Program-made: the position numbers and the translations under genes | Shown here: piece after piece, positions 1 to 64,000 of the stretch | Position numbering within the stretch: the stretch's first letter is position 1 | Layout of the letters: each line of letters opens with the position of its first letter | Notes under the pieces: model-generated | Database searches by the model: none | What the model was told of the DNA's origin: nothing | What the model saw: the letters and a program-made list of their open reading frames with translations, nothing else | Assembly (NCBI RefSeq): GCF_036192275.1 | Contig: NZ_CP108088.1 | Location: 5,271,501 to 5,335,500 of the forward strand | DNA length: 64,000 nucleotides | DNA from: Streptomyces sp. NBC_00250 | Lineage (GTDB): Bacteria > Actinomycetota > Actinomycetes > Streptomycetales > Streptomycetaceae | Direction of reading: 5' to 3'

Positions 1-1472
1 CCGCCGCCTGCGTCGTCGAGGACCCGGCGCAGGCCCGCCTCGTCTCCGCCGAACGGATGCAGCTGCCCGGCCTCGCCCACCTCTGGGTCCTGGAAACCGG
101 CGCCGTCGACCAGCTCCGCAAGGCGGGCGCCCGGGTCGCGGACGAGGCCGTCACCGCCCGGCGCGGGCTGCTCACCCCCGAGACCCTCGCCACCCTCATC
201 TACACCTCCGGCACCACCGGCCGGCCCAAGGGCTGCGCCCTCACCCACGCCAACTTCTTCGCCGAGGTCGACAACGCCGTCCGGCTCCTCCACCCGGTGT
301 TCGTCTCCGAGAGCAAAGAGCCCGCCGCCACCCTGCTCTTCCTGCCGCTCGCCCATGTCTTCGGACGGATGGTGGCCATCGGCTGCATGCGGGCCCGGGT
401 CCGCGTCGGGCACGCCCCCTCGGTCGAGGGCCAGGAACTCCTCGGCGACCTCGCCGGGTTCCGGCCCACCTTCCTGCTCGCCATCCCGTACGTCCTGGAG
501 AAGGTCTTCAACTCCGCCCGTGCCACCGCCGAACGCGGCGGCAAGGCCGCCTCCTTCGACCGGGCCGCCCGGGTCGCCCGCCGGTACGGGCAGGAGGCCG
601 CGCCCTCGCTCTCCCTGCGGGCCGCGCGGGCCCTGTACGACCCGCTCGTCTACCGCCGTATCCGGGCCGCGCTCGGCGGCCGGGTGAAGTACGTGATCTC
701 CGGCGGCTCCCCGCTCGGCGCGCAGCTCGCCGAGTTCTTCACCGGCGCGGGCGTCGAGGTCTTCGAGGGGTACGGCCTGACGGAGACCACCGCCGCGTCG
801 ACGGTCACCCCGCCACGGCGGCCCCGCACCGGCACCGTCGGCTGGCCGCTGCCCGGCACGTTCGTCCGGATCGCCGACGACGGCGAGGTCTGGCTCAAGG
901 GCGGTCATGTCTTCGCCGGGTACTGGGACGCCCAGCGCGGGGCGGCCGTGCCGTACACCGACGACGGCTGGTTCCCCACCGGCGACCTCGGCTCCCTCGA
1001 CGCCGACGGCTATCTGAAGATCACCGGCCGCAAGAAGGACATCGTCATCACCTCGACCGGGAAGAACATCGCTCCGGCCCCCCTGGAGGACTGGCTGCGC
1101 GCCCACCCGCTGGTCGCCCAGTGCGTGGTCCTCGGCGACAACCGCCCGTACGTCACCGCCCTGATCACCCTGGACCACGAGGGCCTGACGCACTGGCGGC
1201 GGATGCGGCACAAGGACCACCTCGCGCTCTGGGAGCTGACCCGGGACGAGGAGCTGCTCGCCGCCCTCCAGCGTGCGGTGGACGATGCCAACCGGCTCGT
1301 CTCCCGGGCGGAGTCGATCCGCGGCTTCCGGGTCCTGACCGCCGAGTTCTCCGAGAGCTCCGGCCATCTGACCCCGTCCCTGAAGCTCAAACGACGGGCG
1401 GTGCTCCGGGACTTCGCGCGGGAGATCGAGGAGATGTACGGCTCCGGGGCGGCCGACCAGGACACCGCCTAG
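1..1472 (+). CDS. Long-chain acyl-CoA synthetase (AMP-forming), 5' end cut by window
   Basis: ATP-dependent activation of a fatty acid to acyl-AMP and then acyl-CoA, probably at the inner face of the membrane. The frame is open to the left edge of the window, so the N-terminus is missing and about 490 residues are visible. Seen: the AMP-binding P-loop YTSGTTGRPKG, the adenylate motif YGLTETTA, the TGDLG motif, and the C-terminal hinge RKKDIVITSTGKNIAP, which precedes the mobile lid domain. This hinge type is typical of the FadD15/long-chain synthetase branch rather than of NRPS adenylation domains. It is followed after 35 bases by convergent pdxH. No operator palindrome is visible near it, so membership in the catabolic regulon is not shown. 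The family assignment is firm; the chain length is not known. Confidence 0.9.
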   Translation, partial: AACVVEDPAQARLVSAERMQLPGLAHLWVLETGAVDQLRKAGARVADEAVTARRGLLTPETLATLIYTSGTTGRPKGCALTHANFFAEVDNAVRLLHPVFVSESKEPAATLLFLPLAHVFGRMVAIGCMRARVRVGHAPSVEGQELLGDLAGFRPTFLLAIPYVLEKVFNSARATAERGGKAASFDRAARVARRYGQEAAPSLSLRAARALYDPLVYRRIRAALGGRVKYVISGGSPLGAQLAEFFTGAGVEVFEGYGLTETTAASTVTPPRRPRTGTVGWPLPGTFVRIADDGEVWLKGGHVFAGYWDAQRGAAVPYTDDGWFPTGDLGSLDADGYLKITGRKKDIVITSTGKNIAPAPLEDWLRAHPLVAQCVVLGDNRPYVTALITLDHEGLTHWRRMRHKDHLALWELTRDEELLAALQRAVDDANRLVSRAESIRGFRVLTAEFSESSGHLTPSLKLKRRAVLRDFAREIEEMYGSGAADQDTA

Positions 1473-1507
1473 GCGCGTCCCAGGCACCTCCCCGGCCCGA
1501 ACGGGCG

Positions 1508-2161
1508 CTAGGGCCAGAGGAGTTCGCGGGTCCAGCCGTCGCCGGTGCGGCGGTAGCGGAGGCGGAGGTGGCGGCGCTGCCCGTCGCCCTGGAAGAACTC
1601 GACCTCGGCCGGTTCGACGATGTACAGCGTCCAGGTGGGGGCGTGGGCGTCCGGCTCCTCCTGGGCGCGGAGCCAGGCCTTCGCGCTCGCCTCCGCCAGG
1701 ACCTCCGGGGAGTCCAGGACCTCGCTCTGCCGCCCCACCAGTGCCGAGGCGAGGGCCCCCGTGCTGCGGGCGTGGAGGTCCTCGTACGCCTCCTCCGGGG
1801 TGCCGACGGTGACGCGGCCCCGGATCCGGACCTGGCGGCCCTGGACCGGCCAGTAGAAGCCGAGCGCGGCCTCGGGGCGGGCGGCGAGCTGGCGGCCCTT
1901 GGCGCTGGTGGCGTGCGAGGCGAAGTGCCAGCCGCGCGCGTCGGCGTCGTGCAGCATCACCGTGCGGACGTCGGGCCTGCCGTCCTCGTCCACGGTGGCC
2001 AGGGAGAGGGTGTGCGGCTCGGTCTGGCCGGCCGCGACCGCCGCCGTGAACCAGTCGTGGAAGAGCGGCAGCGGCTCGGGCGGAGCGCCCGCCGGGTCGA
2101 AGGCGGGCAGCTCGGTGTCCCAGACCTTCAGGGAGCGCAGGGCGTGGTGGAAGTCGGTCAT
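1508..2161 (-). CDS. pdxH: Pyridoxamine 5'-phosphate oxidase family protein (PdxH-like)
   Basis: Predicted FMN enzyme that oxidises pyridoxine or pyridoxamine 5'-phosphate to pyridoxal 5'-phosphate in the cytoplasm. It has 217 residues, the usual PdxH length. Visible are the FMN-binding stretch RTVMLHD...WHFASH...SAKGRQL, the FYWPVQGRQVRIRG core and a C-terminal dimerisation domain containing RLRYRR...GW. The ATG was chosen because it overlaps the stop of the upstream FAD monooxygenase as ATGA (2158-2161), giving translational coupling; longer readings run into the monooxygenase gene. Coupling to a flavoprotein is unusual for a housekeeping vitamin B6 gene, so a related FMN or F420 split-barrel reductase acting with the monooxygenase is an alternative. 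Confidence 0.8.
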   Translation of the reverse strand: MTDFHHALRSLKVWDTELPAFDPAGAPPEPLPLFHDWFTAAVAAGQTEPHTLSLATVDEDGRPDVRTVMLHDADARGWHFASHATSAKGRQLAARPEAALGFYWPVQGRQVRIRGRVTVGTPEEAYEDLHARSTGALASALVGRQSEVLDSPEVLAEASAKAWLRAQEEPDAHAPTWTLYIVEPAEVEFFQGDGQRRHLRLRYRRTGDGWTRELLWP

Positions 2162-3450
2162 GAGGCCACGGTAGAGCGCGGGGCGGAGGCGGCGGGGGTC
2201 CCGCTCGTGATCGGCGCCCGGTAGTCCACGAGCGGGACCGCGTTCGCCGCCGCCTGGATCTCGTCGCGGATCTTCTTCGCGATGAGGTTCTTCCACGGCG
2301 TCTTCGGCAGCGTCCGTACCATGAACATCCGCAGCGCGATCTTCCACTTCGAGTCCACGGTCATCTCCTTGACGAAGCTCTCCGCCATCTTCTGGTTCCG
2401 TTCCACGCCGGGCCGCATGTGGGCCTCGTAGCGTGCGAAGGCGACGGTGTGGTCGCCGGCGGCCCGGGCCAGTTCGCCCGCCAGGACGTACGCGCCGGTG
2501 AGGGCGAGTCCGGTGCCCTGGCCGGAGGCCGGGGAGGAGCAGTGGGCGGCGTCGCCGAGGAGGACGACGCGCCCCTTCGACCAGCGGTCCATCTCGATGA
2601 GGGAGATGGAGTCGAAGTAGAGGTCGTCGGCGTCGGCGGCGTGGCCGAGGAGCCGGGGGATCTCCCAGCCGTCGCCGGCGAAGGCCTCGGTGAGGTGGCG
2701 CCGCTGGGCGGTGACGTCCCGGTGGTGGTAGGGGAGTTCCTCGGGCGAGGAGAAGATGAAGAGGTTCTTCGCGTCGGTCTCGCCGGCCGAGCTGTAGACG
2801 CAGACCAGCTTCCCGGGCAGGGCGTGGTACGTCTCCCAGCGGTCGAGGCCCAGGTGGTTGGGGGCGGTGAAGATGGAGACGTACGCGCCGAGGTGGCGCT
2901 TGAAGCGGCTCTCCTCGCCGAAGGCCAGGCGCCGGGTGTGGGAGTGCAGCCCGTCGGCGCCGACGACCAGGTCGAAGCGGCGGACGGTGCCGCTCTCGAA
3001 GGTGACGGTGACGCCGTCCGCGTCCTCGTCGAGGGTGGCGATCGAGTCGTCGAAGAGGTACTCGACGTCGTCGCGGGTCCGCTCGTAGAGGATGCGGGCG
3101 AGCTCGCCGCGCATGATCTCGTCGTCCTCCTCGACGCGTCCGCCGAAGATGTCGGCGGACAGTTCGCCGATGGTGCGGCCGCGGTCGTCGACGTAGGAAC
3201 CGCCGCGCATGTCGGTGGAGTTGGCGCGGATCTCGTCCAGGATCCCCATCCGGCGGCAGACCTCGATCGCGGTGCCGCGGATGTCCACCTTGTAGCCGCC
3301 GGTGCGGAGTTCGGGGGCGCGCTCGACGACGGTGGGGGTGAAGCCGTAGCGGTGCAGCCAGAGGGCGAGGGCGGGGCCGGCGACCGAGGCGCCCGAGATG
3401 AGGACGGTCTTCGCGGAGGTGCGCGCGGCGGTGTTCGCGGTGCTGTTCAT
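2158..3450 (-). CDS. FAD-dependent monooxygenase (TetX/PHBH-like fold)
   Basis: Group A flavoprotein monooxygenase of 430 residues that would hydroxylate an unknown aromatic or polyketide-like substrate using NAD(P)H and O2. Seen: N-terminal Rossmann dinucleotide motif GASVAGPALALWLHRYG, the acidic ribose-binding VVER, the mid-protein DG motif DLVVGADGLHSHTR and the GD motif VVLLGDAAHCSSPASGQG. The start ATG has an AAGGAGT ribosome binding site 5-6 bases upstream. It is the first gene of a two-gene unit with pdxH (stop and start overlap). A canonical promoter lies at 3502-3530. Sequences of this type include tetracycline-inactivating enzymes, but nothing here identifies a drug substrate. Confidence 0.85.
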   Translation of the reverse strand: MNSTANTAARTSAKTVLISGASVAGPALALWLHRYGFTPTVVERAPELRTGGYKVDIRGTAIEVCRRMGILDEIRANSTDMRGGSYVDDRGRTIGELSADIFGGRVEEDDEIMRGELARILYERTRDDVEYLFDDSIATLDEDADGVTVTFESGTVRRFDLVVGADGLHSHTRRLAFGEESRFKRHLGAYVSIFTAPNHLGLDRWETYHALPGKLVCVYSSAGETDAKNLFIFSSPEELPYHHRDVTAQRRHLTEAFAGDGWEIPRLLGHAADADDLYFDSISLIEMDRWSKGRVVLLGDAAHCSSPASGQGTGLALTGAYVLAGELARAAGDHTVAFARYEAHMRPGVERNQKMAESFVKEMTVDSKWKIALRMFMVRTLPKTPWKNLIAKKIRDEIQAAANAVPLVDYRAPITSGTPAASAPRSTVAS

Positions 3451-3501
3451 GGCAGGACTCCTTGTCGGTGGCCGCGGGCCGTTCCCCTGCCCGCAGACAT
3501 G

Positions 3502-3530
3502 ACTATACGGATGTCCTACACGCTTGTCTA
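3502..3530 (-). promoter_or_regulatory. Sigma70/HrdB-type promoter inside an inverted repeat
   Basis: On the minus strand TAGACA (3530-3525) and TATAGT (3507-3502) are separated by exactly 17 bases, a near-consensus vegetative promoter about 50 bases ahead of the FAD monooxygenase start. The element is framed by CTATAC/GTATAG arms at 3503-3508 and 3538-3543, and contains direct repeats TAGACA/TAGGACA, so a MarR- or TetR-type repressor may sit on it. The CTGACG palindrome of the neighbouring genes is absent. Confidence 0.6.
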
Positions 3531-3559
3531 TGACGGTTGTATAGATTCCTGGCCGTGGG

Positions 3560-4735
3560 TCACGAGCGGCCCAGGACCACCGTCCCCGACGAGCAGAACC
3601 AGCCCCCCGTACCCGACGCCACCGCCACCTCCGGCAGGCTCCCGTCCGGCCGCCGCACCTGGAGCCCCGGCGCCTCCCCGCGCAACTGCCGTACCGCCTC
3701 CACCAGCAGGAAGAGCCCGCGCATCCCCGGGTGGCAGGCCGAGAGCCCGCCGCCGTCCGTGTTCACCGGCAGCCGGTCCTTCTCCCGGAAGAACGCCCCT
3801 CCCTCGCCCTTCGCGCAGAAGCCCAGGTCCTCCAGGGTCACCAGGGTCATGTAGGTGAAGGCGTCGTAGACCTCCGCGAGGTCGACGTCCGCCGGGGTCA
3901 CGCCCGCCCGCTCGAAGGCGAGCCGGCCGCTGACCGCCGCCGGGGAGACCGTGAAGTCCTCCCACTCCGACATCGTGGTGTGGGAGACGTGCTCGCCCGT
4001 GCCGAGCACCCAGACCGGGGCCGTACGGCAGTCCTGCACGTACTCCTCGGCCACCAGCAGCACCGCGCAGCCGCCGTCGGAGCGCAGGCAGCAGTGCAGC
4101 TTGGTGAAGGGGTCCGCGATCATCGGGCCGGACAGGACGTCGTCGACGGTGATCGGCTCGCGGAACATCGCCTCCGGGTTGAGCGCCGCGTTCGCCCGCG
4201 CCTGGACGGCCACTTCGGCGAGCTGCTCCAGGGTCGTCCCGTACTCGTGCATGTGACGGCGGGCGGCCATCGCGTACTTGGCGATCAGGGTGTGCCCGTA
4301 CGGCACCTCGAACTGGAGCGGGCCGCGCGACCCGAAGGAGAGGTTCGCGGTGCGGCGCCGGGCGCGGATGTCGGCGCGCGCGGTGGAGCCGTACACGAGG
4401 AGGACGGCGTTCGCGTGGCCGGCGGCGATCGCGTCGGCGGCGTGCGCGGCCATGACCTCCCAGGTGGCGCCGCCGACGGCGGTCGAGTCCACCCAGCGGG
4501 GCCGGAGCCCCAGGTACTCGGCGACCTCGACCGGGGCCAGGGTGCCGAGGCCCGCCGAGGCGAGGCCGTCGATCAGCGAGCGGTCCAGGCCGCTGTCCGC
4601 GAGGGCGCGCCGGGCGGCCTGGGCGTGCAGGGCGTACGGGGTGGCCTCGTCGACCCGGCCGCAGTCGGCGAGGGCGACGCCGGCGACGGCGACGCGGCGG
4701 GGGCTGCGTGCGGTGGTGGGTGCGGTGGTCGGCAT
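3560..4735 (-). CDS. Thiolase-fold protein (lipid-transfer/Ltp2-like), no nucleophilic cysteine
   Basis: A 391-residue thiolase-superfamily protein of the SCP2/Ltp type. Where classical thiolases have the acyl-accepting cysteine (C-G-S-G before AAQAIAAG), this protein reads AVGGATWEVMAAHAADAIAAG, so the nucleophile is missing. The C-terminal half keeps VYDAFT, GGGLSACHPG and VASGTGGW blocks. Loss of the nucleophile argues against ordinary thiolysis and for retro-aldol or Claisen-type cleavage of an acyl-CoA, as known for Ltp2 in steroid side-chain breakdown; that transfer of function is inference. ATG at 4735 follows the minus-strand box TACCGT (4748-4743) by seven bases, so the mRNA is probably leaderless, and this -10 box lies inside the operator at 4740-4754. 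Divergent from the acyl-CoA dehydrogenase. Confidence 0.8.
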   Translation of the reverse strand: MPTTAPTTARSPRRVAVAGVALADCGRVDEATPYALHAQAARRALADSGLDRSLIDGLASAGLGTLAPVEVAEYLGLRPRWVDSTAVGGATWEVMAAHAADAIAAGHANAVLLVYGSTARADIRARRRTANLSFGSRGPLQFEVPYGHTLIAKYAMAARRHMHEYGTTLEQLAEVAVQARANAALNPEAMFREPITVDDVLSGPMIADPFTKLHCCLRSDGGCAVLLVAEEYVQDCRTAPVWVLGTGEHVSHTTMSEWEDFTVSPAAVSGRLAFERAGVTPADVDLAEVYDAFTYMTLVTLEDLGFCAKGEGGAFFREKDRLPVNTDGGGLSACHPGMRGLFLLVEAVRQLRGEAPGLQVRRPDGSLPEVAVASGTGGWFCSSGTVVLGRS

Positions 4736-4739
4736 GAAT

Positions 4740-4754
4740 CTGACGGTACATCAG
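4740..4754. promoter_or_regulatory. CTGACG-N3-CGTCAG operator, copy 1
   Basis: Reads CTGACGGTACATCAG, one mismatch in the arms from the CTGACG-N3-CGTCAG palindrome found ten times in this window. It covers the presumed -10 box of the thiolase gene, five bases from its start codon, which suits repression. Confidence 0.7.
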
Positions 4755-4782
4755 ATTCATTCGATCGGGACCGGCGCGGCTC

Positions 4783-4811
4783 TGGCAACCGGCCCGGCAC
4801 GGGCCTAGCAT
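4783..4811 (+). promoter_or_regulatory. Promoter of the acyl-CoA dehydrogenase
   Basis: TGGCAA (4783-4788) and TAGCAT (4806-4811) are separated by 17 bases and lie ahead of the acyl-CoA dehydrogenase start at 4841. The operator at 4810-4824 begins at the end of the -10 box, where a bound repressor would block initiation. Confidence 0.5.
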
Positions 4812-4824
4812 GACGCACCGTCAG
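4810..4824. promoter_or_regulatory. CTGACG-N3-CGTCAG operator, copy 2
   Basis: Reads ATGACGCACCGTCAG: the right arm is perfect and the left arm has one mismatch. It lies between the -10 box and the ribosome binding site GGAGGG of the acyl-CoA dehydrogenase. Its centre is 70 bases from copy 1 in the same divergent region. Confidence 0.7.
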
Positions 4825-4840
4825 AAACGGAGGGAGCCCC

Positions 4841-6085
4841 ATGGACGCCGCCGACAGCGCAGCGCTCGCCGCCGCCGGAACCGCCTCGCTCACCGCCCCG
4901 CTCACCGAGGAGCAGCAGGAGATCCGCCGCACCCTGCGCGACCTGCTCGCCGAACGGGCCGGGCCGCAGGAGAACCGGGCCGCCACCACCACCCCCCAGG
5001 GATACGACCCCGAGCTCTGGGCCCGGATGTCCGGCACCCTCGGCGTCGCCGGGCTCGCCCTCCCCGAGGAGTACGGAGGAGTCGGCTGCGGGCCCGCCGA
5101 ACTCGCCCTCGCCTGCGAGGAGACCGGCCGCGCCCTCGCCCCCTGCCCGCTCCTCGCCACCAGCGTCCTCGCCGCCCCGCTCCTCGCCGCCCTCGGCACC
5201 CCCGCGCAGCGCGCCGCGCTCCTCCCGCGGCTCGCCGACGGAAGCCTCACCTGCGCCCTCGTCGTCCCCGGCGGCTCGCTCGCCCTCGCCCTCGGCCTCA
5301 CCGGCGACAACACCGGCGAGGAATGGTCCGGCGGCGGCCGCGCGGGCGGCGTGCAGGCACGCGCCGTCGACGGAGGCTGGCGGCTGTACGGGGAGGCCGC
5401 CCAGGTCCTCGACGGACACAGCGCCGGCCTGCTGCTCGTCGCCGCCCACGCCGGCGGCTTCGCCCGCAGCCGCACCCTGCTCTTCCTCGTCCGGACGGAA
5501 CAGGCGGGAGACGCGGTTCCGGGGCTCGTCCGCACCCGGCAGCCCACCCTCGACCTCACCCGCACCCAGGCGACCGTCCAGTTCAGGGACACCGAGGCCG
5601 AACTCCTCGGCGAGGAACCGGTCGATGTCCTCGGCGCGCTCGCCGTCACCGGCCGCACCGCCGCCGTCATGCTGGCCGCCGAGGCCGTCGGCGCCGCCCG
5701 CGAGGCCCTCGAACGGACCGTCGCCCACGTCGCCGCGCGCGAGCAGTTCGGCCGGCCCGTCGGCTCGTTCCAGGCGGTCAAACACCGGCTCGCCGACCTC
5801 TACGTCCAGGTCGAGGCCGCCCGCTCCCTCACCTACTGCGCGGCGCGGGAGCCAGGACCCGGACCCGACAGCGGGCCGCTCGCCCTCGCCCACGCCCTGG
5901 AGGCGCTCCGCGCCACCGCGGGGGAGTCCATCCAGCTCCACGGCGGCATCGGATTCACCTGGGAGCACGAGGCGCACCTCTCCTTCAAACGGGCCGCCTC
6001 CGACGAACTGCTCTTCGGGCCCGTGCGGCGGCTGCGCGCACGGGCGGCGGAACGGACCGGACTCTTCGGAGAGGTGGCGGCGTAG
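4841..6085 (+). CDS. Acyl-CoA dehydrogenase family protein
   Basis: FAD-dependent alpha,beta-dehydrogenation of an acyl-CoA thioester (414 residues, close to the usual 380-410). Order: helical N-domain (LTEEQQEIRRTLRDLLAE), central beta-domain, and C-terminal helical domain with REQFGRPVGSFQAVKHRLAD, the FAD/tetramer signature, and QLHGGIGFTWEHEAHLSFKRA. The central domain is degenerate compared with housekeeping enzymes, as in the alpha2-beta2 dehydrogenases of actinobacterial steroid catabolism, where only one subunit is canonical; no partner subunit gene adjoins it. ATG follows a GGAGGG site by six bases. The next gene starts at the base after its stop, so the two are one transcription unit. 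Operator copy 2 precedes it. The substrate is unknown. Confidence 0.9.
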   Translation: MDAADSAALAAAGTASLTAPLTEEQQEIRRTLRDLLAERAGPQENRAATTTPQGYDPELWARMSGTLGVAGLALPEEYGGVGCGPAELALACEETGRALAPCPLLATSVLAAPLLAALGTPAQRAALLPRLADGSLTCALVVPGGSLALALGLTGDNTGEEWSGGGRAGGVQARAVDGGWRLYGEAAQVLDGHSAGLLLVAAHAGGFARSRTLLFLVRTEQAGDAVPGLVRTRQPTLDLTRTQATVQFRDTEAELLGEEPVDVLGALAVTGRTAAVMLAAEAVGAAREALERTVAHVAAREQFGRPVGSFQAVKHRLADLYVQVEAARSLTYCAAREPGPGPDSGPLALAHALEALRATAGESIQLHGGIGFTWEHEAHLSFKRAASDELLFGPVRRLRARAAERTGLFGEVAA

Positions 6086-6556
6086 ATGCCCGTCGGACGC
6101 AAGCTGATGCAGAAGATGTCCTCGACCCGGACGTTCGCCCGGATCGGCCCGCACGTCGTGCCCGCCATGGACAAGGCCGTGCACCGGCTGACCAGGGGAA
6201 AGGTGCTGCTCAGCGCCCAGATGCTGCCCGGGGTGGTGCTCACCGCCCGGGGTGCGAAGAGCGGGCTGCCCCGGGTCACCCCGCTGGCCTGCATGCCGGA
6301 GACGGACGGGCGCTGGCTGCTCATCGGCTCCAACTTCGGCCGCCCCGGGCACCCGGCGTGGACGGCGAACCTGCTCGCCCATCCGGACGTCGAGGTGAAC
6401 TGGAAGGGGGAGGACGTGCCCGTACGGGCGGAGTTGCTCACCGGGGAGGAGCGGGCGGAGGCCTGGCGGGCGGCCCTGGAGTTCTGGCCGCCGTACGCCA
6501 CGTACCAGGCGCGGATCGACCGCGAGATCCGGCTCTTCCGGCTGACGAGGCGCTGA
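6086..6556 (+). CDS. Nitroreductase/deazaflavin (F420)-dependent oxidoreductase, DDN-like
   Basis: A 156-residue split beta-barrel protein of the deazaflavin-dependent nitroreductase family, which uses reduced F420 for hydride transfer to quinones, enones or aromatics. Visible family blocks are GVVLTARGAKSGLPRVTPL, then GRWLLIGSNFGRPGHPAWTANLL, then HPDVEVNWKGEDVPVRAELL and a C-terminal tail after FWPPYATYQARIDREI. ATG directly follows the TAG of the acyl-CoA dehydrogenase, so it is translationally linked to it. In the same window are three luciferase-like oxidoreductases and FbiC, which makes the F420 chromophore. It probably reduces an intermediate of the same pathway; this is inferred from operon position. 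Confidence 0.85.
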   Translation: MPVGRKLMQKMSSTRTFARIGPHVVPAMDKAVHRLTRGKVLLSAQMLPGVVLTARGAKSGLPRVTPLACMPETDGRWLLIGSNFGRPGHPAWTANLLAHPDVEVNWKGEDVPVRAELLTGEERAEAWRAALEFWPPYATYQARIDREIRLFRLTRR

Positions 6557-6616
6557 CGAGGCGCCGACTAGGCGTTGATCGGGTGCCGAACCGGCACCGA
6601 AGAGCGTTCACTCTCA

Positions 6617-6744
6617 TTTCATTGCAACTCTCAGGAGAGGGGTTGTTGCATTAGCCTCCAGGATCACTGCAATGAAATCCTCGCTCTGACCTGCAATGAC
6701 GTCGATCAGGAGCAATGAATGTGTTGTCGGATCAATGAATGCAA
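6617..6744. promoter_or_regulatory. Array of six TGCAATGA-type elements upstream of DUF4097 gene
   Basis: Within 128 bases the core CATTGCA/TGCAATG recurs in both orientations: TTTCATTGCA (6617-6626), TTGCATT (6646-6652), TGCAATGAAA (6668-6677), TGCAATGA (6692-6699), GCAATGAAT (6712-6720) and TCAATGAATGCAA (6732-6744). This AT-richer island stands out from its surroundings and looks like a multi-site binding region for an unidentified regulator. Confidence 0.5.
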
Positions 6745-6768
6745 CGTAGCTTTTCCCTCATCGGAAAC

Positions 6769-6792
6769 GGCGGGCCCGGGAGTGGGCCCGCC
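6769..6792 (+). terminator. GC hairpin between the TGCAATGA array and the DUF4097 start
   Basis: Perfect nine-base arms GGCGGGCCC/GGGCCCGCC with a six-base loop, immediately before the GAAGGAGAAG ribosome binding site. Its position within the leader suggests attenuation or mRNA stabilisation rather than a simple terminator; there is no T-run. Confidence 0.4.
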
Positions 6793-6810
6793 CCATGAAG
6801 GAGAAGAACC

Positions 6811-7482
6811 TTGCAGAAGTTCGCCGCCACCGCCGCGATCATCACCGTCCTCGACATCCCCGCCGGGCGCATCCAGCTCATCGCCGCCGACCGTGACGAC
6901 GCCACCGTCGACATCCGGCCCGCGAACGCCGCCAAGTCCGCCGACCAGAAGGCCGCCGAGCAGGTCTCGGTCGAGTACGCCGACGGGGTCCTGCGGATCA
7001 CCGCCGCCCCGGCCGGGAACCGGCTCCTGGGCGACTCCGGAGCGGTCGAGGTGACCGTCCAGCTGCCCGCCGGCTCCCGGATCGAGGCGAAGACCGCCGC
7101 CGGCGACCTCCGCGGCGTCGGACGCCTCGGCGACGTCACCTTCGAAGGCGCACAGGGCACCGTCACCCTCGACGAGACCGCCACCGCCCGCCTCACCCTC
7201 CTCGCCGGCGACATCACCGTCGGCCGCCTCGGCGGCGCCGCCGAGATCAGCACCCAGAAGGGCGACCTCCGCATCACCGAAGCCGTCACCGGCTCCGTCG
7301 TCCTGCACACCGAGTCCGGCGGGATCACGGTCGGCGCCGCCCGCGGCGTCTCCGCCACCCTCGACGCCGGCACCGCCTACGGCCGCGTCCACAACACCCT
7401 CACCAACACCGACGGCCCCGCCGCAGGCCTGAACATCCACGCCACCACCTCCTACGGCGACATCACCGCCCGCAGCCTGTGA
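6811..7482 (+). CDS. DUF4097 beta-strand-repeat protein
   Basis: A 223-residue protein built of short beta-strand repeats typical of DUF4097 adhesin-like proteins: after an N-terminal part come rungs such as GSRIEAKTAAGDLRGVGRLGD, GDITVGRLGGAAEISTQKGD and ESGGITVGAARG. No signal peptide or membrane segment is visible, so it is presumably cytoplasmic. The TTG start at 6811 is preceded by a strong GAAGGAG site eight bases upstream; no ATG fits. In Streptomyces such genes are commonly linked to small regulators or toxin/transport genes, but here it stands alone between the F420 oxidoreductase and the convergent TetR gene. The function is unknown. It probably has its own promoter in the unusual TGCAATGA array. 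Confidence 0.75.
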   Translation: MQKFAATAAIITVLDIPAGRIQLIAADRDDATVDIRPANAAKSADQKAAEQVSVEYADGVLRITAAPAGNRLLGDSGAVEVTVQLPAGSRIEAKTAAGDLRGVGRLGDVTFEGAQGTVTLDETATARLTLLAGDITVGRLGGAAEISTQKGDLRITEAVTGSVVLHTESGGITVGAARGVSATLDAGTAYGRVHNTLTNTDGPAAGLNIHATTSYGDITARSL

Positions 7483-7586
7483 CGTGCCGTCGCGAAGCTC
7501 GCCCGGACACGGCGACGCCGACGGCGGTCCGTGGGGGCGGGCCGCCGTCGGCGTCGACGACAGGACGGGTGGAGGAGGGGGTGGGG

Positions 7587-8234
7587 CTATCTGGTCGGCT
7601 TCTTGCCGGTGATGCCCAGATGCACCAACAGGGCGAGGTTCGGCTTGAGTTCGGCCTGCTTCACGCCCCAGGTCGTGAAGCCCTTCTGGTGGCCGGCGAC
7701 CGCGGCCAGCATCGCCACGAGCGAGCCGGCCATGGCGGCGGGGCTGACCTCCTTGTCGACCTTGCCCTTGGCCTGGAGCTCCTTCACCGCGTCCGTGAGG
7801 GAGTTGGTGACCGAGTTCAGGATCTTCATGCGGATCTTGTAGAACCGCTTGTCGCCCTCGGCGGCGCCGAGGTCCACGACCCGGAGGATGGCGTCGTGCT
7901 TCCGCCAGAAGTCCAGGAAACCTTCGACGAGTTCCTCGGAGGTCTGCCAACCGGCCTTGCCGACCCAGGAGCGGCCGGAGACCAGCTCGGTCAACCCGGC
8001 GCCCTCCTTGGCCATTTCCTCCGCGATCTCGAGAACCGCTCCCTCGACGTCCGGGAAGTACTGATAGAACGTCGCGGGTGAAGTACCCGCCTTCCGGGCC
8101 ACATCGATGACCTTGACGTCCCGGTAGGGCGAGGAGCTGAGCATCTCACCGAGGCAGTCGAGCAGCTTCTGCCGCGTCGCCTGGCCGCGTCGTCCGGCCA
8201 CGCGGCCGTCGACGGTGCGTACTTGTCCTGTCAT
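7587..8234 (-). CDS. TetR/AcrR-family transcriptional regulator
   Basis: A 215-residue repressor-type protein: basic N-terminal tail GRRGQATRQKLLDCLGEML, helix-turn-helix around residues 40-60 (VIDVARKAGTSPATFYQYFPD) and a helical ligand-binding C-domain. The ATG at 8234 lies inside a CTGTCATGCCGTCAG element (8228-8242), whose right half matches the window-wide CTGACG-N3-CGTCAG operator. This is the only TetR-type gene in the window and it lies 1.5 kb from two copies of the operator, so I infer that it controls that regulon and possibly itself. The ligand is probably an acyl-CoA or pathway intermediate. TetR assignment is firm; the regulon link is a hypothesis. Confidence 0.85.
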   Translation of the reverse strand: MTGQVRTVDGRVAGRRGQATRQKLLDCLGEMLSSSPYRDVKVIDVARKAGTSPATFYQYFPDVEGAVLEIAEEMAKEGAGLTELVSGRSWVGKAGWQTSEELVEGFLDFWRKHDAILRVVDLGAAEGDKRFYKIRMKILNSVTNSLTDAVKELQAKGKVDKEVSPAAMAGSLVAMLAAVAGHQKGFTTWGVKQAELKPNLALLVHLGITGKKPTR

Positions 8235-8242
8235 GCCGTCAG
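8228..8242. promoter_or_regulatory. Degenerate operator overlapping the TetR start codon
   Basis: CTGTCATGCCGTCAG: the right arm CCGTCAG is perfect for the shared operator, the left arm keeps only part. It overlaps the TetR ATG (8234-8232), a position suited to autoregulation, particularly if the mRNA is leaderless. Confidence 0.4.
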
Positions 8243-8553
8243 CTTACCGAGGGGGTGTCGGCGCGCGATTCGGCCGACTGCAAATGGGGTGCACCCCCCG
8301 GCCACCCGTGTTCTGCGAGGTCGGCACGCGTGTCTCCGTGGGAGCGGCACGGACGGGGAGGGGCGGGATCGCGCCACTCCTGGTGCGTGGGGCGGACGAC
8401 CTCGGGATCCCCGTACCCGAATAGGCTTATGAACAGCCTGTGGACAACTTCGGTGGACAACTCAAGTGCCCCAAGGGATTCCACCCGATAAATCGCCTAT
8501 TTGTTCCCATCTTGGGGTATGCGGGTCCGTCCACGCCGTTCTAGCGTGGACAC
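8243..8553. other. Intergenic region between TetR and VOC genes, with paired DnaA-box-like sequences
   Basis: About 310 non-coding bases. TGTGGACAA at 8439-8447 is an exact reverse DnaA box (TTGTCCACA), and GGTGGACAA at 8452-8460 differs by one base. Just before the VOC start the sequence TAGCGT (8542-8547) is followed after six bases by ATG, a leaderless promoter arrangement. Nothing else is recognisable. Confidence 0.5.
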
Positions 8554-9339
8554 ATGGCGGCACGCACTGAGGGCACCCCCTGCTGGGTGGACGCACAGCT
8601 CCCCGACCTCGAAGCGGGCAAGCGCTTCTACGGCGAGCTCTTCGGCTGGACCTTCGACCCCGATCGCGACGAAGCCCTCCTCGACGGGCGACGCGTCGCC
8701 GGACTCCTCCCCAAGCGCGACGGCCGCATGCCCACCACCTGGACCGTCTACCTCGCCACCGAGAACGCCGGCACCCTCGCCGCCCGGATCAAGGACGCCG
8801 GCGGCCAGATGGTCATGGAGCCCTACCCCGTCGGCCCCTTCGGCGTCCTCGCGCTCGCCGCCGACCCCGGCGGCGCCGTCTTCGGCCTCCGCCAGTCGGG
8901 CGACGACAACGGCTTCCAGACCGTCAACGAACCGGGCTCCTTCTGCTGGATGGAGGTGTACACCCGCCGTCCCGACGCCGTGGACACCTTCTACGCCACC
9001 GTCTTCGGCTACCTCGGCCGCCAGGCCGCCCCCGACGAGGAGGGCAGGGACCCCGGCTTCGACTACCGCGTCTGGTCACCCCCCGGCTCCCGGCCCGGCG
9101 ACGACAGCGCCTTCGGAGGGCGCGCCGTCATCAGCGACGACTTCCCCGCCGAGATGCCCGGCCACGTCCTCGTCTACTTCGCCGTCCACGACTGCGACGA
9201 GGCCTGCGAGACCACCGTCCGGCTCGGCGGCCGGGTCGCCACCCCGGCCTTCGACACCCCCCACGGCCGCATCGCCGTCCTGCACGACAACCAGGGCGCG
9301 CGCTTCGCGGTCCTCTCGGAGCCGTCCGGCACGACGTGA
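8554..9339 (+). CDS. VOC (glyoxalase/bleomycin resistance-fold) family protein, two domains
   Basis: A 261-residue protein with two tandem vicinal-oxygen-chelate modules. The first begins WVDAQLPDLEAGKRFYGELFGWTFD and the second SFCWMEVYTRRPDAVDTFYATVFGYLG; each ends in a PHGRIAVLHDNQGARFAVL-type or DPGGAVFGL strand. This arrangement is common in actinobacterial hydroxylase/antibiotic-binding relatives of unknown substrate. No ribosome binding site is visible, and ATG lies six bases after the box TAGCGT, so translation is probably leaderless. It lies directly upstream of afsK in the same direction but 137 bases apart, so the two are probably not co-transcribed. Confidence 0.8.
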   Translation: MAARTEGTPCWVDAQLPDLEAGKRFYGELFGWTFDPDRDEALLDGRRVAGLLPKRDGRMPTTWTVYLATENAGTLAARIKDAGGQMVMEPYPVGPFGVLALAADPGGAVFGLRQSGDDNGFQTVNEPGSFCWMEVYTRRPDAVDTFYATVFGYLGRQAAPDEEGRDPGFDYRVWSPPGSRPGDDSAFGGRAVISDDFPAEMPGHVLVYFAVHDCDEACETTVRLGGRVATPAFDTPHGRIAVLHDNQGARFAVLSEPSGTT

Positions 9340-9476
9340 GGCTTCCCCTCCGGATGGCTCCGATATGACCTGTGACACCCCGATCCGCCCCCGGGTTCGC
9401 AACCGGGCCCTCGGACAGGAAGAATCAGGGCCACGGGGCCGTACCCTCATGGCCCGTACGGGGAGGTGGCAGGCAA

Positions 9477-11897
9477 GTGGAACAGCTGACGCAGCACGAC
9501 CCGAGACGCATCGGGCCCTTCGAGGTGCTGGGCCGGCTCGGCGCGGGCGGAATGGGCCTGGTCTATCTCGCGCGCTCGGCCTCGGGCCGGCGCGTGGCGA
9601 TCAAGACCGTGCGCACGGAGCTCGCCGAGGACCAGCTGTTCCGGGTCCGTTTCACCCGAGAGGTGGAGGCCGCGCGGGCGGTCTCCGGCTTCTACACGGC
9701 CGCCGTCGTGGACGCCGACCCGCGGGCAGCCGTGCCCTGGCTGGCGACCGCGTACGTCCCGGCACCCTCGCTCGAAGAGATAGTGAACGAGTGCGGACCG
9801 CTCCCGGCCCAGGCCGTGCGCTGGCTGGCAGCCGGTGTCGCCGAGGCCCTGCAGTCCATCCACGGAGCGGGCCTGGTCCACCGTGACCTCAAGCCCTCCA
9901 ACGTCCTCGTCGTCGAGGACGGCCCCCGGGTGATCGACTTCGGCATCGCGTCGGGCGTCTCCAACACGCGCCTGACCATGACCAACGTCGCCGTCGGCAC
10001 CCCGGCCTACATGTCGCCCGAGCAGGCCCGCGACTCGCGCAGCGTCACCGGCGCGAGCGATGTCTTCTCGCTGGGCTCGATGCTGGTCTTCGCCGCCACC
10101 GGCCACGCGCCGTTCCACGGCGCCAACCCGGTCGAGACCGTCTTCATGCTGCTCCGCGAGGGCCCCGACCTGGAGGGCCTGCCCGACGAGCTGCGGCCCC
10201 TCATCGACTCCTGCATGCAGATGGACGTCACCCGCCGGCCCACCCCGGCCGACCTCCAGGCCCAGCTGGCCCCGCACCTCTTCGGCCCCGGCAGCGACGA
10301 CAGCGGCACGGCCTCGGCCTGGCTCCCGCGGAGCGCCACCGACATGATCGAGACCCGCCGCGGCGGCCGCCCGGCCCCGGCGCCGACCGCGCCGCCGATG
10401 CCGCCGCGCCCGCCCCGGCAGCCCGCCGACCGGGGCGCCGACCCGCGCTTCCCGGAGCCCGCGCCCGTCGGCGGCGGCCGGCACGCGGGGCCCGCCGAGA
10501 GCGCGGGCGGGCCCGTACGCCTCGGCGGCGCGACCGTGCCGATCGGCCCCGGCCCCCGGGTCGCCGACACCCGCGCCGCGCTCGCCGTCGGCCGGAGCGC
10601 CGACGCCGGACCGGCGACCGGCTGGATCCGTCCGCCCGGCGGCGGCCCGCACGGCGCGGACCACGGCTCGTACGCCGGGGAGCCCGGCCCGCCGCCCGGC
10701 TCCCGCCCGGTGGGCGTCCCTGCACAGGGCGCCGACCAGGCCGCGCCGGCGGAGCCCGGCCCGTGGCGCCCGTGGCGCTTCCGGATGTCGAACGACGTCT
10801 GGGGTACGCCGGTCGTGGACGGCGACCTGTTGTACGTGACCTCTTTCGAGGTACACGCCCTGGACACGGGCAGCGGCCGGCGCCAGTTCAAGACCCGCGA
10901 CGTGGCCTGGTCCATGGCCGTCGCCTCGGGCCGTATCCACGCCTCCGACGGGCCCACGCTCTACGCCCTCGACGCGACCGACGGCAGCGAGCGCTGGCGG
11001 CTGCGGACGGACGCCTGGGTCTACTCGCTCCGGGTCGACCGGGGCACCGTCGTCACCGGCACGCGCGGCGGCGGGGTGCAGGCCTGGGAGGCCTCCAACG
11101 GCGCCAAGCTGTGGGAGATCACCGGCGCCCAGAGCGACTTCGAGACCCCGGAGGCGGGGCCCGCCGTGCACGGCGACACCGTGTACGTGTGGCGGGACGC
11201 CCGGCTCCAGGCCCTCGACGCCCGCACGGGCGTGGAGCGCTGGTCGTACCCGATCGGCGACGCCGCCTCCTGCGCCAACGTGCCCGTCCGGGTCGCCCCG
11301 GCCGAGGACGGCTGCGTGTACGTCTCCGCCGGGACGCGGGTCCTGTCGATCGACATCGCCGCCGGACACGTCCGCTGGCACTTCGAGGCACCGGCCGTCT
11401 TCCTCTCCCCGCCCGCCTTCGCCCAGGGCCCCGCGGTCACGGGCGGCGGGGTGTACCTCGCCGACCACCTCGGCACGGTGTACGCGATCGACGCCACCAC
11501 CGGCCAGGACCGCTGGCGCATCGCGACCGAGCCGCGCCAGTCGGCCGAACCGCTGCTCGTCGCCGACGGCAACATCCACGTCGGCAGCGGCAGCGCGCTC
11601 TACACGCTCGACGCGGTCACCGGCACGCCCCGGTGGCGGTTCGCGGCGGGCGGCGAGCTGGTCGGCTCCCCGGTCGTCGCCGACGGCAGGGTGCACTTCG
11701 GCTCGGCCGACCACGTCCTCTACACCCTGGACGCGACCGGCGGTCAGCTGCGCTGGAAGCTCGCGACCGGCGGCGAGATCACCGGCTCCCCGGTGGTCAG
11801 GGGTGGGGTCGTGTACGCCTGCAGCAAGGACCGCTGTGTGTACGCGCTCGACGCGGTCAAGGGCACGGCCACCGGCCGGGGTGCCGCCGCGCGGTAG
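9477..11897 (+). CDS. afsK: AfsK: Ser/Thr protein kinase with C-terminal PQQ-type beta-propeller
   Basis: Kinase that phosphorylates the activator AfsR and so controls secondary metabolism; established for AfsK in S. coelicolor, which this 806-residue protein closely resembles from memory. Order: kinase domain, residues about 13-265 (glycine loop LGAGGMG, catalytic K43, HRDLKPSN with D137, DFG at 154-156, APE-like SPEQA); activation-loop threonine T167, matching the regulatory T168 of S. coelicolor AfsK; proline-rich linker about 300-420; then repeated PQQ/Trp-docking strands (e.g. [40 protein letters not shown]) to the end. GTG at 9477 with GGGAGG ten bases upstream was chosen because the family's [14 protein letters not shown] follows directly. 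The propeller senses an unknown signal. afsS and afsR lie 10 kb downstream instead of next door. Confidence 0.95.
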
Positions 11898-11938
11898 CTC
11901 GTACGACGTACGGACGGGGACCCGTCGACCGGAGGGCG

Positions 11939-12547
11939 CTAGCCGTTCGGCGGCGGGTTCTTCCGTTCCCGGTCCGGGTCCCAGGTCGGTACGTCGAACG
12001 TCTGGGTCGCGGCGTACGGCGTCGAGGCCTGCGGACGGGGCGGGGGCCCCTCCAGGGTGGACGGGTCGTCCGGCGGCGGCCCGTCGAGCGTGGGATGCGT
12101 GAACCGGGGCGGCTGGTCCACCCGGTGCGGCGCACGGGACCTGCCCGACATGACGAGCGCGCCGAGCAGCAGCAGGATGCCGCCGCCGAAGGCGTTCGCG
12201 ACCCCGTCACCGAGCCCCGCACCGTCGCCGCCGATCGTGAGACCGCCCTCGGCCTGCCCGACCCGCACCATCCACAGAACGGTGAAGCCGAGGACGACGA
12301 TCCCCGCGAGGGCGACGAGCAGCCGGGAGCGCAGCAGCACCCCGAGGAGGGTCAGGAGGGCGGCGACGAGGAACGGCGCCAGGATCGAGCCGAGCAGTTC
12401 GCCCCGGTCGTCGGTGATGCCGGTGAACAGCTCGTCGATCGCGTAATCACGACCGTGACGGCCGTCGTACCAGGCACGGAAGGGGCTCCAGACGGCGGCC
12501 GTCGCTCCGGCGAGAGCCAGCACCGAGCCGACGATGTTGCGAATCAT
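11939..12547 (-). CDS. Small integral membrane protein with proline-rich tail
   Basis: A 202-residue protein of unknown function. About four hydrophobic segments can be seen (near residues 5-22, 53-72, 74-96, 113-133), then a hydrophilic tail of about 65 residues rich in Pro, Asp and Thr (HPTLDGPPPDDPSTLEGPPP and following). ATG at 12547 has GAGGAGG eight bases upstream; longer forms would overlap the divergent gene. It is convergent with afsK, with 41 bases between the stops, and divergent from the secreted protein at 12670. The tail could be a partner-binding or kinase-substrate region; proximity to AfsK is only suggestive. Confidence 0.7.
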   Translation of the reverse strand: MIRNIVGSVLALAGATAAVWSPFRAWYDGRHGRDYAIDELFTGITDDRGELLGSILAPFLVAALLTLLGVLLRSRLLVALAGIVVLGFTVLWMVRVGQAEGGLTIGGDGAGLGDGVANAFGGGILLLLGALVMSGRSRAPHRVDQPPRFTHPTLDGPPPDDPSTLEGPPPRPQASTPYAATQTFDVPTWDPDRERKNPPPNG

Positions 12548-12669
12548 CGATGCGGCCTCCTCGGGTCCGGCTCTCGCTCCCGACGCTACGCCCGGTGCGG
12601 GGGGCCCGCCACGCGGCACCGGGGCGTCGCTAAAGTGGCGCGGACACGACACGGAGGACGGGGAGCGCG

Positions 12670-13251
12670 ATGGTACGCACACGCCTGAAGCTCGCGGCGA
12701 CACTCACGGTGGTGGTGCTGGCGCTGACCGGTTTCCACACCGGCCACGGCAGCAGCAGTGGTGGCGGCAGCGGGAAGAGCAAGAGCGGCAAGAGCCGCGG
12801 CCATTCGGACGACGACTCGGGCGGCGGCTGCTCCAGCGACGAGAAGAGCAACGACGACTACAGCGGCTCGGGCGGCTCCACGGTCACGGCCTCGCCCAGC
12901 CCCACCTCGGTGGCGTCGAAGGTCGACGTCGTCGTGGTCGACTGCGTGAAGTCCGCCCAGAAGAAGCGCAAGGGCAAGCCCGCCCGCAAGGCGGACACCA
13001 CGGCGACCCTGAAGATCGTCTCGCGCGACGCGTCCCCGGGGACGTTCCGGGTCGTCCTGCGGTTCGAGGGCGCCACGGGCCGGCAGGTGGACCTCGGCGA
13101 GGCCTCGGTCGCCGTCGCGGGCTACGAGACGAAGACCTTCGAGGTCGCGATGGAGAACCCGCACTTCGTCGACCGGGTGAAGAACTGCCGGATCGACGAG
13201 GTGCGCGTGCAGGAGACTAGCGCGTCCGGTAGCCCTTCCCCCGCCCCGTGA
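12670..13251 (+). CDS. Secreted Gly/Ser-rich protein of unknown function
   Basis: A 193-residue protein: signal peptide RTRLKLAATLTVVVLALTGFHTG, then a low-complexity segment (residues about 25-80) of Gly, Ser, Lys and Asp, and a compact C-terminal beta-rich domain from about 83 (VDVVVVDCVKSAQ...TATLKIVSRDASPGTFRVVLRFEG...KNCRIDEVRVQE). Cysteines at about 54, 92 and near 179 may form a disulfide outside the cell. This layout, a flexible stalk plus a small domain, recurs in Streptomyces surface proteins. Its last 35 bases overlap the convergent enoyl-CoA hydratase gene (stop at 13217). The family is not recognised. Confidence 0.7.
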   Translation: MVRTRLKLAATLTVVVLALTGFHTGHGSSSGGGSGKSKSGKSRGHSDDDSGGGCSSDEKSNDDYSGSGGSTVTASPSPTSVASKVDVVVVDCVKSAQKKRKGKPARKADTTATLKIVSRDASPGTFRVVLRFEGATGRQVDLGEASVAVAGYETKTFEVAMENPHFVDRVKNCRIDEVRVQETSASGSPSPAP

Positions 13252-13993
13252 ACAGGCCCGTCTGACGCTCCGGCGGCAGGTTCCCCAGGGCGACCAGATG
13301 CGGCGCGTGCGCGAGCGCCTGGGCTCTGGCCGCCTCCTTCACCGACCAGAGCGCCCGGACCGTCCCCTGCACCGCCTCCGTCGGGTGGCCCGCGATGACG
13401 GCGGCCGCCTCGCGCGCGGCGGCCAGCGCACCGCCGGGCGGGGTCAACTCGGAGACGAGCCCCGTCTCGTGCGCCCGCCGGGCCGAGATCCGTTCGGCGC
13501 TGCCCATCAGGGCCATCCGGGCGATTTCCCCGTACGGCATCCGCTGCGCCATGTGAACGGTCTCGAAGGCGCTGACCATGCCGTAGGTGGTGTGCGGGTC
13601 GAAGAAGGTGGCGTCCTCGCCGGCGACCAGGAACTCGGACTCGCCGAGCAGGTAGAACGCCCCGCCGCAGGCCATGCCCTCGACGGCGGCGACGACCGGC
13701 TTCCACAGGTCGTTGGCCTTGGGGCCGATCGTGAGGAGCGGATCGTCGATCGTGTACGGGGACGAGGGCTGCGGCACGTTCCCGACGGCCGCCCGGTCGA
13801 TGCCGGTGCAGAAGGCCCGCCCCCCGGCCCCGGTGACGACGATCGCGCGGACGTCGTCCTCGTACCGGAATCCCCGCCAGACGGCGCTCAGCTCGCGGGC
13901 CATCTCCAGGGTGATCGCGTTGTGCTTCTCGGCCCGGTCGAGGGTGACGACCGCGACCCCGGTCTCCTTGTCCCGCTCGACACGGATGCTCAT
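13217..13993 (-). CDS. Enoyl-CoA hydratase/isomerase (crotonase) family protein
   Basis: Crotonase-fold enzyme of 258 residues that would hydrate or isomerise an enoyl-CoA. Seen: VAVVTLDRAEKHNAITLEMA, the first oxyanion-hole loop GAGGRAFCTGIDRAAVG, the second oxyanion loop AVEGMACGGAFYLLGESEFLVAGEDATF, and PHTTYGMVSAFETVHMAQRMP. In place of the usual catalytic Glu pair, the second active-site region does not show a clear E-x-x-G, so an isomerase or other crotonase chemistry is possible. ATG overlaps the DUF35 stop as ATGA (13990-13993), so it is the last cistron of a thiolase-DUF35-hydratase operon read leftwards from the operators at 15590 and 15617. It overlaps the 3' end of the convergent secreted-protein gene by 35 bases. 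Confidence 0.88.
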   Translation of the reverse strand: MSIRVERDKETGVAVVTLDRAEKHNAITLEMARELSAVWRGFRYEDDVRAIVVTGAGGRAFCTGIDRAAVGNVPQPSSPYTIDDPLLTIGPKANDLWKPVVAAVEGMACGGAFYLLGESEFLVAGEDATFFDPHTTYGMVSAFETVHMAQRMPYGEIARMALMGSAERISARRAHETGLVSELTPPGGALAAAREAAAVIAGHPTEAVQGTVRALWSVKEAARAQALAHAPHLVALGNLPPERQTGLFTGRGKGYRTR

Positions 13994-14415
13994 CCGCGCT
14001 CCAGGAGCCAGCGCGGGACGGTGACGCCGTCGATCTCGGCGAACGCCACCTTCACCGGGGCGCCGATGCGGAGCCGGCTCGGGTCGACCGAGTTCAGGGG
14101 GGCGTCCGGGGCGGCGACCACGTTGCCGACGAGGCGGACGCGGGGGGCGTCGGCGAGTTCGACGAGCACCGCGTTGTACGGGGCCTGGGCGGCGTACTCG
14201 GGCAGGAGGGGCGGGTGGGGGAGCACGTACGACCAGATGCGGCCGCGGCCGGACATCAGGCGCCATTCGCTCGCGAAGGACTGGCAGTGCGGGCAGCAGG
14301 GGCGGGGCGGGAAGCGGAGCTCGCCGCAGTCGGCGCAGCTCTGGACGCGCAGTTCGCCCCGGGCGGCGTACTCCCAGAAGGGGGCACCGTCCTCGTCGGT
14401 GACGGGAGTCAGCAT
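13990..14415 (-). CDS. DUF35 Zn-ribbon/OB-fold acyl-CoA-associated protein
   Basis: A 141-residue partner protein of thiolase-fold enzymes. The N-terminal rubredoxin-like zinc ribbon shows CADCGELRFPPRPCCPHC (two CxxC knuckles, residues about 27-44), followed by the OB-fold domain (GRGRIWSYVLPHPPLLPEYAAQAPYNAVLVEL and later VGNVVAAP). Proteins of this family bind the CoA ester and form a complex with thiolase-like enzymes, for example ChsH2 with the aldolase Ltp2 in cholesterol degradation. Here the gene follows a thiolase-fold gene by only five bases, with its AGGAG site inside that gene's 3' end, and overlaps the hydratase start. It is therefore probably the obligate partner of the 14421-15563 product. 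Confidence 0.9.
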   Translation of the reverse strand: MLTPVTDEDGAPFWEYAARGELRVQSCADCGELRFPPRPCCPHCQSFASEWRLMSGRGRIWSYVLPHPPLLPEYAAQAPYNAVLVELADAPRVRLVGNVVAAPDAPLNSVDPSRLRIGAPVKVAFAEIDGVTVPRWLLERG

Positions 14416-14420
14416 CGGGA

Positions 14421-15563
14421 TCAGCTCCTGAGGAGGATGGCGGAGGTGGGGACTCCCTCGCCCGCCGTGACCAGGCAGGTGGCGGCGTCGGGGACCTGGG
14501 CGGTGGAGGTGCCGCGGAGTTGCTTCACGCCTTCGTTGATGAGGTTGAAGCCGTGGACGTACGCCTCGCTGAGTCCGCCGCCGCCGGTGTTGAGGGGCAG
14601 TCGGCCGCCGATCTCCAGGGCGCCGCCCTCGGTGAAGGCGGCCCCCTCGCCGCGGCCGCAGAAGCCGTAGCCCTCCAGGGAGAGCGGGACGAGCGGGGTG
14701 AAGGCGTCGTAGATCTGGGCGACGTCGACGTCCTGGGGGCCGAAGTCGGCCTGCTTCCAGAGGTGGCGGGCGGCGGTCCAGGCGGGGCCGGAGAGCGGGT
14801 CGTCGTTCCAGTAGTTGACCATGCCGTGGTGCTGGGCGGGCAGGCCCTGGGCGGCGGAGTGGACGTACACGGGCTTCTGCCGGCAGTCGCGGGCCCGCTC
14901 GGCGGAGACGATGACGCAGGCCAGCGCGCCGTCGGTCTCCAGGCAGTTGTCGAAGAGGCAGAGGGGTTCGCTGATCCAGCGGGAGGTCATGTACATCTCG
15001 CGGGTCAGCGGGCGTTCGTACATGATCGCGGCCGGGTTCTGGTTGGCGCGGTTGCGGCAGGCCAGGGCCACGTTGAAGAGGTGGTCGCGGGTGGCGCCGT
15101 ACTCGTGCATGTAGCGGCGGGCGAGCATGCCGATCTCGTCGGCGGGGCGGAGCAGCCCGAAGGGGCGGGTCCACTGGCCGGGGGTGGGCAGCTGGACGGC
15201 GGTGTTCTTCCAGGGGCGGGGGCCGCTGCCCCGCTTCCGGGACCGCCAGGCGACGCCGACGCTCGCCTGTCCGGTGGCGACGGCGGCGGCGAGGTGGCCG
15301 ACGGTGGCGCAGGAACCGCCGCCGCCGTAGCCGACCTTGGAGAAGAAGGTGACGTCGCCGGCGCCGATGGCCTTGGCGACCTCGACCTCGTCGGTCTCCT
15401 CCATCGTGTACGAGGCGAAGCCGTCGACCTCGGAGGGGTCGATGCCGGCGTCGTCGAGGGCGGCGAGGATCGCCCGGCAGGCGAGTGTCTTCTCCGTCTC
15501 GGGGAGTTGTTTGGCGAAGGTGGTCTGACCTATCCCGACGATGGCCGTTGCGTCCTTGAGCAA
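14421..15563 (-). CDS. Thiolase-fold protein (Ltp2-like putative acyl-CoA retro-aldolase)
   Basis: A 380-residue thiolase-superfamily protein. The nucleophile region reads GYGGGGSCATVGHLAAAVATGQA, which resembles the nucleophile-less Ltp2 aldolases rather than biosynthetic or degradative thiolases. Tyrosine-containing blocks IYDAFTPL and GGGLSEAYVHGFN lie where Ltp2 carries its catalytic tyrosines. With the adjoining DUF35 gene it forms the two-gene layout of steroid side-chain retro-aldolases, which cleave a beta-hydroxyacyl-CoA to a ketone or aldehyde plus short acyl-CoA; this function is inferred. The start is TTG at 15563 with GGGGAGG seven bases upstream. First cistron of the operon, with two CTGACG operators (15590, 15617) ahead, shared with the divergent ligase. 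Confidence 0.85.
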   Translation of the reverse strand: MLKDATAIVGIGQTTFAKQLPETEKTLACRAILAALDDAGIDPSEVDGFASYTMEETDEVEVAKAIGAGDVTFFSKVGYGGGGSCATVGHLAAAVATGQASVGVAWRSRKRGSGPRPWKNTAVQLPTPGQWTRPFGLLRPADEIGMLARRYMHEYGATRDHLFNVALACRNRANQNPAAIMYERPLTREMYMTSRWISEPLCLFDNCLETDGALACVIVSAERARDCRQKPVYVHSAAQGLPAQHHGMVNYWNDDPLSGPAWTAARHLWKQADFGPQDVDVAQIYDAFTPLVPLSLEGYGFCGRGEGAAFTEGGALEIGGRLPLNTGGGGLSEAYVHGFNLINEGVKQLRGTSTAQVPDAATCLVTAGEGVPTSAILLRS

Positions 15564-15589
15564 GACAACCTCCCCGTGTGGCAGCGCTA

Positions 15590-15604
15590 CTGACAGCGCG
15601 TCAG
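15590..15604. promoter_or_regulatory. CTGACG-N3-CGTCAG operator, copy 3
   Basis: Reads CTGACAGCGCGTCAG: the right arm is perfect and the left arm has one change. It lies 27 bases ahead of the thiolase/DUF35/hydratase operon start at 15563, in the divergent region shared with the ligase. Confidence 0.75.
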
Positions 15605-15616
15605 GTTACAACTAAT

Positions 15617-15631
15617 CTGACGGATAGTCAG
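15617..15631. promoter_or_regulatory. CTGACG-N3-CGTCAG operator, copy 4
   Basis: Reads CTGACGGATAGTCAG: the left arm is perfect and the right arm has one change. Its centre is 27 bases from copy 3, and it lies 25 bases ahead of the ligase ATG at 15656. The closest pair of operators in the window. Confidence 0.75.
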
Positions 15632-15655
15632 CTAAGGGGAGTGGTGGAGGTGGAG

Positions 15656-17197
15656 ATGCGCGGCGACCTGGAGTGGGGCACGATCCCCGGTCTCGTCCGG
15701 GCGGCGGCCGAGCGGTACGGCGCACGGGAGGCGGTCGTCGACGGCCGCAACCGGGTCACGTACGCCGAACTCGACGAACGCGTCGAACGGGCGGCGGCGG
15801 CCTGCCTCGCCACCGGCATACGAACGGGGGACCGGGTCGCGATCTGGGCCCCCAACACGCTCGACTGGATCGTCTCCGCGCTCGGCGCGGTCACCGCCGG
15901 GGCCGTCCTCGTCCCCCTCAACACCCGCTTCAAGGGCACCGAGGCCGCCCACATCCTCCAGCGCTCCCGGGCCCGGCTGCTGTTCGTCACCGGCACCTTC
16001 CTCGGCACCTCGTACGTGGCCTCCCTGCGCCGCTCCGGGGTCGACCTGCCGGACCTGGAGAAGGTCGTGGTCCTCGGCGACACCGCGCCCGAGGAGTGGA
16101 CCACCTGGAAGGAGTTCCTCGCGGAGGGCGACGCGGTCCCGGCCGACCGGGTCCGCGCGCGGGCCGCCGCCATCGACCCCGCGGCCCCCTCCGACATCAT
16201 CTACACCTCCGGCACCACCGGCCGCCCCAAGGGCGCCGTCATCAGCCACGCCCAGAGCCTTCGCTGCTACGCGGTCTGGTCCGCACTCGCCGGCCTCCGC
16301 GAAGGCGACCGCTACCTCGTGGTCAACCCCTTCTTCCACACCTTCGGCTACAAGGCCGGCATCCTCGCCTGTCTGATGCGGGGCGCGGTGATCGTCCCCC
16401 AGTCCGTCTTCACCGTCGACACCGTCCTCGCCAACATCGCCGCCGAACGCGTCACCGTGCTGCCCGGCCCGCCCACCCTCCACCAGTCCCTCCTCGACCA
16501 CCCCGCCCGCCCCGCCCACGACCTGTCCTCGCTCCGCCTCGTCGTGACGGGCGCGGCGGTCGTCCCCCTCCGCCTGGTCGAGCGCCTCCGCACGGAGCTG
16601 GGCGTCGGCACGGTCCTCACCGCGTACGGCCTCTCCGAGGCGAGCGGCATCGTCACCATGTGCCGCCGCGAGGACCCGGCCGAGACGGTGGCCACCACAT
16701 CGGGCCGCGCGATCCCCGGCACCGAGGTCCGGGTCTCGCCGACGGGCGAGGTCCTGGTCCGCGGCCACCACGTGATGAGCGGTTACTTCGAGGACGAGGC
16801 GGAGACGGCGGCGGCGATCGACGAGGCCGGCTGGCTCCACACGGGGGACATCGGCGTCCTCGACGAGAAGGGCAACCTGCGCATCACCGACCGCCTCAAG
16901 GACATGTTCATCGTGGGCGGCTTCAACGCCTACCCCGCCGAGATCGAGCAACTCCTCGGCCTCCACCCCGACATCGCGGACGTCGCCGTCATCGGCGTCC
17001 CCGACCCGAGGCTCGGCGAGGTCGGAAAGGCCTTCGCGGTACGGAGGCCGGGGGCGAGGGTCACGGCGGACGACCTGATCGCCTGGTCGCGACGGGAGAT
17101 GGCGAACTACAAGGTGCCGAGGGAGGTCGAGTTCGTGACGGAACTCCCGAGGAACGCGAGCGGGAAGGTGGTGAAGGGGGAGCTGCGGGGCCGCTGA
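15656..17197 (+). CDS. Acyl-CoA synthetase (AMP-dependent, FadD3/FadD17-like class)
   Basis: ATP-dependent CoA ligase of 513 residues. Seen: RVTYAELDERV, the P-loop DIIYTSGTTGRPKGAVISH, AYGLSEASG, the TGD motif WLHTGDIGVLDEKGNLRITDRLKDMFIVGGFNAYPAEIE and the C-terminal catalytic lysine in ELPRNASGKVVKGEL. It would activate the carboxylate that the divergent thiolase-DUF35-hydratase operon then degrades. The start is uncertain: ATG 15656 has GGAGG five bases upstream, while the in-frame GTG 15644 would use AAGGGGAG; a reading from 15578 is rejected because it would cover both operators. Mid-length ligases of this kind in actinobacteria often act on steroid or terpenoid ring-derived acids, but the substrate cannot be read here. 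Confidence 0.9.
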   Translation: MRGDLEWGTIPGLVRAAAERYGAREAVVDGRNRVTYAELDERVERAAAACLATGIRTGDRVAIWAPNTLDWIVSALGAVTAGAVLVPLNTRFKGTEAAHILQRSRARLLFVTGTFLGTSYVASLRRSGVDLPDLEKVVVLGDTAPEEWTTWKEFLAEGDAVPADRVRARAAAIDPAAPSDIIYTSGTTGRPKGAVISHAQSLRCYAVWSALAGLREGDRYLVVNPFFHTFGYKAGILACLMRGAVIVPQSVFTVDTVLANIAAERVTVLPGPPTLHQSLLDHPARPAHDLSSLRLVVTGAAVVPLRLVERLRTELGVGTVLTAYGLSEASGIVTMCRREDPAETVATTSGRAIPGTEVRVSPTGEVLVRGHHVMSGYFEDEAETAAAIDEAGWLHTGDIGVLDEKGNLRITDRLKDMFIVGGFNAYPAEIEQLLGLHPDIADVAVIGVPDPRLGEVGKAFAVRRPGARVTADDLIAWSRREMANYKVPREVEFVTELPRNASGKVVKGELRGR

Positions 17198-17386
17198 CGT
17201 GCCGGAGGTCGCGGAGTCCGCGATCGGTCTGCCGAGGCAGCCGGTCCGCACGGTCACACGTACGCCATCGATGCGGCGCTCGCCGTCATCGCGGGCCGGC
17301 AGAGGGGGCAGGTGACGATGTACTCCTCCGACGAGGACGACCTGAGCCGGCTCTGTCCGCCCGGCGCTCGGATCAGGACCCTCTGA
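17198..17386 (+). pseudogene. Remnant of a PIN-domain protein (C-terminal end only)
   Basis: Immediately after the ligase stop, a frame of 62 codons is open and reads like the C-terminal third of a PIN-type ribonuclease: HTYAIDAALAVIAGRQRG, then QVTMYSSDEDDLSRLC, then a short strand ending RIRTL before TGA at 17384. The Asp of YAIDAALA and the TSDxDDL-like SSDEDDL correspond to conserved PIN acidic and strand positions. No start codon with a ribosome binding site and no N-terminal domain exist, so this looks like a truncated gene left at the edge of the ligase block. The assignment rests on motif resemblance alone. Confidence 0.5.
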
Positions 17387-18806
17387 GCAGAACCACGATC
17401 CCCTCCGACTCCCGCACCACCCGCCACCCCCGTTCCCCGGCCCGCCGCACCACACGGTCGACCGCGTCGGCGGGGTACGAGTCCCGGACGTCCGCCACGA
17501 TCCAGTCCACCGCCGGACGGCGGTCGAGCACCCCGTCCGCGACCAGGTGCACGGTCGCCCGGTCGGTCAGATGCGGGGCGAGACTGTTGCTCGCCGCGAC
17601 CCGGGCCCCGTCGGGCACCAGCTCCAGGGCCTGCCGGGCGGCGGCCTCGCGGGGGCCGTCGCGCCAGAAACCGGGGGTGGCGAGGGAGCCGAGGGGCTGG
17701 AAGGGAAGCATGAGGAGGGCGGTGACGAGCGGAAGGACCACGGGGACGCCGGCCATCGGCAGCCGTGCGGCCACCGGGAGGGGGAGCGGCAGCCGTATCC
17801 GCAGCCGTGCGCCCCTCCTCAGCGCGTCCACCAGGGCCGCGAAGGCGATCGGCACCAGCACCGCCGAATAGTGCAGCCCCGGCTCCCAGTGCGCCGGATT
17901 GGCCGAGGTGAACCGCCAGGCCAGGGTGGGCAACAGCAGCAGGGCCAGCGGGCTGCGCAGCACGAGCCCGCCGGTCGCGGCGAGCAGCGCCAGCACGGTC
18001 AGCGACTTCACCGGCCAGCCGTCGAGGAGCCCGTACGCCCCGGAGGCCTGGCTCAGGTACACGTACCGCCCGTCCGCCGCGAACGCCGGGATCACCCCGT
18101 ACACGATCAGGAACATGCCGAGCACGGACCCGGCGGCGAGGACGAGACCCGTGCGCCGGTCCTGCCGCGTGAGCAGCAGCCCGAACACGGCCGCCGTCGC
18201 CCCCAGGTCCTCCTTCACCAGGAGCAGCGCGGCCGCCCAGCAGGCGGCGGCCCGGGTCCGCCCGTCGAGGTACGCGCGGCAGGCGAGGGCGAGCAGCGGT
18301 ACGGCGAAGGCGACCTCGTGGAAGTCGAAGCCGAGCAGCGCCTGCGTCCCCCAGCCGAGCCCGCACGCCGTCCCGATCGCCAGCGGGGCGAACCGGCGGT
18401 CCGGCAGGTGCCGTCGGGCGGCGCGGGCGATCACGTACACCCCGAGGGCGACCAGCGCGGCCTGCGCGACCAGGAGCGTCTCGACGCGGGGGACGAGGCG
18501 GTAGACCGGTCCGAGGAGGGCCAGGACCGGATGGAAGTGGTCGCCGAGCAGCGGATACGCGTCCCCCGCGAACCCGGCCGGGGCCGTCGCGGCCCGGATC
18601 TCCGAGGCCGGCAACCGCCCCTCCGACCACGCGCGGACCGCCTGCCCGAAGATCCCCAGGTCGTAGCCGGTCGTCCGGAAGCGGGCGTGCTCGCGCAGGG
18701 CGAGGGCCGCGTACAGGACGAAGAAGACGGCGGAGAGGACGGCGGGGGCGGTACGGAAGCCCGTGGAGCGGCGTACGACGGTCGGGGGAGTGGTGATCAC
18801 AGCCAT
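17373..18806 (-). CDS. DUF2079 polytopic membrane protein
   Basis: A 477-residue integral membrane protein with about nine to ten hydrophobic helices. N-terminal features match the DUF2079 family: AALALREHARFRTTGYDLGIFGQAVRAWSEG, then GDHFHPVLALLGPVYRLVP, both resembling the extracytoplasmic loop of GT-C glycosyltransferases. The C-terminal region after the last helix is soluble (VPDGARVAASNSLAPHLTDRATVHLV ... VDWIVADVRD). It may transfer a sugar from a lipid carrier; the family is not biochemically settled. ATG at 18806 was chosen as the last start before the first helix. It is divergent from the response regulator, and CCTGAG repeats and two GTGATCAC palindromes lie in the shared region. 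It overlaps the PIN remnant at the 3' end by 14 bases. Confidence 0.8.
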   Translation of the reverse strand: MAVITTPPTVVRRSTGFRTAPAVLSAVFFVLYAALALREHARFRTTGYDLGIFGQAVRAWSEGRLPASEIRAATAPAGFAGDAYPLLGDHFHPVLALLGPVYRLVPRVETLLVAQAALVALGVYVIARAARRHLPDRRFAPLAIGTACGLGWGTQALLGFDFHEVAFAVPLLALACRAYLDGRTRAAACWAAALLLVKEDLGATAAVFGLLLTRQDRRTGLVLAAGSVLGMFLIVYGVIPAFAADGRYVYLSQASGAYGLLDGWPVKSLTVLALLAATGGLVLRSPLALLLLPTLAWRFTSANPAHWEPGLHYSAVLVPIAFAALVDALRRGARLRIRLPLPLPVAARLPMAGVPVVLPLVTALLMLPFQPLGSLATPGFWRDGPREAAARQALELVPDGARVAASNSLAPHLTDRATVHLVADGVLDRRPAVDWIVADVRDSYPADAVDRVVRRAGERGWRVVRESEGIVVLLRGS

Positions 18807-18828
18807 GACGGGACCCTCGGTGATCACC

Positions 18829-18856
18829 CCTGAGCGGGCCCTGAGGAAGCCTGAGG
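18829..18856 (+). promoter_or_regulatory. Three tandem CCTGAG repeats, response-regulator binding site
   Basis: CCTGAG begins at 18829, 18840 and 18850, a spacing of 11 and 10 bases, i.e. one helical turn each; the last two extend to CCTGAGGA. Such phased direct repeats are the usual target of OmpR-type response regulators. They lie 45-70 bases before the response regulator start (18901) and 23 bases upstream of the divergent DUF2079 start, so autoregulation and control of both genes are likely. Confidence 0.65.
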
Positions 18857-18900
18857 ATTCCTTCAGCCCCGGTGCCGTCGGCCCGGCGATACTCGACGCC

Positions 18901-19578
18901 ATGCGCGTACTGGTGATCGAGGACGAGGAGAGGATCGCCGCGTCCCTGCGGCGCGGCCTCTCCGCCGTCGGATACACGGTCGACGTCGCCCACGACGGCG
19001 TCACCGGACTGCACCTGGCCCGGGAGCACCGCTACGCGGCCGTCCTCCTCGACATCATGCTGCCCGGCCTCAACGGCTACCAGGTCTGCTCCCGGCTCCG
19101 CGCCGAGGACAACGACGTGCCGGTGATGATGCTCACCGCCAAGAACGGCGAGTACGACGAGGCCGAGGGCCTCGACACCGGCGCCGACGACTACCTCGCC
19201 AAGCCCTTCTCGTACGTCGTCCTGGAGGCCCGGCTCCGCGCCCTGCTGCGCCGGGGCGGGGCCCGCACCCGTACCGTCCTGGAGTGCGGCGACCTGTGGC
19301 TCGACCCGGCCCGCAGGGCGTGCGGCCGGGGAGCGACCGTGATCCCGCTGACCCCGAAGGAGTTCGCGGTGCTGCACTGCCTGCTGCTGAGGCTCGACGA
19401 GGTCGTGCCGACGCTCGACGTCCTCGACGAGGTGTGGTCGGCGGACTTCACCGGCGACCCGAACATCGTGCACGTCTACATCAGCGCGGTACGGAGGAAG
19501 ATCGACGCCCCCTTCGGGACGGAGACGATCGAGACGGTGCGGGGTGCGGGGTATCGGGTGGTGGGTGTACGTGGCTGA
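18901..19578 (+). CDS. OmpR-family response regulator
   Basis: A 225-residue transcription factor: receiver domain (residues 1-115) with acidic pocket E7-D8, phospho-acceptor D51 in LLDIMLPG, conserved T in MMLTAK and K in LAKPFSY; and a winged-helix DNA-binding domain from about 130 (LTPKEFAVLHCLLLRLDEVVP ... NIVHVYISAVRRKID ... VRGAGYRVVG). It is the partner of the overlapping histidine kinase. ATG is taken as the start because an ATACT box lies about seven bases upstream and no ribosome binding site is visible, suggesting a leaderless message. Three phased CCTGAG repeats upstream are its probable binding site. The layout resembles CutRS-type systems of Streptomyces, but the kinase differs. 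Confidence 0.92.
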   Translation: MRVLVIEDEERIAASLRRGLSAVGYTVDVAHDGVTGLHLAREHRYAAVLLDIMLPGLNGYQVCSRLRAEDNDVPVMMLTAKNGEYDEAEGLDTGADDYLAKPFSYVVLEARLRALLRRGGARTRTVLECGDLWLDPARRACGRGATVIPLTPKEFAVLHCLLLRLDEVVPTLDVLDEVWSADFTGDPNIVHVYISAVRRKIDAPFGTETIETVRGAGYRVVGVRG

Positions 19579-21637
19579 GCTCGGGAGACGGTACCGGCCG
19601 GTCTGGGCATCGGGACTCGTGGCCACCCTCGTCGTCGCGGCGGCGGTGTGCGCACTGGAGTACGCGGACCGGAGGGCCGGCCCGCGCTCACCGGTCATCG
19701 CCGTCCTCATCCGCGACGACCGCGTCGGCCCGCAGGTGGAACTGCTCACCGACATCGGCCCGTGGGTCGGGATGCTGTGCGTCGCCGCGGCCTGCTGGCT
19801 GGCCGGGGCCGGTCGGCGCACGGCGGTACGGCTCCGCACCACCGGGGCCGCCGCCGTGACCTCGGGCGCCCTGTTCGCGACGTACTGCGCGTGGCTCGCC
19901 CGGGAGAACCCCGTCAAGCCGTGGCTCGTCGCGGAGGAGGCCTTCCGCTGGGGCCTGATGTTCATCGGACCCTCCGCGGGCCTCCTGACGGCGGCGGTCG
20001 TGTGGACGACGCTCGGCAGCGGCGCGGGCCGGCTCCCGTACCGCAGCCGCACGGTCCTGGCGGCGGCGACCACGACCGGCGGACTGTTCGCGGTGGCCAT
20101 CGAGGTACTGAGACGGGCACAGCCGGAGTTCCAGGAACCCGGCAACGACGTGTACTGGATCATGCTGACCACGGGTGCGCCCCTCGTCGCGCTGCTCACC
20201 GGCGTACTCGTCCACGTCACGGCGACGCACTCGCTCCGCCCCGTCGAGGCGATCCGGGCCGAACTCGCCGACATCACCGGCCAGTCGCTCGACCGGCGGG
20301 TCCCCGTCCCGCCGACGGACGACGTGATCGCCCGCCTCGCGATCACCACCAACGACACCCTCGACCGCCTCGAACAGGCCTCGGCGCGGCAGCAGCAGTT
20401 CGTGGCCGACGCCGCCCACGAACTCCGCAGCCCGCTCGCGGCCCTGCGCGCCCAGCTGGAGACGTCCCTGCGCCACCCGGACTGGGTCGCCGACTGGCCG
20501 ACGGCGATGGCCGAGGCGGCGGACGACGTCGTACGGCTCCAGACGCTCGCCGACGACCTGCTGCTCCTCGCGAGCCACCGGGCCACGGCGCCGCCCCGCG
20601 AGACGGTCGACCTGGCGGCCCTCGCCGAGGACCTGGTCCGCGAACACCAGCACCTGCCGGACGCGACCGGACTCGTGGTGACCTGCGAGGCCCCGGCCCC
20701 GGCGCTCGTCGACGGCAACGCGACCCGGCTGGAGCGCCTGCTCCGCAACCTCCTGGCGAACGCCTGCCGTCACGCGGAGTCGGAGGTGACGGTCACCGTC
20801 ACCGTCACGGCGCCCGCCACCGTCACCCTGACCGTGGCGGACGACGGCCCCGGCATCCCGCCCGCCGACCGCTCCCGCGTCTTCGACCGCTTCACCCGCC
20901 TCGACGCCTCCCGCACCCGCACATCGGGCGGCGCGGGCCTGGGCCTCCCCATCGCCCGCGACATCGCCGCGGACCACGCGGGCACCCTGACCATCGAGGA
21001 CGCGGCACGGGGGGCGCTCCTGGTGGCCCGCTTCCCGGAGGGACACTCCCTCGGCCGGACGGCATCCGAAGCGGGGGCCGCGCTCCCCGGTCCCGAACCG
21101 GAGCCCGTGCGGCGGCCCTTGACCCGGAACCGGACCATCGGCCTTGCGCTCGCCCTCTCGGCAGCGCTCACCGTCGGTCTCACCGCCTGGGCCGCGCGGG
21201 ATACCCGCCCCTGGGACGTCTCGTGCGAACCGGACCTGGCCCACGAGGAGTACGTCCCCGCCGCGATGAGCCGCCTCGCCTACGCGAAGGTGGAGAAGCC
21301 CGTCAGCTTCGTGCCGGACGGAGGCATCGGAATCCAACGGGTCCGCCTCCGTGTCCTGCACCCGCTGAAGGGCGAGGTCCCCACGACGCTCACCCTCGCC
21401 CAGGGCGTGGGCGTGGATCCCCGGGGCGGGTACACGAGCAGCGATCCTCTGAACCCGGTCCTCGTTCCCGGCCGCACCTATGTCGTCGGCTACGACCAGG
21501 ACCCAGCCGATGTCGACGGCGTCGGCTGGACGAGCTACGCGAAACAGGAACCGGCCACATCCCTGCCCCGCTGGAGGTCGTACGTGGCCGAGGGAGCGGT
21601 GGCCCCACGGGACCCGCGGTGCGACGCCCCGATGTGA
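19571..21637 (+). CDS. Sensor histidine kinase with extra C-terminal membrane helix and extracytoplasmic domain
   Basis: About 688 residues. Order: several N-terminal membrane helices (first about residues 10-30, then near 60-80, 90-110, 130-150, 165-180 and 200-220), HAMP-like linker (RPVEAIRAELADITGQSLDRRVPVPPTDD), HisKA domain with H283 in ADAAHELRSPLAALRAQLE, ATPase domain with LLRNLLANACRH, VADDGPGIPPADRSRVFDRF and GGAGLGLPIAR. After the ATPase domain a further hydrophobic helix (about 522-543) leads to about 140 residues outside the membrane: LKGEVPTTLTLAQGVGV, LVPGRTYVVGYDQDP and two cysteines. Typical kinases end at the ATPase domain. The GTG start at 19571 overlaps the response regulator by eight bases; GTG 19565 or 19544 are alternatives. 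Confidence 0.88.
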   Translation: MAELGRRYRPVWASGLVATLVVAAAVCALEYADRRAGPRSPVIAVLIRDDRVGPQVELLTDIGPWVGMLCVAAACWLAGAGRRTAVRLRTTGAAAVTSGALFATYCAWLARENPVKPWLVAEEAFRWGLMFIGPSAGLLTAAVVWTTLGSGAGRLPYRSRTVLAAATTTGGLFAVAIEVLRRAQPEFQEPGNDVYWIMLTTGAPLVALLTGVLVHVTATHSLRPVEAIRAELADITGQSLDRRVPVPPTDDVIARLAITTNDTLDRLEQASARQQQFVADAAHELRSPLAALRAQLETSLRHPDWVADWPTAMAEAADDVVRLQTLADDLLLLASHRATAPPRETVDLAALAEDLVREHQHLPDATGLVVTCEAPAPALVDGNATRLERLLRNLLANACRHAESEVTVTVTVTAPATVTLTVADDGPGIPPADRSRVFDRFTRLDASRTRTSGGAGLGLPIARDIAADHAGTLTIEDAARGALLVARFPEGHSLGRTASEAGAALPGPEPEPVRRPLTRNRTIGLALALSAALTVGLTAWAARDTRPWDVSCEPDLAHEEYVPAAMSRLAYAKVEKPVSFVPDGGIGIQRVRLRVLHPLKGEVPTTLTLAQGVGVDPRGGYTSSDPLNPVLVPGRTYVVGYDQDPADVDGVGWTSYAKQEPATSLPRWRSYVAEGAVAPRDPRCDAPM

Positions 21638-21676
21638 GGGACCGTCCGGTCGAGGTCGAGGGCCCGGACGCACGCC

Positions 21677-21706
21677 GAAGGGGCCGGGCAGCTGCCCGGC
21701 CCCTTC
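21677..21706. terminator. Perfect 30-base palindromic terminator between kinase gene and afsS
   Basis: Arms GAAGGGGCCGGGCAG and CTGCCCGGCCCCTTC abut without a loop and are perfectly complementary. It lies 40 bases after the kinase stop and 168 bases beyond the afsS stop, so it can serve both convergent transcripts. Confidence 0.75.
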
Positions 21707-21874
21707 ACTTGCGGTGGTCCGATCGCGTTGCTCACGGGACCTGCCCGGACGGATCCCCCCTGGTTCCGTCCCGGGTGCCCCCGGTTCCGTGTGCCCCCCG
21801 TCGACCGGACCTCCCTGGTGGGCCGCGGCGGCTCCCCCGAAGTCGCCGCCGCGACCGCTCCCCGTCGGGAGTGG

Positions 21875-22063
21875 CTAGTTGGCCGGCTCGGACGTGATGT
21901 GGAGGTTCTCGGCGGGTCCGTCGCCGAGGACCTTGTCCGCGATCGCGTCTGCCGGCTCGGAGGTGATGTGCAGGTTCTTCGTGCCGATCTTGTCGGTCTC
22001 CGTGCCGGTGATGTGCAGGTTCTCCGGCGTGACGACCGGGTTGGTGGCGTCGATGTCGCCCAT
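21875..22063 (-). CDS. afsS: AfsS: small sigma-like regulator of secondary metabolism
   Basis: A 62-residue protein with the AfsS hallmark of three short repeats: TPENLHIT (residues 12-19), TKNLHIT (28-34) and AENLHIT (51-57), the last two followed by SEPA. In S. coelicolor afsS is switched on by phosphorylated AfsR and stimulates antibiotic production by an unknown mechanism; the downstream position here, 223 bases after afsR in the same direction, fits that established circuit. ATG at 22063 has GAGGGGATC upstream; a longer reading of 104 codons is rejected because it lacks a ribosome binding site and would cover the promoter. The repeat consensus (NLHIT) differs in wording from the S. coelicolor protein as I remember it. 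Confidence 0.85.
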   Translation of the reverse strand: MGDIDATNPVVTPENLHITGTETDKIGTKNLHITSEPADAIADKVLGDGPAENLHITSEPAN

Positions 22064-22160
22064 GCTGATCCCCTCGTGGTGGATGGCTTCGCGTGCTGGT
22101 GGGTGGAGCCCGTCCGGCTGTTCCCCCGTGGACGGCCGAACGGGCTCCTCAGGGTCGCTC

Positions 22161-22190
22161 ACCCTAGTGCGTGGGGGTGACGACCTCACC
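22161..22190 (-). promoter_or_regulatory. Putative AfsR-dependent afsS promoter
   Basis: On the minus strand TAGGGT (22166-22161) is a plausible -10 box about 98 bases before afsS; no good -35 hexamer exists 17 bases upstream (GTGAGG at 22189-22184), as expected for a promoter that needs the activator AfsR. The position is inferred from the known afsS regulation; no AfsR site can be defined from sequence alone. Confidence 0.4.
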
Positions 22191-22286
22191 GGCGACCCGT
22201 CTGCCCCCCGACGCGGCGGATCGTTGAGGACAACTCTGCCGGGTGGCGATAAACGAATGCTGAACGCCGCCGGGACGGGTATGCGG

Positions 22287-25200
22287 TCAGGCGGCGGCCA
22301 CGGGGGCCAGCAGGGCCCTGACCTCGGATGCTTCCGGAACCGACAACTCCTCGTAGATGTCCAGGGCTTCCCGCCAGCAGACCTGGGCCCGCCCCGACTG
22401 CCCTATGCCGTGCAGCGCCCGCCCGAGGACGGTCAGGACGTTCCCGCGTCGCCAGTCGCCGCCGATGCCCCGGAGCACGGTGAGGGCCTTCTCCGCCCCC
22501 GCGGCCGCGGCCCCGTACCGACGGGCCGCGATGTCGACCTCGGCGATGCGGAACAGCGTCATGCCCTCCCACAGCCGCTGGCGGCTGTCGACGAACACGG
22601 CGAGTGCCTCGCGGAGTTGTTCGCCGGCGTCCTCCAGTCGACCGCTCTCGGTGAGGGCGAGGCCGAGCGCGTAGCGCCCGTTGGCGCCCTTGAGGGCGTG
22701 CCCCATCTCGTCGTACATGTCCGCTCCCTGCTGGGCCATGCGGACGGCGTCGGCCGTGCGGCCCGTGGCCAGATGGATGCGGGACAGATTGCAGAGAGCG
22801 GCGGCCTCGCCGGCGCGGTCCTCTGCGTCGCGGAACCCGGAGATGGCCAGGCTGAGGTGCTTGTCCGCGTCCTCGTACCGCGCCTGGTAGTGCGCTATGG
22901 CGCCCCTGGCGTTCAGGGCCCAGCAGATGGGCAGCGGGTCGTCGACGGAGCGCGCCATGCGGACGACCTCGTCGGCCTCCTGGTCGGCCTGGTCGAAGCG
23001 GCCCTGGTAATGGTGGACGTACGCCAGCGTGTTGGCGGCGCGGCCCTCGGCGCGGACATCGCCGGCCGTGCTCGCCGCGTCCCGCAGCACCGTGGCCACC
23101 GTCTCGTACTCGCGGGAGTTCGCGCCCGACTCCGCCAGGTCCAGGGACGCCCACAGGAGGTCCACCGCTCGGCGGAGGGTTCCCGGGGCCGCCGCGGACT
23201 GGCGGACGCAGGCCAGGAGGCAGTTCGCCTCGGCGTAGAGCCAGTCCTGGGCCGTGTGGCGGTCGGTGAAGGTGAGGCCCTCGTGGGTGGTGGGTTCCAG
23301 GTGGTCGACGAGGCGGTCGCCGGGGCGTTCGATCGCGTAGACCCGCGCCGCCGTCGACAGGTAGAAGTCCAGGAGCCGGGAGAGCGCCGCCTCCTTCTCC
23401 GACGGCGGCTGCTCGTCGCGGTCCGCGCACGCACGCGCGTAGAGCCGGACCAGGTCGTGGTACCGGTACCGGCCGGGTGCCGCCGACTCCAGGAGGGATG
23501 TGTCGACGAGGGCCTCCAGGAGGTCCTCCGTGTCCCAGAGCGACAGGTCCAGGACGGCCGCGGCCGCCGCGAGGGAGATGTCCGGGCCGTCCGCGAGGCC
23601 GAGCAGACGGAACGCGCGCGCCTGCGCCGGTTCCAGCTGCCCGTAGCCGAGTTCGAACGTCGCCTTCACCGCGAGGTCGCCCGCCTGGAGCTCGTCCAGG
23701 CGCCGCCGCGAGTCCGCCAGCTTCGCCGCCAGGACCGAGACCGTCCAGGTGCGGCGGGCCGCGAGCCGGGACGCGGCGATGCGGATGGCCAGGGGCAGGA
23801 AACCGCAGGCCGCGACGACGTCGAGGGCCGCCTCCCGTTCCGCCTGGACCCGCTCCTCGCCGACGATCCGGGTGAAGAGCTGGAGTGCCTCCTCCGGGGA
23901 CATCACATCGAGGTCCACCAGGTGCGCACCGGCCAGGTCCACCATTCGGATCCGGCTGGTGACGAGGGCCGCGCAGCCCGCCGTACCGGGAAGCAGCGGG
24001 CGGATCTGGGCGGCGTCACGGGCGTTGTCCAGGAGGACCAGGACCCGGCGTCCGTCGAGAGTGGAGCGGTACAGCGCCGCCCGGTCGTCGAGCGAGTCGG
24101 GGATGGCCGAGTCCGGGGTGCCGAGCGCGCGGAGGAAGGAGCCCAGGACGGTCTCGGTCGCCGCCGCGCGGGAGCCCGCGCCCTGGAGGTCCACGTACAG
24201 CTGCCCGTCCGGGAAGTGCCGTCTCGCCTCGTGCGCGACGTGAACGGCCAGCGTCGTCTTGCCGACCCCGCCGATGCCCGCGAGCGCCGAGACGGCCATG
24301 ACGTGGCCCTCGGCGGTGGCGAGCCGGTCGCCGAGTTCCCGTACGAAGGCGGCGCGGCCCGTGAAGTCCGGGACGGTCGCGGGGAGTTGGGCGGGGCGGG
24401 CGACGGGTGCGGCGGCCGGGGCGGCCTCCTCGACCGGGCGGGCGAGTTCGGCGTCGGCCTGCAGGATGCGCTGCTGGAGCCGGGAGAGTTCGGGGGTGGG
24501 GTCGACGCCGAGTTCGTCGGCGAGCAGCCGGCGGGTGTCGGCGTACACGGCGAGCGCCTCGGCCTGCCGTCCGCTGCGGTACAGCGCGAGCATCAGCAGC
24601 TCGCGGAGCCGCTCGCGCAGCGGGTGCGCGGCGGTGAGCGCGGTCAGCTCGGACACGGCCTCCGCGTGCGCGCCGACCTCCAGGTCGATGTCGAGGCGGG
24701 TCTCCAGGAGCGTGAGCCGCCACTCCTCCAGGCGGGTCCGCTGCGTCTCGGCGTACGGCCCCGGTACGGAGGCCAGCACCTCGCCGTCCCACAGGTCGAG
24801 CGCCTCGGCGAGCCGGTCGCGGGCACCGGCCCGGTCCCCGGCGGCGCGCAGCTTCTCGGCCTCGGCGCCGAGTTCCTGGGCGGTGGCGACGTCGAGGGCG
24901 GCGGCGGAGGTGCGCAGGGCGTACCCGCCGGACTCGCTGACGAGGACCTTGGGGCCGAGTGCCTTGCGGAGCCGGGAGGCGTACGTCCGTACGGCCGCGA
25001 GGGCCTGCGAGGGCGACTCCTCGCCCCAGAGGGCGTCGATCAGCTCGGAGGCGGTGGCGGTGCGCCCGCCGCGGAGGAGCAGGGCGGCGAGCAGGGCCCG
25101 CTGCTGGGGCGACCCGGTGGGTACGGGTTCGTCGTCGCGCCAGGCGCGGACGGGCCCGAGCACGGCGAAGCGGAGGAGTCCGGGGGCGGTGACGTCGGTG

Positions 25201-25475
25201 ACGTCGGCGGGGCCGGTGGCGGCCCGGGTGTCGGCGGCAGGGTCCGCCGCGGCCGTCGCAGCCGCGTCCGCACCCCGGTCGGCGGCGTGCGTGCCGCTCG
25301 GGGCGGCATGGCTGGAATGCGTACCCGCACCCGCCGCCTCGCCGCCCTTCGGGCGGTCCGTGCCCGCGGTCGTGCCCGTGTCGTCGACCTCGCCGGTGCC
25401 CGGGCCCGTGCCGGCGCCCGCGCGCGTCCTCGGAGCCCGTTGCACCGGAACTCGCGGTCCGTTCTCACGGTCCAT
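22287..25475 (-). CDS. afsR: AfsR: SARP-type global activator with NB-ARC ATPase and TPR domains
   Basis: A 1062-residue transcription activator, the AfsK substrate that turns on afsS. Order: low-complexity N-terminus (about 1-98), OmpR-like winged helix ([12 protein letters not shown] ... [28 protein letters not shown] ... [13 protein letters not shown]), bacterial activation domain ([43 protein letters not shown]), NB-ARC ATPase with P-loop GIGGVGKTT near residue 400 and [19 protein letters not shown], then TPR-like helices to the end. Strong resemblance to S. coelicolor AfsR is from memory; that protein has 993 residues, the excess here lying mainly in the Ala/Gly/Thr-rich N-terminal segment. 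ATG 25475 ([13 protein letters not shown]) has AGGGGGAG upstream. Divergent from the amidohydrolase across a CTGACG operator. Confidence 0.95.
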   Translation of the reverse strand: [1062 protein letters not shown]

Positions 25476-25623
25476 CGCTCCCCCTGCCCGTACCGCCACC
25501 GCTGGTTTCGCCCTGGACAGTCTGCCTTGTCCGGAGGGACTCCGTCAGCATCGGGTCGGCCGTAGTCCGGGCCGTGATGCGGCCGTAGTCCGGCTGTCAC
25601 ACCGTCGATCTGCCGCACGATAG

Positions 25624-25652
25624 CTGACGGGTCGTCAGATCGGCGCTACCGT
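25624..25652 (+). promoter_or_regulatory. Amidohydrolase promoter with CTGACG operator (copy 5) as its -35
   Basis: The perfect palindrome CTGACGGGTCGTCAG (25624-25638) supplies a TTGACG-like hexamer (25624-25629), and TACCGT (25647-25652) follows after exactly 17 bases. ATG at 25660 comes seven bases later, a leaderless arrangement. A bound repressor would mask the -35 box. Confidence 0.75.
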
Positions 25653-25659
25653 GAAAGCC

Positions 25660-26877
25660 ATGGAGACCTTCCCGAAGATCATCTCGGTGGACGACCACAC
25701 CGTGGAGCCCCCGCACGTCTGGCGGGACCGGCTCCCGTCCCGGTACCACGACACCGGACCCCGGATCGTCCGCGCCCCGCTCAAGGAAATGACCTTCCTC
25801 GGCGGAAAGTTCGCCCCCGTCATGGGGGCCAAGGGCGACGACGGCCCGATCGGCGACTGGTGGGTCTACGAGGACCTGCACCGGCCCCTCACCCGGCTCG
25901 ACACCGCCGTCGGCTACGACCGTGACGAGATACGGCTCGAAGTCATCACCTACGAGCAGATGCGGCCCGGCTCCCACTCCGTGCCCGAGCGGCTCGCCGA
26001 CATGGACGTCAACCACGTCCAGTCCGCACTCTGCTTCCCCACCTTCCCGCGCTTCTGCGGGCAGACCTTCACCGAGGCGAGCGACCGCGAGCTGGGGCTG
26101 CTCTGCGTCCGGGCGTACAACGACTGGATGGTGGAGGAGTGGTGCGGGCCCGAGGCCCACGGGCGGCTCATCCCGCTCACCCTCATCCCGCTCTGGGACC
26201 CGGAGCTGGCCGCCGCCGAGGTGCGCCGGAACGCCGCGCGCGGGGTGCGGGCCGTCGCGTTCTCCGAGATCCCCCCGCACCTCGGGCTCCCCTCGGTGCA
26301 CACGGACCACTGGGACCCCTTCTTCCGCGCGTGCGACGAGACCGGCACGGTCATCGCGATGCACATCGGCTCGTCCAGCCGGATGCCGTCGACGTCCGCC
26401 GACGCCCCGCCGGCCGTCGGCTCCACCATCACCTTCGCCAACTGCTGCTTCTCGATGGTCGACTGGCTGATGAGCGGCAAGTTCGAGCGCTTCCCCCACC
26501 TGAAGATCATGTACGCGGAGGGACAGATCGGCTGGATCCCGTACATCCTGGAGCGCGCCGACGTCGTCTGGGAGGAGAACCGGGGCTGGGGCGGGGTCGC
26601 CGAGAAGGTGCTGCGTCCGCCGTCCGAGCTGTTCGCCGGACACGTCTTCGGCTGCTTCTTCGACGACGCGTTCGGGCTCCGCAACCTCGACGCGATCGGG
26701 GCGGGGAACGTCCTCTACGAGACGGACTACCCGCACTCGGACTCGACGTGGCCCAAGTCGCGGGAGGTGGGCGAGGCGCAGATGGGCCATCTGCCGGCGG
26801 ACGTCGTCGAGCGGATCGTGCGCGGCAACGCGATCGATCTGCTGGGCCTGACGCCGGAAGGGCTGTGGCGGCCGTGA
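25660..26877 (+). CDS. Amidohydrolase-2 family metal-dependent hydrolase/decarboxylase
   Basis: A 405-residue TIM-barrel protein of the amidohydrolase-2 (ACMSD-like) family, which carries out metal-dependent hydrolysis or decarboxylation of ring-derived acids. Seen: first strand KIISVDDHTVEPPHVWRDRLP (an HxE variant instead of HxH), LADMDVNHVQSALCFPTFPRFCGQ, GPEAHGRLIPLTLIPLWDPELAAAEVRR, VIAMHIGSSSRMP with the metal-binding His, LKIMYAEGQIGWIPYILERAD and the terminal Asp block YETDYPHSDSTWPKSR. The start is ATG 25660, seven bases after TACCGT and without a ribosome binding site; GTG 25651 would overlap that box. It is the first gene after afsR and the only one downstream of operator copy 5. 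It probably belongs to the inferred CoA/F420 degradation regulon. Confidence 0.88.
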   Translation: METFPKIISVDDHTVEPPHVWRDRLPSRYHDTGPRIVRAPLKEMTFLGGKFAPVMGAKGDDGPIGDWWVYEDLHRPLTRLDTAVGYDRDEIRLEVITYEQMRPGSHSVPERLADMDVNHVQSALCFPTFPRFCGQTFTEASDRELGLLCVRAYNDWMVEEWCGPEAHGRLIPLTLIPLWDPELAAAEVRRNAARGVRAVAFSEIPPHLGLPSVHTDHWDPFFRACDETGTVIAMHIGSSSRMPSTSADAPPAVGSTITFANCCFSMVDWLMSGKFERFPHLKIMYAEGQIGWIPYILERADVVWEENRGWGGVAEKVLRPPSELFAGHVFGCFFDDAFGLRNLDAIGAGNVLYETDYPHSDSTWPKSREVGEAQMGHLPADVVERIVRGNAIDLLGLTPEGLWRP

Positions 26878-27020
26878 CGTAGTGCGCGGGCGGGCGCCGG
26901 GGGCGGCCGGGGCCCGGGTGGGACGTGGGCCGGGGGTTGCCGGGGCCCGGGTGGGCCGGGGGTGGCCCGGGTGGCCCGGGGGCGGTCAGGACCTGCCCGC
27001 CCCCGGCCCGCCGGACGCCG
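26878..27020. repeat. G-rich degenerate repeat between amidohydrolase and lectin gene ends
   Basis: About 110 bases consist of near-copies of GGGCCCGGGTGG and GGCCGGGG, with runs of four to six G on the plus strand. It sits between two convergent stop codons. It may act as a terminator or form G-rich structures; no gene is visible. Confidence 0.5.
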
Positions 27021-27560
27021 TCAGCCCCGTGACTGGGCGGTCCACATCTGGTTGGTGCCCCCGGTGCAGTCCCACTGCTGGGCCCGCGCCCCGTTCACGG
27101 TGGACCAGCCGCCGATCTCCAGGCACTTCCCGCTGTGCCGGTTGATCAGGTAGAAGACGTCGTCGCTGATGTAGTGCTCGTCCCACTGCTGGTTGGCACC
27201 GCCGTGGCAGTCCCACTGCCGGACGGTCGCGCCGTTGGTCGTGCTCCAGTCGGCGACCTCCAGGCACTTGCCGCTGTTGGCGTTCTTCTCGATCCCCCAC
27301 CAGCGGCCGTTCACCCAGCTGCCGGTCGAGGCCCAGCCCTGGTTCGAGCCCCCGTGGTAGTCCCACTGGTTCACGAGGGCGCCGTTGGCGGTCGACCAGC
27401 CGCCGACCTCCAGGTAGCGCCCGCTGTGGAGGTTCTTGTAGGCGTTCCCGCCCAGGTCCTGCGCACTGGCGGAGGGCGCCTGGACGCCGGTCACCAGCGC
27501 GAGGGCCGCCGCGGCCGTCCCGAGTGCGCGCAGCGCGGTGGTCGTCTTGCCTGTCTTCAT
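27021..27560 (-). CDS. Secreted ricin-type beta-trefoil lectin
   Basis: A 179-residue exported carbohydrate-binding protein. Signal peptide at residues 1-33 (MKTGKTTTALRALGTAAAA, cleavage probably after SASA), then one beta-trefoil made of three repeats, each with the QxW signature: QWDYHGGSNQGW, QWDCHGGANQQW and QWDCTGGTNQMW. Each repeat also carries SGRYLEVGGWST/SGKCLEVADWST/SGKCLEIGGWST. The second and third repeats have paired cysteines, the first does not. No catalytic domain is attached, so it is a stand-alone lectin, perhaps for cell-wall or plant polysaccharide. ATG was chosen as the start of the signal peptide. It has its own promoter on the divergent side facing the LLM operon; it is probably unrelated to that regulon. 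Confidence 0.9.
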   Translation of the reverse strand: MKTGKTTTALRALGTAAAALALVTGVQAPSASAQDLGGNAYKNLHSGRYLEVGGWSTANGALVNQWDYHGGSNQGWASTGSWVNGRWWGIEKNANSGKCLEVADWSTTNGATVRQWDCHGGANQQWDEHYISDDVFYLINRHSGKCLEIGGWSTVNGARAQQWDCTGGTNQMWTAQSRG

Positions 27561-27751
27561 GTCGTCCCCGTGGGTTCCGTGCGGTCGGCGCCACATGTCG
27601 GTGCGGCGCCGGAGTGCCTCGCCGACCCTAGGGGGCCGCGTCGCCCCGCGGCGGAGGAGAGGGCGGTTCGCCGTCCCGGGACGGTGCGCCGCCCGTCCCG
27701 GGACGGCCGGGACAGCCGGACGGCCGACAACCCACGACGCAAGAGCCTTGC

Positions 27752-27766
27752 CTGATGGACTGTCAG
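27752..27766. promoter_or_regulatory. CTGACG-N3-CGTCAG operator, copy 6
   Basis: CTGATGGACTGTCAG, one change per arm from consensus yet still palindromic over CTGA-TCAG. It lies 97 bases upstream of the LLM gene; its centre is 43 bases before copy 7. Confidence 0.6.
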
Positions 27767-27794
27767 GTACGAGCATGGGCCACCGTCCGCTCAA

Positions 27795-27809
27795 TTGACG
27801 GTTCGTCAG
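27795..27809. promoter_or_regulatory. CTGACG-N3-CGTCAG operator, copy 7
   Basis: TTGACGGTTCGTCAG: the right arm is perfect and the left arm has C to T, which makes a consensus -35 hexamer TTGACG. It lies 40 bases upstream of the LLM start at 27849, so it likely overlaps the promoter; the -10 box is not clear. Confidence 0.7.
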
Positions 27810-27848
27810 ATCCGGGTCGCACCGGGCCAGGGCTCAAGGGGGTTCCTC

Positions 27849-28766
27849 ATGGTGGTCTACGGGATGCAGCTGCCGGTCCAGTCGCAGAGCGCGATCTACG
27901 CCGAGCCCTGGGAGGCGGCCGCCGGCCCCGCCGACCTCCTCGCCGTCGCCCGCGCGGCCGAGGCGCACGGCTTCGACTACCTCGCGAGCTGCGACCACGT
28001 CGCCATCCCGCGACGGCTCGCCGAGGCCATGAGCACCGTCTGGTACGACCCGGTCGCCACCCTCTCCTTCCTCGCCGCCGCCACCGAACGCGTCCGGCTG
28101 CTCTCGCACGTCGCCGTCGTCGGGCTGCGGCACCCGCTCGTCACCGCCAAGGCCTACGCGACGCTCGACCACCTCTCCGGCGGCCGGCTCGTCCTCGGGG
28201 TCGGCGCCGGGCACGTACCGGAGGAGTTCGAGGCGCTCGGCGTGGACTTCGCGCGCCGGGGCGCCGTGCTCGACGAGACCATGGACGCGCTGCGGGCCGC
28301 GCTCGGGCCCGAGGAGTACCCCGAGCACACGGGGGAGCGGTTCGCCTTCAAGGAGCTGGGCCAGCTGCCCCGGCCCGCACAGGAGCGCGTCCCGCTCTGG
28401 GTCGGCGGCTCCTCCCCGGCCGCCGTGCGCCGCGCCGCGCTCAAGGGCGACGGCTGGCTCCCGCAGGGCGACCCGCGCGAACAGCTCGCCGTACAGATCC
28501 GGAAGCTGCTGCGGCTGCGCGCCGAGGCGGGGGTCGCGGAGCCGATCACCGTCGGCGCGATCGCCGAGCCGCTGTACATCGGCACTCCCGACTGGCCCGT
28601 CGGCCGGCGCACCCTCAGCGGCCGCCCGGAGGAGATCGCCGCCTCCCTGCGCGCGTACGGGGAGATGGGCGTGCATCAGATCCAGGTCCGGTTCCGCTCC
28701 CGGAGCCGTACCGAACTCACCGACCAGATGGCGGCCTTCGGCACGGAGGTCGCCCCCCACCTCTAG
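27849..28766 (+). CDS. LLM class F420-dependent oxidoreductase (TIM-barrel) 1
   Basis: A 305-residue luciferase-like monooxygenase-family protein of the F420-dependent type. Typical blocks: GFDYLASCDHVAIP, ATERVRLLSHVAVVGLRHPLVTAKAYATLDHLSGGRLVLGVGAGHVPEEFEALGVDF, then VPLWVGGSSPAAVRRAALKGDGWLPQG near the phosphate-binding end of the barrel. The family oxidises or reduces secondary alcohols, ketones or cyclic substrates with F420. ATG at 27849 with AAGGGGG upstream; an apparent longer start at 27795 lies inside the operator and is rejected. It is followed after 11 bases by the SDR, so the two form an operon. Two CTGACG operators precede it. Confidence 0.88.
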   Translation: MVVYGMQLPVQSQSAIYAEPWEAAAGPADLLAVARAAEAHGFDYLASCDHVAIPRRLAEAMSTVWYDPVATLSFLAAATERVRLLSHVAVVGLRHPLVTAKAYATLDHLSGGRLVLGVGAGHVPEEFEALGVDFARRGAVLDETMDALRAALGPEEYPEHTGERFAFKELGQLPRPAQERVPLWVGGSSPAAVRRAALKGDGWLPQGDPREQLAVQIRKLLRLRAEAGVAEPITVGAIAEPLYIGTPDWPVGRRTLSGRPEEIAASLRAYGEMGVHQIQVRFRSRSRTELTDQMAAFGTEVAPHL

Positions 28767-28777
28767 GGAGTACGGAC

Positions 28778-29539
28778 ATGGGCAAGCTCGACGGGCGGGT
28801 CGTCCTCGTCACCGGCGCGGCACGCGGGCAGGGCGAGCAGGAGGCCCGGCTGTTCGCCGGGGAAGGGGCCAGGGTCGTCCTCGCGGACGTCCTCGACGAC
28901 GCCGGCGCGACGCTGGCCAAGGAGCTGGGGGAGGAGCGGGCCGTCTACGTCCATCTGGACGTGACCAGCGAGGACGACTGGGCCGCGGCCGTGGCGCTGG
29001 CCAAGGAGCGGTTCGGGAAGATCGACGGGCTGGTCAACAACGCCGGCATCCTCCGCTTCAACGAGCTGCTCTCCACCCCCCTGGAGGAGTTCCAGGCGAT
29101 CGTCTCCGTCAACCAGACCGGCTGCTTCCTCGGCATACGCACCGTCGCGCCCGAGATCGCGGCGGCCGGCGGCGGCACGATCGTCAACACCGCCTCGTAC
29201 ACGGGGCTGACGGGGATGGCCGGGGTCGGCGCCTACGCCGCCTCCAAGCACGCCGTCCTCGGGCTGACCCGGGTCGCCGCCCTGGAGCTGGCCGCGAAGG
29301 GGATCCGGGTGAACGCCGTCTGCCCGGGGGCGATCGACACCCCCATGAGCAACCCGGAGGGCGTGGACCCGGCGGCCACGGCCGAGCTGTACCGGAAGCT
29401 CGTGCCGCTCGGGCGGATCGGACGCCCGGACGAGGTGGCGGCCCTCGCGCTCTTCCTGACCGGGGACGACTCGGCGTACATCACGGGGCAGCCCTTCGTC
29501 ATCGACGGCGGCTGGCTGGCCGGGGTCAGTCTCTTCTAG
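28778..29539 (+). CDS. SDR family oxidoreductase (hydroxysteroid dehydrogenase/FabG-like)
   Basis: A 253-residue classical short-chain dehydrogenase/reductase. Seen: cofactor loop VVLVTGAARGQGEQEARLFA, acidic residue of VVLADVLDD favouring NAD+, structural NNAG, catalytic S in NTASYTG, and Y153/K157 in GAYAASKHAV, followed by RVNAVCPGAIDTPM and a C-terminal YITGQPFVIDGGW. The pattern is close to the 3-alpha/20-beta hydroxysteroid dehydrogenase branch, so an alcohol/ketone interconversion on a ring or side chain is likely. ATG at 28778 with a GGGAG site seven bases upstream. Second gene of the LLM-SDR operon; just after its stop comes operator copy 8, and then the second LLM gene. Confidence 0.92.
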   Translation: MGKLDGRVVLVTGAARGQGEQEARLFAGEGARVVLADVLDDAGATLAKELGEERAVYVHLDVTSEDDWAAAVALAKERFGKIDGLVNNAGILRFNELLSTPLEEFQAIVSVNQTGCFLGIRTVAPEIAAAGGGTIVNTASYTGLTGMAGVGAYAASKHAVLGLTRVAALELAAKGIRVNAVCPGAIDTPMSNPEGVDPAATAELYRKLVPLGRIGRPDEVAALALFLTGDDSAYITGQPFVIDGGWLAGVSLF

Positions 29540-29545
29540 TCCTAT

Positions 29546-29560
29546 CTGACGACTCGTCAG
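29546..29560. promoter_or_regulatory. CTGACG-N3-CGTCAG operator, copy 8
   Basis: Perfect arms CTGACG and CGTCAG around ACT, seven bases after the SDR stop. With copy 9 it brackets the promoter TTGACG (29564-29569)-17-GACAGT (29587-29592) for the second LLM gene. Confidence 0.8.
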
Positions 29561-29563
29561 GTA

Positions 29564-29592
29564 TTGACGCACCTGCCGCGCGGTGCGACAGT
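29564..29592 (+). promoter_or_regulatory. Promoter of the second LLM gene, between two operators
   Basis: TTGACG (29564-29569) and GACAGT (29587-29592) are 17 bases apart. Operator copies 8 and 9 flank the element on both sides, 63 bases centre to centre, about six helical turns, so repressors on the same DNA face could interact or form a loop. Confidence 0.5.
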
Positions 29593-29608
29593 CGGGCACA
29601 TCACGAAT

Positions 29609-29623
29609 CTGACGGCACGTCAG
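29609..29623. promoter_or_regulatory. CTGACG-N3-CGTCAG operator, copy 9
   Basis: Perfect arms CTGACG and CGTCAG around GCA, 38 bases upstream of the second LLM start. A truncated half-site (CGTCAG at 29630-29635 region) follows. Confidence 0.8.
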
Positions 29624-29660
29624 AAACTCCGTCAGAAACTCACGAGGACGGTGAACCCCC

Positions 29661-30785
29661 TTGGAATTCGGGATCTTCGTACAGGGATACGTCGGCAAGC
29701 GCGCCGAGACCGATCCCGAAGCCGAGCACAAGGCCCTCATGGAGGAGACCGAGTACGTCATCCAGGCGGACAGGTCCGGCTTCAAGTACGCCTGGGCCTC
29801 GGAGCACCACTTCCTGGAGGAGTACTCGCACCTCTCCGCCAACGACGTCTACCTGGGCTACCTCGCCCACGCCACCGACCGGATCCACCTCGGCTCCGGC
29901 ATCTTCAACCCCCTCGCCCCCGTCAACCACCCGGTGAAGGTCGCCGAGAAGGTCGCCATGCTCGACCACCTCTCCGGCGGACGCTTCGAGTTCGGCTCCG
30001 GCCGGGGCGCGGGCTCCCACGAGATCCTCGGGTTCATGCCGGGCATCACCGACATGAACTACACGAAGGAGCTGTGGGAGGAGACCATCGCCGAGTTCCC
30101 CAAGATGTGGCTCCAGGACGAGTACGTCGGCTTCCAGGGCAAGCACTGGTCGCTGCCGCCCCGCAAGGTCCTCCCCAAGCCGTACGGGAAGTCCCACCCC
30201 GCCATGTGGTACGCGGCCGGGTCCCCCTCCTCGTACGCCATGGCCGGCAAGAAGGGCCTCGGCGTCCTCGGCTTCAGCGTGCAGAAGGTCTCCGACATGG
30301 AGTGGGTCGTCGAGTCCTACAAGACCGCGATCAAGGAGGCCAAGGCGATCGGCGACTTCGTCAACGACAACGTCATGGTCACCTCGACCGCGATCTGCGC
30401 CGAGACCCACGACAAGGCGGTCGAGATCGCGGTGGGCGGCGGCCTGAACTACCTCCAGTCCCTCCTGTTCCGCTACCACGACACCTTCCCGCGGCCCGAG
30501 GGCATCCCGGAGTGGCCGGAGCTCCTGCCCGAGTACTCGGCCGAGATCATCGAACTCCTCATCCAGGAGGAGCTGATGATCTGCGGAGACCCCTCGGAGG
30601 TCCTCGCCCAGTGCAAGCGGTGGGAGCAGGCCGGGGCCGACCAGCTCTCCTTCGGGCTCCCGATCGGGATCTCGTACGAGGACACGATGAACTCGATCAA
30701 GCTGATCGGTGAGCACGTGATCCCCGAGATCGACACGGACCCGATCCACCGCACCACCCGCTTCCGCCAGTCCGCAGGCTCCTGA
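29661..30785 (+). CDS. LLM class flavin/F420-dependent oxidoreductase 2 (bacterial luciferase-like)
   Basis: A 374-residue luciferase-like monooxygenase-family protein. Blocks: EFGIFVQGYVGKRAE, FKYAWASEHHFLEEYSHLSANDVYLGYLAHATDRIHLGSGIFNPLAPVNHPVKVAEKVAMLDHLSGGRFEFGSGRGAGSHE (the flavin-luciferase type EHH motif), then WYAAGSPSSYAMAGKKGLGVLGFS. The EHH and long insert favour an FMN/O2 monooxygenase, whereas the first LLM looks F420-type, so Baeyer-Villiger-like or Alkane-monooxygenase chemistry is possible. TTG at 29661 is the only start that keeps the N-terminal strand, with GAGGA 14 bases upstream. It is followed by the deacylase and aldehyde dehydrogenase genes in the same direction, the deacylase after a 149-base gap. 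Confidence 0.88.
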   Translation: MEFGIFVQGYVGKRAETDPEAEHKALMEETEYVIQADRSGFKYAWASEHHFLEEYSHLSANDVYLGYLAHATDRIHLGSGIFNPLAPVNHPVKVAEKVAMLDHLSGGRFEFGSGRGAGSHEILGFMPGITDMNYTKELWEETIAEFPKMWLQDEYVGFQGKHWSLPPRKVLPKPYGKSHPAMWYAAGSPSSYAMAGKKGLGVLGFSVQKVSDMEWVVESYKTAIKEAKAIGDFVNDNVMVTSTAICAETHDKAVEIAVGGGLNYLQSLLFRYHDTFPRPEGIPEWPELLPEYSAEIIELLIQEELMICGDPSEVLAQCKRWEQAGADQLSFGLPIGISYEDTMNSIKLIGEHVIPEIDTDPIHRTTRFRQSAGS

Positions 30786-30934
30786 GGGACCCACGCCGAC
30801 GGGCGGTGCACGACGAGCGCGGGGTGGTGTCTTCCCGGACCGCCGCCCCGTACCGGCCCCGGCCGGAGGCCGTTCCGCGGCGGCCCCCGGTCCGGGGCAC
30901 ACCCGTGTCCACGTCCAGCAAGGGAGGGAACGTC

Positions 30935-32662
30935 ATGCTCGATCACCTGATCAAGGGCGCCACCGTCGTGGACGGCACCGGCGCCCCCGCCTACGTCGCC
31001 GACATCGGCATCCGCGACGGCCGGATCGTCCTCGCCGGGCCCGGCGCGGTCGCCCGTACGACCGAGGACGCCACCGGTCTCGTCCTCACGCCCGGCTTCG
31101 TCGACCCCCACACCCACTACGACGCCCAGCTGTTCTGGGACCCGTACGCCACCCCGTCCATGAACCACGGCGTCACCACCGTCGCCGGCGGCAACTGCGG
31201 TTTCACCCTCGCCCCGCTCCACCCGGACCGGCCCGAGGACGCCGACTACACCCGCCGCATGATGTCCAAGGTCGAGGGCATGGCCCTGAAGGCCCTGGAG
31301 GAGGGCGTCGACTGGAGCTGGTCGTCCTTCGCCGAGTACCTCGACGCCCTCGACGGCCGCATCGCCGTCAACGCCGGTTTCATGGTGGGCCACTGCGCCC
31401 TGCGCCGGTACGTGATGGGCGCCGACGCCGTCGGCGGGCAGCCCACCCCCGAGCAGCTCGCGCACATGGTCGCCCTGCTCAAGGAGGCCATGGAGGCCGG
31501 TGCCTGGGGGCTGTCCACCACCCAGTCGTCCACCCACTCCGACGGTGACGGCGCCCCCGTCGCCTCCCGGCACGCCACCGCGGAGGAGCTCATCGCGCTC
31601 TCCCGCGCCGTCGGCGAGCACGAGGGCACCCAGCTCGAAGCGATCCTGGCCGGCTGTCTCGACCAGTTCTCCGACGACGAGATCGAGCTGTTCGTCGAGA
31701 TGACGGCGGCGGCCGGACGACCCCTCAACTGGAACGTCCTCACCATCGACGCCGCCGTCCCCGAACGCGTCCCGCGCCAGCTCACCGCCTCCGAGCGGGC
31801 CCGGAAGTCCGGCGGCCGGATCGTCGCCCTCACCATGCCGATCCTGACCCCGATGAACATGTCGCTCGGGACGTTCTGCGCCCTCAACCTCATCCCGGGG
31901 TGGGGCGAGATCCTCGGACTTCCCCTCCCCGAGCGGATCGCGAAGCTCCGCGACCCGGACGTGCGGGCCGAGATGCTGCGGCGCGCCGACTCCAAGGAGG
32001 CCGGGGTCTTCCGGCGCCTCGCCCACTTCGGGCGGTACGTCATCGGGGACACGTACAGCCCCGAGAACGAGGGCCTCACCGGCCGCGTCGTCGACGACAT
32101 CGCGGCCGAGCGCGGCCAGGACGCCTTCCAGTGTCTCGTCGAGATCTGCGCCAACGACGAGCTGCGGACCGTCCTGTGGCCGATGCCCAGCGACAACGAC
32201 CCGGCCTCCTGGGCGCTGCGCCGCGAGACCTGGGACCACGAGGACGTGCTGCTCGGCGGCTCCGACGCGGGCGCCCACCTGGACCGGATGTGCGGGGCGC
32301 CCTACACGACGCGGTTCCTCGGCGACTGTCTGCGCGGCCGGAAGCTCGTCCCCCTGGAGCGGGCGGTGCGGATGCTGACCGACGACCCGGCCCGGCTCTT
32401 CGGGCTCCGCGAGCGCGGCCGGATCGCCGAGGGCTTCCACGCCGACCTGGTCCTCTTCGATCCGGAGCGGATCGACGCCGGTCCGGCGACCCTCGTGCAC
32501 GACCTGCCGGGGGACAGCCCGCGGCTCGACTCGCGCGCGGTCGGCATCGTGTCGGTGCGGGTCAACGGCGTGGAGACGGTACGGGACGACGAGGTGACCG
32601 GCGCGGTCCCGGGGAAGGTACTGCGCTCCGGCCGTGACACGAGGACGGTGGCGACCAGGTGA
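30935..32662 (+). CDS. N-acyl-D-amino-acid deacylase family amidohydrolase
   Basis: A 575-residue member of the D-aminoacylase branch of the amidohydrolase superfamily. Visible metal ligands and blocks: LTPGFVDPHTHYDAQLFWDP (HxH), MNHGVTTVAGGNCGFTLAPL, MVGHCALRRYVMG, AWGLSTTQSS, HEGTQLEAILAGC and, at the end, the Asp block LLGGSDAGAHLDRMCGA; it ends with the composite-domain strand EGFHADLVLFDPERIDAGP. The N-acyl-D-amino acid activity is known for some relatives only; many long members act on other cyclic or acylated amides. ATG at 30935 with AGGGAGGG seven bases upstream; a longer frame from 30806 lacks a start signal. Its TGA overlaps the aldehyde dehydrogenase GTG, so the two are coupled. 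Confidence 0.85.
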   Translation: MLDHLIKGATVVDGTGAPAYVADIGIRDGRIVLAGPGAVARTTEDATGLVLTPGFVDPHTHYDAQLFWDPYATPSMNHGVTTVAGGNCGFTLAPLHPDRPEDADYTRRMMSKVEGMALKALEEGVDWSWSSFAEYLDALDGRIAVNAGFMVGHCALRRYVMGADAVGGQPTPEQLAHMVALLKEAMEAGAWGLSTTQSSTHSDGDGAPVASRHATAEELIALSRAVGEHEGTQLEAILAGCLDQFSDDEIELFVEMTAAAGRPLNWNVLTIDAAVPERVPRQLTASERARKSGGRIVALTMPILTPMNMSLGTFCALNLIPGWGEILGLPLPERIAKLRDPDVRAEMLRRADSKEAGVFRRLAHFGRYVIGDTYSPENEGLTGRVVDDIAAERGQDAFQCLVEICANDELRTVLWPMPSDNDPASWALRRETWDHEDVLLGGSDAGAHLDRMCGAPYTTRFLGDCLRGRKLVPLERAVRMLTDDPARLFGLRERGRIAEGFHADLVLFDPERIDAGPATLVHDLPGDSPRLDSRAVGIVSVRVNGVETVRDDEVTGAVPGKVLRSGRDTRTVATR

Positions 32663-34110
32663 ACCAGAAGCTCTTCATCGGCGGCGCGTGGGTCGAGCCC
32701 GACGGCGGTCACTACGAGGTGATCGACCCCGCCACGGAGGAGGTCGTCGGTCTCGCGCCGGAGGCCTCCCGCGCCCAGGTGTACGAGGCGGCCGCCGCCG
32801 CCCGCGAGGCCTTCGCCACCTGGTCCCGTACGAAGCCGGAGGAGCGGGCGGCGATCCTCGACCGGGCCGCCGACCTGATGGCCAGGGACGCCGAGGCGAA
32901 CACGCTCCTCGCCCGCGCCGAGACGGGCGCCACCACCGGCACCGCGCGCGGCATGCAGGTCGCCGTCGGCTCCGCCCGTTTCCGGCGGTACGCGCGCGGG
33001 GCCATGGAGCCGGTCGAGCAGCCGCTGCCCCCGCAGATCAACGAGGCGGGCCCGATGGGGAGGGCCGGGGTCTTCGGCGCGGTGGCGGTACGGCGCCCGG
33101 TCGGCGTGGTCACCTGCATCACCTCGTACAACAACCCCTGGGCCAACCCGGCCGGCAAGATCGCCCCCGCGCTCGCGATGGGCAACACGGTCCTGGTGAA
33201 GCCGGCCCCGCAGGACCCGCTCTCCGTGTACGCGATGACCCGCGCCCTGGAGGAGGCCGGCGTCCCGCCGGGTGTCGTCAACGTGGTCACCGGCTCCTCC
33301 GTGGAGTCCGGGCAGGCGGCCGTGGACTCCCCGGACGTCGACATGGTGTCGTTCACCGGCTCCACGGCGGTCGGGCAGGCGATCGGCGAGGTCTGCGGCC
33401 GCTCGCTCAAGCGGCAGCTGATGGAGCTGGGCGGGAAGGGGGCCGCGCTCGTCTTCGACGACGCGGACCTGGACTCGGCGGTGATGGGGATCGGGACGAC
33501 GTTCTCCTTCTACAGCGGACAGATCTGTACGGCGCCGACCCGGGTGCTCGCCCAGCGCGGGATCTACGAGCAGCTGGTCGAGAGGCTCACCGCCTATCTC
33601 GCCTACATGAAGGTGGGGGACCCGGCGGAGAAGGGGACGATCGTCGGCCCGGTGATCTCGGCGGCCCACCGCGACCGGGTGGAGTCGTACGTCGAGCTGG
33701 GGCGGAAGGAAGGGGCGCGGGTCGTGGTGGGCGGCGAGCGCCCGGACCTCCCGAAGGGCTTCTACGTGGCGCCGACGCTGCTCGCCGACTGCACCAACGA
33801 GATGCGGGTGGTGCGGGAGGAGATCTTCGGGCCGGTCGTCGTGGTCGTCCCCTTCGACGACGAGGAGGAGGGGATCGCGCTCGCCAACGACAGCGACTAC
33901 GGCCTCCTCGACTACGTGTGGTCGGGCGACGTGGCCCGCGCCTTCCGGATCGCGGCCCGGCTGCGGGCCGGAGGGGTGGGGGTGAACACGATCGGCCGGA
34001 ACATGGAGGCGCCGTTCGGCGGATTCAAGCGGAGCGGGGTCGGACGGGACGTGGGCTCGTACGCGCTGCACGCCTACAGCGAGCTGCAGGCGGTGGTGTG
34101 GCCGGGCTGA
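32659..34110 (+). CDS. NAD-dependent aldehyde dehydrogenase family protein
   Basis: A 483-residue aldehyde dehydrogenase. Seen: N-terminal coenzyme domain with GVVTCITSYNNPWANPAGKIAPALAMGNTVLVKPAP, VSFTGSTAVGQAI (Rossmann helix), catalytic E256 in MELGGKGAALVFDDADLD, and nucleophile C290 in SGQICTAPTRVL, plus EEIFGPVVVVVPFD and PFGGFKRSGVGRD at the end. It oxidises an aldehyde to an acid or CoA ester. The GTG start overlaps the deacylase stop (GTGA), so translation is coupled. An aldehyde could come from a retro-aldolase step upstream in the same pathway, but the substrate is not identifiable. No operator lies directly before this pair. Confidence 0.93.
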   Translation: MNQKLFIGGAWVEPDGGHYEVIDPATEEVVGLAPEASRAQVYEAAAAAREAFATWSRTKPEERAAILDRAADLMARDAEANTLLARAETGATTGTARGMQVAVGSARFRRYARGAMEPVEQPLPPQINEAGPMGRAGVFGAVAVRRPVGVVTCITSYNNPWANPAGKIAPALAMGNTVLVKPAPQDPLSVYAMTRALEEAGVPPGVVNVVTGSSVESGQAAVDSPDVDMVSFTGSTAVGQAIGEVCGRSLKRQLMELGGKGAALVFDDADLDSAVMGIGTTFSFYSGQICTAPTRVLAQRGIYEQLVERLTAYLAYMKVGDPAEKGTIVGPVISAAHRDRVESYVELGRKEGARVVVGGERPDLPKGFYVAPTLLADCTNEMRVVREEIFGPVVVVVPFDDEEEGIALANDSDYGLLDYVWSGDVARAFRIAARLRAGGVGVNTIGRNMEAPFGGFKRSGVGRDVGSYALHAYSELQAVVWPG

Positions 34111-34193
34111 GGAGCGGCGGGAAAGTTCCTCGGGAAAATTTGAAAACGGACATTTCGGTCCACGCTGCGGTTCCCGCATAACGGACACGGATC

Positions 34194-34217
34194 GACCGAC
34201 CTACCAGTTGGTCGGTC
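34194..34217. promoter_or_regulatory. Inverted repeat ahead of the APC permease
   Basis: GACCGACC, an eight-base centre, then GGTCGGTC. The motif is TetR-operator-like (GACCGAC/GTCGGTC) and unlike the CTGACG operator. It lies 132 bases before the permease start and 84 bases after the aldehyde dehydrogenase stop; it could also serve as a terminator for the latter. No T-run follows. Confidence 0.45.
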
Positions 34218-34348
34218 CGTGGTGGTCATCGATCTTTCAATCATCGGCGGGTGTCCGCTTCGACCCTCGCAATGTAAGGCGATGATCGATCAGATGAGCG
34301 GATTTTGATCCTCCGGATATGGAAACCGCAGCATTTAACGTCCTGTTC

Positions 34349-35914
34349 ATGACTCAGGTGGAAGCCCGGCCCCAGGCCGGAGACACGGTAAGGGGCGTCA
34401 ACGCCCCGGGCGACGCCAACGGCGTACGCACCAAAGGCCTCGGCGGAAACTCCGTCGGCCTGCTCGGCAGTGCCGTCATCGGCATCTCGACCGTCGCCCC
34501 CGTCTACTGCCTGACCTCGACGCTCGGCTCCACCGCCGGCGAGGTCGGACTGCAGATGCCCGCCGTCTTCCTCGCGGGCTTCCTCCCGATGCTCCTCGTC
34601 GCCTTCGCGTACCGGGAGCTCAACAAGGTCATGCCCGACTGCGGCACCTCGTTCACCTGGACCGTGAAGGCCTTCGGGCCCAAGATCGGCTGGATGTGCG
34701 GCTGGGGCCTCGTCATCGCGACGATCATCGTCCTCTCCAACCTGGCGGGCGTCGCGACCTCCTACTTCTGGCTCCTCGCGGGTGAGATCAGCGGCAGCGA
34801 ATCCATCGCCGCCCTGGACGACAACAAAGCCGTCCACATCGTCACCTGCCTCGCGCTCATCGCCGCCGCCACCGCGATCAGCTACCGCGGCATGACCGCC
34901 ACCAAGGGCGTCCAGTACACCCTCGTCGGCCTCCAGCTCGTCGTCCTCGCCGTCTTCGTCGGCATGGCCCTGTCGAAGGCCGGCTCCTTCGAGACCTCGG
35001 TCGACTTCTCCTGGTCCTGGATGAACCCCTTCGCGGTCCAGTCCTTCGCCGCCTTCACCGCCGGACTCTCGCTCTCGATCTTCATGTACTGGGGCTGGGA
35101 CGCCTGCATGGCGACCAACGAGGAGACCACCGGCAGCGCCAAGACCCCCGGCCGCGCCGCGCTCATCGCGATGGTCGTCCTGGTCGGCTCCTACCTGGCC
35201 ACCGGCATCGCCGCCCAGATGGTCGTCGGCTCCGGCGAGGAGGGCCTCGGCCTGGCCAACCCCGAGACCTCCGACAACGTCTTCGCCGCCCTCGCCGGCC
35301 CGGTCATGGGCCCGACGCTCGGCATCCTGCTCTTCGTCGCGGTCCTCGCCTCGGCGGCCGCCAGCCTCCAGACGACGTTCATCCCGGTCGCCCGCACGGT
35401 GCTCGCGATGTCCACGTACGAGGCGCTGCCGAAGTCCTTCACCAAGGTCCACCCGGTCTTCAAGACCCCCGGCAAGGCCACGGTCGTCGCCGGCGTCGCC
35501 ACCGGCGTCTTCTACACCGTGATGACCCTGCTCAGCGAGAACGTCCTGGTCGACACCATCTACGCGCTCGGCCTGATGATCTGCTTCTACTACGCGCTCA
35601 CGGCCTTCGCCTGCGTCTGGTACTTCCGCGGCGAGCTCTTCCGCTCAGGCCGGGACTTCGCCTACAAGGGCCTCATGCCGCTGCTCGGCGGCCTGATGCT
35701 GACGGCCGTCTTCGGCAAGACGCTGTACGACATGTGGGACCCGGCGTACGGCTCCGGCTCCGCGGTCTTCGGCGTCGGCTCGGTCTTCGTGATCGGCGTC
35801 GGACTGCTGCTCATCGGCGTGGTGATCATGCTGGTCATGCAGCGCCGGAGCCCCGCGTTCTTCCGCGGCGAGGTCCTGACGAAGGAGACGCCGTCGCTGG
35901 TGGTGGCCGACTGA
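34349..35914 (+). CDS. APC superfamily amino acid/amine permease
   Basis: A 521-residue proton-coupled transporter in the inner membrane with about 12 helices; helix 1 follows an unstructured N-terminus and contains LLGSAVIGISTVAPVYCLTSTLG, with consensus amine/amino-acid residues in the unwound helix. Family blocks include PVFLAGFLPMLLVAFAYRELNKVMPDCGTSFTW and, in the middle, FMYWGWDACMATNEETTGSAKTPGRAALIAMVVLV. Relatives carry amino acids, polyamines or ethanolamine. ATG at 34349 is preferred; an in-frame ATG at 34319 would add ten residues and neither has a good ribosome binding site. Upstream lies an unusual inverted repeat (34194-34217). It is unknown whether it imports the substrate of the preceding catabolic genes. 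It is followed by a strong hairpin terminator. Confidence 0.9.
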   Translation: MTQVEARPQAGDTVRGVNAPGDANGVRTKGLGGNSVGLLGSAVIGISTVAPVYCLTSTLGSTAGEVGLQMPAVFLAGFLPMLLVAFAYRELNKVMPDCGTSFTWTVKAFGPKIGWMCGWGLVIATIIVLSNLAGVATSYFWLLAGEISGSESIAALDDNKAVHIVTCLALIAAATAISYRGMTATKGVQYTLVGLQLVVLAVFVGMALSKAGSFETSVDFSWSWMNPFAVQSFAAFTAGLSLSIFMYWGWDACMATNEETTGSAKTPGRAALIAMVVLVGSYLATGIAAQMVVGSGEEGLGLANPETSDNVFAALAGPVMGPTLGILLFVAVLASAAASLQTTFIPVARTVLAMSTYEALPKSFTKVHPVFKTPGKATVVAGVATGVFYTVMTLLSENVLVDTIYALGLMICFYYALTAFACVWYFRGELFRSGRDFAYKGLMPLLGGLMLTAVFGKTLYDMWDPAYGSGSAVFGVGSVFVIGVGLLLIGVVIMLVMQRRSPAFFRGEVLTKETPSLVVAD

Positions 35915-35944
35915 CGGTCGTACGCGCCTGAGTCCCGGAGACGC

Positions 35945-35980
35945 GAAGGTGGCGGGCCCGTGGGGGGTCCCGCCACCTTC
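35945..35980 (+). terminator. Intrinsic-type terminator of the permease gene
   Basis: Perfect 12-base arms GAAGGTGGCGGG and CCCGCCACCTTC with a 12-base loop, followed by GTTCTG, 31 bases after the permease stop. It can also stop the convergent small secreted gene. Confidence 0.8.
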
Positions 35981-36003
35981 GTTCTGCGTCCCTCGGGTGC
36001 GGC

Positions 36004-36219
36004 TCAGTGGTGTCCGGGGAGCAGCCGCTCCACCGCCGCGTTGGCGGGCGGCAGGTCGGGGGTGCCGGCCGGCTTGGCCTTCGGGGTCAGGACACCGCTG
36101 AGCGGCACCACCGAGGGAAGGTTCATGCCGCCGGTGTCGGCGGCGGCGGATCCGGCGGCGGCGAGGCCGCCGGTCGCGGCGAAACAGGTCAGGGCGACTG
36201 CGGTGAGCATCTTCTTCAT
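36004..36219 (-). CDS. Small secreted protein, function unknown
   Basis: A 71-residue protein with a clear signal peptide (MKKMLTAVALTCFAATGG, cleavage probably after AAA-D near residue 28), leaving a mature peptide of about 44 residues: GMNLPSVVPLSGVLTPKAKPAGTPDLPPANAAVERLLPGHH. It is hydrophobic in the middle, without cysteines, so not a chaplin or lantibiotic by motif, although small secreted peptides of this size occur in Streptomyces surface layers. The start ATG has no strong ribosome binding site; the assignment rests on the signal peptide and on isolation between terminator and next gene. It ends 24 bases beyond the permease terminator, facing it. Confidence 0.6.
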   Translation of the reverse strand: MKKMLTAVALTCFAATGGLAAAGSAAADTGGMNLPSVVPLSGVLTPKAKPAGTPDLPPANAAVERLLPGHH

Positions 36220-36249
36220 GCCCGCACCAACGCGGACGGCATGGATCCG

Positions 36250-36328
36250 GTTACGACCTCCAGGTCGCGCCGGGACCCGTCGCGACTACCAGGTCCCCTC
36301 GCGACCCCGTCACGACTACCAGGTCGCA
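36250..36328. repeat. Tandem repeat of about 30 bases across the CMD gene 3' end
   Basis: CCGTCGCGACTACCAGGTC (36277-36295) and CCGTCACGACTACCAGGTC (36307-36325) are 30 bases apart, and a degenerate TTACGACCTCCAGGTCGC precedes at 36251-36268. The second copy contains the stop codon of the CMD-family gene ending at 36316. Confidence 0.6.
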
Positions 36329-36783
36329 CCCGCCGGCTGCCGGGTCGTCGCGTTGAGCCGGTTGAAGAGGTTGGTGACCCCCAGCCACAGCACGATCTGC
36401 GCGAGCTGCTTCTCGTCGTAGTGCCGGGCCGCCTCGTCCCACACCGCGTCCGGCACGGCGTCCGGACGGTCCGCGAGCCGGGTCGCGTACTCGGCGAGGG
36501 CGAGCGCCGCCCGCTCCGCCTCCGTGAAGTACGGGGCCTCCCGCCAGGCCGCCACGGCGTGCAGCCGCTCGTCCGTCTCGCCCTCCTTCTGCGACATCAG
36601 GGCCCCGCCCACCACGCAGTACCCGCAGCCGTTGATCTGACTGGCCCGGAGGTGGACCAGACCCAGGGTGGTGCCGGGCACGTCGCCGCCCGACATGACG
36701 GCCTTGACGAGCTGCTGGATCGCGGGCCCGGCCTGGGGGAGGAGGGCGGCGGGGTTGGCCATACGGGCAGGGCGAAGCTGCAC
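36316..36783 (-). CDS. Carboxymuconolactone decarboxylase/AhpD family protein, paralog 1
   Basis: A 155-residue AhpD-like helical protein. The CxxC motif is C53-x-x-C56 in HLRASQINGCGYCVVGG; the proton-relay region and the conserved helix KQLAQIVLWLGVTNLFNRLNATTRQP follow. AhpD-type proteins are thiol peroxidases or adaptor proteins with CxxC chemistry, and many, as here, lack further assignment. The start is GTG 36783 with AAGGAG nine bases upstream, which gives the same 155 residues as paralog 2 at 37286-37753. The two share the order LVKA-x-VPxTxLxLVHLRASQINGCG and nearly the same end. Between them lies a GNAT gene on the opposite strand, a striking arrangement discussed in the findings. 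Confidence 0.85.
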   Translation of the reverse strand: MQLRPARMANPAALLPQAGPAIQQLVKAVMSGGDVPGTTLGLVHLRASQINGCGYCVVGGALMSQKEGETDERLHAVAAWREAPYFTEAERAALALAEYATRLADRPDAVPDAVWDEAARHYDEKQLAQIVLWLGVTNLFNRLNATTRQPAGATW

Positions 36784-36807
36784 GGCGGGGCTCCTTAGGA
36801 TGCATGC

Positions 36808-37320
36808 ATGTATCGGGAAACGAACTGGTCGCTGCGCCCCGGGACGGCGGACGACGTCGAGGTCATCGCCGAACTGAGGGCGGTCGTCATGCGGGACGAC
36901 CTGGTGCGCCTCGGCCGCTACGACGAACACCGGGTGCGTCAGCGGCTGCGCGACGGCTTCTCGCCGGAGCACACCTCGGTCGTCGAGGTGGACGGCGGCT
37001 TCGCGGGCTGCGTCACGATGCGCCCGTACGAAGGGGTCGAAGGCGGTGAAGGGCTCTACCTGGAGCACTTCTACCTGGACCCCGGGGTCCAGGGGCGGGG
37101 TCTCGGTACGGCGGTGCTGCGGGAGCTGCTCGCACGGGCGGACGAGGCCGCGGTCCCGGTCCGCCTGGTCGTGCTCCGGGGAAGCGCCGCCCGCCGACTC
37201 TATGAGCGGGAGGGCTTCACGTACGTGTCCGAGGACCCGGTGGACGTGCTCCTCGTGCGCGAGGTCCCGGCGGTCGCCGCACCCCTCACAGGCCGACTCC
37301 GGCCGGCTGGCGGACGGTGA
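36808..37320 (+). CDS. GNAT family N-acetyltransferase 1
   Basis: A 170-residue acetyltransferase with the acetyl-CoA pyrophosphate loop in the middle: LEHFYLDPGVQGRGLGTAVLRELL, preceded by beta-strands and followed by VPVRLVVLRGSAARRLYEREGFTYVSE. The substrate is not predictable. A minus-10-like TAGGAT (36796-36801) lies six bases before ATG at 36808, so a leaderless message is likely. Its 3' end overlaps the convergent CMD paralog 2 gene by 35 bases, whereas its 5' end diverges from CMD paralog 1. The last 25 residues are Pro/Ala-rich. Confidence 0.85.
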   Translation: MYRETNWSLRPGTADDVEVIAELRAVVMRDDLVRLGRYDEHRVRQRLRDGFSPEHTSVVEVDGGFAGCVTMRPYEGVEGGEGLYLEHFYLDPGVQGRGLGTAVLRELLARADEAAVPVRLVVLRGSAARRLYEREGFTYVSEDPVDVLLVREVPAVAAPLTGRLRPAGGR

Positions 37321-37753
37321 CGTTGATCCGGTTGAACAGGTTCGTGACGGCCACCATCAGGACGATCGCCGCGAGCTGCTTCTCGTCGTAGTGGTCGGCG
37401 GCCGCGTCCCAGACGTCGTCCGGCACGGCGTCCGACGTGTCGGCGAGCCGGGTCGCCGCCTCGGCCAGGGCGAGGGCCGCGCGCTCCTCGTCGGAGAAGT
37501 ACGGGGCCTCGCGCCAGGCGGCGACGGCGAACAGCTTCTCGTCGCTCACGCCGTTCTTCTTCGCGCTCTTCGCGCCGTAGTCGACACAGAAGCCGCAGCC
37601 GTTGATCTGGCTGGCCCGCAGATGCACCAGCTCCAGGGTGGACTCCGGGACACCGCCCTCACGGGTCGCCTTCACCAGGTTCTGGATGGCGGGACCGGCG
37701 CCGGGGAGGACGTAGGCGGGGTTGGTCATCCGGGGGGTGATCTCGTGGGCCAT
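37286..37753 (-). CDS. Carboxymuconolactone decarboxylase/AhpD family protein, paralog 2
   Basis: A 155-residue AhpD-like protein with CxxC in ASQINGCGFCVDYGAK and the terminal helix KQLAAIVLMVAVTNLFNRINVTVRQP. It matches paralog 1 (36316-36783) over the entire length with the same number of residues, apparently by local duplication. In paralog 2 the CxxC is followed by DYGAKSAKKNG rather than VGGALMSQKEG. Start ATG 37753 (MAHEITPRM) has GAGCGA-like ribosome binding sequences only, and a leader with ten-base tandem repeats precedes it. Its 3' end overlaps GNAT 1 by 35 bases. It is probably a redox or peroxide-defence gene, but the reductant is unknown. Confidence 0.85.
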   Translation of the reverse strand: MAHEITPRMTNPAYVLPGAGPAIQNLVKATREGGVPESTLELVHLRASQINGCGFCVDYGAKSAKKNGVSDEKLFAVAAWREAPYFSDEERAALALAEAATRLADTSDAVPDDVWDAAADHYDEKQLAAIVLMVAVTNLFNRINVTVRQPAGVGL

Positions 37754-37770
37754 GGTGATCGCTCCTCAGC

Positions 37771-37820
37771 GTCTCTCGGTGTTTCTCGGTGTCTCGCGAT
37801 GTCTCGCGATGTCTGCGATG
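37771..37820 (-). repeat. Ten-base tandem repeat in the leader of CMD paralog 2
   Basis: On the minus strand the units GCAGAC-ATC, ATCGCGAGAC, ATCGCGAGAC, ACCGAGAAAC and ACCGAGAGAC follow one another with a ten-base period, directly ahead of the gene. A helical-repeat period suggests a binding array or slippage product. Confidence 0.5.
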
Positions 37821-37920
37821 TCGTTCTTCCGTCGCTTTCAATGAACTGACGGATCCGACGCCGAGGGTGTGACACCTTCCGAGAACTTTTTCCGGAGAAC
37901 TTTCGGAGAGCCTTCCGGCG

Positions 37921-37949
37921 GGCTCTCCGGAGGGCTTGGCCGGAGAGCC
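37921..37949 (-). terminator. Hairpin terminator of GNAT 2
   Basis: GGCTCTCCGG (37921-37930), nine-base loop, CCGGAGAGCC (37940-37949), perfect ten-base arms, directly after the stop codon of the minus-strand GNAT gene. Two weaker copies of CGGAGA-type arms lie further on at 37894-37913. Confidence 0.6.
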
Positions 37950-37950
37950 C

Positions 37951-38691
37951 CTACGCCTCCGCGATGAGGGCGGTGGCGACCGTGCGGAAGCCGAGCCGGC
38001 CGTAGAGCCGGGCCACGTCCGCGTCCGTCGCCGACAGGAACACCAGCTCCACGCCACGGGACCGGGCGTCGGCCACCAGCGCCGCCGTCACCGCGAGCCC
38101 GAGGCCCCGGCGCCGGGCGTCCGGGAGGGTGCCGACCCCGACGACCTCGGAGACGGCCCCGACGGGCTGGTGCTGCCCGGCGGCGAGCGCGGTGCCGGAA
38201 GCGTCCAGAGCGGCGGCGAGGCGGGTGAGGCCCGCCGTGAGCCGGGCGGCGACCTGGTCGGAGGCCGTCGGCGCGGGCTCGGCGCCGAAGGCCGCGTACG
38301 GGGCGGCGACCGCGCTCGCCAGGACGGGATCCCCGGCGTCGACCATCCGTACGGTGACGCCCTCGGGCTCCGGTACGGCGAGCCCTTCGCCCTCCAGGAC
38401 CATCAGCGGATGCTCGTGCACGGTGAGCCCGCTCGCCTCCACGGCCGCCCGCAGCCCCGGCGTCGTCTCGGCGACCCACTCGAAGGCCTCCGGCGCCCCC
38501 AACTCCCGCTGCCGCGCCCGGACCCGGTCCACCTCGGCGGCCGACACGTCCCCGGCGTACCCGAGCGCGGGGCGCGCGTAGTACGGCCAGCCCTCCCCCT
38601 CCCGTACGAACAGGGTCAGGGGCCCCAACTCCTCGGCGCGGGCGGCGGATCGGGGGACGGCGTCGTAGTACGACTCAAGTCGGTTCAGCAC
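37951..38691 (-). CDS. GNAT family N-acetyltransferase 2
   Basis: A 246-residue protein with an N-terminal GNAT-like half (VLNRLESYYDAVPRSAARAEELGPLTLFV, a family-specific opening) and a C-terminal acetyl-CoA binding half containing VGTLPDARRRGLGLAVTAALVADARSRGVELVFLSATDADVARLYGRLGFR. Start GTG 38691 is preferred because TACCGT lies seven bases before it, a leaderless layout. A longer reading to ATG 38763 would add 24 residues not typical of the family. The substrate is unknown. Divergent from the membrane protein at 38805. Confidence 0.85.
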   Translation of the reverse strand: MLNRLESYYDAVPRSAARAEELGPLTLFVREGEGWPYYARPALGYAGDVSAAEVDRVRARQRELGAPEAFEWVAETTPGLRAAVEASGLTVHEHPLMVLEGEGLAVPEPEGVTVRMVDAGDPVLASAVAAPYAAFGAEPAPTASDQVAARLTAGLTRLAAALDASGTALAAGQHQPVGAVSEVVGVGTLPDARRRGLGLAVTAALVADARSRGVELVFLSATDADVARLYGRLGFRTVATALIAEA

Positions 38692-38804
38692 GCGGGCCAC
38701 GGTAGGCGGTGGGGCGGGAGAGCGCTCGGGGATTTCGGCCGGGACGGGAACCGTGCATGGCATGATCCCGTCACTCAGATCACGATCGACTGGGGGAGAC
38801 GGCG

Positions 38805-39461
38805 ATGAGCAGGACGCACACCTGCCCGGGATGCGGGCGCGACGACCGGGTGCAGGCCGTGCCGGCCGTGTACCTGGGGGGACGGGACTCCGTCGTGACC
38901 CGGGAACGGGACTCGGACGGCGACATGCGGAACGTGACGCGGACGGCGACCACGGGGCTGTCCAAGGCGCTGGCGCCGATGCCGGAGCCGCCGTCGTACG
39001 CGATCGGCTGTCTCGGGGTCCTCGCCACCGCTGTGGCCATCGGCACCTTCCTGGGCGGCGTCCTGGCCGGGAAGTGGTTCCGGGACGAGCCCGCTCACGA
39101 GCCGCCCGAGCTGGGCGACTGGCACATGTACCCGCAGGACGTGGCCGCCGAGGCTCCGCCCGCCTACGAGTTCCTGGGCTGGATCTCGGCCTTCGCGCTG
39201 CTCGCGGCCGTCCTGGTGTTCACGCTGGTGTACCGGCGCAAGACCGTCTTCACACGGCAGACGCGCGGCCGCCACCGCGCCGAGGAACTCTGGTCGCGCG
39301 GCTGGTACTGCCACCGCTGCGGCACGGTCCACTTCGAGGACGTCCCCGGCGAGGACCGCGCCCCCCTCACCCTCCAGCAGTTCCGCGAACGGGTCTGGGA
39401 ACACGGCGGCTACGGAGACCTGGCGGCCGAGCAGCGAGCGGTGGCGGCGCTCGAAGGCTGA
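38805..39461 (+). CDS. Membrane protein with zinc ribbons at both ends
   Basis: A 218-residue protein that opens with a zinc-knuckle CPGCGRDD (residues 7-14) and carries a second CHRCG knuckle near residue 169. Two hydrophobic helices, at about 67-87 (YAIGCLGVLATAVAIGTFLGGVLAG) and 122-143 (FLGWISAFALLAAVLVFTLVY), lie between them, so both ribbons face the same (cytoplasmic) side. The function is unknown; such topologies are seen in proteins that sense or escort other proteins or DNA near the membrane. GGGGGAG lies eight bases before ATG 38805. Convergent with the PHP hydrolase, with 13 bases between stops. Confidence 0.8.
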   Translation: MSRTHTCPGCGRDDRVQAVPAVYLGGRDSVVTRERDSDGDMRNVTRTATTGLSKALAPMPEPPSYAIGCLGVLATAVAIGTFLGGVLAGKWFRDEPAHEPPELGDWHMYPQDVAAEAPPAYEFLGWISAFALLAAVLVFTLVYRRKTVFTRQTRGRHRAEELWSRGWYCHRCGTVHFEDVPGEDRAPLTLQQFRERVWEHGGYGDLAAEQRAVAALEG

Positions 39462-39474
39462 GGGCTCCCGCTCG

Positions 39475-40953
39475 TCAGCGGGCGTCCAGGAACACCGGGT
39501 TCGTGAAGGCCGCGAGGGCGCCGGGCAGCGGGGGCTGGAGCGCCGGGTGGCGGACCTCGGCGCGTACGTACGTGGCGTACGCGGCCGTCGTCGACCACTC
39601 GGCGAAGCCCTCGGCCGCCGGAGACGTGTGCAGCACGCCCTGGTCCGTGACGAAGCGGATCGTGCCGCCCTCCGGGGCGCCCGTCACCTTCAGCCGTACC
39701 GTCACCGGCTCGTCGCCGGCGACCCGCAGCCGCTCGCCGATGCCCGCCGTACGCCCCCGGCCGTCCGTCACCGAGAAGTCCAGGGAGACCGCGGAGGACT
39801 CGGCGACGTACGAGCGGCCCGCGCGCAGCCCCGCGACGATCGCCGCCCGGCTCAGGTCGTCGGCGAGGACCACGGTCTGCGGGGTGCCGACGCGGTCCGG
39901 GTCGCGGTGGGCGTCGCTGTTGCCCATCGCCGGGGTCCAGCGGCCCCGGGCGAGGGCTGCGTCCCAACCGGCCAGGGACACCTCGTCATCGGGGGTGAAG
40001 GGGCCGTTCCACACCTCGACGGCGTCCGCGTCGCCGAGGCCGAACCTCCACATGCAGCCGATGCAGGTGGCGTGCGGATGAGCGGGGACGACGAGGCCGC
40101 CGGCCCGGCGGATCTCGCGCGCGAAGTGCCCGAAGCGGTTGTCGCGGGCCCGGTAGCGCCAGTCGACGAAGGTGCCCGGGTCGGTGCCGACGGCGAGGAC
40201 GTGCCCGTTGCGGGTGGTGACCTCCTCGCCGAGCAGGATCAGCAGGTCGTCCCCGGCGTGCTCGGCCCACGCGCCGTGCCCGCCATGGGTGTTGTGCTCG
40301 GTGGCGGTCAGGAAGTCGAGCCCGGCGGCGCGCGCGAGGGCGGCGACCTCGGCGGGGGTGCGGCGCCCGTCCGAGTACACCGTGTGGAGGTGGCAGTCGC
40401 CGCGGTACCAGGCGCGGCCCCGGCCCGCGGCCCGCTCCGGCGGGTAGACGGGACGGGGCGTCGGCGCCGGGGCGCCGAACCGGAGGGTGAGGGTGACGGT
40501 GTACGGGAGTCCCCGCGGGGCCACGGTGTAGGGGGCCAGGACGACGAACCAGGTCCCGGCCTTGAGCGGCCCGGCGACGTAACCGGGCGTCGCCTCGTCC
40601 GCCCGAACGAAGAACTCCTTGCGCGCGCCGCCCGACCAGCCGCGGAATCCGTTGCCGCCGAGTGCCGTGCCGCGCTGGTCGAAGAGGCCGATGTCGAGGG
40701 CGTTGCCCTGGGTGCCGGCGGGGACCGCGGGCCGCTCGTAGGAGTACGCGACATGGAGTTCGCGCACGCCGCGGGGCAGCTCGACCGGGAGGTACACGTA
40801 GTCGGGGGAGCCGGGCGGCAGGGTGCCCGTCACGGTCTCCGTCCGTTCGCCGTCCTCGGCGTGGGCGAAGCTCACACCACCCAAGGTCAGGGCCGAAGCG
40901 ATGCCCGTCGTGATGCCTGTCGCGAGGAGTGCACGTCTGCTCGGTTCGCTCAT
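39475..40953 (-). CDS. Tat-exported PHP/CehA-McbA family metallohydrolase
   Basis: A 492-residue exported metallo-phosphoesterase. The N-terminus EPSRRALLATGITTGIASALTLGGVSFAHA is a twin-arginine type signal. An N-terminal beta-sandwich (residues about 35-170) precedes the PHP domain with metal-binding motifs HLHTVYSDGRR, TEHNT, GEEVTTRNGHVLA, VPAHPHA and GNSDAH, in that order. A further C-terminal beta-strand region follows. CehA/McbA relatives hydrolyse carbamates such as carbaryl, but the activity here is unknown and the Tat export implies an extracellular substrate. ATG 40953 has a weak ribosome binding site; longer starts are unlikely because they add no signal sequence. Divergent from LLM 3. 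Confidence 0.88.
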   Translation of the reverse strand: MSEPSRRALLATGITTGIASALTLGGVSFAHAEDGERTETVTGTLPPGSPDYVYLPVELPRGVRELHVAYSYERPAVPAGTQGNALDIGLFDQRGTALGGNGFRGWSGGARKEFFVRADEATPGYVAGPLKAGTWFVVLAPYTVAPRGLPYTVTLTLRFGAPAPTPRPVYPPERAAGRGRAWYRGDCHLHTVYSDGRRTPAEVAALARAAGLDFLTATEHNTHGGHGAWAEHAGDDLLILLGEEVTTRNGHVLAVGTDPGTFVDWRYRARDNRFGHFAREIRRAGGLVVPAHPHATCIGCMWRFGLGDADAVEVWNGPFTPDDEVSLAGWDAALARGRWTPAMGNSDAHRDPDRVGTPQTVVLADDLSRAAIVAGLRAGRSYVAESSAVSLDFSVTDGRGRTAGIGERLRVAGDEPVTVRLKVTGAPEGGTIRFVTDQGVLHTSPAAEGFAEWSTTAAYATYVRAEVRHPALQPPLPGALAAFTNPVFLDAR

Positions 40954-41116
40954 GGAGGCACCCTGGTCTCCGCGCGTGAACCCCGCGGTAACGGGAGATG
41001 CCCTGGGGGCTGCGGTCGACTCCCGCCCCGGCCGACGACCGGTCGATCGGACACCCCTGCCACCTCGCCCCACCGCACCCCTCGGAAATCCGGGCCGTAC
41101 GCCCTACCGTGCCGCT

Positions 41117-41947
41117 ATGCGGATCTCGACCACGATCTTCCTGACCGACGAGACCATCACCCCGGTGCGGCTCGCGCGCGAGCTCGAACAGCGCGGCTTC
41201 GGCGGGCTCTACCTCCCCGAGCACACCCACATCCCCGTCGCCCGGGACACGGCCTACCCGGCCGGCGGCGAGCTGCCGAGGGAGTACGGACGCACCCTCG
41301 ACCCGTTCGTGGCCCTCGGCCAGGCCGCCGCCGTCACCGAGCGCCTCGTGCTCGGCACCGGCATCACACTGATCGCCCAGCACGACCCGATCGCCCTCGC
41401 GAAGCAGATCGCCACCCTCGACCACCTCTCCGGCGGCCGCTTCACCCTCGGCCTCGGCTTCGGCTGGAACAAGGAGGAAGCCGCCGACCACGGCGTCGAC
41501 TGGCCGACCCGCCGCGACCTGGGCCGCGACCGCCTGAACCTGATGCGGGCGCTGTGGTCCCCGGAGCCCACGGCGTACGAAGGCGAGTTCGGCCACTCGG
41601 TCCGCGCCTCGGAGGCCTGGCCGAAACCCGCGGGCGGCGCACCCCGCACCCTCCTGGGCGGCGCGGCGGGCCCGAAGCTCTTCGCCCAGATCGCCGCGCA
41701 GACGGACGGCTGGATGCCGATCGGCGGCCGGGGCCTGACGGAGTCGCTCCCGCTCCTGAAGGCGGAGTGGGAGAAGGCGGGCCGCGACCCGAAGACCCTG
41801 GAGCTCGTCCCGTACGCGGTCCTCCCGTCCCCGGGCAAACTCGCGCACTACACGGAACTGGGCTGCGAGGAGGTCGTCCTCCAGCTGCCCCCGGCGGGCG
41901 AGACGGAGGTCCTGCGCACCTTGGACGCGTACGCGCAGTACCTCTGA
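41117..41947 (+). CDS. LLM class F420-dependent oxidoreductase 3
   Basis: A 276-residue luciferase-like F420-type protein with LARELEQRGFGGLYLPEHTHIP, RLVLGTGITLIAQHDPIALAKQIATLDHLSGGRFTLGLGFGWNKEE and later ASEAWPKPAGGAPRTLLGGAAGPKLFAQIAAQTDGWMPIGG. Start ATG 41117 follows TACCGT (41105-41110) by six bases, hence leaderless. It lies 68 bases ahead of a 17-base tandem repeat block and 238 bases upstream of fbiC, so co-regulation with F420 synthesis is plausible but the presence of a fbiC promoter (42173) speaks against one transcript. It lacks a CTGACG operator. The substrate is unknown. Confidence 0.87.
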   Translation: MRISTTIFLTDETITPVRLARELEQRGFGGLYLPEHTHIPVARDTAYPAGGELPREYGRTLDPFVALGQAAAVTERLVLGTGITLIAQHDPIALAKQIATLDHLSGGRFTLGLGFGWNKEEAADHGVDWPTRRDLGRDRLNLMRALWSPEPTAYEGEFGHSVRASEAWPKPAGGAPRTLLGGAAGPKLFAQIAAQTDGWMPIGGRGLTESLPLLKAEWEKAGRDPKTLELVPYAVLPSPGKLAHYTELGCEEVVLQLPPAGETEVLRTLDAYAQYL

Positions 41948-41990
41948 GGAACGGCGCGTACGCGCGGCACCTCAGAGGAACGGCCGACCG

Positions 41991-42109
41991 ACCCGGGCGC
42001 GGAACCGACCCGGGCGCGGAACCGACCCGGGTTCGGCACCCACCCGGGCGCGGAACCGACCCGGGCTTGGCACCCACCCGGGCGCGGAACCGACCCGGCT
42101 TCGGGTACC
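41991..42109. repeat. Seven tandem 17-base repeats upstream of fbiC
   Basis: Units of ACCCGGGCGCGGAACCG occur four times, interspersed with ACCCGGGTTCGGCACCC, ACCCGGGCTTGGCACCC and a last degenerate unit, seven copies in all with an unbroken 17-base period. The unit carries CCCGGG and lies about 65 bases before the fbiC promoter. Function unknown. Confidence 0.75.
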
Positions 42110-42172
42110 GACCGCGGCCGGGGCCTGGCCGGTTCCTGTGGGGACCCCAACCTTCTCCCACGCGCCCGCTCG

Positions 42173-42178
42173 TATGCT
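42173..42178 (+). promoter_or_regulatory. Minus-10 box of a leaderless fbiC promoter
   Basis: TATGCT (42173-42178) is followed after six bases by the fbiC ATG at 42185; no ribosome binding site is present. A usable -35 element is not obvious upstream in GCCCGCT. Confidence 0.45.
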
Positions 42179-42184
42179 CGTTTC

Positions 42185-44767
42185 ATGACGGATGACCAGG
42201 AAGCTCGTCCCACCGCGAACGCCATGCGCCGCGCCCTCAAGCGGGCCAGAGACGGAGTCGCGCTCGATGTCGGTGAGGCGGCCGTGCTGTTGCGGGCGCG
42301 GGGGGAGGACCTGGAGGATCTGGTCGCCTCCGCCGGGCGCGTGCGGGACGCCGGGCTCGACGCGGCCGGGCGGGCCGGGGTCATCACGTACTCGAAGAGC
42401 GTGTTCATACCGCTCACCCGGCTCTGCCGGGACAAGTGCCACTACTGCACCTTCGTCACCGTCCCCGGCAAGCTGCGCCGGGCCGGGCACGGGATGTTCA
42501 TGTCGCCGGACGAGGTCCTCGACATCGCCCGGCGCGGGGCCGAGATGGGCTGCAAGGAGGCCCTGATCACCCTGGGCGACAAGCCCGAGGACCGCTGGCC
42601 GGAGGCCCGGGAGTGGCTCGACGCCCACGGGTACGACGACACCATCGCGTACGTACGGGCCATGGCCATCCGGATCCTGGAGGAGACCGGGCTTCTCCCC
42701 CACCTCAATCCCGGCGTGCTCTCCTGGACCGACTTCCAGCGGCTCAAGCCCGTCGCCCCGTCCATGGGAATGATGCTGGAGACCACCGCCACCCGCCTCT
42801 GGTCGGAGCCCGGCGGCCCCCACCACGGGTCCCCCGACAAGGAGCCGGCCGTGCGCCTCCGGGTCCTGGAGGACGCCGGGCGGTCGTCCGTGCCGTTCAC
42901 CTCGGGGCTGCTCCTCGGGATCGGAGAGACCCTTGAGGAGCGGGCCGAGTCCCTCTTCGCGCTGCGCCGCGTCTCCCGGGCGTACCACTCGATCCAGGAG
43001 CTGATCATCCAGAACTTCCGCGCCAAGCCGGACACGGCCATGCGCGGAATGCCGGACGCCGAACTCGACGACCTCGTCGCCACCGTGGCCGTCGCCCGGC
43101 ACATCATGGGCCCCTCCGCCTGCCTCCAGGCCCCGCCGAACCTCGTCGACTCGGAGTACGAGCGGCTCATCGCGGCCGGCATCGACGACTGGGGCGGGGT
43201 CTCCCCGCTCACCATCGACCATGTGAACCCGGAGCGGCCCTGGCCGCGGATCGAGGAGCTCGCCGAGAAGTCCCGCGCCGCCGGCTTCGAGCTGCGCGAA
43301 CGCCTCTGCGTCTACCCCGAGTTCGTCACCCGGGGCGAACCCTGGCTCGACCCCCGGCTCCTCCCGCACGTCCGCGCCCTCGCGGACCCCGAGACGGGGC
43401 TCGCGAACCCCGAGGCGCCCGTGCGCGGCCTGCCCTGGCAGGAGCCCGACGAGGCGTTCACCGCCACCGGCCGCACCGATCTGCACACCACCATCGACAC
43501 CACCGGCCGCACCCACGACCGGCGCGACGACTTCGACGAGGTGTACGGCGACTGGGAAGCACTGCGCGAGGCGGCCGCCCCCGGGATGGTCCCCGAGCGG
43601 GTCGACGCCGACGTCCGCGAGGCGCTCGCCGTCGCCGCCGACGACCCGACGAAGCTCACCGACGCCCAGGCGCTCGCCCTGCTGCACGCCGACGGGCCCG
43701 CGCTCGACGCGTTGACCCGGATCGCGGACGACGTCCGCAGGTCCGTGTCCGGCGACGACGTCACGTACATCGTCACGCGGAACATCAACTTCACCAACGT
43801 CTGCTACACCGGCTGCCGTTTCTGCGCCTTCGCCCAGCGCCGTACCGACGCCGACGCGTACACCCTCTCCCTCGACCAGGTCGCCGACCGCGCCGAGCAG
43901 GCCTGGGAGGTCGGCGCCGTCGAGGTCTGCATGCAGGGCGGCATCCACCCCGACCTGCCCGGCACCGCCTACTTCGACATCGCGCGCGCGGTGAAGAAGC
44001 GCGTCCCCGGCATGCACGTGCACGCCTTCTCGCCGATGGAGGTCGTCAACGGCGCCACCAGGACCGGGCTCTCGATCCGCGAGTGGCTCACGGCCGCCAA
44101 GGAGGCCGGGCTCGACTCGATCCCCGGCACCGCCGCCGAGATCCTCGACGACGAGGTCCGCTGGGTCCTCACCAAGGGCAAGCTGCCCACGGCCACCTGG
44201 ATCGAGGTGATCACCACCGCCCACGAGCTGGGCATCCGGTCCTCGTCCACGATGATGTACGGCCATGTGGACCAGCCCCGGCACTGGCTCGGCCACTTCC
44301 GCACCCTCTCCCGGATCCAGCAGGAGACCGGTGGCTTCACGGAGTTCGTGACCCTCCCCTTCATCCACACCAACGCGCCCGTCTACCTCGCGGGCATCGC
44401 CCGCCCCGGCCCGACCGCCCGTGACAACCGCGCGGTCATCGCCATGGCCCGGCTCCTCCTCCACCCGCACATCCCCAACATCCAGACCAGCTGGGTGAAG
44501 CTGGGCACGGAGGGCGCCGCCGAGATGCTCCGCTCGGGCGCCAACGACCTGGGCGGCACCCTGATGGAGGAGACCATCTCCCGGATGGCCGGGTCGAGTT
44601 ACGGCTCGTACCGCTCGATCCGCGACCTGGAGGCCATCGCGGAGGCGGCGGGCCGCCCGGCGAAGCCCCGGACGACGCTCTACGGCGAGGTCCCGGAGGA
44701 GCGGCAGCGCACGGCGAGGGCCTCGGACGGCCACCTCCCGGAGCTGCTGCCCGTGCTGGGCGACTAG
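42185..44767 (+). CDS. fbiC: FbiC: bifunctional FO synthase (CofG-CofH fusion)
   Basis: Makes the deazaflavin chromophore FO of cofactor F420 from tyrosine and 5-amino-6-ribitylaminouracil. An 860-residue two-domain radical-SAM enzyme: N-terminal CofG-type half with 4Fe-4S cluster C81-x3-C85-x2-C88 in [11 protein letters not shown], and C-terminal CofH half with C540-x3-C544-x2-C547 in [11 protein letters not shown]. Length and domain order match FbiC of Streptomyces and mycobacteria. The start ATG 42185 follows TATGCT (42173-42178) by six bases, a leaderless layout. This gene supplies the cofactor probably used by the LLM and DDN-like proteins of this window. A large hairpin follows the stop. 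Confidence 0.97.
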
Positions 44768-44813
44768 GTGTCTTGTCGATCACGCCGCGAGCCCGGCCTG
44801 ATCGACAAGACAC
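44768..44813. terminator. Large hairpin after fbiC
   Basis: GTGTCTTGTCGATCA and TGATCGACAAGACAC are perfect 15-base arms with a 16-base loop, beginning one base after the fbiC TAG. A second weaker hairpin (CCGGCGG 44828-44834 with CCGCCGG 44854-44860) follows, before the convergent secreted gene. No T-run, but the structure is strong enough to end both transcripts. Confidence 0.7.
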
Positions 44814-44867
44814 CCCCTGGGCCCTGTCCGGCGGGTCGTGGCCGGGCCCTGATCCGCCGGGCATCCT

Positions 44868-45491
44868 CTAGCGGTGGTCGCGGAGGGTGTAGCCGCCCTC
44901 GATCACACGGGCATCGGCGGCCGGGGCCATGCACTTCGTGAGCAGCGGCTCGCCCTCCAGCGTTCCCCCGGAGAGTCCGATGCGGCTCGGTCCGTCTCCC
45001 TTCGGGGGAACGAGGAAGCTCACGCCCATGCGGAAGTGCGGGTCCAGCACCCCCTGCCAGGGGCTGCCGGGGTTGGTGCGGACGAGCGTGCCGGTCACGG
45101 TCGCGGTGGGACCGCCGGTGGTCAGGCAGTCGACCTTGAACTCGCCCCAGTGGGTCGTGGCGGGCGCGCCGTCCTTCGCCGGGTAGCTGTGGGAGAGGCG
45201 GAAGGTGCCCCACGAGCGGGTGGGGAGGGAGCCCGCGGCGTAGGTGGCGCGGGCGTCGACGCTGAACCGGACCTCCTCCTCGGTTTCGGGGTACTCCATC
45301 CGCCCCTCGCCCTTGAGGGAGGACCGGAGGGTCGAGGCGGATGCTTCAGCGGACGCGTGCGCGGACCCGTACGCGGACGCGGACAGGGGCGCCGGGGCTT
45401 CGGCGGGGGCGGGTGCCGCGACGGCGACGGGGGTGGCGACAGCGGCGACCAGCGCGAGCAGGGCGGCGGCCCGCAGGGAGTTCTTCAGCAC
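44868..45491 (-). CDS. Secreted protein of unknown function
   Basis: A 207-residue exported protein: signal peptide residues 1-27 (LKNSLRAAALLALVAAVATPVAVAAP), an Ala/Ser-rich spacer (about 28-55), and a beta-rich mature domain (SVDARATYAAGSLPTRSWGTFRLSHSYP ... WGEFKVDCLTTGGPTATVTGTLVRT ... VSFLVPPKGDGPSRIGLSGGTLEGEPLLTKCMAP) with two cysteines. No family recognised, though the layout resembles small secreted proteins that describe themselves as lipid- or polymer-binding. The start GTG 45491 has GGAG eight bases upstream. Convergent with fbiC; its 3' end lies next to the hairpins. Confidence 0.7.
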   Translation of the reverse strand: MLKNSLRAAALLALVAAVATPVAVAAPAPAEAPAPLSASAYGSAHASAEASASTLRSSLKGEGRMEYPETEEEVRFSVDARATYAAGSLPTRSWGTFRLSHSYPAKDGAPATTHWGEFKVDCLTTGGPTATVTGTLVRTNPGSPWQGVLDPHFRMGVSFLVPPKGDGPSRIGLSGGTLEGEPLLTKCMAPAADARVIEGGYTLRDHR

Positions 45492-45757
45492 GGTGATGCT
45501 CCGATCGAGGAGTCCGGTACGTCCCCACGAGCCTCGCCGACCTCCCGGTCCCGGACGTCCGTCGAGGGGTGGGTCCGTCTCCGCCGCTCGGGGGAGAGCG
45601 CTGCGGTCGGGGCGAGGACGGCCGCCCGACCGACAGCCGGAAGTGCGGTCAAAAGCGGCCTGAAGGGCGTCGGATCACATAACGTTCCGGCCCCCGAACG
45701 GACGTACTCGGTCGATTACAGTGCTGCGCAGACCGGTCTACGGGGGGAGGGCACGTC
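45492..45757. other. Intergenic region between secreted gene and ADP-ribosylglycohydrolase gene
   Basis: About 266 bases between two divergent starts. The stretch ATAACG-TTCCGG near 45679 and GATTACAGTG before 45730 are possible promoter elements; nothing else recognisable. Confidence 0.3.
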
Positions 45758-46876
45758 GTGGCCACGACAGCCGCGGCCGTGTGGGGCCGCGCCGAACAGC
45801 AGGATTTCCGGGCCCGCGTACGGGGCTGTCTGCTCGGCGGAGCCCTCGGCGACGCCCTGGGCGCGGCCGTCGACGGACTCACCCTCGCCGAGGTCCGCGA
45901 GGCCCACGGACCTGACGGACTCGGCGAGCCCGCGCCCGCGTTCGGCCGCCGCGGCGCCGTCACCGCCGCGACCCAGATGGGGCTCTTCACCGTCGACGGA
46001 CTGATCCGCGCCCAGGTCCGCCGCGACACCGGCGCCTGGCACCCGCCCACCGACGTCCACCGGGCGCATCTGCGCTGGGCCGCCACCCAGCGCGACTGGG
46101 GCCCCGACGAGCGCCGCAAGGACAACGGCTGGCTCGCCCACGAGGAGTGGCTCTACGCCCGCCGCAACCCGCCCCGCGCCTGCCTCACCGGCCTCGGCGA
46201 CGACATCCTCGGCACCCTCGACAAGCCCAAGAACCCCACCGCCGCCGACTCGGGCGCCCTCGTCCGCTCGGCCCCCTTCGGGCTGCTCGTCGGCTGGGAG
46301 CCGCAGCTCGTCTGCCAGCTCGCCGTGGAGTGCGCGGCACAGACCCACGGCGCCCCGGCCGCCGGCCTGGCGGCGGGCGCCTTCGCGGTCGTCGTCCACG
46401 GCCTCGCGCGCGGCGGCTCCGTCGAGGCGGCCGTGGACCGGGCCCTGGGGCAGCTGGCGGTGCGCCCCGGCCACGAGCCGGTCACCGAGGCACTCGGCCA
46501 CGCCCTCGGAGCCGTACGGGAAGGGGTTCCCGACCCGGAGCGGGTGGCCGCCCTCGGCGCGGGGGAGGACCGGGCGGAGGGGCAGCTGGCGGCGGCCGTG
46601 TACTGCGCCCTGGTCGGCGAGGACGTGCGGCACGGTCTGCGGCTCGCGGTGAACCACGACGGGCCCTCGGCGGTGACGGGGGCGCTCACGGGCGCGCTGC
46701 TCGGCGCCCTGCACGGCGAGACGGCCCTCCCGCCGGCCTGGCTGGCCGAACTGGAGGGCCGTGCGACGGTCCTGGAGCTCGCGGACGACTTCTCGATGGA
46801 GATGACGCAGGGGGCGGCCCTGCACGGCCCGGCGGAGTCGTCGCCGGGCTGGCTGGCGCGCTATCCGAGGGGCTGA
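45758..46876 (+). CDS. ADP-ribosylglycohydrolase (DraG/ARH) family protein, degenerate metal site
   Basis: A 372-residue all-helical DraG/ARH-fold protein; active members remove ADP-ribose from proteins with two magnesium ions. The N-terminal GCLLGGALGDALG is intact. However, the two conserved metal-binding clusters are replaced: DDTQ is TAATQ here (T69-A70-A71-T72-Q73) and the later GDSDxTG is GPSAVTG (residues 302-308), so at least four ligand aspartates are missing. Hence it probably is a pseudoenzyme that may bind ADP-ribose without cleaving it; this is inference from the missing ligands. GTG 45758 has GGGGGAGGG ten bases upstream. It overlaps the symporter gene at the 3' end by 16 bases. 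Confidence 0.85.
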   Translation: MATTAAAVWGRAEQQDFRARVRGCLLGGALGDALGAAVDGLTLAEVREAHGPDGLGEPAPAFGRRGAVTAATQMGLFTVDGLIRAQVRRDTGAWHPPTDVHRAHLRWAATQRDWGPDERRKDNGWLAHEEWLYARRNPPRACLTGLGDDILGTLDKPKNPTAADSGALVRSAPFGLLVGWEPQLVCQLAVECAAQTHGAPAAGLAAGAFAVVVHGLARGGSVEAAVDRALGQLAVRPGHEPVTEALGHALGAVREGVPDPERVAALGAGEDRAEGQLAAAVYCALVGEDVRHGLRLAVNHDGPSAVTGALTGALLGALHGETALPPAWLAELEGRATVLELADDFSMEMTQGAALHGPAESSPGWLARYPRG

Positions 46877-48417
46877 TCGGCGGCCCGCTCGGGCCCGGTC
46901 TGGGCGGGGATCCGGGCGGCGCCGGTCCCGTCCCCGTCGCCGTCCGAGCCGATCTTCGCGAGCAGCGCGTCCCGCTCCGGGGTGTCCTCGGGCCGGACGA
47001 AGCCGATGAGGACGTACAGGACGAGGGACGTGGCGAGCGGCGAGACGATCTGGATCTGGAGCTCGACGCCGTCGAGGCCGTAGTTGGTGAGCCAGAAGAC
47101 GAAGAGTCCGGCGGCCCAGGAGACGAGCGCGGCGGTCGGGCCCGACTTCCGGAAGGCGCGGAGCAGTCCGAGCATGAAGGGGATCGCGATCGGCCCCATG
47201 AGCCCGGCGACCCACTTGATGACGACGGTGATGATGTCCTTGAAGGTGGGGGAGTTGACCTGGGTGGCGACCGCCATCGACAGCGCGAGGAACGCGATCG
47301 TCGACCAGCGCGCGGCGACGAGACCGGCCTTCTGCGTCCAGCCGCGGGCGGCCTTGCTGAGGGCGGGTGCGATGTCCCGGGTGAAGACGGCCGCGATGGC
47401 GTTGGCGTCGGAGGAGCACATGGCCATGGTGTGCGAGAAGAAGCCGACGACGACGAGGCCGAGGAGGCCGTGCGGCAGCAGCTGCTCGGTCATCAGGGCG
47501 TACGAGTCGGAGGCGTCGGGCTTCTTGGGGTCGACGAGCAGCGGCGCGACCCACATGGGGAAGAAGAGGACCAGCGGCCAGACGAACCACAGCACCGCGG
47601 AGAGCCGGCCGGAGCGGGTGGCCTCGCGGGCGTTGGGGGTGGCCATGTAGCGCTGGGCCTGGTTCCACATGCCGCCGCTGTATTCGAAGGTCTTGATGAA
47701 CAGGTACGCGAGGAGGAAGGTCAGCGTGTACGGGCCGGCCGTCGGCGCGGTGTGGCCCTGGAGCTCGGGGCGGTCCCACACGGTCCACAGGGCGCTGAAG
47801 CCGCCGAGCTTGCCGAGGACGGCGACGAGCATGGCGACGCCGGCGAGGAGCTGGATGACGAACTGGCCGAGTTCGGTGAGGGCGTCGGCCCAGAGCCCGC
47901 CGACCGTGCAGTAGATGCCGGTGACGACGCCGGTGATGAGGATGCCCTGGTTGAGGGAGATGCCGGTGAAGACGGAGAGCAGGGTGGCGATGGCGGCCCA
48001 CTTGGCGCCGACGTCGACGATCTTCAGCAGGACGCCGGACCAGGCGAGGGCCTGCTGGGTGGGGAGGTTGTAGCGGTCCTTGAGGTATTCGAGCGGGGAG
48101 GCCACCTTGAGGCGGGAGCGCAGCCGGTTGAGCCGGGGCGCGAAGAGGTGCGCGCCGACGGCGATGCCGATCGCGATGGGGAAGGACCAGGTGACGTAGG
48201 ACGTGACGCCGTAGGTGAAGGCGATGCCCGCGTATCCGGTGAACATCACCGCGCTGTAGCCCGACATGTGGTGGGAGATGCCGGAGAGCCACCAGGGCAT
48301 CCGGCCGCCGGCGGTGAAGAAGTCGGAGACGGTGTCCACGCGCTTGTGGGACCAGACGCCGATCGCGACCATCACGCCGAAGTAGCCGATGAGCACGGCC
48401 CAGTCGAGACTGTTCAT
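46861..48417 (-). CDS. Sodium:solute symporter (SSS) family transporter
   Basis: A 518-residue inner-membrane transporter with about 13 helices. N-terminal DWAVLIGYFGVMVAIGVWSHKRVDTVSDFFTAGGRMPWWLSGISHHMSGYSAVMFTGYAGIAFTYG is the family opening, with ARKRMPW-like and GLSxHM-type blocks; the later core contains AMCSSDANAIAAVFTRDIAPALSKAARG. It imports an organic solute with Na+; substrates in the family range from sugars to carboxylates. ATG 48417 follows a GAGGGG ribosome binding site. In front of it lie three different palindromes (48451-48558), so transcription is strongly regulated. Its 3' end overlaps the ARH gene. Confidence 0.88.
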   Translation of the reverse strand: MNSLDWAVLIGYFGVMVAIGVWSHKRVDTVSDFFTAGGRMPWWLSGISHHMSGYSAVMFTGYAGIAFTYGVTSYVTWSFPIAIGIAVGAHLFAPRLNRLRSRLKVASPLEYLKDRYNLPTQQALAWSGVLLKIVDVGAKWAAIATLLSVFTGISLNQGILITGVVTGIYCTVGGLWADALTELGQFVIQLLAGVAMLVAVLGKLGGFSALWTVWDRPELQGHTAPTAGPYTLTFLLAYLFIKTFEYSGGMWNQAQRYMATPNAREATRSGRLSAVLWFVWPLVLFFPMWVAPLLVDPKKPDASDSYALMTEQLLPHGLLGLVVVGFFSHTMAMCSSDANAIAAVFTRDIAPALSKAARGWTQKAGLVAARWSTIAFLALSMAVATQVNSPTFKDIITVVIKWVAGLMGPIAIPFMLGLLRAFRKSGPTAALVSWAAGLFVFWLTNYGLDGVELQIQIVSPLATSLVLYVLIGFVRPEDTPERDALLAKIGSDGDGDGTGAARIPAQTGPERAADQPLG

Positions 48418-48450
48418 GGAGAGCCCCCTCCAGGGGTCTGGTCCGCCTTG

Positions 48451-48463
48451 TGAACGCCGTTCA
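48451..48463. promoter_or_regulatory. TGAAC-GCC-GTTCA palindrome before the symporter
   Basis: Five-base arms with a three-base centre, extending to GTGAACGCCGTTCAT. It lies 34 bases upstream of the symporter ATG on the minus strand. The arm GTTCA recurs in the third palindrome of this region. Confidence 0.5.
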
Positions 48464-48506
48464 TGGTGTGGCGAGTTGCAAGGCAGGGACAATGCAATGG
48501 AGGGTC

Positions 48507-48543
48507 AAGGGACAGTAAAATCGTTCTGTTTACTGACCCTTGT
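48507..48543. promoter_or_regulatory. Large inverted repeat with 14-base arms
   Basis: CAAGGGACAGTAAA (48507-48520) and TTTACTGACCCTTG (48530-48543) match with one mismatch over 14 bases around a nine-base loop. It is AT-richer than the surroundings. It could be an operator or an end-of-gene hairpin for the SDR whose stop is at 48593. Confidence 0.5.
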
Positions 48544-48558
48544 TCATGTCTATGAACT
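48543..48558. promoter_or_regulatory. GTTCAT-N4-ATGAAC palindrome
   Basis: Perfect six-base arms abut the end of the preceding inverted repeat. The GTTCA arm matches that of the palindrome at 48451-48463, suggesting one regulator with two sites about 95 bases apart. Confidence 0.5.
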
Positions 48559-48592
48559 TGTCTCGGGTGGATTCAGGGGGCCCCGCTGGGCC

Positions 48593-49375
48593 TCATCGCA
48601 TCAGCTCACCCGCGTTGACCAGCAGCGACTGTCCCGTGATCGCCCGCGCCCGGTCCGAGGCGAGGAAGGCCGCCGCCTCCGCCACGTCCCCGTCCGTCGC
48701 CAGCTCCGGCAGCGCCATCCGCTCGGTGAGCCGAGCGAGCACCTCCGCCTCCGGGACCTTCTCGGTGTGCGCGGTGAACTGGACGAAGGCCTGCACCGGC
48801 GGACCCCACATCCAGCCGGGCAGCACGGTGTTGACCCGGATGCGGTGCGGTCCGAGCTCGCGCGCGAGGGAGTACATCGCCGAGGTCAGCGCCCCCTTCG
48901 AGGCCGCGTACGCCGCCTGCCGCACCTGCGTGGGCGCGGCCACCGCCGACTGCGTACCGATCAGGACCACCGAACCCCCGCGCTCCTTGAGCGCCGGCAG
49001 GCAGGCGCGGGTCATGCGGAGGGTCCCGAGCAGATTGACGTCGAGCACCCCCTGCCAGGTCGCGAAGTCGGCGTCTTCGAGGCCGCCGAAGCAGGAGTCC
49101 CAGGCGGCGACGTGGACCACCGCGTCGATCCCGCCGAAGCGCTCGGTCGCGAGGCCGGCGAGGGCCTCGCACTGCTCCTCGTCGGTGATGTCGGTGGCCC
49201 GGTAGGCGGTACGGCGCCCCTCCGGGTCGATCGCGGCGGCGGACTTGGCGAGGTTGGCCTCGGTGCGGGCCCCGAGGACCGCGTTGCCCCCGTCCCGTAC
49301 GACCGTCTCGGCGATGCGGTGGCCGAGCCCGGCGCCGACACCCGACACCACGACCGTCTTCCCCTGGAGCAGCAT
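48593..49375 (-). CDS. SDR family oxidoreductase 2
   Basis: A 260-residue short-chain dehydrogenase. Seen: VVVSGVGAGLGHRIAETVV (cofactor loop GxxxGxG), VVHVAAW instead of the usual NNAG, catalytic S in GSVVLIGTQSA, and Y-x3-K in AAYAASKGAL, followed by RVNTVLPGWMWGP. The VAA variant of NNAG is unusual but occurs in related enzymes. ATG 49375 follows GAGAGGGG. It is divergent from an unknown-protein gene with operator copy 10 (49405-49419) between, so it is likely part of the inferred regulon. Confidence 0.9.
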   Translation of the reverse strand: MLLQGKTVVVSGVGAGLGHRIAETVVRDGGNAVLGARTEANLAKSAAAIDPEGRRTAYRATDITDEEQCEALAGLATERFGGIDAVVHVAAWDSCFGGLEDADFATWQGVLDVNLLGTLRMTRACLPALKERGGSVVLIGTQSAVAAPTQVRQAAYAASKGALTSAMYSLARELGPHRIRVNTVLPGWMWGPPVQAFVQFTAHTEKVPEAEVLARLTERMALPELATDGDVAEAAAFLASDRARAITGQSLLVNAGELMR

Positions 49376-49404
49376 CCGGACCCCTCTCAAGCCTGGCCAA
49401 CTAT

Positions 49405-49419
49405 CTGACGGTCCGTCAG
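49405..49419. promoter_or_regulatory. CTGACG-N3-CGTCAG operator, copy 10
   Basis: CTGACGGTCCGTCAG: a perfect 15-base palindrome, including the two flanking positions next to the centre. It lies 29 bases ahead of the SDR (minus strand) and 50 bases ahead of the gene at 49470 (plus strand). Confidence 0.8.
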
Positions 49420-49469
49420 AGTGGTCGTCAGGGTAGGTCCCTGTCACCGACTTGGGAAGAGGTACGAGA

Positions 49470-50315
49470 GTGAGCGAGGAGACCCGCAGCGAGACGTACG
49501 CGGAGCTGGCGTCCGTCGGCCCGTACGGGGTGCGGCCCGGCCATGCGCTGATCACCATGGTCGAGCCGCACCCGGGCCACGAGTACGCGTACAACCGCTG
49601 GTACGAGGACGACCACTACTACGCCGGCGCCATGGCCATGCCCTGGATGTACGCGGGCCGCCGCTGGGTCGCCACCCGCGAACTCCAGGACCTGCGCGTC
49701 CCGGAGAAGTCCGCCGTCGCCCGGCCCGTCACCGCGGGCTGCTACCTCTCCACGTACTGGATCACCGAGGGCCGCTACGACGACCACATGAAGTGGACCG
49801 TCGGCATCAACAAGCGCCTCAACCGCGACGCCCGCGTCCACCAGGAACGGACCCACGTCTTCACCGCGTTCCAGGACCACGAGGCGACCGTCTACCGCGA
49901 CGGGGCGGCCGGCCCGCGCGACTTCCACGCCCTCGACCACCCCTACGCGGGCCTGATCCTCCAGGTGATCGACTCCGAAGGCCCGGAGGAACGCGCCGAA
50001 CTCCTCGAACGACTCCGGACCCGGGATCTTCCCCGGCGCCTCGCCGGCTCACCGGCGGCGATGGTCACGCTCTTCCGCCCGACCCCGCTCCCCGGCGACC
50101 GCATGACGTACGTGAAGCAGGTCGAGGGCGTCGACACCCGGCTGACCCTGCTGTGGTTCCTGGAGCGGGACCCCAGGGAGTGCTGGACGGATCACTTCGC
50201 GGATCTGGAGACGCTGGGCGGCGCGGGAGACGGCGGTCCCGGCCGGGTGGAGCTGGTGGCGCCCTTCATCCCGACGGTGCCGGGGACGGACCGGTACGTG
50301 GACCAACTGAGGTAA
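49470..50315 (+). CDS. Conserved protein of unknown function, member of the CTGACG regulon
   Basis: A 281-residue soluble protein with two ferredoxin-like (alpha-beta barrel) halves: HALITMVEPHPGHEYAYNRWYEDDHYYAGAMAMPWMYAGRRWVATRELQ, then a linker, then FHALDHPYAGLILQVIDSEGPEERAELLERLRTRDLP, then VTLFRPTPLPGDRMTYVKQVEGVDTRLTLLWFLERDPRECW. It resembles EthD-like or stress-responsive barrel proteins, which bind hydrophobic intermediates, but the family is not recognised with certainty. GTG 49470 with AGAGG eight bases upstream; a start at 49452 would also be possible. It shares operator copy 10 with the divergent SDR, so it probably belongs to the same degradation pathway. Confidence 0.75.
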   Translation: MSEETRSETYAELASVGPYGVRPGHALITMVEPHPGHEYAYNRWYEDDHYYAGAMAMPWMYAGRRWVATRELQDLRVPEKSAVARPVTAGCYLSTYWITEGRYDDHMKWTVGINKRLNRDARVHQERTHVFTAFQDHEATVYRDGAAGPRDFHALDHPYAGLILQVIDSEGPEERAELLERLRTRDLPRRLAGSPAAMVTLFRPTPLPGDRMTYVKQVEGVDTRLTLLWFLERDPRECWTDHFADLETLGGAGDGGPGRVELVAPFIPTVPGTDRYVDQLR

Positions 50316-50390
50316 CCGGTCGGCCGAATCCGGTAGGTCGTTTCCGGTCGGCCGAATCAGGTAGGCCGTTTCCGGTCGGCCGAATCCGGG
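50316..50390. repeat. 28-base tandem repeat after the unknown-protein gene
   Basis: The unit starting CCGGTCGGCCGAATC occurs at 50316, 50344 and 50372, the first two full copies of 28 bases and the third truncated. It begins one base after the stop codon of the gene ending at 50315. Confidence 0.7.
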
Positions 50391-50398
50391 AAAAGGCC

Positions 50399-50439
50399 GA
50401 GCCCCCTCGGCCAGGACGGCGGACCGGTCGAGAGGGCTC
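50399..50439 (+). terminator. Terminator-like hairpin downstream of the unknown-protein gene
   Basis: GAGCCCCCTC (50399-50408) and GAGAGGGCTC (50430-50439) pair with one mismatch, followed by TTTCG. It lies beyond the 28-base repeats and close to the convergent DUF397 gene. Confidence 0.55.
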
Positions 50440-50477
50440 TTTCGTACTGCTGGTGGTGACGGCTTGAGCAGCGGGGC

Positions 50478-50678
50478 TCAGAGAGCCCCGTTGCTCACCT
50501 CGCCGACGAAGGCGTTCCACGATCCCGGTCCGAAAGAAAGGGAGGGACCCTCGGGGGCCTTGGAGTCCCGCACCGCGATCGCGGCCACGAGGGGGGACTT
50601 CACTTCGACGCAGGCCCCGTTCCCTCCGGAGTACGAGGACTTCGTCCAGGTGTCGGTGCCACCCTGAATAATCGCCAT
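50478..50678 (-). CDS. DUF397 protein, probable Scr2-like partner of the XRE regulator
   Basis: A 66-residue DUF397 protein with the family blocks TWTKSSYSGGNGACVEVKSP and VAIRDSK-like AVRDSKAPEGPSLSFGPGSWNAFV. DUF397 proteins pair with XRE-family regulators; in S. coelicolor the pair Scr1/Scr2 (SCO4441/SCO4442, from memory) positively controls antibiotic production. Here the XRE gene lies directly upstream in the same direction with a 200-base gap, and the flanking carboxypeptidase gene order is similar to that locus. ATG 50678 has GGAG about nine bases upstream. Whether it is the exact Scr2 ortholog cannot be settled without comparing the many paralog pairs in Streptomyces. Confidence 0.85.
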   Translation of the reverse strand: MAIIQGGTDTWTKSSYSGGNGACVEVKSPLVAAIAVRDSKAPEGPSLSFGPGSWNAFVGEVSNGAL

Positions 50679-50746
50679 GCTGCTCAGCTCCGGTTCTGCC
50701 AGTGGATGTCGCGCCAACGTTCTTGCCGGCGTGATCGACGCTACTT

Positions 50747-50771
50747 GCTGGTCCCGCCCGGCGGGACCAGC
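50747..50771. promoter_or_regulatory. 12-base-arm palindrome between XRE and DUF397 genes
   Basis: GCTGGTCCCGCC and GGCGGGACCAGC surround a single C, a perfect 25-base palindrome 69 bases upstream of the DUF397 start and 108 bases after the XRE stop. It could end the XRE transcript or serve as the operator of the DUF397 gene. Confidence 0.55.
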
Positions 50772-50878
50772 GTTCACACGTCCGAGTGGCATATTCCAAC
50801 TGAGCTTCCGTGGGAGCGAGTACGCGGTGTACCGTACCCGCCCCGCTGTTTTCGGGCCGGCGCGAGAGGCCGTTCGGC

Positions 50879-51739
50879 TCAGCCCCTGGCGTGCTTCTTC
50901 ACCATCTCCGAGATGAAGTCGCGGGTCTGCTCGACGTTCAGCGCCTGTGCCCTGAGGTGCTCGTACATGACGCTGTACTTGCCGACGTCCTGCGCCTTCT
51001 CCAGGTACAGATCGCTCGTCACGCCCTCGATGTAGACGACGCTGGAGTCGGACGTGTCCGGGAACTCCAGGATCGAGTACTGGCCGCTGATCCCCGGATG
51101 CGCACCCATCTCGAACGGGATCACCTGCACGGTCACGTGCGGCAGGTGCGACTGCTCGATGAGGTGCTCCAGCTGCTCCACCATCAGCTGCCTGCTGCCG
51201 ACGATCCGGTGCAGCGCACCCTCGTCGATGACCGCCCACAGCCGCAGCGGACGCTCCTCGTCCCGGATCCGCTCCTGGCGGCGGGTACGGACCGTGACCC
51301 GCTTCTCGATGTCCGCGGGCGCCGACTCCGGCAGCGCGCCGGAGATCACGGCCTCCGCGTACGCGTGCGTCTGGAGCAGACCCGGGATGATCTGCGGCTC
51401 GTACATCCGCAGACTCTCCGCGTCCGTCTCCAGACCGATGTAGACGCTGTACGGGATGTCGCCGAAGGCGTGCCACCAGCCCTGCTGGCGCGAGTCCTTG
51501 GCCATCTGCATGAGCGAGTCGACCATGCGCTCGTCCTCGACCTCGTACACGCCGCACAGATCGCGCACATCGCGCTGACTGATGGAGCGACGGCCGTTCT
51601 CCAGCCGGCTGATCTTGGACTGGGAGACGAGGAGACGCTCGGCCACCTGCTCGGCCGTCATGTTCTTCGCTTCCCGGAGCTTGCGCAGCTCCTGGCCCAA
51701 TCGGCGTCGCCTGACGGTGGGGTTGACGTTGGACGCCAC
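50879..51739 (-). CDS. XRE-family regulator with DUF5753, probable Scr1-like
   Basis: A 286-residue DNA-binding protein. An N-terminal XRE helix-turn-helix (residues about 13-65: GQELRKLREAKNMTAEQVAERLLVSQSKISRLENGRRSISQRDVRDLCGVY) is followed by a DUF5753 sensor/interaction domain with IGLETDAESLRMYEPQIIPGLLQTHAYAEAVI and VTVQVIPFEMGAHPGISGQYSILEFP. It forms the XRE-DUF397 pair with the gene downstream; see that entry for the Scr1/Scr2 similarity. ATG 51739 is consistent with the family N-terminus, and a GGAGGTGCAG ribosome binding site lies about five bases upstream. Likely acts as an activator with small acidic partner proteins. Confidence 0.9.
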   Translation of the reverse strand: MASNVNPTVRRRRLGQELRKLREAKNMTAEQVAERLLVSQSKISRLENGRRSISQRDVRDLCGVYEVEDERMVDSLMQMAKDSRQQGWWHAFGDIPYSVYIGLETDAESLRMYEPQIIPGLLQTHAYAEAVISGALPESAPADIEKRVTVRTRRQERIRDEERPLRLWAVIDEGALHRIVGSRQLMVEQLEHLIEQSHLPHVTVQVIPFEMGAHPGISGQYSILEFPDTSDSSVVYIEGVTSDLYLEKAQDVGKYSVMYEHLRAQALNVEQTRDFISEMVKKHARG

Positions 51740-52006
51740 GGAAACTGCACCTCCGGCTGTCTGCTGCGTAGCTGTGAGTATCTACCGCTTGGCAGACTGC
51801 CACCAAAGCCCAGGTGTGCGCTGGAAAACGACCACAACGTCTGCGCCGGGGAACGACCGTGCCCCGTCATGGCGCCCGCCGGGAACGCCGGTGAAGCCCG
51901 GTGCGCCGGGAAAGAGGGGAACGCCGTACGTGTGCGGGGCGGCCGTCCAGACCGCCCCGCACACCTGTGCGGCTCCCGGGTTGGTTCCTTGGTACGTGCG
52001 GAGTGC
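51740..52006. other. Upstream region of the XRE gene
   Basis: 267 bases between the XRE start and the GPP34 stop, both genes on the minus strand. It must hold the XRE promoter; no clear -10/-35 pair, repeats or RNA gene could be assigned. Confidence 0.3.
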
Positions 52007-52705
52007 TCAGTGCGCCGCCGCGCGGGCCATGTTGCCGCGAGGCTGCGCCGGGACACCCGCGGCGCTCCGACGCGGCTGTGCCGCCGCGCCGTTCTGGACG
52101 TCCATCACGGCGTGCGCCACGAGTCCGCCCATCGGGTCGTGCCGGATCAGATCGCGCAGCCGGGACCGCGACGACCGTCCTTCGTTGCCGGGGTAGAGGT
52201 GCTTCCCGAGACCGACCGCGTGGGCCAGCGCGGCAAGCGCCGCGGTCCGCGGGTCCGGCGGTACGCCGGTGCGGATCGCACTGTCCAGCCGGGAACGGAT
52301 CTCCCGACTGATCGCCGTGTCCGTCGCCTGGTAGCGAGTCGTCGGCAACACCCCGCACATCTGGGTCTCCACGGCATGCACCATGCCGCATCGCTCCAGA
52401 TGCGAGAGATACGTCTGACGGAGCCCCAGCCGGGGCCCGCCGATCCAGTGGACGGCCCGAACCGGGCTGCCGCGCCTGCGCAGCAGCTCCAGTGCGGAGT
52501 CCAGTGTCGGATCTCCGGTCGGCCGTGGCATCACCACGGCGATACGATCCCCGTCAGGGGCTATCCGGCCTGCCAGCGCCAGCTCCACTAGCTGTGCTCC
52601 GGCCAGACCGAGGTCGAGCGACTGCGGCTGCGCTGTGGTACCCGTGGTCGGGTCCAGAGCGAGCAGTAGAAGCTCTTCCGGAATGGTTCTGCGGCTCCTG
52701 CCCAT
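52007..52705 (-). CDS. GPP34 (Golgi phosphoprotein 3-like) family protein
   Basis: A 232-residue helical protein of the GPP34 family, found in many actinobacteria. Family blocks: IPEELLLLALDPTTGTTAQPQSLDLGLAGAQLVELALAGRIAPDGDRI, then DPTLDSALELLRRRGSPVRAVHWIGG, LGLRQTYLSHLERCGMVHAVE, and TALAALAHAVGLGKHLYPGNEG. Eukaryotic relatives bind phosphoinositides at the Golgi; the bacterial role is unknown, possibly at the membrane or in development. ATG 52705 was chosen as the first start ahead of the family domain, though its ribosome binding site is weak. The gene lies upstream of the XRE/DUF397 pair in the same direction and diverges from the carboxypeptidase gene. Confidence 0.88.
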   Translation of the reverse strand: MGRSRRTIPEELLLLALDPTTGTTAQPQSLDLGLAGAQLVELALAGRIAPDGDRIAVVMPRPTGDPTLDSALELLRRRGSPVRAVHWIGGPRLGLRQTYLSHLERCGMVHAVETQMCGVLPTTRYQATDTAISREIRSRLDSAIRTGVPPDPRTAALAALAHAVGLGKHLYPGNEGRSSRSRLRDLIRHDPMGGLVAHAVMDVQNGAAAQPRRSAAGVPAQPRGNMARAAAH

Positions 52706-52900
52706 CCATGCCTCCCCGCGTGGATGAATGACAGGGTGACCCCTCTCACATTCATCTGTCGAGAGTGCCTGGGTGGTTCATCCGGGAACCAGTAGGTATG
52801 TCGTTCTCGTCTAGCACGGGGGCCAAGGGGTTCACACAGGACACTGGTACACGGACCGGTACATGGTCCGTACGTACGCACGACGCATGGAGGAGGCACG

Positions 52901-55342
52901 GTGGCGGGCGAGTCCCCCGACAAGGCGGAGCAGCAGGGGTCGTCTCAGGAGACGACGGCCTCGGGCGGCGGCGGCCGGGATCCGCGGCTTTCCGTACTCC
53001 GTGAGTCAGACGCCTCGTCGTCGGCTCCGGTTTCTTCGTCTTCGTCTTCGTCTTCGTCTTCGCGTTCGGCCTCGTCCACGTCCTCGGAGGCGTCGTCCCC
53101 GGCGTCGTCGGTTCAGGTGGACCAGCCGACGGCCGTCTTCAAGACCCTCGCGCCCCGGACCCCGGAGGACGACGCGCCGTCGGCCGCTACGGAGCCGGAG
53201 ACGGACGCGGAGTCGGAGCAGGGGTCGGAGACGGCTCCCGAGCCCGAGAGCGACCGTCTGAAGGCCGCGGTGGCGGCCTGGGTGGCGACGGCGGAGGAGC
53301 CGGAGGCGGAGGACGAGTCCGAGGAGTCCGAGGAGCTCGACGAGCCCGACGAGGGCGATTCGGAGCCGGACGAGTCCGTCGAGGACGAGCCCGCGGATGA
53401 GCCGGAGGACGACGAGCCCGAGGACGAGGCGGACGACGAGGCGGATGAGGAACCTGCCGAGGACTCCTTGACGGACTCCGCGGAGGCCCCTACGGATTCC
53501 TCCGCTGCTTCTCCTTCCTCCGATTCCTCTGATTCCTCCGCTTCCTCCGCTTCCTCCGCGGACTCCTGGTTCGCGGCGCGGAAGCCGACGGAGGCCGAGC
53601 AGCCCGCGGCCGAGACGCCTGCCCACTCCGACGCGGCCGACTCGGCCGGTGACGTCGATGCGGCCGATGCGGCCGATGAGGTCGATGACGTCGACGACGT
53701 CGAGGACGAGCCGGTCGACCAGCCGACGACGATGTTCAAGGCGGTCCGGCTGCCGGCCGCGCCCGCCGTGGACCAGCCGACCACCGCGCTGAAGCTCCCG
53801 CCGTCCCTGACCGCGGACTCCGACAGCGAGCGCACGAGCACCTTCCTGCCGCTGCGGGCGGACATCCCGGCCGAGCAGAAGGCACAGAAGGCGCAGGAGG
53901 CCCCCCGGGTCCCGAAGACGCCCGAGGCGCCGAAGCCCGCCGCGTCGGCCCCGACCCCGGCCCCCGTCCCCGTGACGACGCCGAAGCCGACGCCGGCCGC
54001 GAGGCCGGCGACCGGGCTCGTCGAGGCGGAGCGGACGCGGCAGCAGCCGCTCCCGCCGCTGCCCCCGCTCGACCTGCTTGCCGAGCTGACGAACACCCCG
54101 CCCCCGCCGCCGACCCCGCTGCGGACGACGATGCGCCGGTTGCGGATCTGGACCCCGCTGGTCCTGCTGCTCCTGATCGTGTTTGCGATCGTGCAGATGG
54201 TCCGTCCGCTGCCCGCACCCGCGTTGACGCTCTCCGCCGCGCCGACCTTCACCTTCGAGGGCGGCGAGCTGAAGCTGCCGTGGCCCACCGAGGGGCAGGG
54301 CGCCGTCGAGGTCGAGGGCGTCGGTTCCATGGGCACGTACGGGGCGCAGAAGCCGGCCCCGATCGCGAGCGTCACGAAGACGATGACGGCGTACGTGATC
54401 CTCCGCGACCACCCGCTCAAGGGGAGCCAGAAGGGCCCCGAGATCGAGATCGACGCGAAGGCCGCCGAGCAGGGCAAGGCGGAGCACGAGTCGACGGCGG
54501 CGGTCCAGCAGGGCCAGACGTACACGGAGAAGGAGCTCCTGGAGCTCCTCATGATCCCCTCCGCGAACAACGTGGCCCGGCTGCTCGCCCGCTGGGACGC
54601 CGGTTCGGAGGCCGCGTTCGTCGAGAAGATGAACGCCGCCGCGAAGGACCTGGGCATGAGCCAGTCCACGTACACCGACCCGTCGGGTCTGCTCGACAGC
54701 ACCGTGTCGACGCCGCAGGACCAGCTGAAGCTGGCGAAGGCGGTCATGCAGTACGACGTGTTCCGCGAGATCGTGAACATGCCGAACGTGACGGTGGACG
54801 GCCTTCCCGGCCGGATCGAGAACAACAACACCATCCTGCTGAAGCCGGGTGTCAACGGCATCAAGACCGGCTCGTCCACCCCGGCCGGCGGCAACCTGCT
54901 CTGGTCGGCGAACACGGTCGTGGACGGCAAGAACCGGCGCATCCTCGGCATCGTGATGGGGGCCAAGGACGCCGAGCAGCTGGGCGAGAAGCTCAAGCTG
55001 GCCATCGACAACAGCTACAAGATCATCCAGCAGGCGCAGAAGGACGTCACCTCGGCGGCCGTGGTCCGCAAGGGCCAGGTCCTCGGCTACATCGACGACG
55101 GCCTCGGCGGCCGGACGCCGGTCGTGGCCACCAAGGAGCTCAAGGCGATCGGCTGGCCGGGCCTCCGGGTGAAGCTGCAGCTGTCGGACGGCGGCAAGGT
55201 CGTCCCGCACACGGGCAAGGCGGGCGACATCGTCGGCCAGGTGTCGATCGGCACCGGCGCCGGCAAGGTCAGCTCCCCGGTCGCCCTGCAGGCGGACCTG
55301 GTGGAGCCGGGCTTCGACAAGAAGCTGACCCGCGTGGGCTGA
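52901..55342 (+). CDS. D-alanyl-D-alanine carboxypeptidase (peptidase S11) with long cytoplasmic tail
   Basis: An 813-residue membrane-anchored DD-carboxypeptidase. Residues about 1-415 are a disordered, Ser/Glu/Asp/Pro-rich cytoplasmic region containing VDQPT three times (residues 73, 272 and 290), followed by a helix at about 419-434 (LVLLLLIVFAIVQMV). The extracellular S11 domain shows active-site S490-x-x-K493 (SVTK), S554-x-N556 (SAN) and KTG at 655-657. It removes the terminal D-Ala of peptidoglycan stem peptides. GTG 52901 has GGAGGAGG six bases upstream. The gene order near an XRE/DUF397 pair and GPP34 resembles the S. coelicolor dacA (SCO4439) locus as I recall it. The N-terminal tail is much longer than in housekeeping carboxypeptidases, and its acidic repeats could be kinase targets. 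Confidence 0.93.
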   Translation: MAGESPDKAEQQGSSQETTASGGGGRDPRLSVLRESDASSSAPVSSSSSSSSSSRSASSTSSEASSPASSVQVDQPTAVFKTLAPRTPEDDAPSAATEPETDAESEQGSETAPEPESDRLKAAVAAWVATAEEPEAEDESEESEELDEPDEGDSEPDESVEDEPADEPEDDEPEDEADDEADEEPAEDSLTDSAEAPTDSSAASPSSDSSDSSASSASSADSWFAARKPTEAEQPAAETPAHSDAADSAGDVDAADAADEVDDVDDVEDEPVDQPTTMFKAVRLPAAPAVDQPTTALKLPPSLTADSDSERTSTFLPLRADIPAEQKAQKAQEAPRVPKTPEAPKPAASAPTPAPVPVTTPKPTPAARPATGLVEAERTRQQPLPPLPPLDLLAELTNTPPPPPTPLRTTMRRLRIWTPLVLLLLIVFAIVQMVRPLPAPALTLSAAPTFTFEGGELKLPWPTEGQGAVEVEGVGSMGTYGAQKPAPIASVTKTMTAYVILRDHPLKGSQKGPEIEIDAKAAEQGKAEHESTAAVQQGQTYTEKELLELLMIPSANNVARLLARWDAGSEAAFVEKMNAAAKDLGMSQSTYTDPSGLLDSTVSTPQDQLKLAKAVMQYDVFREIVNMPNVTVDGLPGRIENNNTILLKPGVNGIKTGSSTPAGGNLLWSANTVVDGKNRRILGIVMGAKDAEQLGEKLKLAIDNSYKIIQQAQKDVTSAAVVRKGQVLGYIDDGLGGRTPVVATKELKAIGWPGLRVKLQLSDGGKVVPHTGKAGDIVGQVSIGTGAGKVSSPVALQADLVEPGFDKKLTRVG
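53033..53062 (+). repeat. TCTTCG hexanucleotide tract in the carboxypeptidase gene
   Basis: Five perfect tandem copies of TCTTCG encode a Ser-Ser-repeat in the disordered tail (residues about 45-54). TCT is a rare serine codon in this genome, so the tract stands out; slippage would change length in steps of two residues without frameshift. Confidence 0.75.
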
Positions 55343-55470
55343 CGGGCCACCCGCTCGGCTGGGCTCCCCGGGTTCTCCGGGGCGCCCAGCTGTTAGCGTT
55401 TTCGGGGGGACGAGCACGACGCGTGACACACGCGAGAGAAGTGAGACGGGCAGCACGGGAAAGGGCCGCA

Positions 55471-57414
55471 GTGACCACCGCCGAGCCGACACGCGCCGAG
55501 CCGACACGGTCCGACCGCGTGGACTCCGTCCCTGACCCCGAAGAGTCCGCTGTCGAAGGTGGCGCCGGTGCCCAGGCCGACCCCGGCACGGATGCGGATG
55601 CGGATGCGGATTCCGACGCCGACACGTCTCGTAATTCGCTCACGCGAATAGTGCTTCCGGCGCAGCGGCCGGCCCCGGCGTCCACTTCCCCGGCCCCGGT
55701 CCGGCGGCGGAAGCGCCGCTACACGGTCATGGCGGCGACCGGGCTCGCGGCCGTCACCCACATCCTGTGGTTCTTCTTCTTCGCGAACAGCGGCGGCGAT
55801 CTGGCGGCGCAGGACGCGTGGGCCGAGTTCGTCGGCCGTCACCCGGACTCGGCGTACAACCTGGCCTGGTACGGCGGGATGCACCCGGTCTCGTACAGCG
55901 TCGTGTCGCCGTATCTGATGTCGCTGCTCGGTGTGCGCAGCACGATGATGATCGCCGGGACGCTGTCGGCGGGACTGACCGCGCTGATCCTGGTGCGGGT
56001 GCGTGCGGTCCGCAACCCCCTCGCCTGCTCGATCGCGGGTGTCTTCGCGTTCCTCTGCAACGCGCTGTCGGGGCGGGTGACCTTCGGCCTCGGCATGATG
56101 TTCGCGGTCGGCGCGGTGGCGGCCGTGTTCTGCTGGCCGCACCGCTGGCGCCGCAAGCGCTGGGCGAAGGCGGCGGTGGCCGCGCCGCTCGCGGGCCTGG
56201 CGACGGCGTGCAGCCCGGTCGCGGGCCTGTTCCTGGGAGTGGCGGCGGCGGCGCTGTTCCTGAACCGCCGGCGCCCGGGCGCGTACGCGCTCGGCCTGGC
56301 CCCGGTGGCGGTCGTCGCCCTCTCCTCCTGGCTGTTCCCCTTCTCGGGCACGCAGCCGATGGCCTTCGGGTCGACCGCGCTGCCGCTGCTGTTCGGAGTG
56401 CTGACCTTCCTCCTCGTCCCGAAGGACTGGCGGACGGTCCGCACCGCCGCGGCGGTGTACACGATCGGCACCCTGCTGACCTGGCTGATCGACTCCCAGA
56501 TCGGCTCGAACATCTCGCGGCTCCCGATGCTCTTCGCGGGTGTCGTGCTGCTCGCGGCCCTGCCGTACACGGCGCCGCGCTCACGCCGCTGGTACGCGCT
56601 GCTGCTCGCCTTCGCGGGCCTGAACTTCTGGATCGGCTTCAAGGGCGTCGACGACGTCATCCGCACGGCCCCGGACGCCTCCTGGGCGCGCGAGCTGGCA
56701 CCGCTGATCAACCAGCTCCAGGTGCGGGACGCGCGCAAGGCGCGGGTGGAGGTCGTACCGGCGTCGAGCCACCGCGAGTCCTCGGCGCTGAGCCCGTACA
56801 TCAACCTGGCGCGGGGCTGGAACCGGCAGGCGGACATGGAGCGGAACCCGCTCTTCTACGACGACACCCTGAACGCCGTGAACTACGAGGAGTGGCTCGA
56901 CCGCTGGGCCGTCCACTACGTGGTCCTGCCGACGGGTGCCCCCGACTCGGGCGCCGAGCAGGAGGCCGAACTGGTCGGCGAGGGCCTGCCGTACCTGAAG
57001 CAGGTCTGGTCGGACGAGAACTGGCGCCTGTACGAGGTCGAGAACCCGAGCCCCCTCGCGACCCCGCCGGCCGAAGTGCAGAGCGCGGAGGAGAACGAGG
57101 TCGTGATCCGCGTCGGAACCCCCGGCCGGGTCCTCATCCGCGTCCCGTACTCCCCGTGGCTGGCCCTGGTGGACGAGAACGGCGGCAAGATCGAACCCCC
57201 GCAGGAGACGGAAGCGTCGAAACTGGCCCGCGAGGAGTCGGACACGGAGCTCCCCAAGGTCTTCGCCAACGAGGAGGGCTGCCTCTTCAAGGCGGAGGCG
57301 GACGCGGAGGGCGACGAGTGGACGGAACTCCTGGCCCCGAAGCCGGGCGTCTACCGGCTGGCGGCCCCGTACAAACTCTCCCGGGGCACGGCCTGCCCGG
57401 AAGAACTCCGCTGA
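55471..57414 (+). CDS. Polytopic membrane protein (putative arabinosyl/mannosyl-transferase-like MFS of unknown function)
   Basis: A 647-residue membrane protein. A disordered acidic N-terminus with DADADADSDAD (residues 35-52) precedes about ten helices starting near residue 88 (YTVMAATGLAAVTHILWFFFF). A loop after helix 1 reads AWAEFVGRHPDSAYNLAWYGGMHPVSYSVVSPYLMSLLG, which resembles GT-C glycosyltransferases without the usual DxD. After about residue 440 a soluble C-terminal domain follows (VDDVIRTAPDASWARELAPLINQLQVRDARKARVEVVP ...). The family is not identified. It follows the carboxypeptidase after 128 bases with a promoter-like TAGCGT at 55394, so it could have its own promoter. GTG 55471 with GGGAAAGG seven bases upstream is the likely start. 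Confidence 0.8.
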   Translation: MTTAEPTRAEPTRSDRVDSVPDPEESAVEGGAGAQADPGTDADADADSDADTSRNSLTRIVLPAQRPAPASTSPAPVRRRKRRYTVMAATGLAAVTHILWFFFFANSGGDLAAQDAWAEFVGRHPDSAYNLAWYGGMHPVSYSVVSPYLMSLLGVRSTMMIAGTLSAGLTALILVRVRAVRNPLACSIAGVFAFLCNALSGRVTFGLGMMFAVGAVAAVFCWPHRWRRKRWAKAAVAAPLAGLATACSPVAGLFLGVAAAALFLNRRRPGAYALGLAPVAVVALSSWLFPFSGTQPMAFGSTALPLLFGVLTFLLVPKDWRTVRTAAAVYTIGTLLTWLIDSQIGSNISRLPMLFAGVVLLAALPYTAPRSRRWYALLLAFAGLNFWIGFKGVDDVIRTAPDASWARELAPLINQLQVRDARKARVEVVPASSHRESSALSPYINLARGWNRQADMERNPLFYDDTLNAVNYEEWLDRWAVHYVVLPTGAPDSGAEQEAELVGEGLPYLKQVWSDENWRLYEVENPSPLATPPAEVQSAEENEVVIRVGTPGRVLIRVPYSPWLALVDENGGKIEPPQETEASKLAREESDTELPKVFANEEGCLFKAEADAEGDEWTELLAPKPGVYRLAAPYKLSRGTACPEELR

Positions 57415-57611
57415 CCGGTCCCGGCACGCAGCCACCCCCGGAGGCCTCACGGGAACGGCCCCCGAAGAGCCGCGCGTACGCCACCCCGCCCCGCCACGCG
57501 TACGACCGCCACCCCGAGCGCACGGTCGCTGTGTGAACCCGTCCGATCACTTACCGCTAGGATCTCGGGCGTTGTCGCAGCCGCGCGGCGGACCGAGATA
57601 GGGGCATCTCC

Positions 57612-57905
57612 ATGGCCATCATCGTCACCTTCGACCTCCCTGGCGCCGGACAGGACCTTTACGACACGGTCATCGAACGCGTGACCGGCGGGAAGGGCTT
57701 CACGCAGTTCGCGGACCTGCCGAACACGGGCCTCGTCTCTCACGCGGCGGGGCCGGTCGACGGAGGCTTCCGCGTGACCGAGGTCTGGGAGAGCGCGGAG
57801 GCCCTGGAAACCCACGCGAAGCTCTTCGGCCCGGTCCTCGCCGACCTGGGCCATGCCGACCTGCAGCCCACGATCATCCCGGCGCACAACGTCGTCGTCC
57901 GGTAG
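57612..57905 (+). CDS. Small ABM-like (dimeric alpha-beta barrel) protein
   Basis: A 97-residue protein with a ferredoxin-like alpha-beta fold: AIIVTFDLPGAGQDLYDTVIERVTGGKGFTQFAD, then GLVSHAAGPVDGGFRVTEVWESAEALETHAKLFGPVLADLGHADLQP. The strand-helix order and the HxW/WESAEA block match antibiotic-biosynthesis monooxygenase or heme-degrading families; the catalytic residues of those enzymes are not certain. ATG 57612 was chosen; a ribosome binding site is weak (GGGGCATC). Stand-alone gene, convergent with tRNA-Arg. Confidence 0.7.
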   Translation: MAIIVTFDLPGAGQDLYDTVIERVTGGKGFTQFADLPNTGLVSHAAGPVDGGFRVTEVWESAEALETHAKLFGPVLADLGHADLQPTIIPAHNVVVR

Positions 57906-57991
57906 GGGCGGTTCGGGCCGCACCAAGGGGCGCCGAGCCCAGTCGCAGACGGTCGGGCCGCATCAAGGGACGCCGACCACGCGCAGACGCC

Positions 57992-58025
57992 GAAGACCCC
58001 GGACCGTGATCGGTCCGGGGTCTTC
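57992..58025. terminator. Hairpin terminator between the ABM gene and tRNA-Arg
   Basis: GAAGACCCCGGACC and GGTCCGGGGTCTTC are perfect 14-base arms with a six-base loop, eight bases beyond the 3' end of the minus-strand tRNA. It serves as a terminator for the tRNA and for the gene ending at 57905. Confidence 0.8.
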
Positions 58026-58032
58026 GCGCTTG

Positions 58033-58105
58033 TGCCCCCGGCAGGATTCGAACCTGCGACACCCGCTTTAGGAGAGCGGTGCTCTATCCCCTGAGCTACG
58101 AAGGC
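58033..58105 (-). tRNA. tRNA-Arg (anticodon CCT)
   Basis: Minus-strand 73-base cloverleaf: acceptor GCCTTCG/CGGGGGC, D-arm GCTCAGGGGATAGAGC, anticodon stem CCGCT/AGCGG around CTCCTAA with anticodon CCT (reads AGG), T-arm GCAGGTTCGAATCCTGC. No encoded CCA. A strong hairpin follows its 3' end. Confidence 0.95.
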
Positions 58106-58674
58106 GTGGCGGGGGCTTGGGGGAACCTTGGAGGAGACCCGGTGAGTGGATCTTCGGCGAGGAAGCCAAGCCCGCTGGTCAGACGCCGTGTGGACCCTGC
58201 TGGGTGGCATCGCTGCCTGACAGGGGCCGCGCCAACGGCTGACCAGAGAACAGGGTAGCGGATGACCATCCGCCAGGGGCAAACGTTCCCGGGCGGGCGC
58301 GCAGAGTCGCGCTGACCAGCAGGTCTTTCGAGATCTGGGGGTGGGGGCTGCCTGAGCCTGGCGCGATTGCTCGACCTTTGTGTCCCTGGGGTGAGCCTTC
58401 ATCCGTTTCGTGTTGTGTGGCCGCGTCGTAGGCCTGCGTCATCGGGGGCGGAGTGCCCGGCTGTCGTCCGTTCTTGGCCTCGCGTGGTCCTCGCTCGCCG
58501 ACCGCGAGAACAGGGGAGTTCTGGAGAGGCGGCTTTGAGTCATCGTCGGCTGATGATTCCAGCCATTTATACGGTGCATGGGTCAATGATCCTTGACGGG
58601 GCGGGTTGATCTTCGCCTATCGTCGCGTGGTCGCTTTCGCGACACATTCAGAACGGTCTAGCAAAGGGATTTCG
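58106..58674. other. Non-coding region right of tRNA-Arg
   Basis: 569 bases with no convincing gene in any frame. It is less GC-rich toward 58560-58670, which precedes the secreted I36 gene and may contain its promoter (TATACG near 58568, ATCTTCG etc. not decisive). No attachment-site duplicate of the tRNA end was found by eye. Confidence 0.4.
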
Positions 58675-59079
58675 ATGCGCAATCTGCACATTCTCGGCGT
58701 TGCCGCAGCCGTGCTCAGCATTGGGGCATTCGCGGCGCCGGCCCAGGCGGCCTCTTACGACGGTGTTTGCAACTCTTCGGGTGGCGGGGAAATATGCCTC
58801 TACCGCGATGCCAATGCGAGCGGGCCCATATACGACACGCTCTACAGCAAACCCTCTTATACGGGCACGTACTACGGAACCGGCATCTCCATCAACGACA
58901 GCGTGACGTCGGTCAAGAACCTCGACCCCGACACCAACGCCGAGCTCTACACCAACGGCAACTACACCGGCGACCACACGACGGCCTGGTCGAATGCCAC
59001 GCTCAACGACCTGGAGTCGTGGACCGACAACCTGGTCTCCTCCCACTGCTTCTGGAGCAACGCGGCTTGCCCCGGCTAG
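58675..59079 (+). CDS. Secreted peptidase-inhibitor I36-like protein
   Basis: A 134-residue exported protein: signal peptide residues 1-24 (NLHILGVAAAVLSIGAFAAPAQA), then a small domain rich in Tyr, Asn, Asp and Gly: GEICLYRDANASGPIYDTLYSKPSYTGTYYGTGISINDSVTSVKNLDP, a beta-gamma-crystallin-like layout typical of peptidase inhibitor family I36 (SMI-type metalloproteinase inhibitors), with cysteines at C29-like, C38 and near the end. It is lower in GC than its neighbours. ATG 58675 has AAAGGGA nine bases upstream. The gene is followed by a textbook terminator. Confidence 0.8.
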   Translation: MRNLHILGVAAAVLSIGAFAAPAQAASYDGVCNSSGGGEICLYRDANASGPIYDTLYSKPSYTGTYYGTGISINDSVTSVKNLDPDTNAELYTNGNYTGDHTTAWSNATLNDLESWTDNLVSSHCFWSNAACPG

Positions 59080-59091
59080 AAGCGCACCAGT

Positions 59092-59131
59092 CCGACAGGC
59101 GCCACGGAATTTCTTCCGTGGCGCCTGTCGG
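59092..59131 (+). terminator. Terminator of the I36-like gene
   Basis: CCGACAGGCGCCACGGAA and TTCCGTGGCGCCTGTCGG pair over 18 perfect bases around TTTC, 12 bases after the stop codon; followed by CCGTTTCGC. The strongest hairpin in the window. Confidence 0.85.
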
Positions 59132-59232
59132 CCGTTTCGCGTTCACCGAAGAGTGAATTCCGGTTAATTCTCGGCGCTGAGCCACCGCATTCAGTGTGCT
59201 CGTCCTGCTTGCGCCCTCAGGGCAGCATGAAA

Positions 59233-59733
59233 TCAGTGGTTGATGTCTATGACGATCCGGTTGGGGGCGGTCAGCTTGAAGACCCTGTAAGAGGTGTGCG
59301 GGCCGAGGGCGAGGCCGAGGGTGTTGCTGTCCTCGAAGCTGTAGACGAGGGCCTGGCCCTTGAGGCTCGGGTAGGCGAAGGATTCCGACCTCGGACTCGT
59401 GTACGTGGACTGGTAGTTCACGTCGAACGTCTCGGCCGGCATGAGGGTGAGCTTCAGGTAGGAGTCGCCCTTGATCGGCACCTGGGTCTGCGAGCCCTCC
59501 TCGCCCCAGTAGAGCGGGGTGGTCTGCTCGCTGGTCGTCCACCCGGGGATGGTGCCTTCGCCGAGGTCGATCACGACGCGGTCGTACGTGGGGTGGGTGG
59601 CCGTCCGTACGCCGAGGACGCAGATGTCGGCGCAGGTCGGAGCCGCTGCCACTGCCACGGCCGATGTGGTGCCGACAAGGGTGGCGACGAGGGCCGCGGT
59701 GCCCGTCAGGGCGCCGAGTGCGGTCTTGCGCAT
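59233..59733 (-). CDS. Secreted AMIN-like domain protein
   Basis: A 166-residue exported protein: signal peptide residues 1-30 (RKTALGALTGTAALVATLVGTTSAVAVAAA), then an AMIN-like beta domain: CADICVLGVRTATHPTYDRVVIDLGEGTIPG, mid strands GDSYLKLTLMPAETFDVNY and the family end VFKLTAPNRIVIDINH. AMIN-type domains bind or localise to peptidoglycan. Two Cys near the start of the mature part may form a disulfide. ATG 59733 is preceded by an AGGAGT ribosome binding site. Downstream neighbour of the lipoprotein gene in the same direction, separated by 65 bases, so possibly the last gene of the transglycosylase operon. Confidence 0.8.
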   Translation of the reverse strand: MRKTALGALTGTAALVATLVGTTSAVAVAAAPTCADICVLGVRTATHPTYDRVVIDLGEGTIPGWTTSEQTTPLYWGEEGSQTQVPIKGDSYLKLTLMPAETFDVNYQSTYTSPRSESFAYPSLKGQALVYSFEDSNTLGLALGPHTSYRVFKLTAPNRIVIDINH

Positions 59734-59798
59734 GAGTACTCCTGGTGGGGTGTGGTGGGTGGGTGCGTGGGTGAGTGAGGGACACGCGGTCCGGTGGG

Positions 59799-60584
59799 TC
59801 AGGAGTTTTCGGCTATTCCTCCGCCTGCCACCGACAGCGTGTACATACCGACCGACTCGGGCGTCGGGCCGGACCTCAGCAGGAGCGCGTGCGCGCTCCC
59901 GGAGACGTACAGGGAGCTGACGACCTGGCGGCGTTCCTTGGTGTAGAGGGCGTCGACCTGCTTCTTCGCCCTGTCGAGCCAGGCGGTGGCGCCCTTCTCG
60001 TCCCACCCCGGAATCCCCGTGCCGACGCAGTCCTCAAGGAACGCCCCGGCCTTCGCCCGGTCGGCCTTCACCATGCAGCTGAACGTGATGAGGTCGCCCT
60101 GCTCCGTCGGGACGCCCGACAGGGCCAGCTCCCGCTCCCCGTCACGGGGCACGCCCCCGGAGAGGTGCCACACCTTGCGGCCGCCCGGTGCGTCGATCAG
60201 GCGCGGCTTGCCGAGCGGGACCTTCCAGCGCCCGGCGAGGCCGGTCAGGAAGTCGTCCGCACGGTAGCCGGGAGCGATGACCGCGCTCTTCCCCAGCCGG
60301 GGCGCCCGGTCGGCCGTCACGGCCCGGTCCGGCCAGTCCGCGGCCGCGGGCGGCTCGGTGACCGCCGTACCCGGTCCCGTACCCGCGCCCGTCGCCGACG
60401 ACGCCGGGGACGCCGCCGAGGACGACGGGGCCGGCTTGCCCGGGGTGGTCGACGTCGGGGCTCCGGCGGGGCGGGCGCCCGGATCCGTCGTACCTTCGTG
60501 CTGTGTGCAGCCGGCCAGGCCGGCGGCAGCCGCGAGAGCGACTGCCGCCACGAACCGGCGGCACGAGTCGTGTGCCGTTCCCAT
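59799..60584 (-). CDS. Putative lipoprotein of unknown function
   Basis: A 261-residue exported protein with a lipobox LAGC (residues about 22-25, C25 of the MGTAHDSCRRF start), a Ser/Thr/Pro-rich spacer (about 30-80) and a beta-rich domain, starting near APRLGKSAVIAPGYRADDFLTGLAGRWK and containing LITFSCMVKADRAKAGAFLEDCVGTGIPGWDEKGATAWLDRAKKQVDALYT. The family is unassigned. The start ATG 60584 shares its A with the TGA of the upstream gene (TGATG), so it is translationally coupled to the transglycosylase-like protein; GTG 60587 is an alternative. Likely located on the outside of the membrane or in the cell wall. Confidence 0.8.
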   Translation of the reverse strand: MGTAHDSCRRFVAAVALAAAAGLAGCTQHEGTTDPGARPAGAPTSTTPGKPAPSSSAASPASSATGAGTGPGTAVTEPPAAADWPDRAVTADRAPRLGKSAVIAPGYRADDFLTGLAGRWKVPLGKPRLIDAPGGRKVWHLSGGVPRDGERELALSGVPTEQGDLITFSCMVKADRAKAGAFLEDCVGTGIPGWDEKGATAWLDRAKKQVDALYTKERRQVVSSLYVSGSAHALLLRSGPTPESVGMYTLSVAGGGIAENS

Positions 60585-63500
60585 CACTTCCCCATGTTGC
60601 AGTTGCCCTTGTCAGGAGCACCCACGGGGACGAACGCGACCGCGTCGAAGGCGACGTTGGCGTCTCCGGTGCCGCCGGACGGGTGGACGTTGTCCATCTC
60701 GACGCCACCGCCCTTCCAGAACTGCCACGAACCCAGCTTGAACCAGGAGTTCTTGCCCAGGGTCCGGTTCGCCTGGCTGATGTTGCAGGTGTCCGTGCCC
60801 AGGCCGCCCTTGTTGGGGCCGGGGATGGTGGTGTACCGGACGGTGGCCTCGGCGCCGTGGTTCGGCAGGTGGATCCAGACGTTGAACCGCCTGCCGGGCT
60901 GGTCCGGGCCCGGCAGGAGCGCCGGGTTGAGCTTCCAGCGCCCGGTGACCTTGTGGAAGAAGTCGGCCGTCGGATAGCTGTGCGTGAAGAACACGTGGCC
61001 GTTGTAGCCCGCGCCCAGCTGGTGGACGTCGATCTGCGCGATGTACGGGCTCGCGCGGAAGTTCTTGTTACCGCGGTCCACGATGAGGTTGTCGCCGAAT
61101 TGGAGCGAGAACTTGCCCTGATCGGCGTTCGGGACGGCCCCGCAACCGTAGACGTTCTCACGCCCGTTGAGGTCGTCGATGACGATCGTGCCCGGCGTGC
61201 CGTCGGGCGTCGTCATGCACGGGCCCGACGGGTACTTGGCGACGAGTTCCGACTCGGGGGAGCCGACCGGGAACCGCAGCTGCTCACGCGAGGAGTTGCT
61301 CTCGCTCTGGCCCGGGATCCAGGAGGCGCTTCCGGCCCAGCGGCAGCTTTCGTTCATGGGCGGGCAGGGGTTGGCCGTGCCCGGCGTGCAGTTGTTGATC
61401 GAGGGCGAGCAGAACATGCCGTAGTTCGTCGGCAGGTTCAGCAGGGCCGTGGCGCCGGGGAAGTCGGCCACCATGTACGAGGGTTCCCAGTTCCACGTCT
61501 TGTGCGGGGTCTCCGCCCAGCCGAGGACCTTCTCCTGGTACGGCCACTTGGCGGGGTGCGCGGCGTCGTCGAACGTCGCCCGCAGGAAGCCCTGGCGGTC
61601 CGGCGGGTAGGTGGCGTTGGCGGGGTTGTTGAAGAAGCCGAGACCACGGGGCTTGGTCGGGTCGGTGTAGACGCCGCTGTTGTAGCCCCACAGCGCCATG
61701 TACCAGTTCTCGACCCACTGCGGGCTGCCGTCGTTGGTCTCCATGCCGAGAGCCTTGAGCTGGTTCCACTTCTCGGCCAGGATCTGCATGCCCGCCGCGA
61801 TGTTGGTCGCGTAGTCGGTGGCGATGGCACCGGCCTCGGTCGGGTTGAACGTCTCCGCGTGCCTCTCGGACATGCCGGTGGTGACCTGGGCGATGCCGTA
61901 GCCGCAGTCCGAATCCCGCCAGTTCGGGTAGTAGTGGATGCTCGCGCCGTTGCCGAACCAGTCGGCCTGGAGCACGTTGCCCGCCGTACCGTTCACGGAG
62001 TGCCAGGACGCCTGCTTGAAGTTGGACTCCTGCGCGAGGATGCCGAGGACGACCTGCGCGGGGATGTCACCTCCGCCGGTCAGGCCCGGCTTCGGGAAGA
62101 GCCCCTGCGGGGAGTACGCCGGCAGGCCGGTGTCGTGCCAGTTGGCCGGACGCTGCAGGGTGAGCGCGCCGTGCACGGCCTGGTCGACCGCCCATTCCAC
62201 CTGGTTGGCGCTGGGCTGCTGCGCCTGCCGCTTCGGGTCGTTCCGCTTCACCAGGCAGGGGATCTCGTAGAACGGGTCGCTCTCGTCCTCGGGATCGCCC
62301 CGGACGACGGGATGCTCGTACGTCTCCACACCGGCGGAGAGGCACAGCGCCTCCGGCGAGCCCTCGCCGCAGCTGAGCGGCTCCACGTCGTCCCGCGGGT
62401 CCGCCGTGGCCCCGAGGGCCACGGCCCCGCTCGCGACCGGTCCGGAGACGGTGTGCGCCGCCGGTCCCATCGCGGGGCTGCCCGCGGAGGACGCGGGCTT
62501 CTCGACGGGGTGGGCGTCGGTGTCGAAGGCGATAGCCGCCTTGGTGCCCGTGGCGACGGCCGTCGCCTGGAGGCGGATCAGGCCGGCGGCCAGACCGTCC
62601 TCCGTGGCCTTCGACTCGGGCGTGCCGAGGGGCGCCCTGACGCCCTTCAGTTCGTCAGAGACGACGGAGGTCGCGATCAGCCGTCCCTCGCGGGAGACGG
62701 CTTCGGGCCGGCCCGTGAAGGGCTGGGCCTTGAGGCCGGGCGCGCGCGAGGTGTCCATCTCGGCGACGTCGCCCACCACGAGGGAGCCGCCCTTGCGCGG
62801 GAAGAGCTTGACCTTCCCGATCTCGCCGGAGCCGAGCGCGGAGAGCTTTCCGCCGTGCCAGCGGCTGATGACGCTCTTGCGTCCCTTCACGTGGCCGAGG
62901 TCGAGGTCGCCGCCGGCCGAGGAGGTCAGGGCGAAGACCGGGCCGTCCAGCTTGGTCTGCTTCTGCGCGCGCGTCGTCTTCCCGCGGCCGGTCAGCTTCA
63001 CCAGATCGCCGTTCAGGACGCCGTAGTCTCCGCGCGGCGTGGGCAGCATGTGGGTGAGCTGTCCGTCGACCGTGCGGTCGGCGGTGGCCTTGCCCGTGGC
63101 CGCGTCGGCCTCGATGACGGTGGTCTTCCCGGGGCCGGCGTCCGTGGCCGAGCTGGTGGAGAAGAGGACCCGGTCGTCCTCGCCGCAGCCCGGCGAGTAG
63201 TAGGAGAGGTGTACGCCCTGGGCGACCTCGGTGACCTTGCCGTCGCTCAGCCGCACGACGGCGGCGAACGCGCCGCGGTAGACGGCTCCCGGCTTGTTCG
63301 TCCACAGGGAGGGCATGTACACGGCGGCGGCGTACTTGCCGGAGCCGGTGGTGCAGACGTAGCCCGTCCAGGGGCCCGCGTCGACGTCCTTGCGCCGCAG
63401 CGAGGCCACCTCGCGGAAGGTGTAGCCCTCCCGCTCCGAGGCCGCCACGATGTGGAAGCCCTCGGAGTCACCGGTCCCGCTGACGATCTGGTCGCCGGAG

Positions 63501-63685
63501 TTCCGGTACTCCTTGCCGAGGGCCTTCTCCGGCGCGCCGAAGAGGACGTTGGTGGTGGCGTCCGCCGCCTCGGCGGGCGTCGTCGGGGCCGCGAACGGGA
63601 TCAGGGCGATCGAGGACGCCAGCACGGCGGTCGCGGCCACCTGTGCGGTGAGGCGCCGTCGTGGCGTCCGTAGGTGCTTCAGCAT
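60584..63685 (-). CDS. Large secreted protein with propeller-like N-domain, transglycosylase (SLT)-like domain and golvesin-like C-domain
   Basis: A 1033-residue exported protein. Signal peptide residues 1-41 (RRRLTAQVAATAVLASSIALIPFAAPTTPAEAA). Residues about 45-400 are beta-rich, with repeated D-x-G and WHGGKLSALGS-type blades, resembling a beta-propeller. After a spacer, the region from about 540 contains LGILAQESNFKQASWHSVNGTAGN with catalytic E553, followed by DCGYGIAQVTTGMS, the two landmarks of lysozyme-like lytic transglycosylases. The C-terminal 160 residues (DRGNKNFRASPYIAQIDVHQLGAGYNGHVFFTHSYP ...) look like a golvesin-type carbohydrate-binding domain. It likely cleaves peptidoglycan or binds it at the cell surface. 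ATG 63685 lies eight bases after the stop of the upstream gene; overlap with the lipoprotein start gives coupling. Confidence 0.85.
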   Translation of the reverse strand: MLKHLRTPRRRLTAQVAATAVLASSIALIPFAAPTTPAEAADATTNVLFGAPEKALGKEYRNSGDQIVSGTGDSEGFHIVAASEREGYTFREVASLRRKDVDAGPWTGYVCTTGSGKYAAAVYMPSLWTNKPGAVYRGAFAAVVRLSDGKVTEVAQGVHLSYYSPGCGEDDRVLFSTSSATDAGPGKTTVIEADAATGKATADRTVDGQLTHMLPTPRGDYGVLNGDLVKLTGRGKTTRAQKQTKLDGPVFALTSSAGGDLDLGHVKGRKSVISRWHGGKLSALGSGEIGKVKLFPRKGGSLVVGDVAEMDTSRAPGLKAQPFTGRPEAVSREGRLIATSVVSDELKGVRAPLGTPESKATEDGLAAGLIRLQATAVATGTKAAIAFDTDAHPVEKPASSAGSPAMGPAAHTVSGPVASGAVALGATADPRDDVEPLSCGEGSPEALCLSAGVETYEHPVVRGDPEDESDPFYEIPCLVKRNDPKRQAQQPSANQVEWAVDQAVHGALTLQRPANWHDTGLPAYSPQGLFPKPGLTGGGDIPAQVVLGILAQESNFKQASWHSVNGTAGNVLQADWFGNGASIHYYPNWRDSDCGYGIAQVTTGMSERHAETFNPTEAGAIATDYATNIAAGMQILAEKWNQLKALGMETNDGSPQWVENWYMALWGYNSGVYTDPTKPRGLGFFNNPANATYPPDRQGFLRATFDDAAHPAKWPYQEKVLGWAETPHKTWNWEPSYMVADFPGATALLNLPTNYGMFCSPSINNCTPGTANPCPPMNESCRWAGSASWIPGQSESNSSREQLRFPVGSPESELVAKYPSGPCMTTPDGTPGTIVIDDLNGRENVYGCGAVPNADQGKFSLQFGDNLIVDRGNKNFRASPYIAQIDVHQLGAGYNGHVFFTHSYPTADFFHKVTGRWKLNPALLPGPDQPGRRFNVWIHLPNHGAEATVRYTTIPGPNKGGLGTDTCNISQANRTLGKNSWFKLGSWQFWKGGGVEMDNVHPSGGTGDANVAFDAVAFVPVGAPDKGNCNMGK

Positions 63686-63693
63686 GATCCCTC

Positions 63694-64000
63694 TCACTGC
63701 CAGGCCGTACAGGCGCCGGTCGACCGGGGCATGCTGCCTCCGGTTCCTTCGTAGTCGAGGGGCGCCGGATCCCAGTGGGTGCCGTTGGTGTTCCAGCAGG
63801 CCTTGTTGGTGCCCTGCCAGTCGCCCATCGTGGTGTGGCCCGTCGGCAGCTCGGGCGTGAGCCACTTGGTGGTCCCCCGGGGCCACTGGGCGCCGCCGAT
63901 CGTCGGGGTGGACCACAGCGCCACGTAGTACGACGCCTGCGAGGGCGAGGTCGGGTCGATCGCGCCGGTGGCCCAGACCGAGTTGCAGCTGTACGAGTAG
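63694..64000 (-). CDS. Secreted protein, C-terminal part (cut by window edge)
   Basis: The frame is open from the right edge to the TGA at 63694, giving about 101 residues: YSYSCNSVWATGAIDPTSP, ASYYVALWSTPTIGGAQW, then WNTNGTHWDPAPLDYEGTGG, ending STGACTAWQ. It is rich in Trp, Thr, Gly and Tyr with cysteines, typical of secreted carbohydrate-binding proteins. It lies eight bases upstream of the transglycosylase-like gene in the same direction, so they form one operon. The N-terminus and the family are not visible. Confidence 0.7.
   Translation of the reverse strand, partial: YSYSCNSVWATGAIDPTSPSQASYYVALWSTPTIGGAQWPRGTTKWLTPELPTGHTTMGDWQGTNKACWNTNGTHWDPAPLDYEGTGGSMPRSTGACTAWQ

Follow-up and report, generated by a model that had tools for sequence, protein, structure and literature searches.

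Copies of a 15-bp palindrome, CTGACG-N3-CGTCAG, lie before several groups of enzyme genes in the 64-kb stretch of Streptomyces DNA analysed here (the window). In the first group, a thiolase-fold protein (3560..4735, minus strand; Pfam Thiolase_C_1) diverges from an acyl-CoA dehydrogenase (4841..6085, plus; best NCBIfam match IpdE2, below cut-off), which is adjoined by a member of the F420H2-dependent quinone reductase family (6086..6556, plus; Pfam); one-mismatch copies lie at 4740..4754 (CTGACGGTACATCAG) and 4810..4824 (ATGACGCACCGTCAG), both on the plus strand. A second divergon, with one-mismatch copies at 15590..15604 and 15617..15631 (both plus), pairs a lipid-transfer/thiolase protein of the Ltp2 type (14421..15563, minus; NCBIfam PRK07855 above cut-off; PDB 6ok1) with an acyl-CoA ligase of the FadD3 family (15656..17197, plus; NCBIfam above cut-off; start estimated). 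Beyond the Ltp2 gene lie a DUF35/ChsH2-type partner (13990..14415, minus; OB_ChsH2_C and zf-ChsH2 in ORF 13990-15174) and an enoyl-CoA hydratase (13217..13993, minus; Pfam ECH_1 on ORF 13217-14266), the starts of both being estimated from the reading frame. The next three groups are all on the plus strand: an exact copy at 25624..25638 precedes an amidohydrolase-family (PF04909) gene (25651..26877); copies at 27752..27766 (weak, two mismatches) and 27795..27809 (one mismatch) precede an operon of an LLM F420-type oxidoreductase (27849..28766; TIGR03619 above cut-off; start estimated) and an SDR (28763..29539; Pfam); and two exact copies, at 29546..29560 and, with flanking T..A, at 29609..29623, precede a second LLM-class oxidoreductase, LLM 2 (29661..30785; Pfam). 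The last copy, again exact with flanking T..A (49405..49419, plus), separates an SDR (48593..49375, minus; Pfam; start estimated from start candidates) from a protein of about 280 aa (49470..50315, plus; start estimated) that had no Pfam, NCBIfam or PDB match at the thresholds used.

Close to the first group lies the gene for a TetR-family regulator (7587..8234, minus), which we propose as the owner of the operator. It carries the Pfam domains TetR_N (PF00440, 26.1 bits against a cut-off of 24) and TetR_C_38 (245 bits), and its structure model is all-helical and EthR-like (pLDDT 88.5). A degenerate copy of the palindrome with two mismatches (CTGACGGCATGACAG on the minus strand, 8228..8242) covers its start codon. 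Another TetR gene lies just to the left of the window, at 5270345.

The first-pass annotation had described ten copies of the palindrome, none of them inside a gene. All ten coordinates hold a copy, but only four are exact, five having one mismatch and one having two. Five sites (15590, 15617, 27752, 27795 and 49405) lie within the longest ORFs as called, in their 5' part and ahead of the likely start, so that the second statement stands once those ORFs are trimmed and starts are judged from the remaining candidates. In 100 dinucleotide-preserving shuffles of the window, exact copies averaged 0.01 (4 observed) and copies with at most one mismatch 0.64, with a largest value of 3 (9 observed). 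At up to two mismatches, 13 copies were found against 7.9 expected, a count reached by 10 of the 100 shuffles, and the copy at 27752 therefore carries no weight alone; further two-mismatch matches lie at 8228, 13262 and 52415.

Related Streptomyces keep the palindrome before the same genes. Across 80 Streptomyces loci, a site was found upstream of 63/63 thiolase, 53/53 acyl-CoA dehydrogenase (two or more sites in 41), 48/48 Ltp2 and 47/47 ligase orthologs, giving 211/211 in total, counts which overlap because divergent gene pairs share sites. None preceded the 103 control genes, which bears out the claim that neighbouring genes lack the palindrome for the four neighbours whose orthologs made up this set, a set without afsR, fbiC and the permease. 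The reversed pattern occurred once before any of these orthologs or controls, ahead of afsK. A 17-bp form that includes the flanks was found at up to one mismatch in 40/41 related genomes, and the 25 of these in the same genus held 1-32 copies (median 18) against 0-1 for the reversed form.

At two further targets, conservation has exceptions. Amidohydrolase orthologs (49-71% identity) had a site in 10/10 TetR-positive and 0/7 TetR-negative genomes, a count that leaves out G153 (TetR present, 49% ortholog, no site) and G171 (ortholog with a site, no TetR detected); with these two added the association is weaker (p = 0.001). For LLM 2, 17 of 30 orthologs had a site, which was missing from the closest copies in family f3 (8/8) and present at second copies (7/7). 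In one genome (G133) a relative of the 280-aa protein (58%) adjoins a site together with LLM and NMO genes.

On the chromosome as a whole, we found 19 exact copies, only four of them in the window, and a regulon confined to 45 kb can no longer be upheld. The model of a single pathway over those 45 kb was likewise rejected, as the sites spread genome-wide and the regulon is common to several families. At up to one mismatch the palindrome matches 120 times against 34 for the reversed pattern, and the 17-bp form at up to two mismatches 74 times against 9; the equal frequency in unrelated genes that would have spoken against a regulon was absent. Outside the window, 10 of the 15 exact copies adjoin enzymes similar to those inside it, four have no obvious target and one (L021) lies within an unrelated domain. 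Six sites were called deep in a gene; with starts assigned by judgement, five of these precede the recognised domain, the sixth being L021. In all, the palindrome occupies some 20 promoter regions of degradation-type genes, whose products are, as first suggested, mostly of CoA-ester and F420/flavin chemistry.

The degenerate copy over the TetR start codon is present at 80/80 Streptomyces loci, and in a looser form at 51/58 TetR loci from several families, the seven misses being four f18 loci, two f16 loci in which the site is placed differently, and L182. In five f3 loci it is kept despite different surrounding upstream DNA. It lies across a probable -10 box as well as the start codon (TAAGCTGACGGCATG). 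We read it as a likely autoregulatory site of the TetR protein. One f16 genome (G098) has an exact core site immediately before its TetR gene, and the f3 TetR orthologs, for two of which identity was measured (65-66%), sit within a row of palindromes that also includes some of the gene pairs seen here. Elsewhere, other TetR genes also occur near sites, one beside an exact site (L017) and others within a few kb; these, and the one to the left of the window, are less favoured candidates for the regulator.

Sites and TetR gene also occur together across genomes. Among 246 genomes, with the anomalous family f15 left out, at least four sites were found in 29/38 TetR carriers and 1/203 non-carriers; with the genus of the window left out as well, the figures are 10/14 and 1/203, and with all families counted, the carriers number 34/43. 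The other nine of the 38 carriers fell short of four sites, and five of these nine are Streptomyces in which a single site was found; G009 is another carrier with few. G065 was counted as a carrier although its TetR match contains one TGA.

Because the palindrome also precedes relatives of these genes in those other actinobacterial families where this regulator gene is found, it is likely to be the docking site of the TetR protein. Taken together, these data lead us to read it as the operator of the window TetR, a predicted repressor of catabolic genes of CoA-ester and F420/flavin chemistry across the whole genome, a reading to which we give a probability of about 0.8. The earlier proposal of one repressor holds for one operator and one likely regulator, encoded by the TetR gene that the proposal had singled out for its tests; repression itself is suggested by the positions of the sites.

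It is unlikely that a different transcription factor reads the palindrome and merely travels with the TetR gene, whose start-codon element would then be its target. With 150 of 333 candidates scored, at least 132 TetR_N matches were counted in the genome, our cross-genome profiling covered this TetR only, and a two-mismatch copy at the TetR start fits a plain target as well as an autoregulatory site. Moreover, two genomes have sites with no TetR detected: G171, with five, and G151, with one beside a matching LLM gene. Both, however, are incomplete (93%), and co-occurrence across several families, the f3 TetR genes within site clusters and the exact promoter site of the f16 TetR gene argue for the TetR protein itself.

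That this protein acts as an activator or dual regulator is about as improbable. SAV3818, which we take to be its ortholog, is the subject of a study whose title reportedly has its overexpression stimulating antibiotic production. A site over the likely -10 box and start codon, however, is placed as for a blocker, and most characterised TetR proteins repress, according to the available text of one report (PMC12093943).

If the palindrome were a repeat of a general kind (a hairpin, say, or an element of genome architecture) that is only incidentally close to catabolic genes, this would fit the 51-177 copies away from regulon genes in f15, but the idea is very improbable given the contrast between Streptomyces targets and controls and the restriction of amidohydrolase sites to TetR-carrying genomes (G171 excepted), and is disfavoured outside f15. 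The f15 genomes also carry a TetR relative at 43-47%. When 40 f15 loci were labelled by tblastn, with two TetR loci as positive control, none of the labelled relatives of regulon genes had a site in the 300 bp upstream; at L225 an LLM relative begins 540 bp beyond a site, with a small gene in between. By the share of sites deep in genes, as found by simple calling of gene positions, f15 did not stand apart (6/21 in our own genome, 5/18 in f3, 9/28 in G110 and 9/22 in G051), and a half-site excess seemed not to explain the copies at site-centred f15 loci.

On the reading of the TetR protein as repressor, a dimer would bind the palindrome and repress the catabolic set, limiting its own synthesis through the degenerate site, until it is released from the DNA by an intermediate of the pathway, probably an acyl-CoA. 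FadD3-type ligases would activate the substrate acid, LLM, FMO and PF04909 enzymes would oxidise it, and acyl-CoA dehydrogenase, hydratase and an aldol-type cleavage by Ltp/DUF35 proteins would shorten it. The product of the PF04909 gene may, instead of the hydrolase first proposed, be a dinuclear oxygenase of the PtmU3/AibH2 type: its best PDB matches are DitZ (E 2e-56) and PtmU3 (2e-34), and it shares with PtmU3 the residues H-x2-E, H, E and D-x2-H, presumably metal ligands. The enzymes are similar to those of the KstR/KstR2 regulons and to diterpenoid enzymes; our guess for the substrate is a carboxylic acid with a polycyclic, terpenoid- or steroid-like skeleton. What the sequence itself shows is the sites, where they lie, that they are conserved ahead of the same genes, and that they occur together with this TetR; dimer binding, repression rather than activation, the acyl-CoA ligand and the substrate are steps that go beyond it.

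To our knowledge, most TetR-type regulators have no known targets; here, one such orphan, encoded next to afsK and afsR, which regulate antibiotic production, gains a candidate operator, a putative autoregulatory site and a set of promoters as its likely targets. From these targets emerges the outline of a catabolic pathway that several actinobacterial families have kept, and whose substrate is named nowhere in the literature we found.

Among known regulators, EthR of Mycobacterium tuberculosis is the closest solved fold to the TetR protein (TM-score 0.86-0.87 on the target, 17-18% identity). EthR controls ethA, a flavin monooxygenase gene, through an operator that is different from and larger than the palindrome. 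For two TetR proteins of Streptomyces, Sco4385 and SAV576, consensus sites have been reported, and sco4385 lies beside acyl-CoA genes. The SAV576 site (CCRTACRVYGTATGS; PMC3742746, in the text available) is unlike the operator here, and for the 23-bp Sco4385 consensus, excerpts of its report describe matches in S. coelicolor that all have two mismatches and all fall within coding regions (PMC12093943). The literal motif appeared in no paper that we found, and no assignment was seen among the broader matches listed.

From its position and family, we take SCO4421 of S. coelicolor, which also lies beside the kinase gene afsK, to be the ortholog of the window TetR. In the available part of one study, SCO4421 is under developmental control, with expression in spores and a lower level in a whiA mutant, its deletion gave no phenotype, which counts against the TetR explanation, and no targets are named (PMC3878966). 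More speculatively, and doubtfully for now, the TetR protein could act like KstR as the master switch for another actinobacterial catabolism, one of polycyclic isoprenoids that is nearly genus-wide and distinct from cholesterol degradation, with PF04909 proteins as dinuclear oxygenases on CoA esters. As its gene has a conserved promoter of its own and, in S. coelicolor, is expressed in spores, one of the organism's own terpenoids, recycled in development, could even be the substrate.

Such a pathway would be outlined in a genus whose genomes mostly have no recognised steroid pathway, 55 of 57 lacking one according to the accessible text of a survey (PMC4810484). The KstR core operator (TnnAACnnGTTnnA; PMC1995591, as excerpted) differs from the one here (TCTGACGNNNCGTCAGA), and a search of the TetR protein against PDB (E up to 0.001) returned no match named KstR or KstR2, several being named only as TetR-family. 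In the cholesterol regulons of Mycobacterium and Rhodococcus, too, a TetR-type regulator has a short palindrome upstream of its own gene and of many Ltp, FadE, FadD, hydratase and LLM genes at scattered places; in the passages available, ltp2-4 are under the control of KstR, for which Rv3520c also has a site, and fadD3 is under that of KstR2 (PMC1995591, PMC5380842). By site position, Ltp, FadD3, FadE and LLM-type targets recur here, and the Ltp2-type protein, the FadD3-family ligase, a second lipid-transfer protein and an Rv3520c-type LLM pass their NCBIfam cut-offs.

The palindrome CTGACG-N3-CGTCAG (with one flanking base on each side, TCTGACGNNNCGTCAGA) was found at all ten window positions listed by the first-pass annotation, but it is exact in only 4 of them; 5 copies carry one mismatch and 1 (27752) carries two. 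Compared with 100 shuffles, the window holds 4 exact copies (0.01 expected) and 9 with at most one mismatch (0.64 expected), while allowing two mismatches gives only a slight excess (13 versus 7.9 expected), so the copy at 27752 is credible solely through its position. The regulon is not limited to some 45 kb, as had been proposed, but is genome-wide. The window spans C1:5271501-5335500 of the 9.27-Mb genome, which contains 19 exact palindromes, 15 of them beyond the window, and 120 with at most one mismatch; reading the pattern backwards (the reversed control) gives 34. For the 17-bp form with up to two mismatches the numbers are 74 and 9. By our own count, 10 of the 15 outside copies adjoin catabolic-type genes: an LLM gene (twice), a flavin monooxygenase, a PF04909 gene, a MaoC hydratase, a ferredoxin reductase, a DUF7064-phosphotransferase, a lipid-transfer thiolase, an AMP-ligase and a DapB-like/unknown pair. 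The other 5 comprise one within a nitrite/sulfite-reductase-like domain and four whose target is unclear. Further genes stand beside near-exact copies: an SDR/cyclase pair, an ATP-grasp CoA ligase, an NMO, another SDR, and an acyl-CoA dehydrogenase set that includes a ChsH2-type protein. On the second contig (112 kb; locus L029), an exact palindrome stands near the contig end at C2:110414; the gene that starts about 100 bp further on encodes 226 aa and has no Pfam match.

We assign the palindrome to the TetR-family gene at 7587-8234 (minus strand; TetR_N and TetR_C_38 domains, EthR-like fold), and from sequence comparison put the probability of this operator-regulator pairing at about 0.8; repression, ligand and substrate we infer. 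Among 246 genomes of the class, at least four sites were present in 34/43 carriers of a TetR ortholog (E <=1e-30) versus 1/203 non-carriers. This held in 29/38 carriers with family f15 left out, and in 10/14 with f15 and Streptomyces left out. In family f16, site numbers range from 11 to 20 among the five carriers, against 0, 0 and 1 in the three non-carriers. The sole non-carrier with at least four sites, G171 (five; genome 93% complete), has them before relatives of an LLM and the PF04909 gene in the 2 site regions examined. Five Streptomyces carriers with a single site each speak against a simple co-occurrence rule, and G009 retains the TetR along with the start-codon element but has one site away from that locus, so the regulon can shrink. 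The TetR gene coexists with just one strong site in the Streptomyces genomes G009, G114, G154, G172, G251 and G260, where the regulon seems to have been lost while the TetR stayed. In five f15 genomes the palindrome recurs 51-177 times (reversed control, 0), and in 40 loci (L208-L246, genomes G110 and G051) these copies did not lie directly before relatives of regulon genes.

The TetR start codon is embedded in CTGACGGCATGACAG, and CTGACG-N-CATGACAG occurs there in 80/80 Streptomyces loci; a slightly looser element was found in 51/58 TetR loci, pooled from two sets whose species may overlap. Five loci of family f3 keep TAAACTGAC..CATGACAG though the rest of their upstream DNA differs. In f3, TetR orthologs (65-66% identical in the two compared) stand inside a palindrome chain whose genes include an ATP-grasp ligase and the SDR/cyclase pair named above. 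A TAAGCT/TAAACT box 6 bases 5' of the ATG suggests a leaderless transcript. The Streptomyces TetR promoter (window 8235-8286) also contains a strongly conserved stretch (CATTTGCAGTCGGCCGAATCGCGC), absent from the five f3 loci and possibly the site of another regulator. SCO4421, a TetR close to afsK, is described as expressed in spores and reduced in a whiA mutant, and its deletion is reported to give no phenotype (PMC3878966).

Across 80 Streptomyces loci (orthologs of at least 60% identity, 250 bp upstream, at most one core mismatch), a site preceded 63/63 thiolase, 53/53 acyl-CoA dehydrogenase, 48/48 Ltp2 and 47/47 FadD3-type ligase orthologs, counts that are not independent because divergent neighbours have sites in common. 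None was found before 26 hydratase orthologs; the hydratase gene is co-directional with Ltp2 and DUF35 and lies 3' of them. The suggestion that neighbours of other function lack the palindrome was borne out for the four neighbours scanned as controls, at 0/103 genes (FAD enzyme 6, DUF4097 2, VOC protein 23, afsK 72). The reversed pattern matched once in all these upstream regions, before afsK, and the loci in total gave 251 sites versus 10 reversed.

Relatives of the PF04909 gene (25651-26877), sought in 54 chosen genomes, were present in 33, and 30 loci, one per genome, were scanned over 400 bp upstream. The 11 best-scoring loci, which come from G171 and ten TetR carriers at 57-71% identity, all had a site (11/11); it was found in none of the other 19, including seven TetR-negative genomes at 49-57% identity and the best copies (39-49% identical) of carriers G153, G057, G051 and G110; the reversed pattern gave 0/30. 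Comparing 10/10 TetR-positive with 0/7 TetR-negative loci gives Fisher p = 5e-5, or 0.001 with G153 and G171 counted as contrary cases. The TetR match of carrier G065 contains one TGA. In f18 genomes PF04909 is greatly expanded, with as many as 21 matches in a single genome (E <=1e-60), and the scan covered one copy per genome. For LLM 2 (29661-30785), 17/30 relatives had a site (reversed 0/30); in f3 the closest copies had none (0/8) and the second copies 7/7.

NCBIfam cut-offs are exceeded by two lipid-transfer proteins, one of them of Ltp2 type, by a FadD3-family ligase and by an Rv3520c-type F420 LLM; a DUF35/ChsH2 gene follows Ltp2. The nearest relatives of the PF04909 protein are DitZ and PtmU3, the latter described as a member of the amidohydrolase-related dinuclear oxygenases. 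The PtmU3 substrate is a diterpenoid CoA ester. KstR is reported to control ltp2-4, with a site at Rv3520c, and KstR2 to control fadD3 (PMC1995591, PMC5380842). Given these likenesses, our guess by analogy is that the substrate may be a polycyclic terpenoid- or steroid-like acid; a recognised steroid pathway is reported missing from 55/57 Streptomyces genomes (PMC4810484). An F420H2-quinone-reductase-family gene (6086-6556) abuts the acyl-CoA dehydrogenase gene; at 42185-44767 the window also encodes a radical-SAM/CofH protein, which we take to be fbiC of F420 synthesis. The protein of about 280 aa at 49470-50315 has no Pfam or PDB match and is 58% conserved in another family (G133), where its relative (L258) lies next to a site and to LLM and NMO genes.

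Among the listed matches in the open-licence literature, we found no paper assigning the palindrome. Because its operator differs from that of KstR, and none of its PDB hits (E up to 0.001) carries the name KstR or KstR2, several being labelled just as TetR-family, we do not file this TetR as KstR; the system would nonetheless work likewise.
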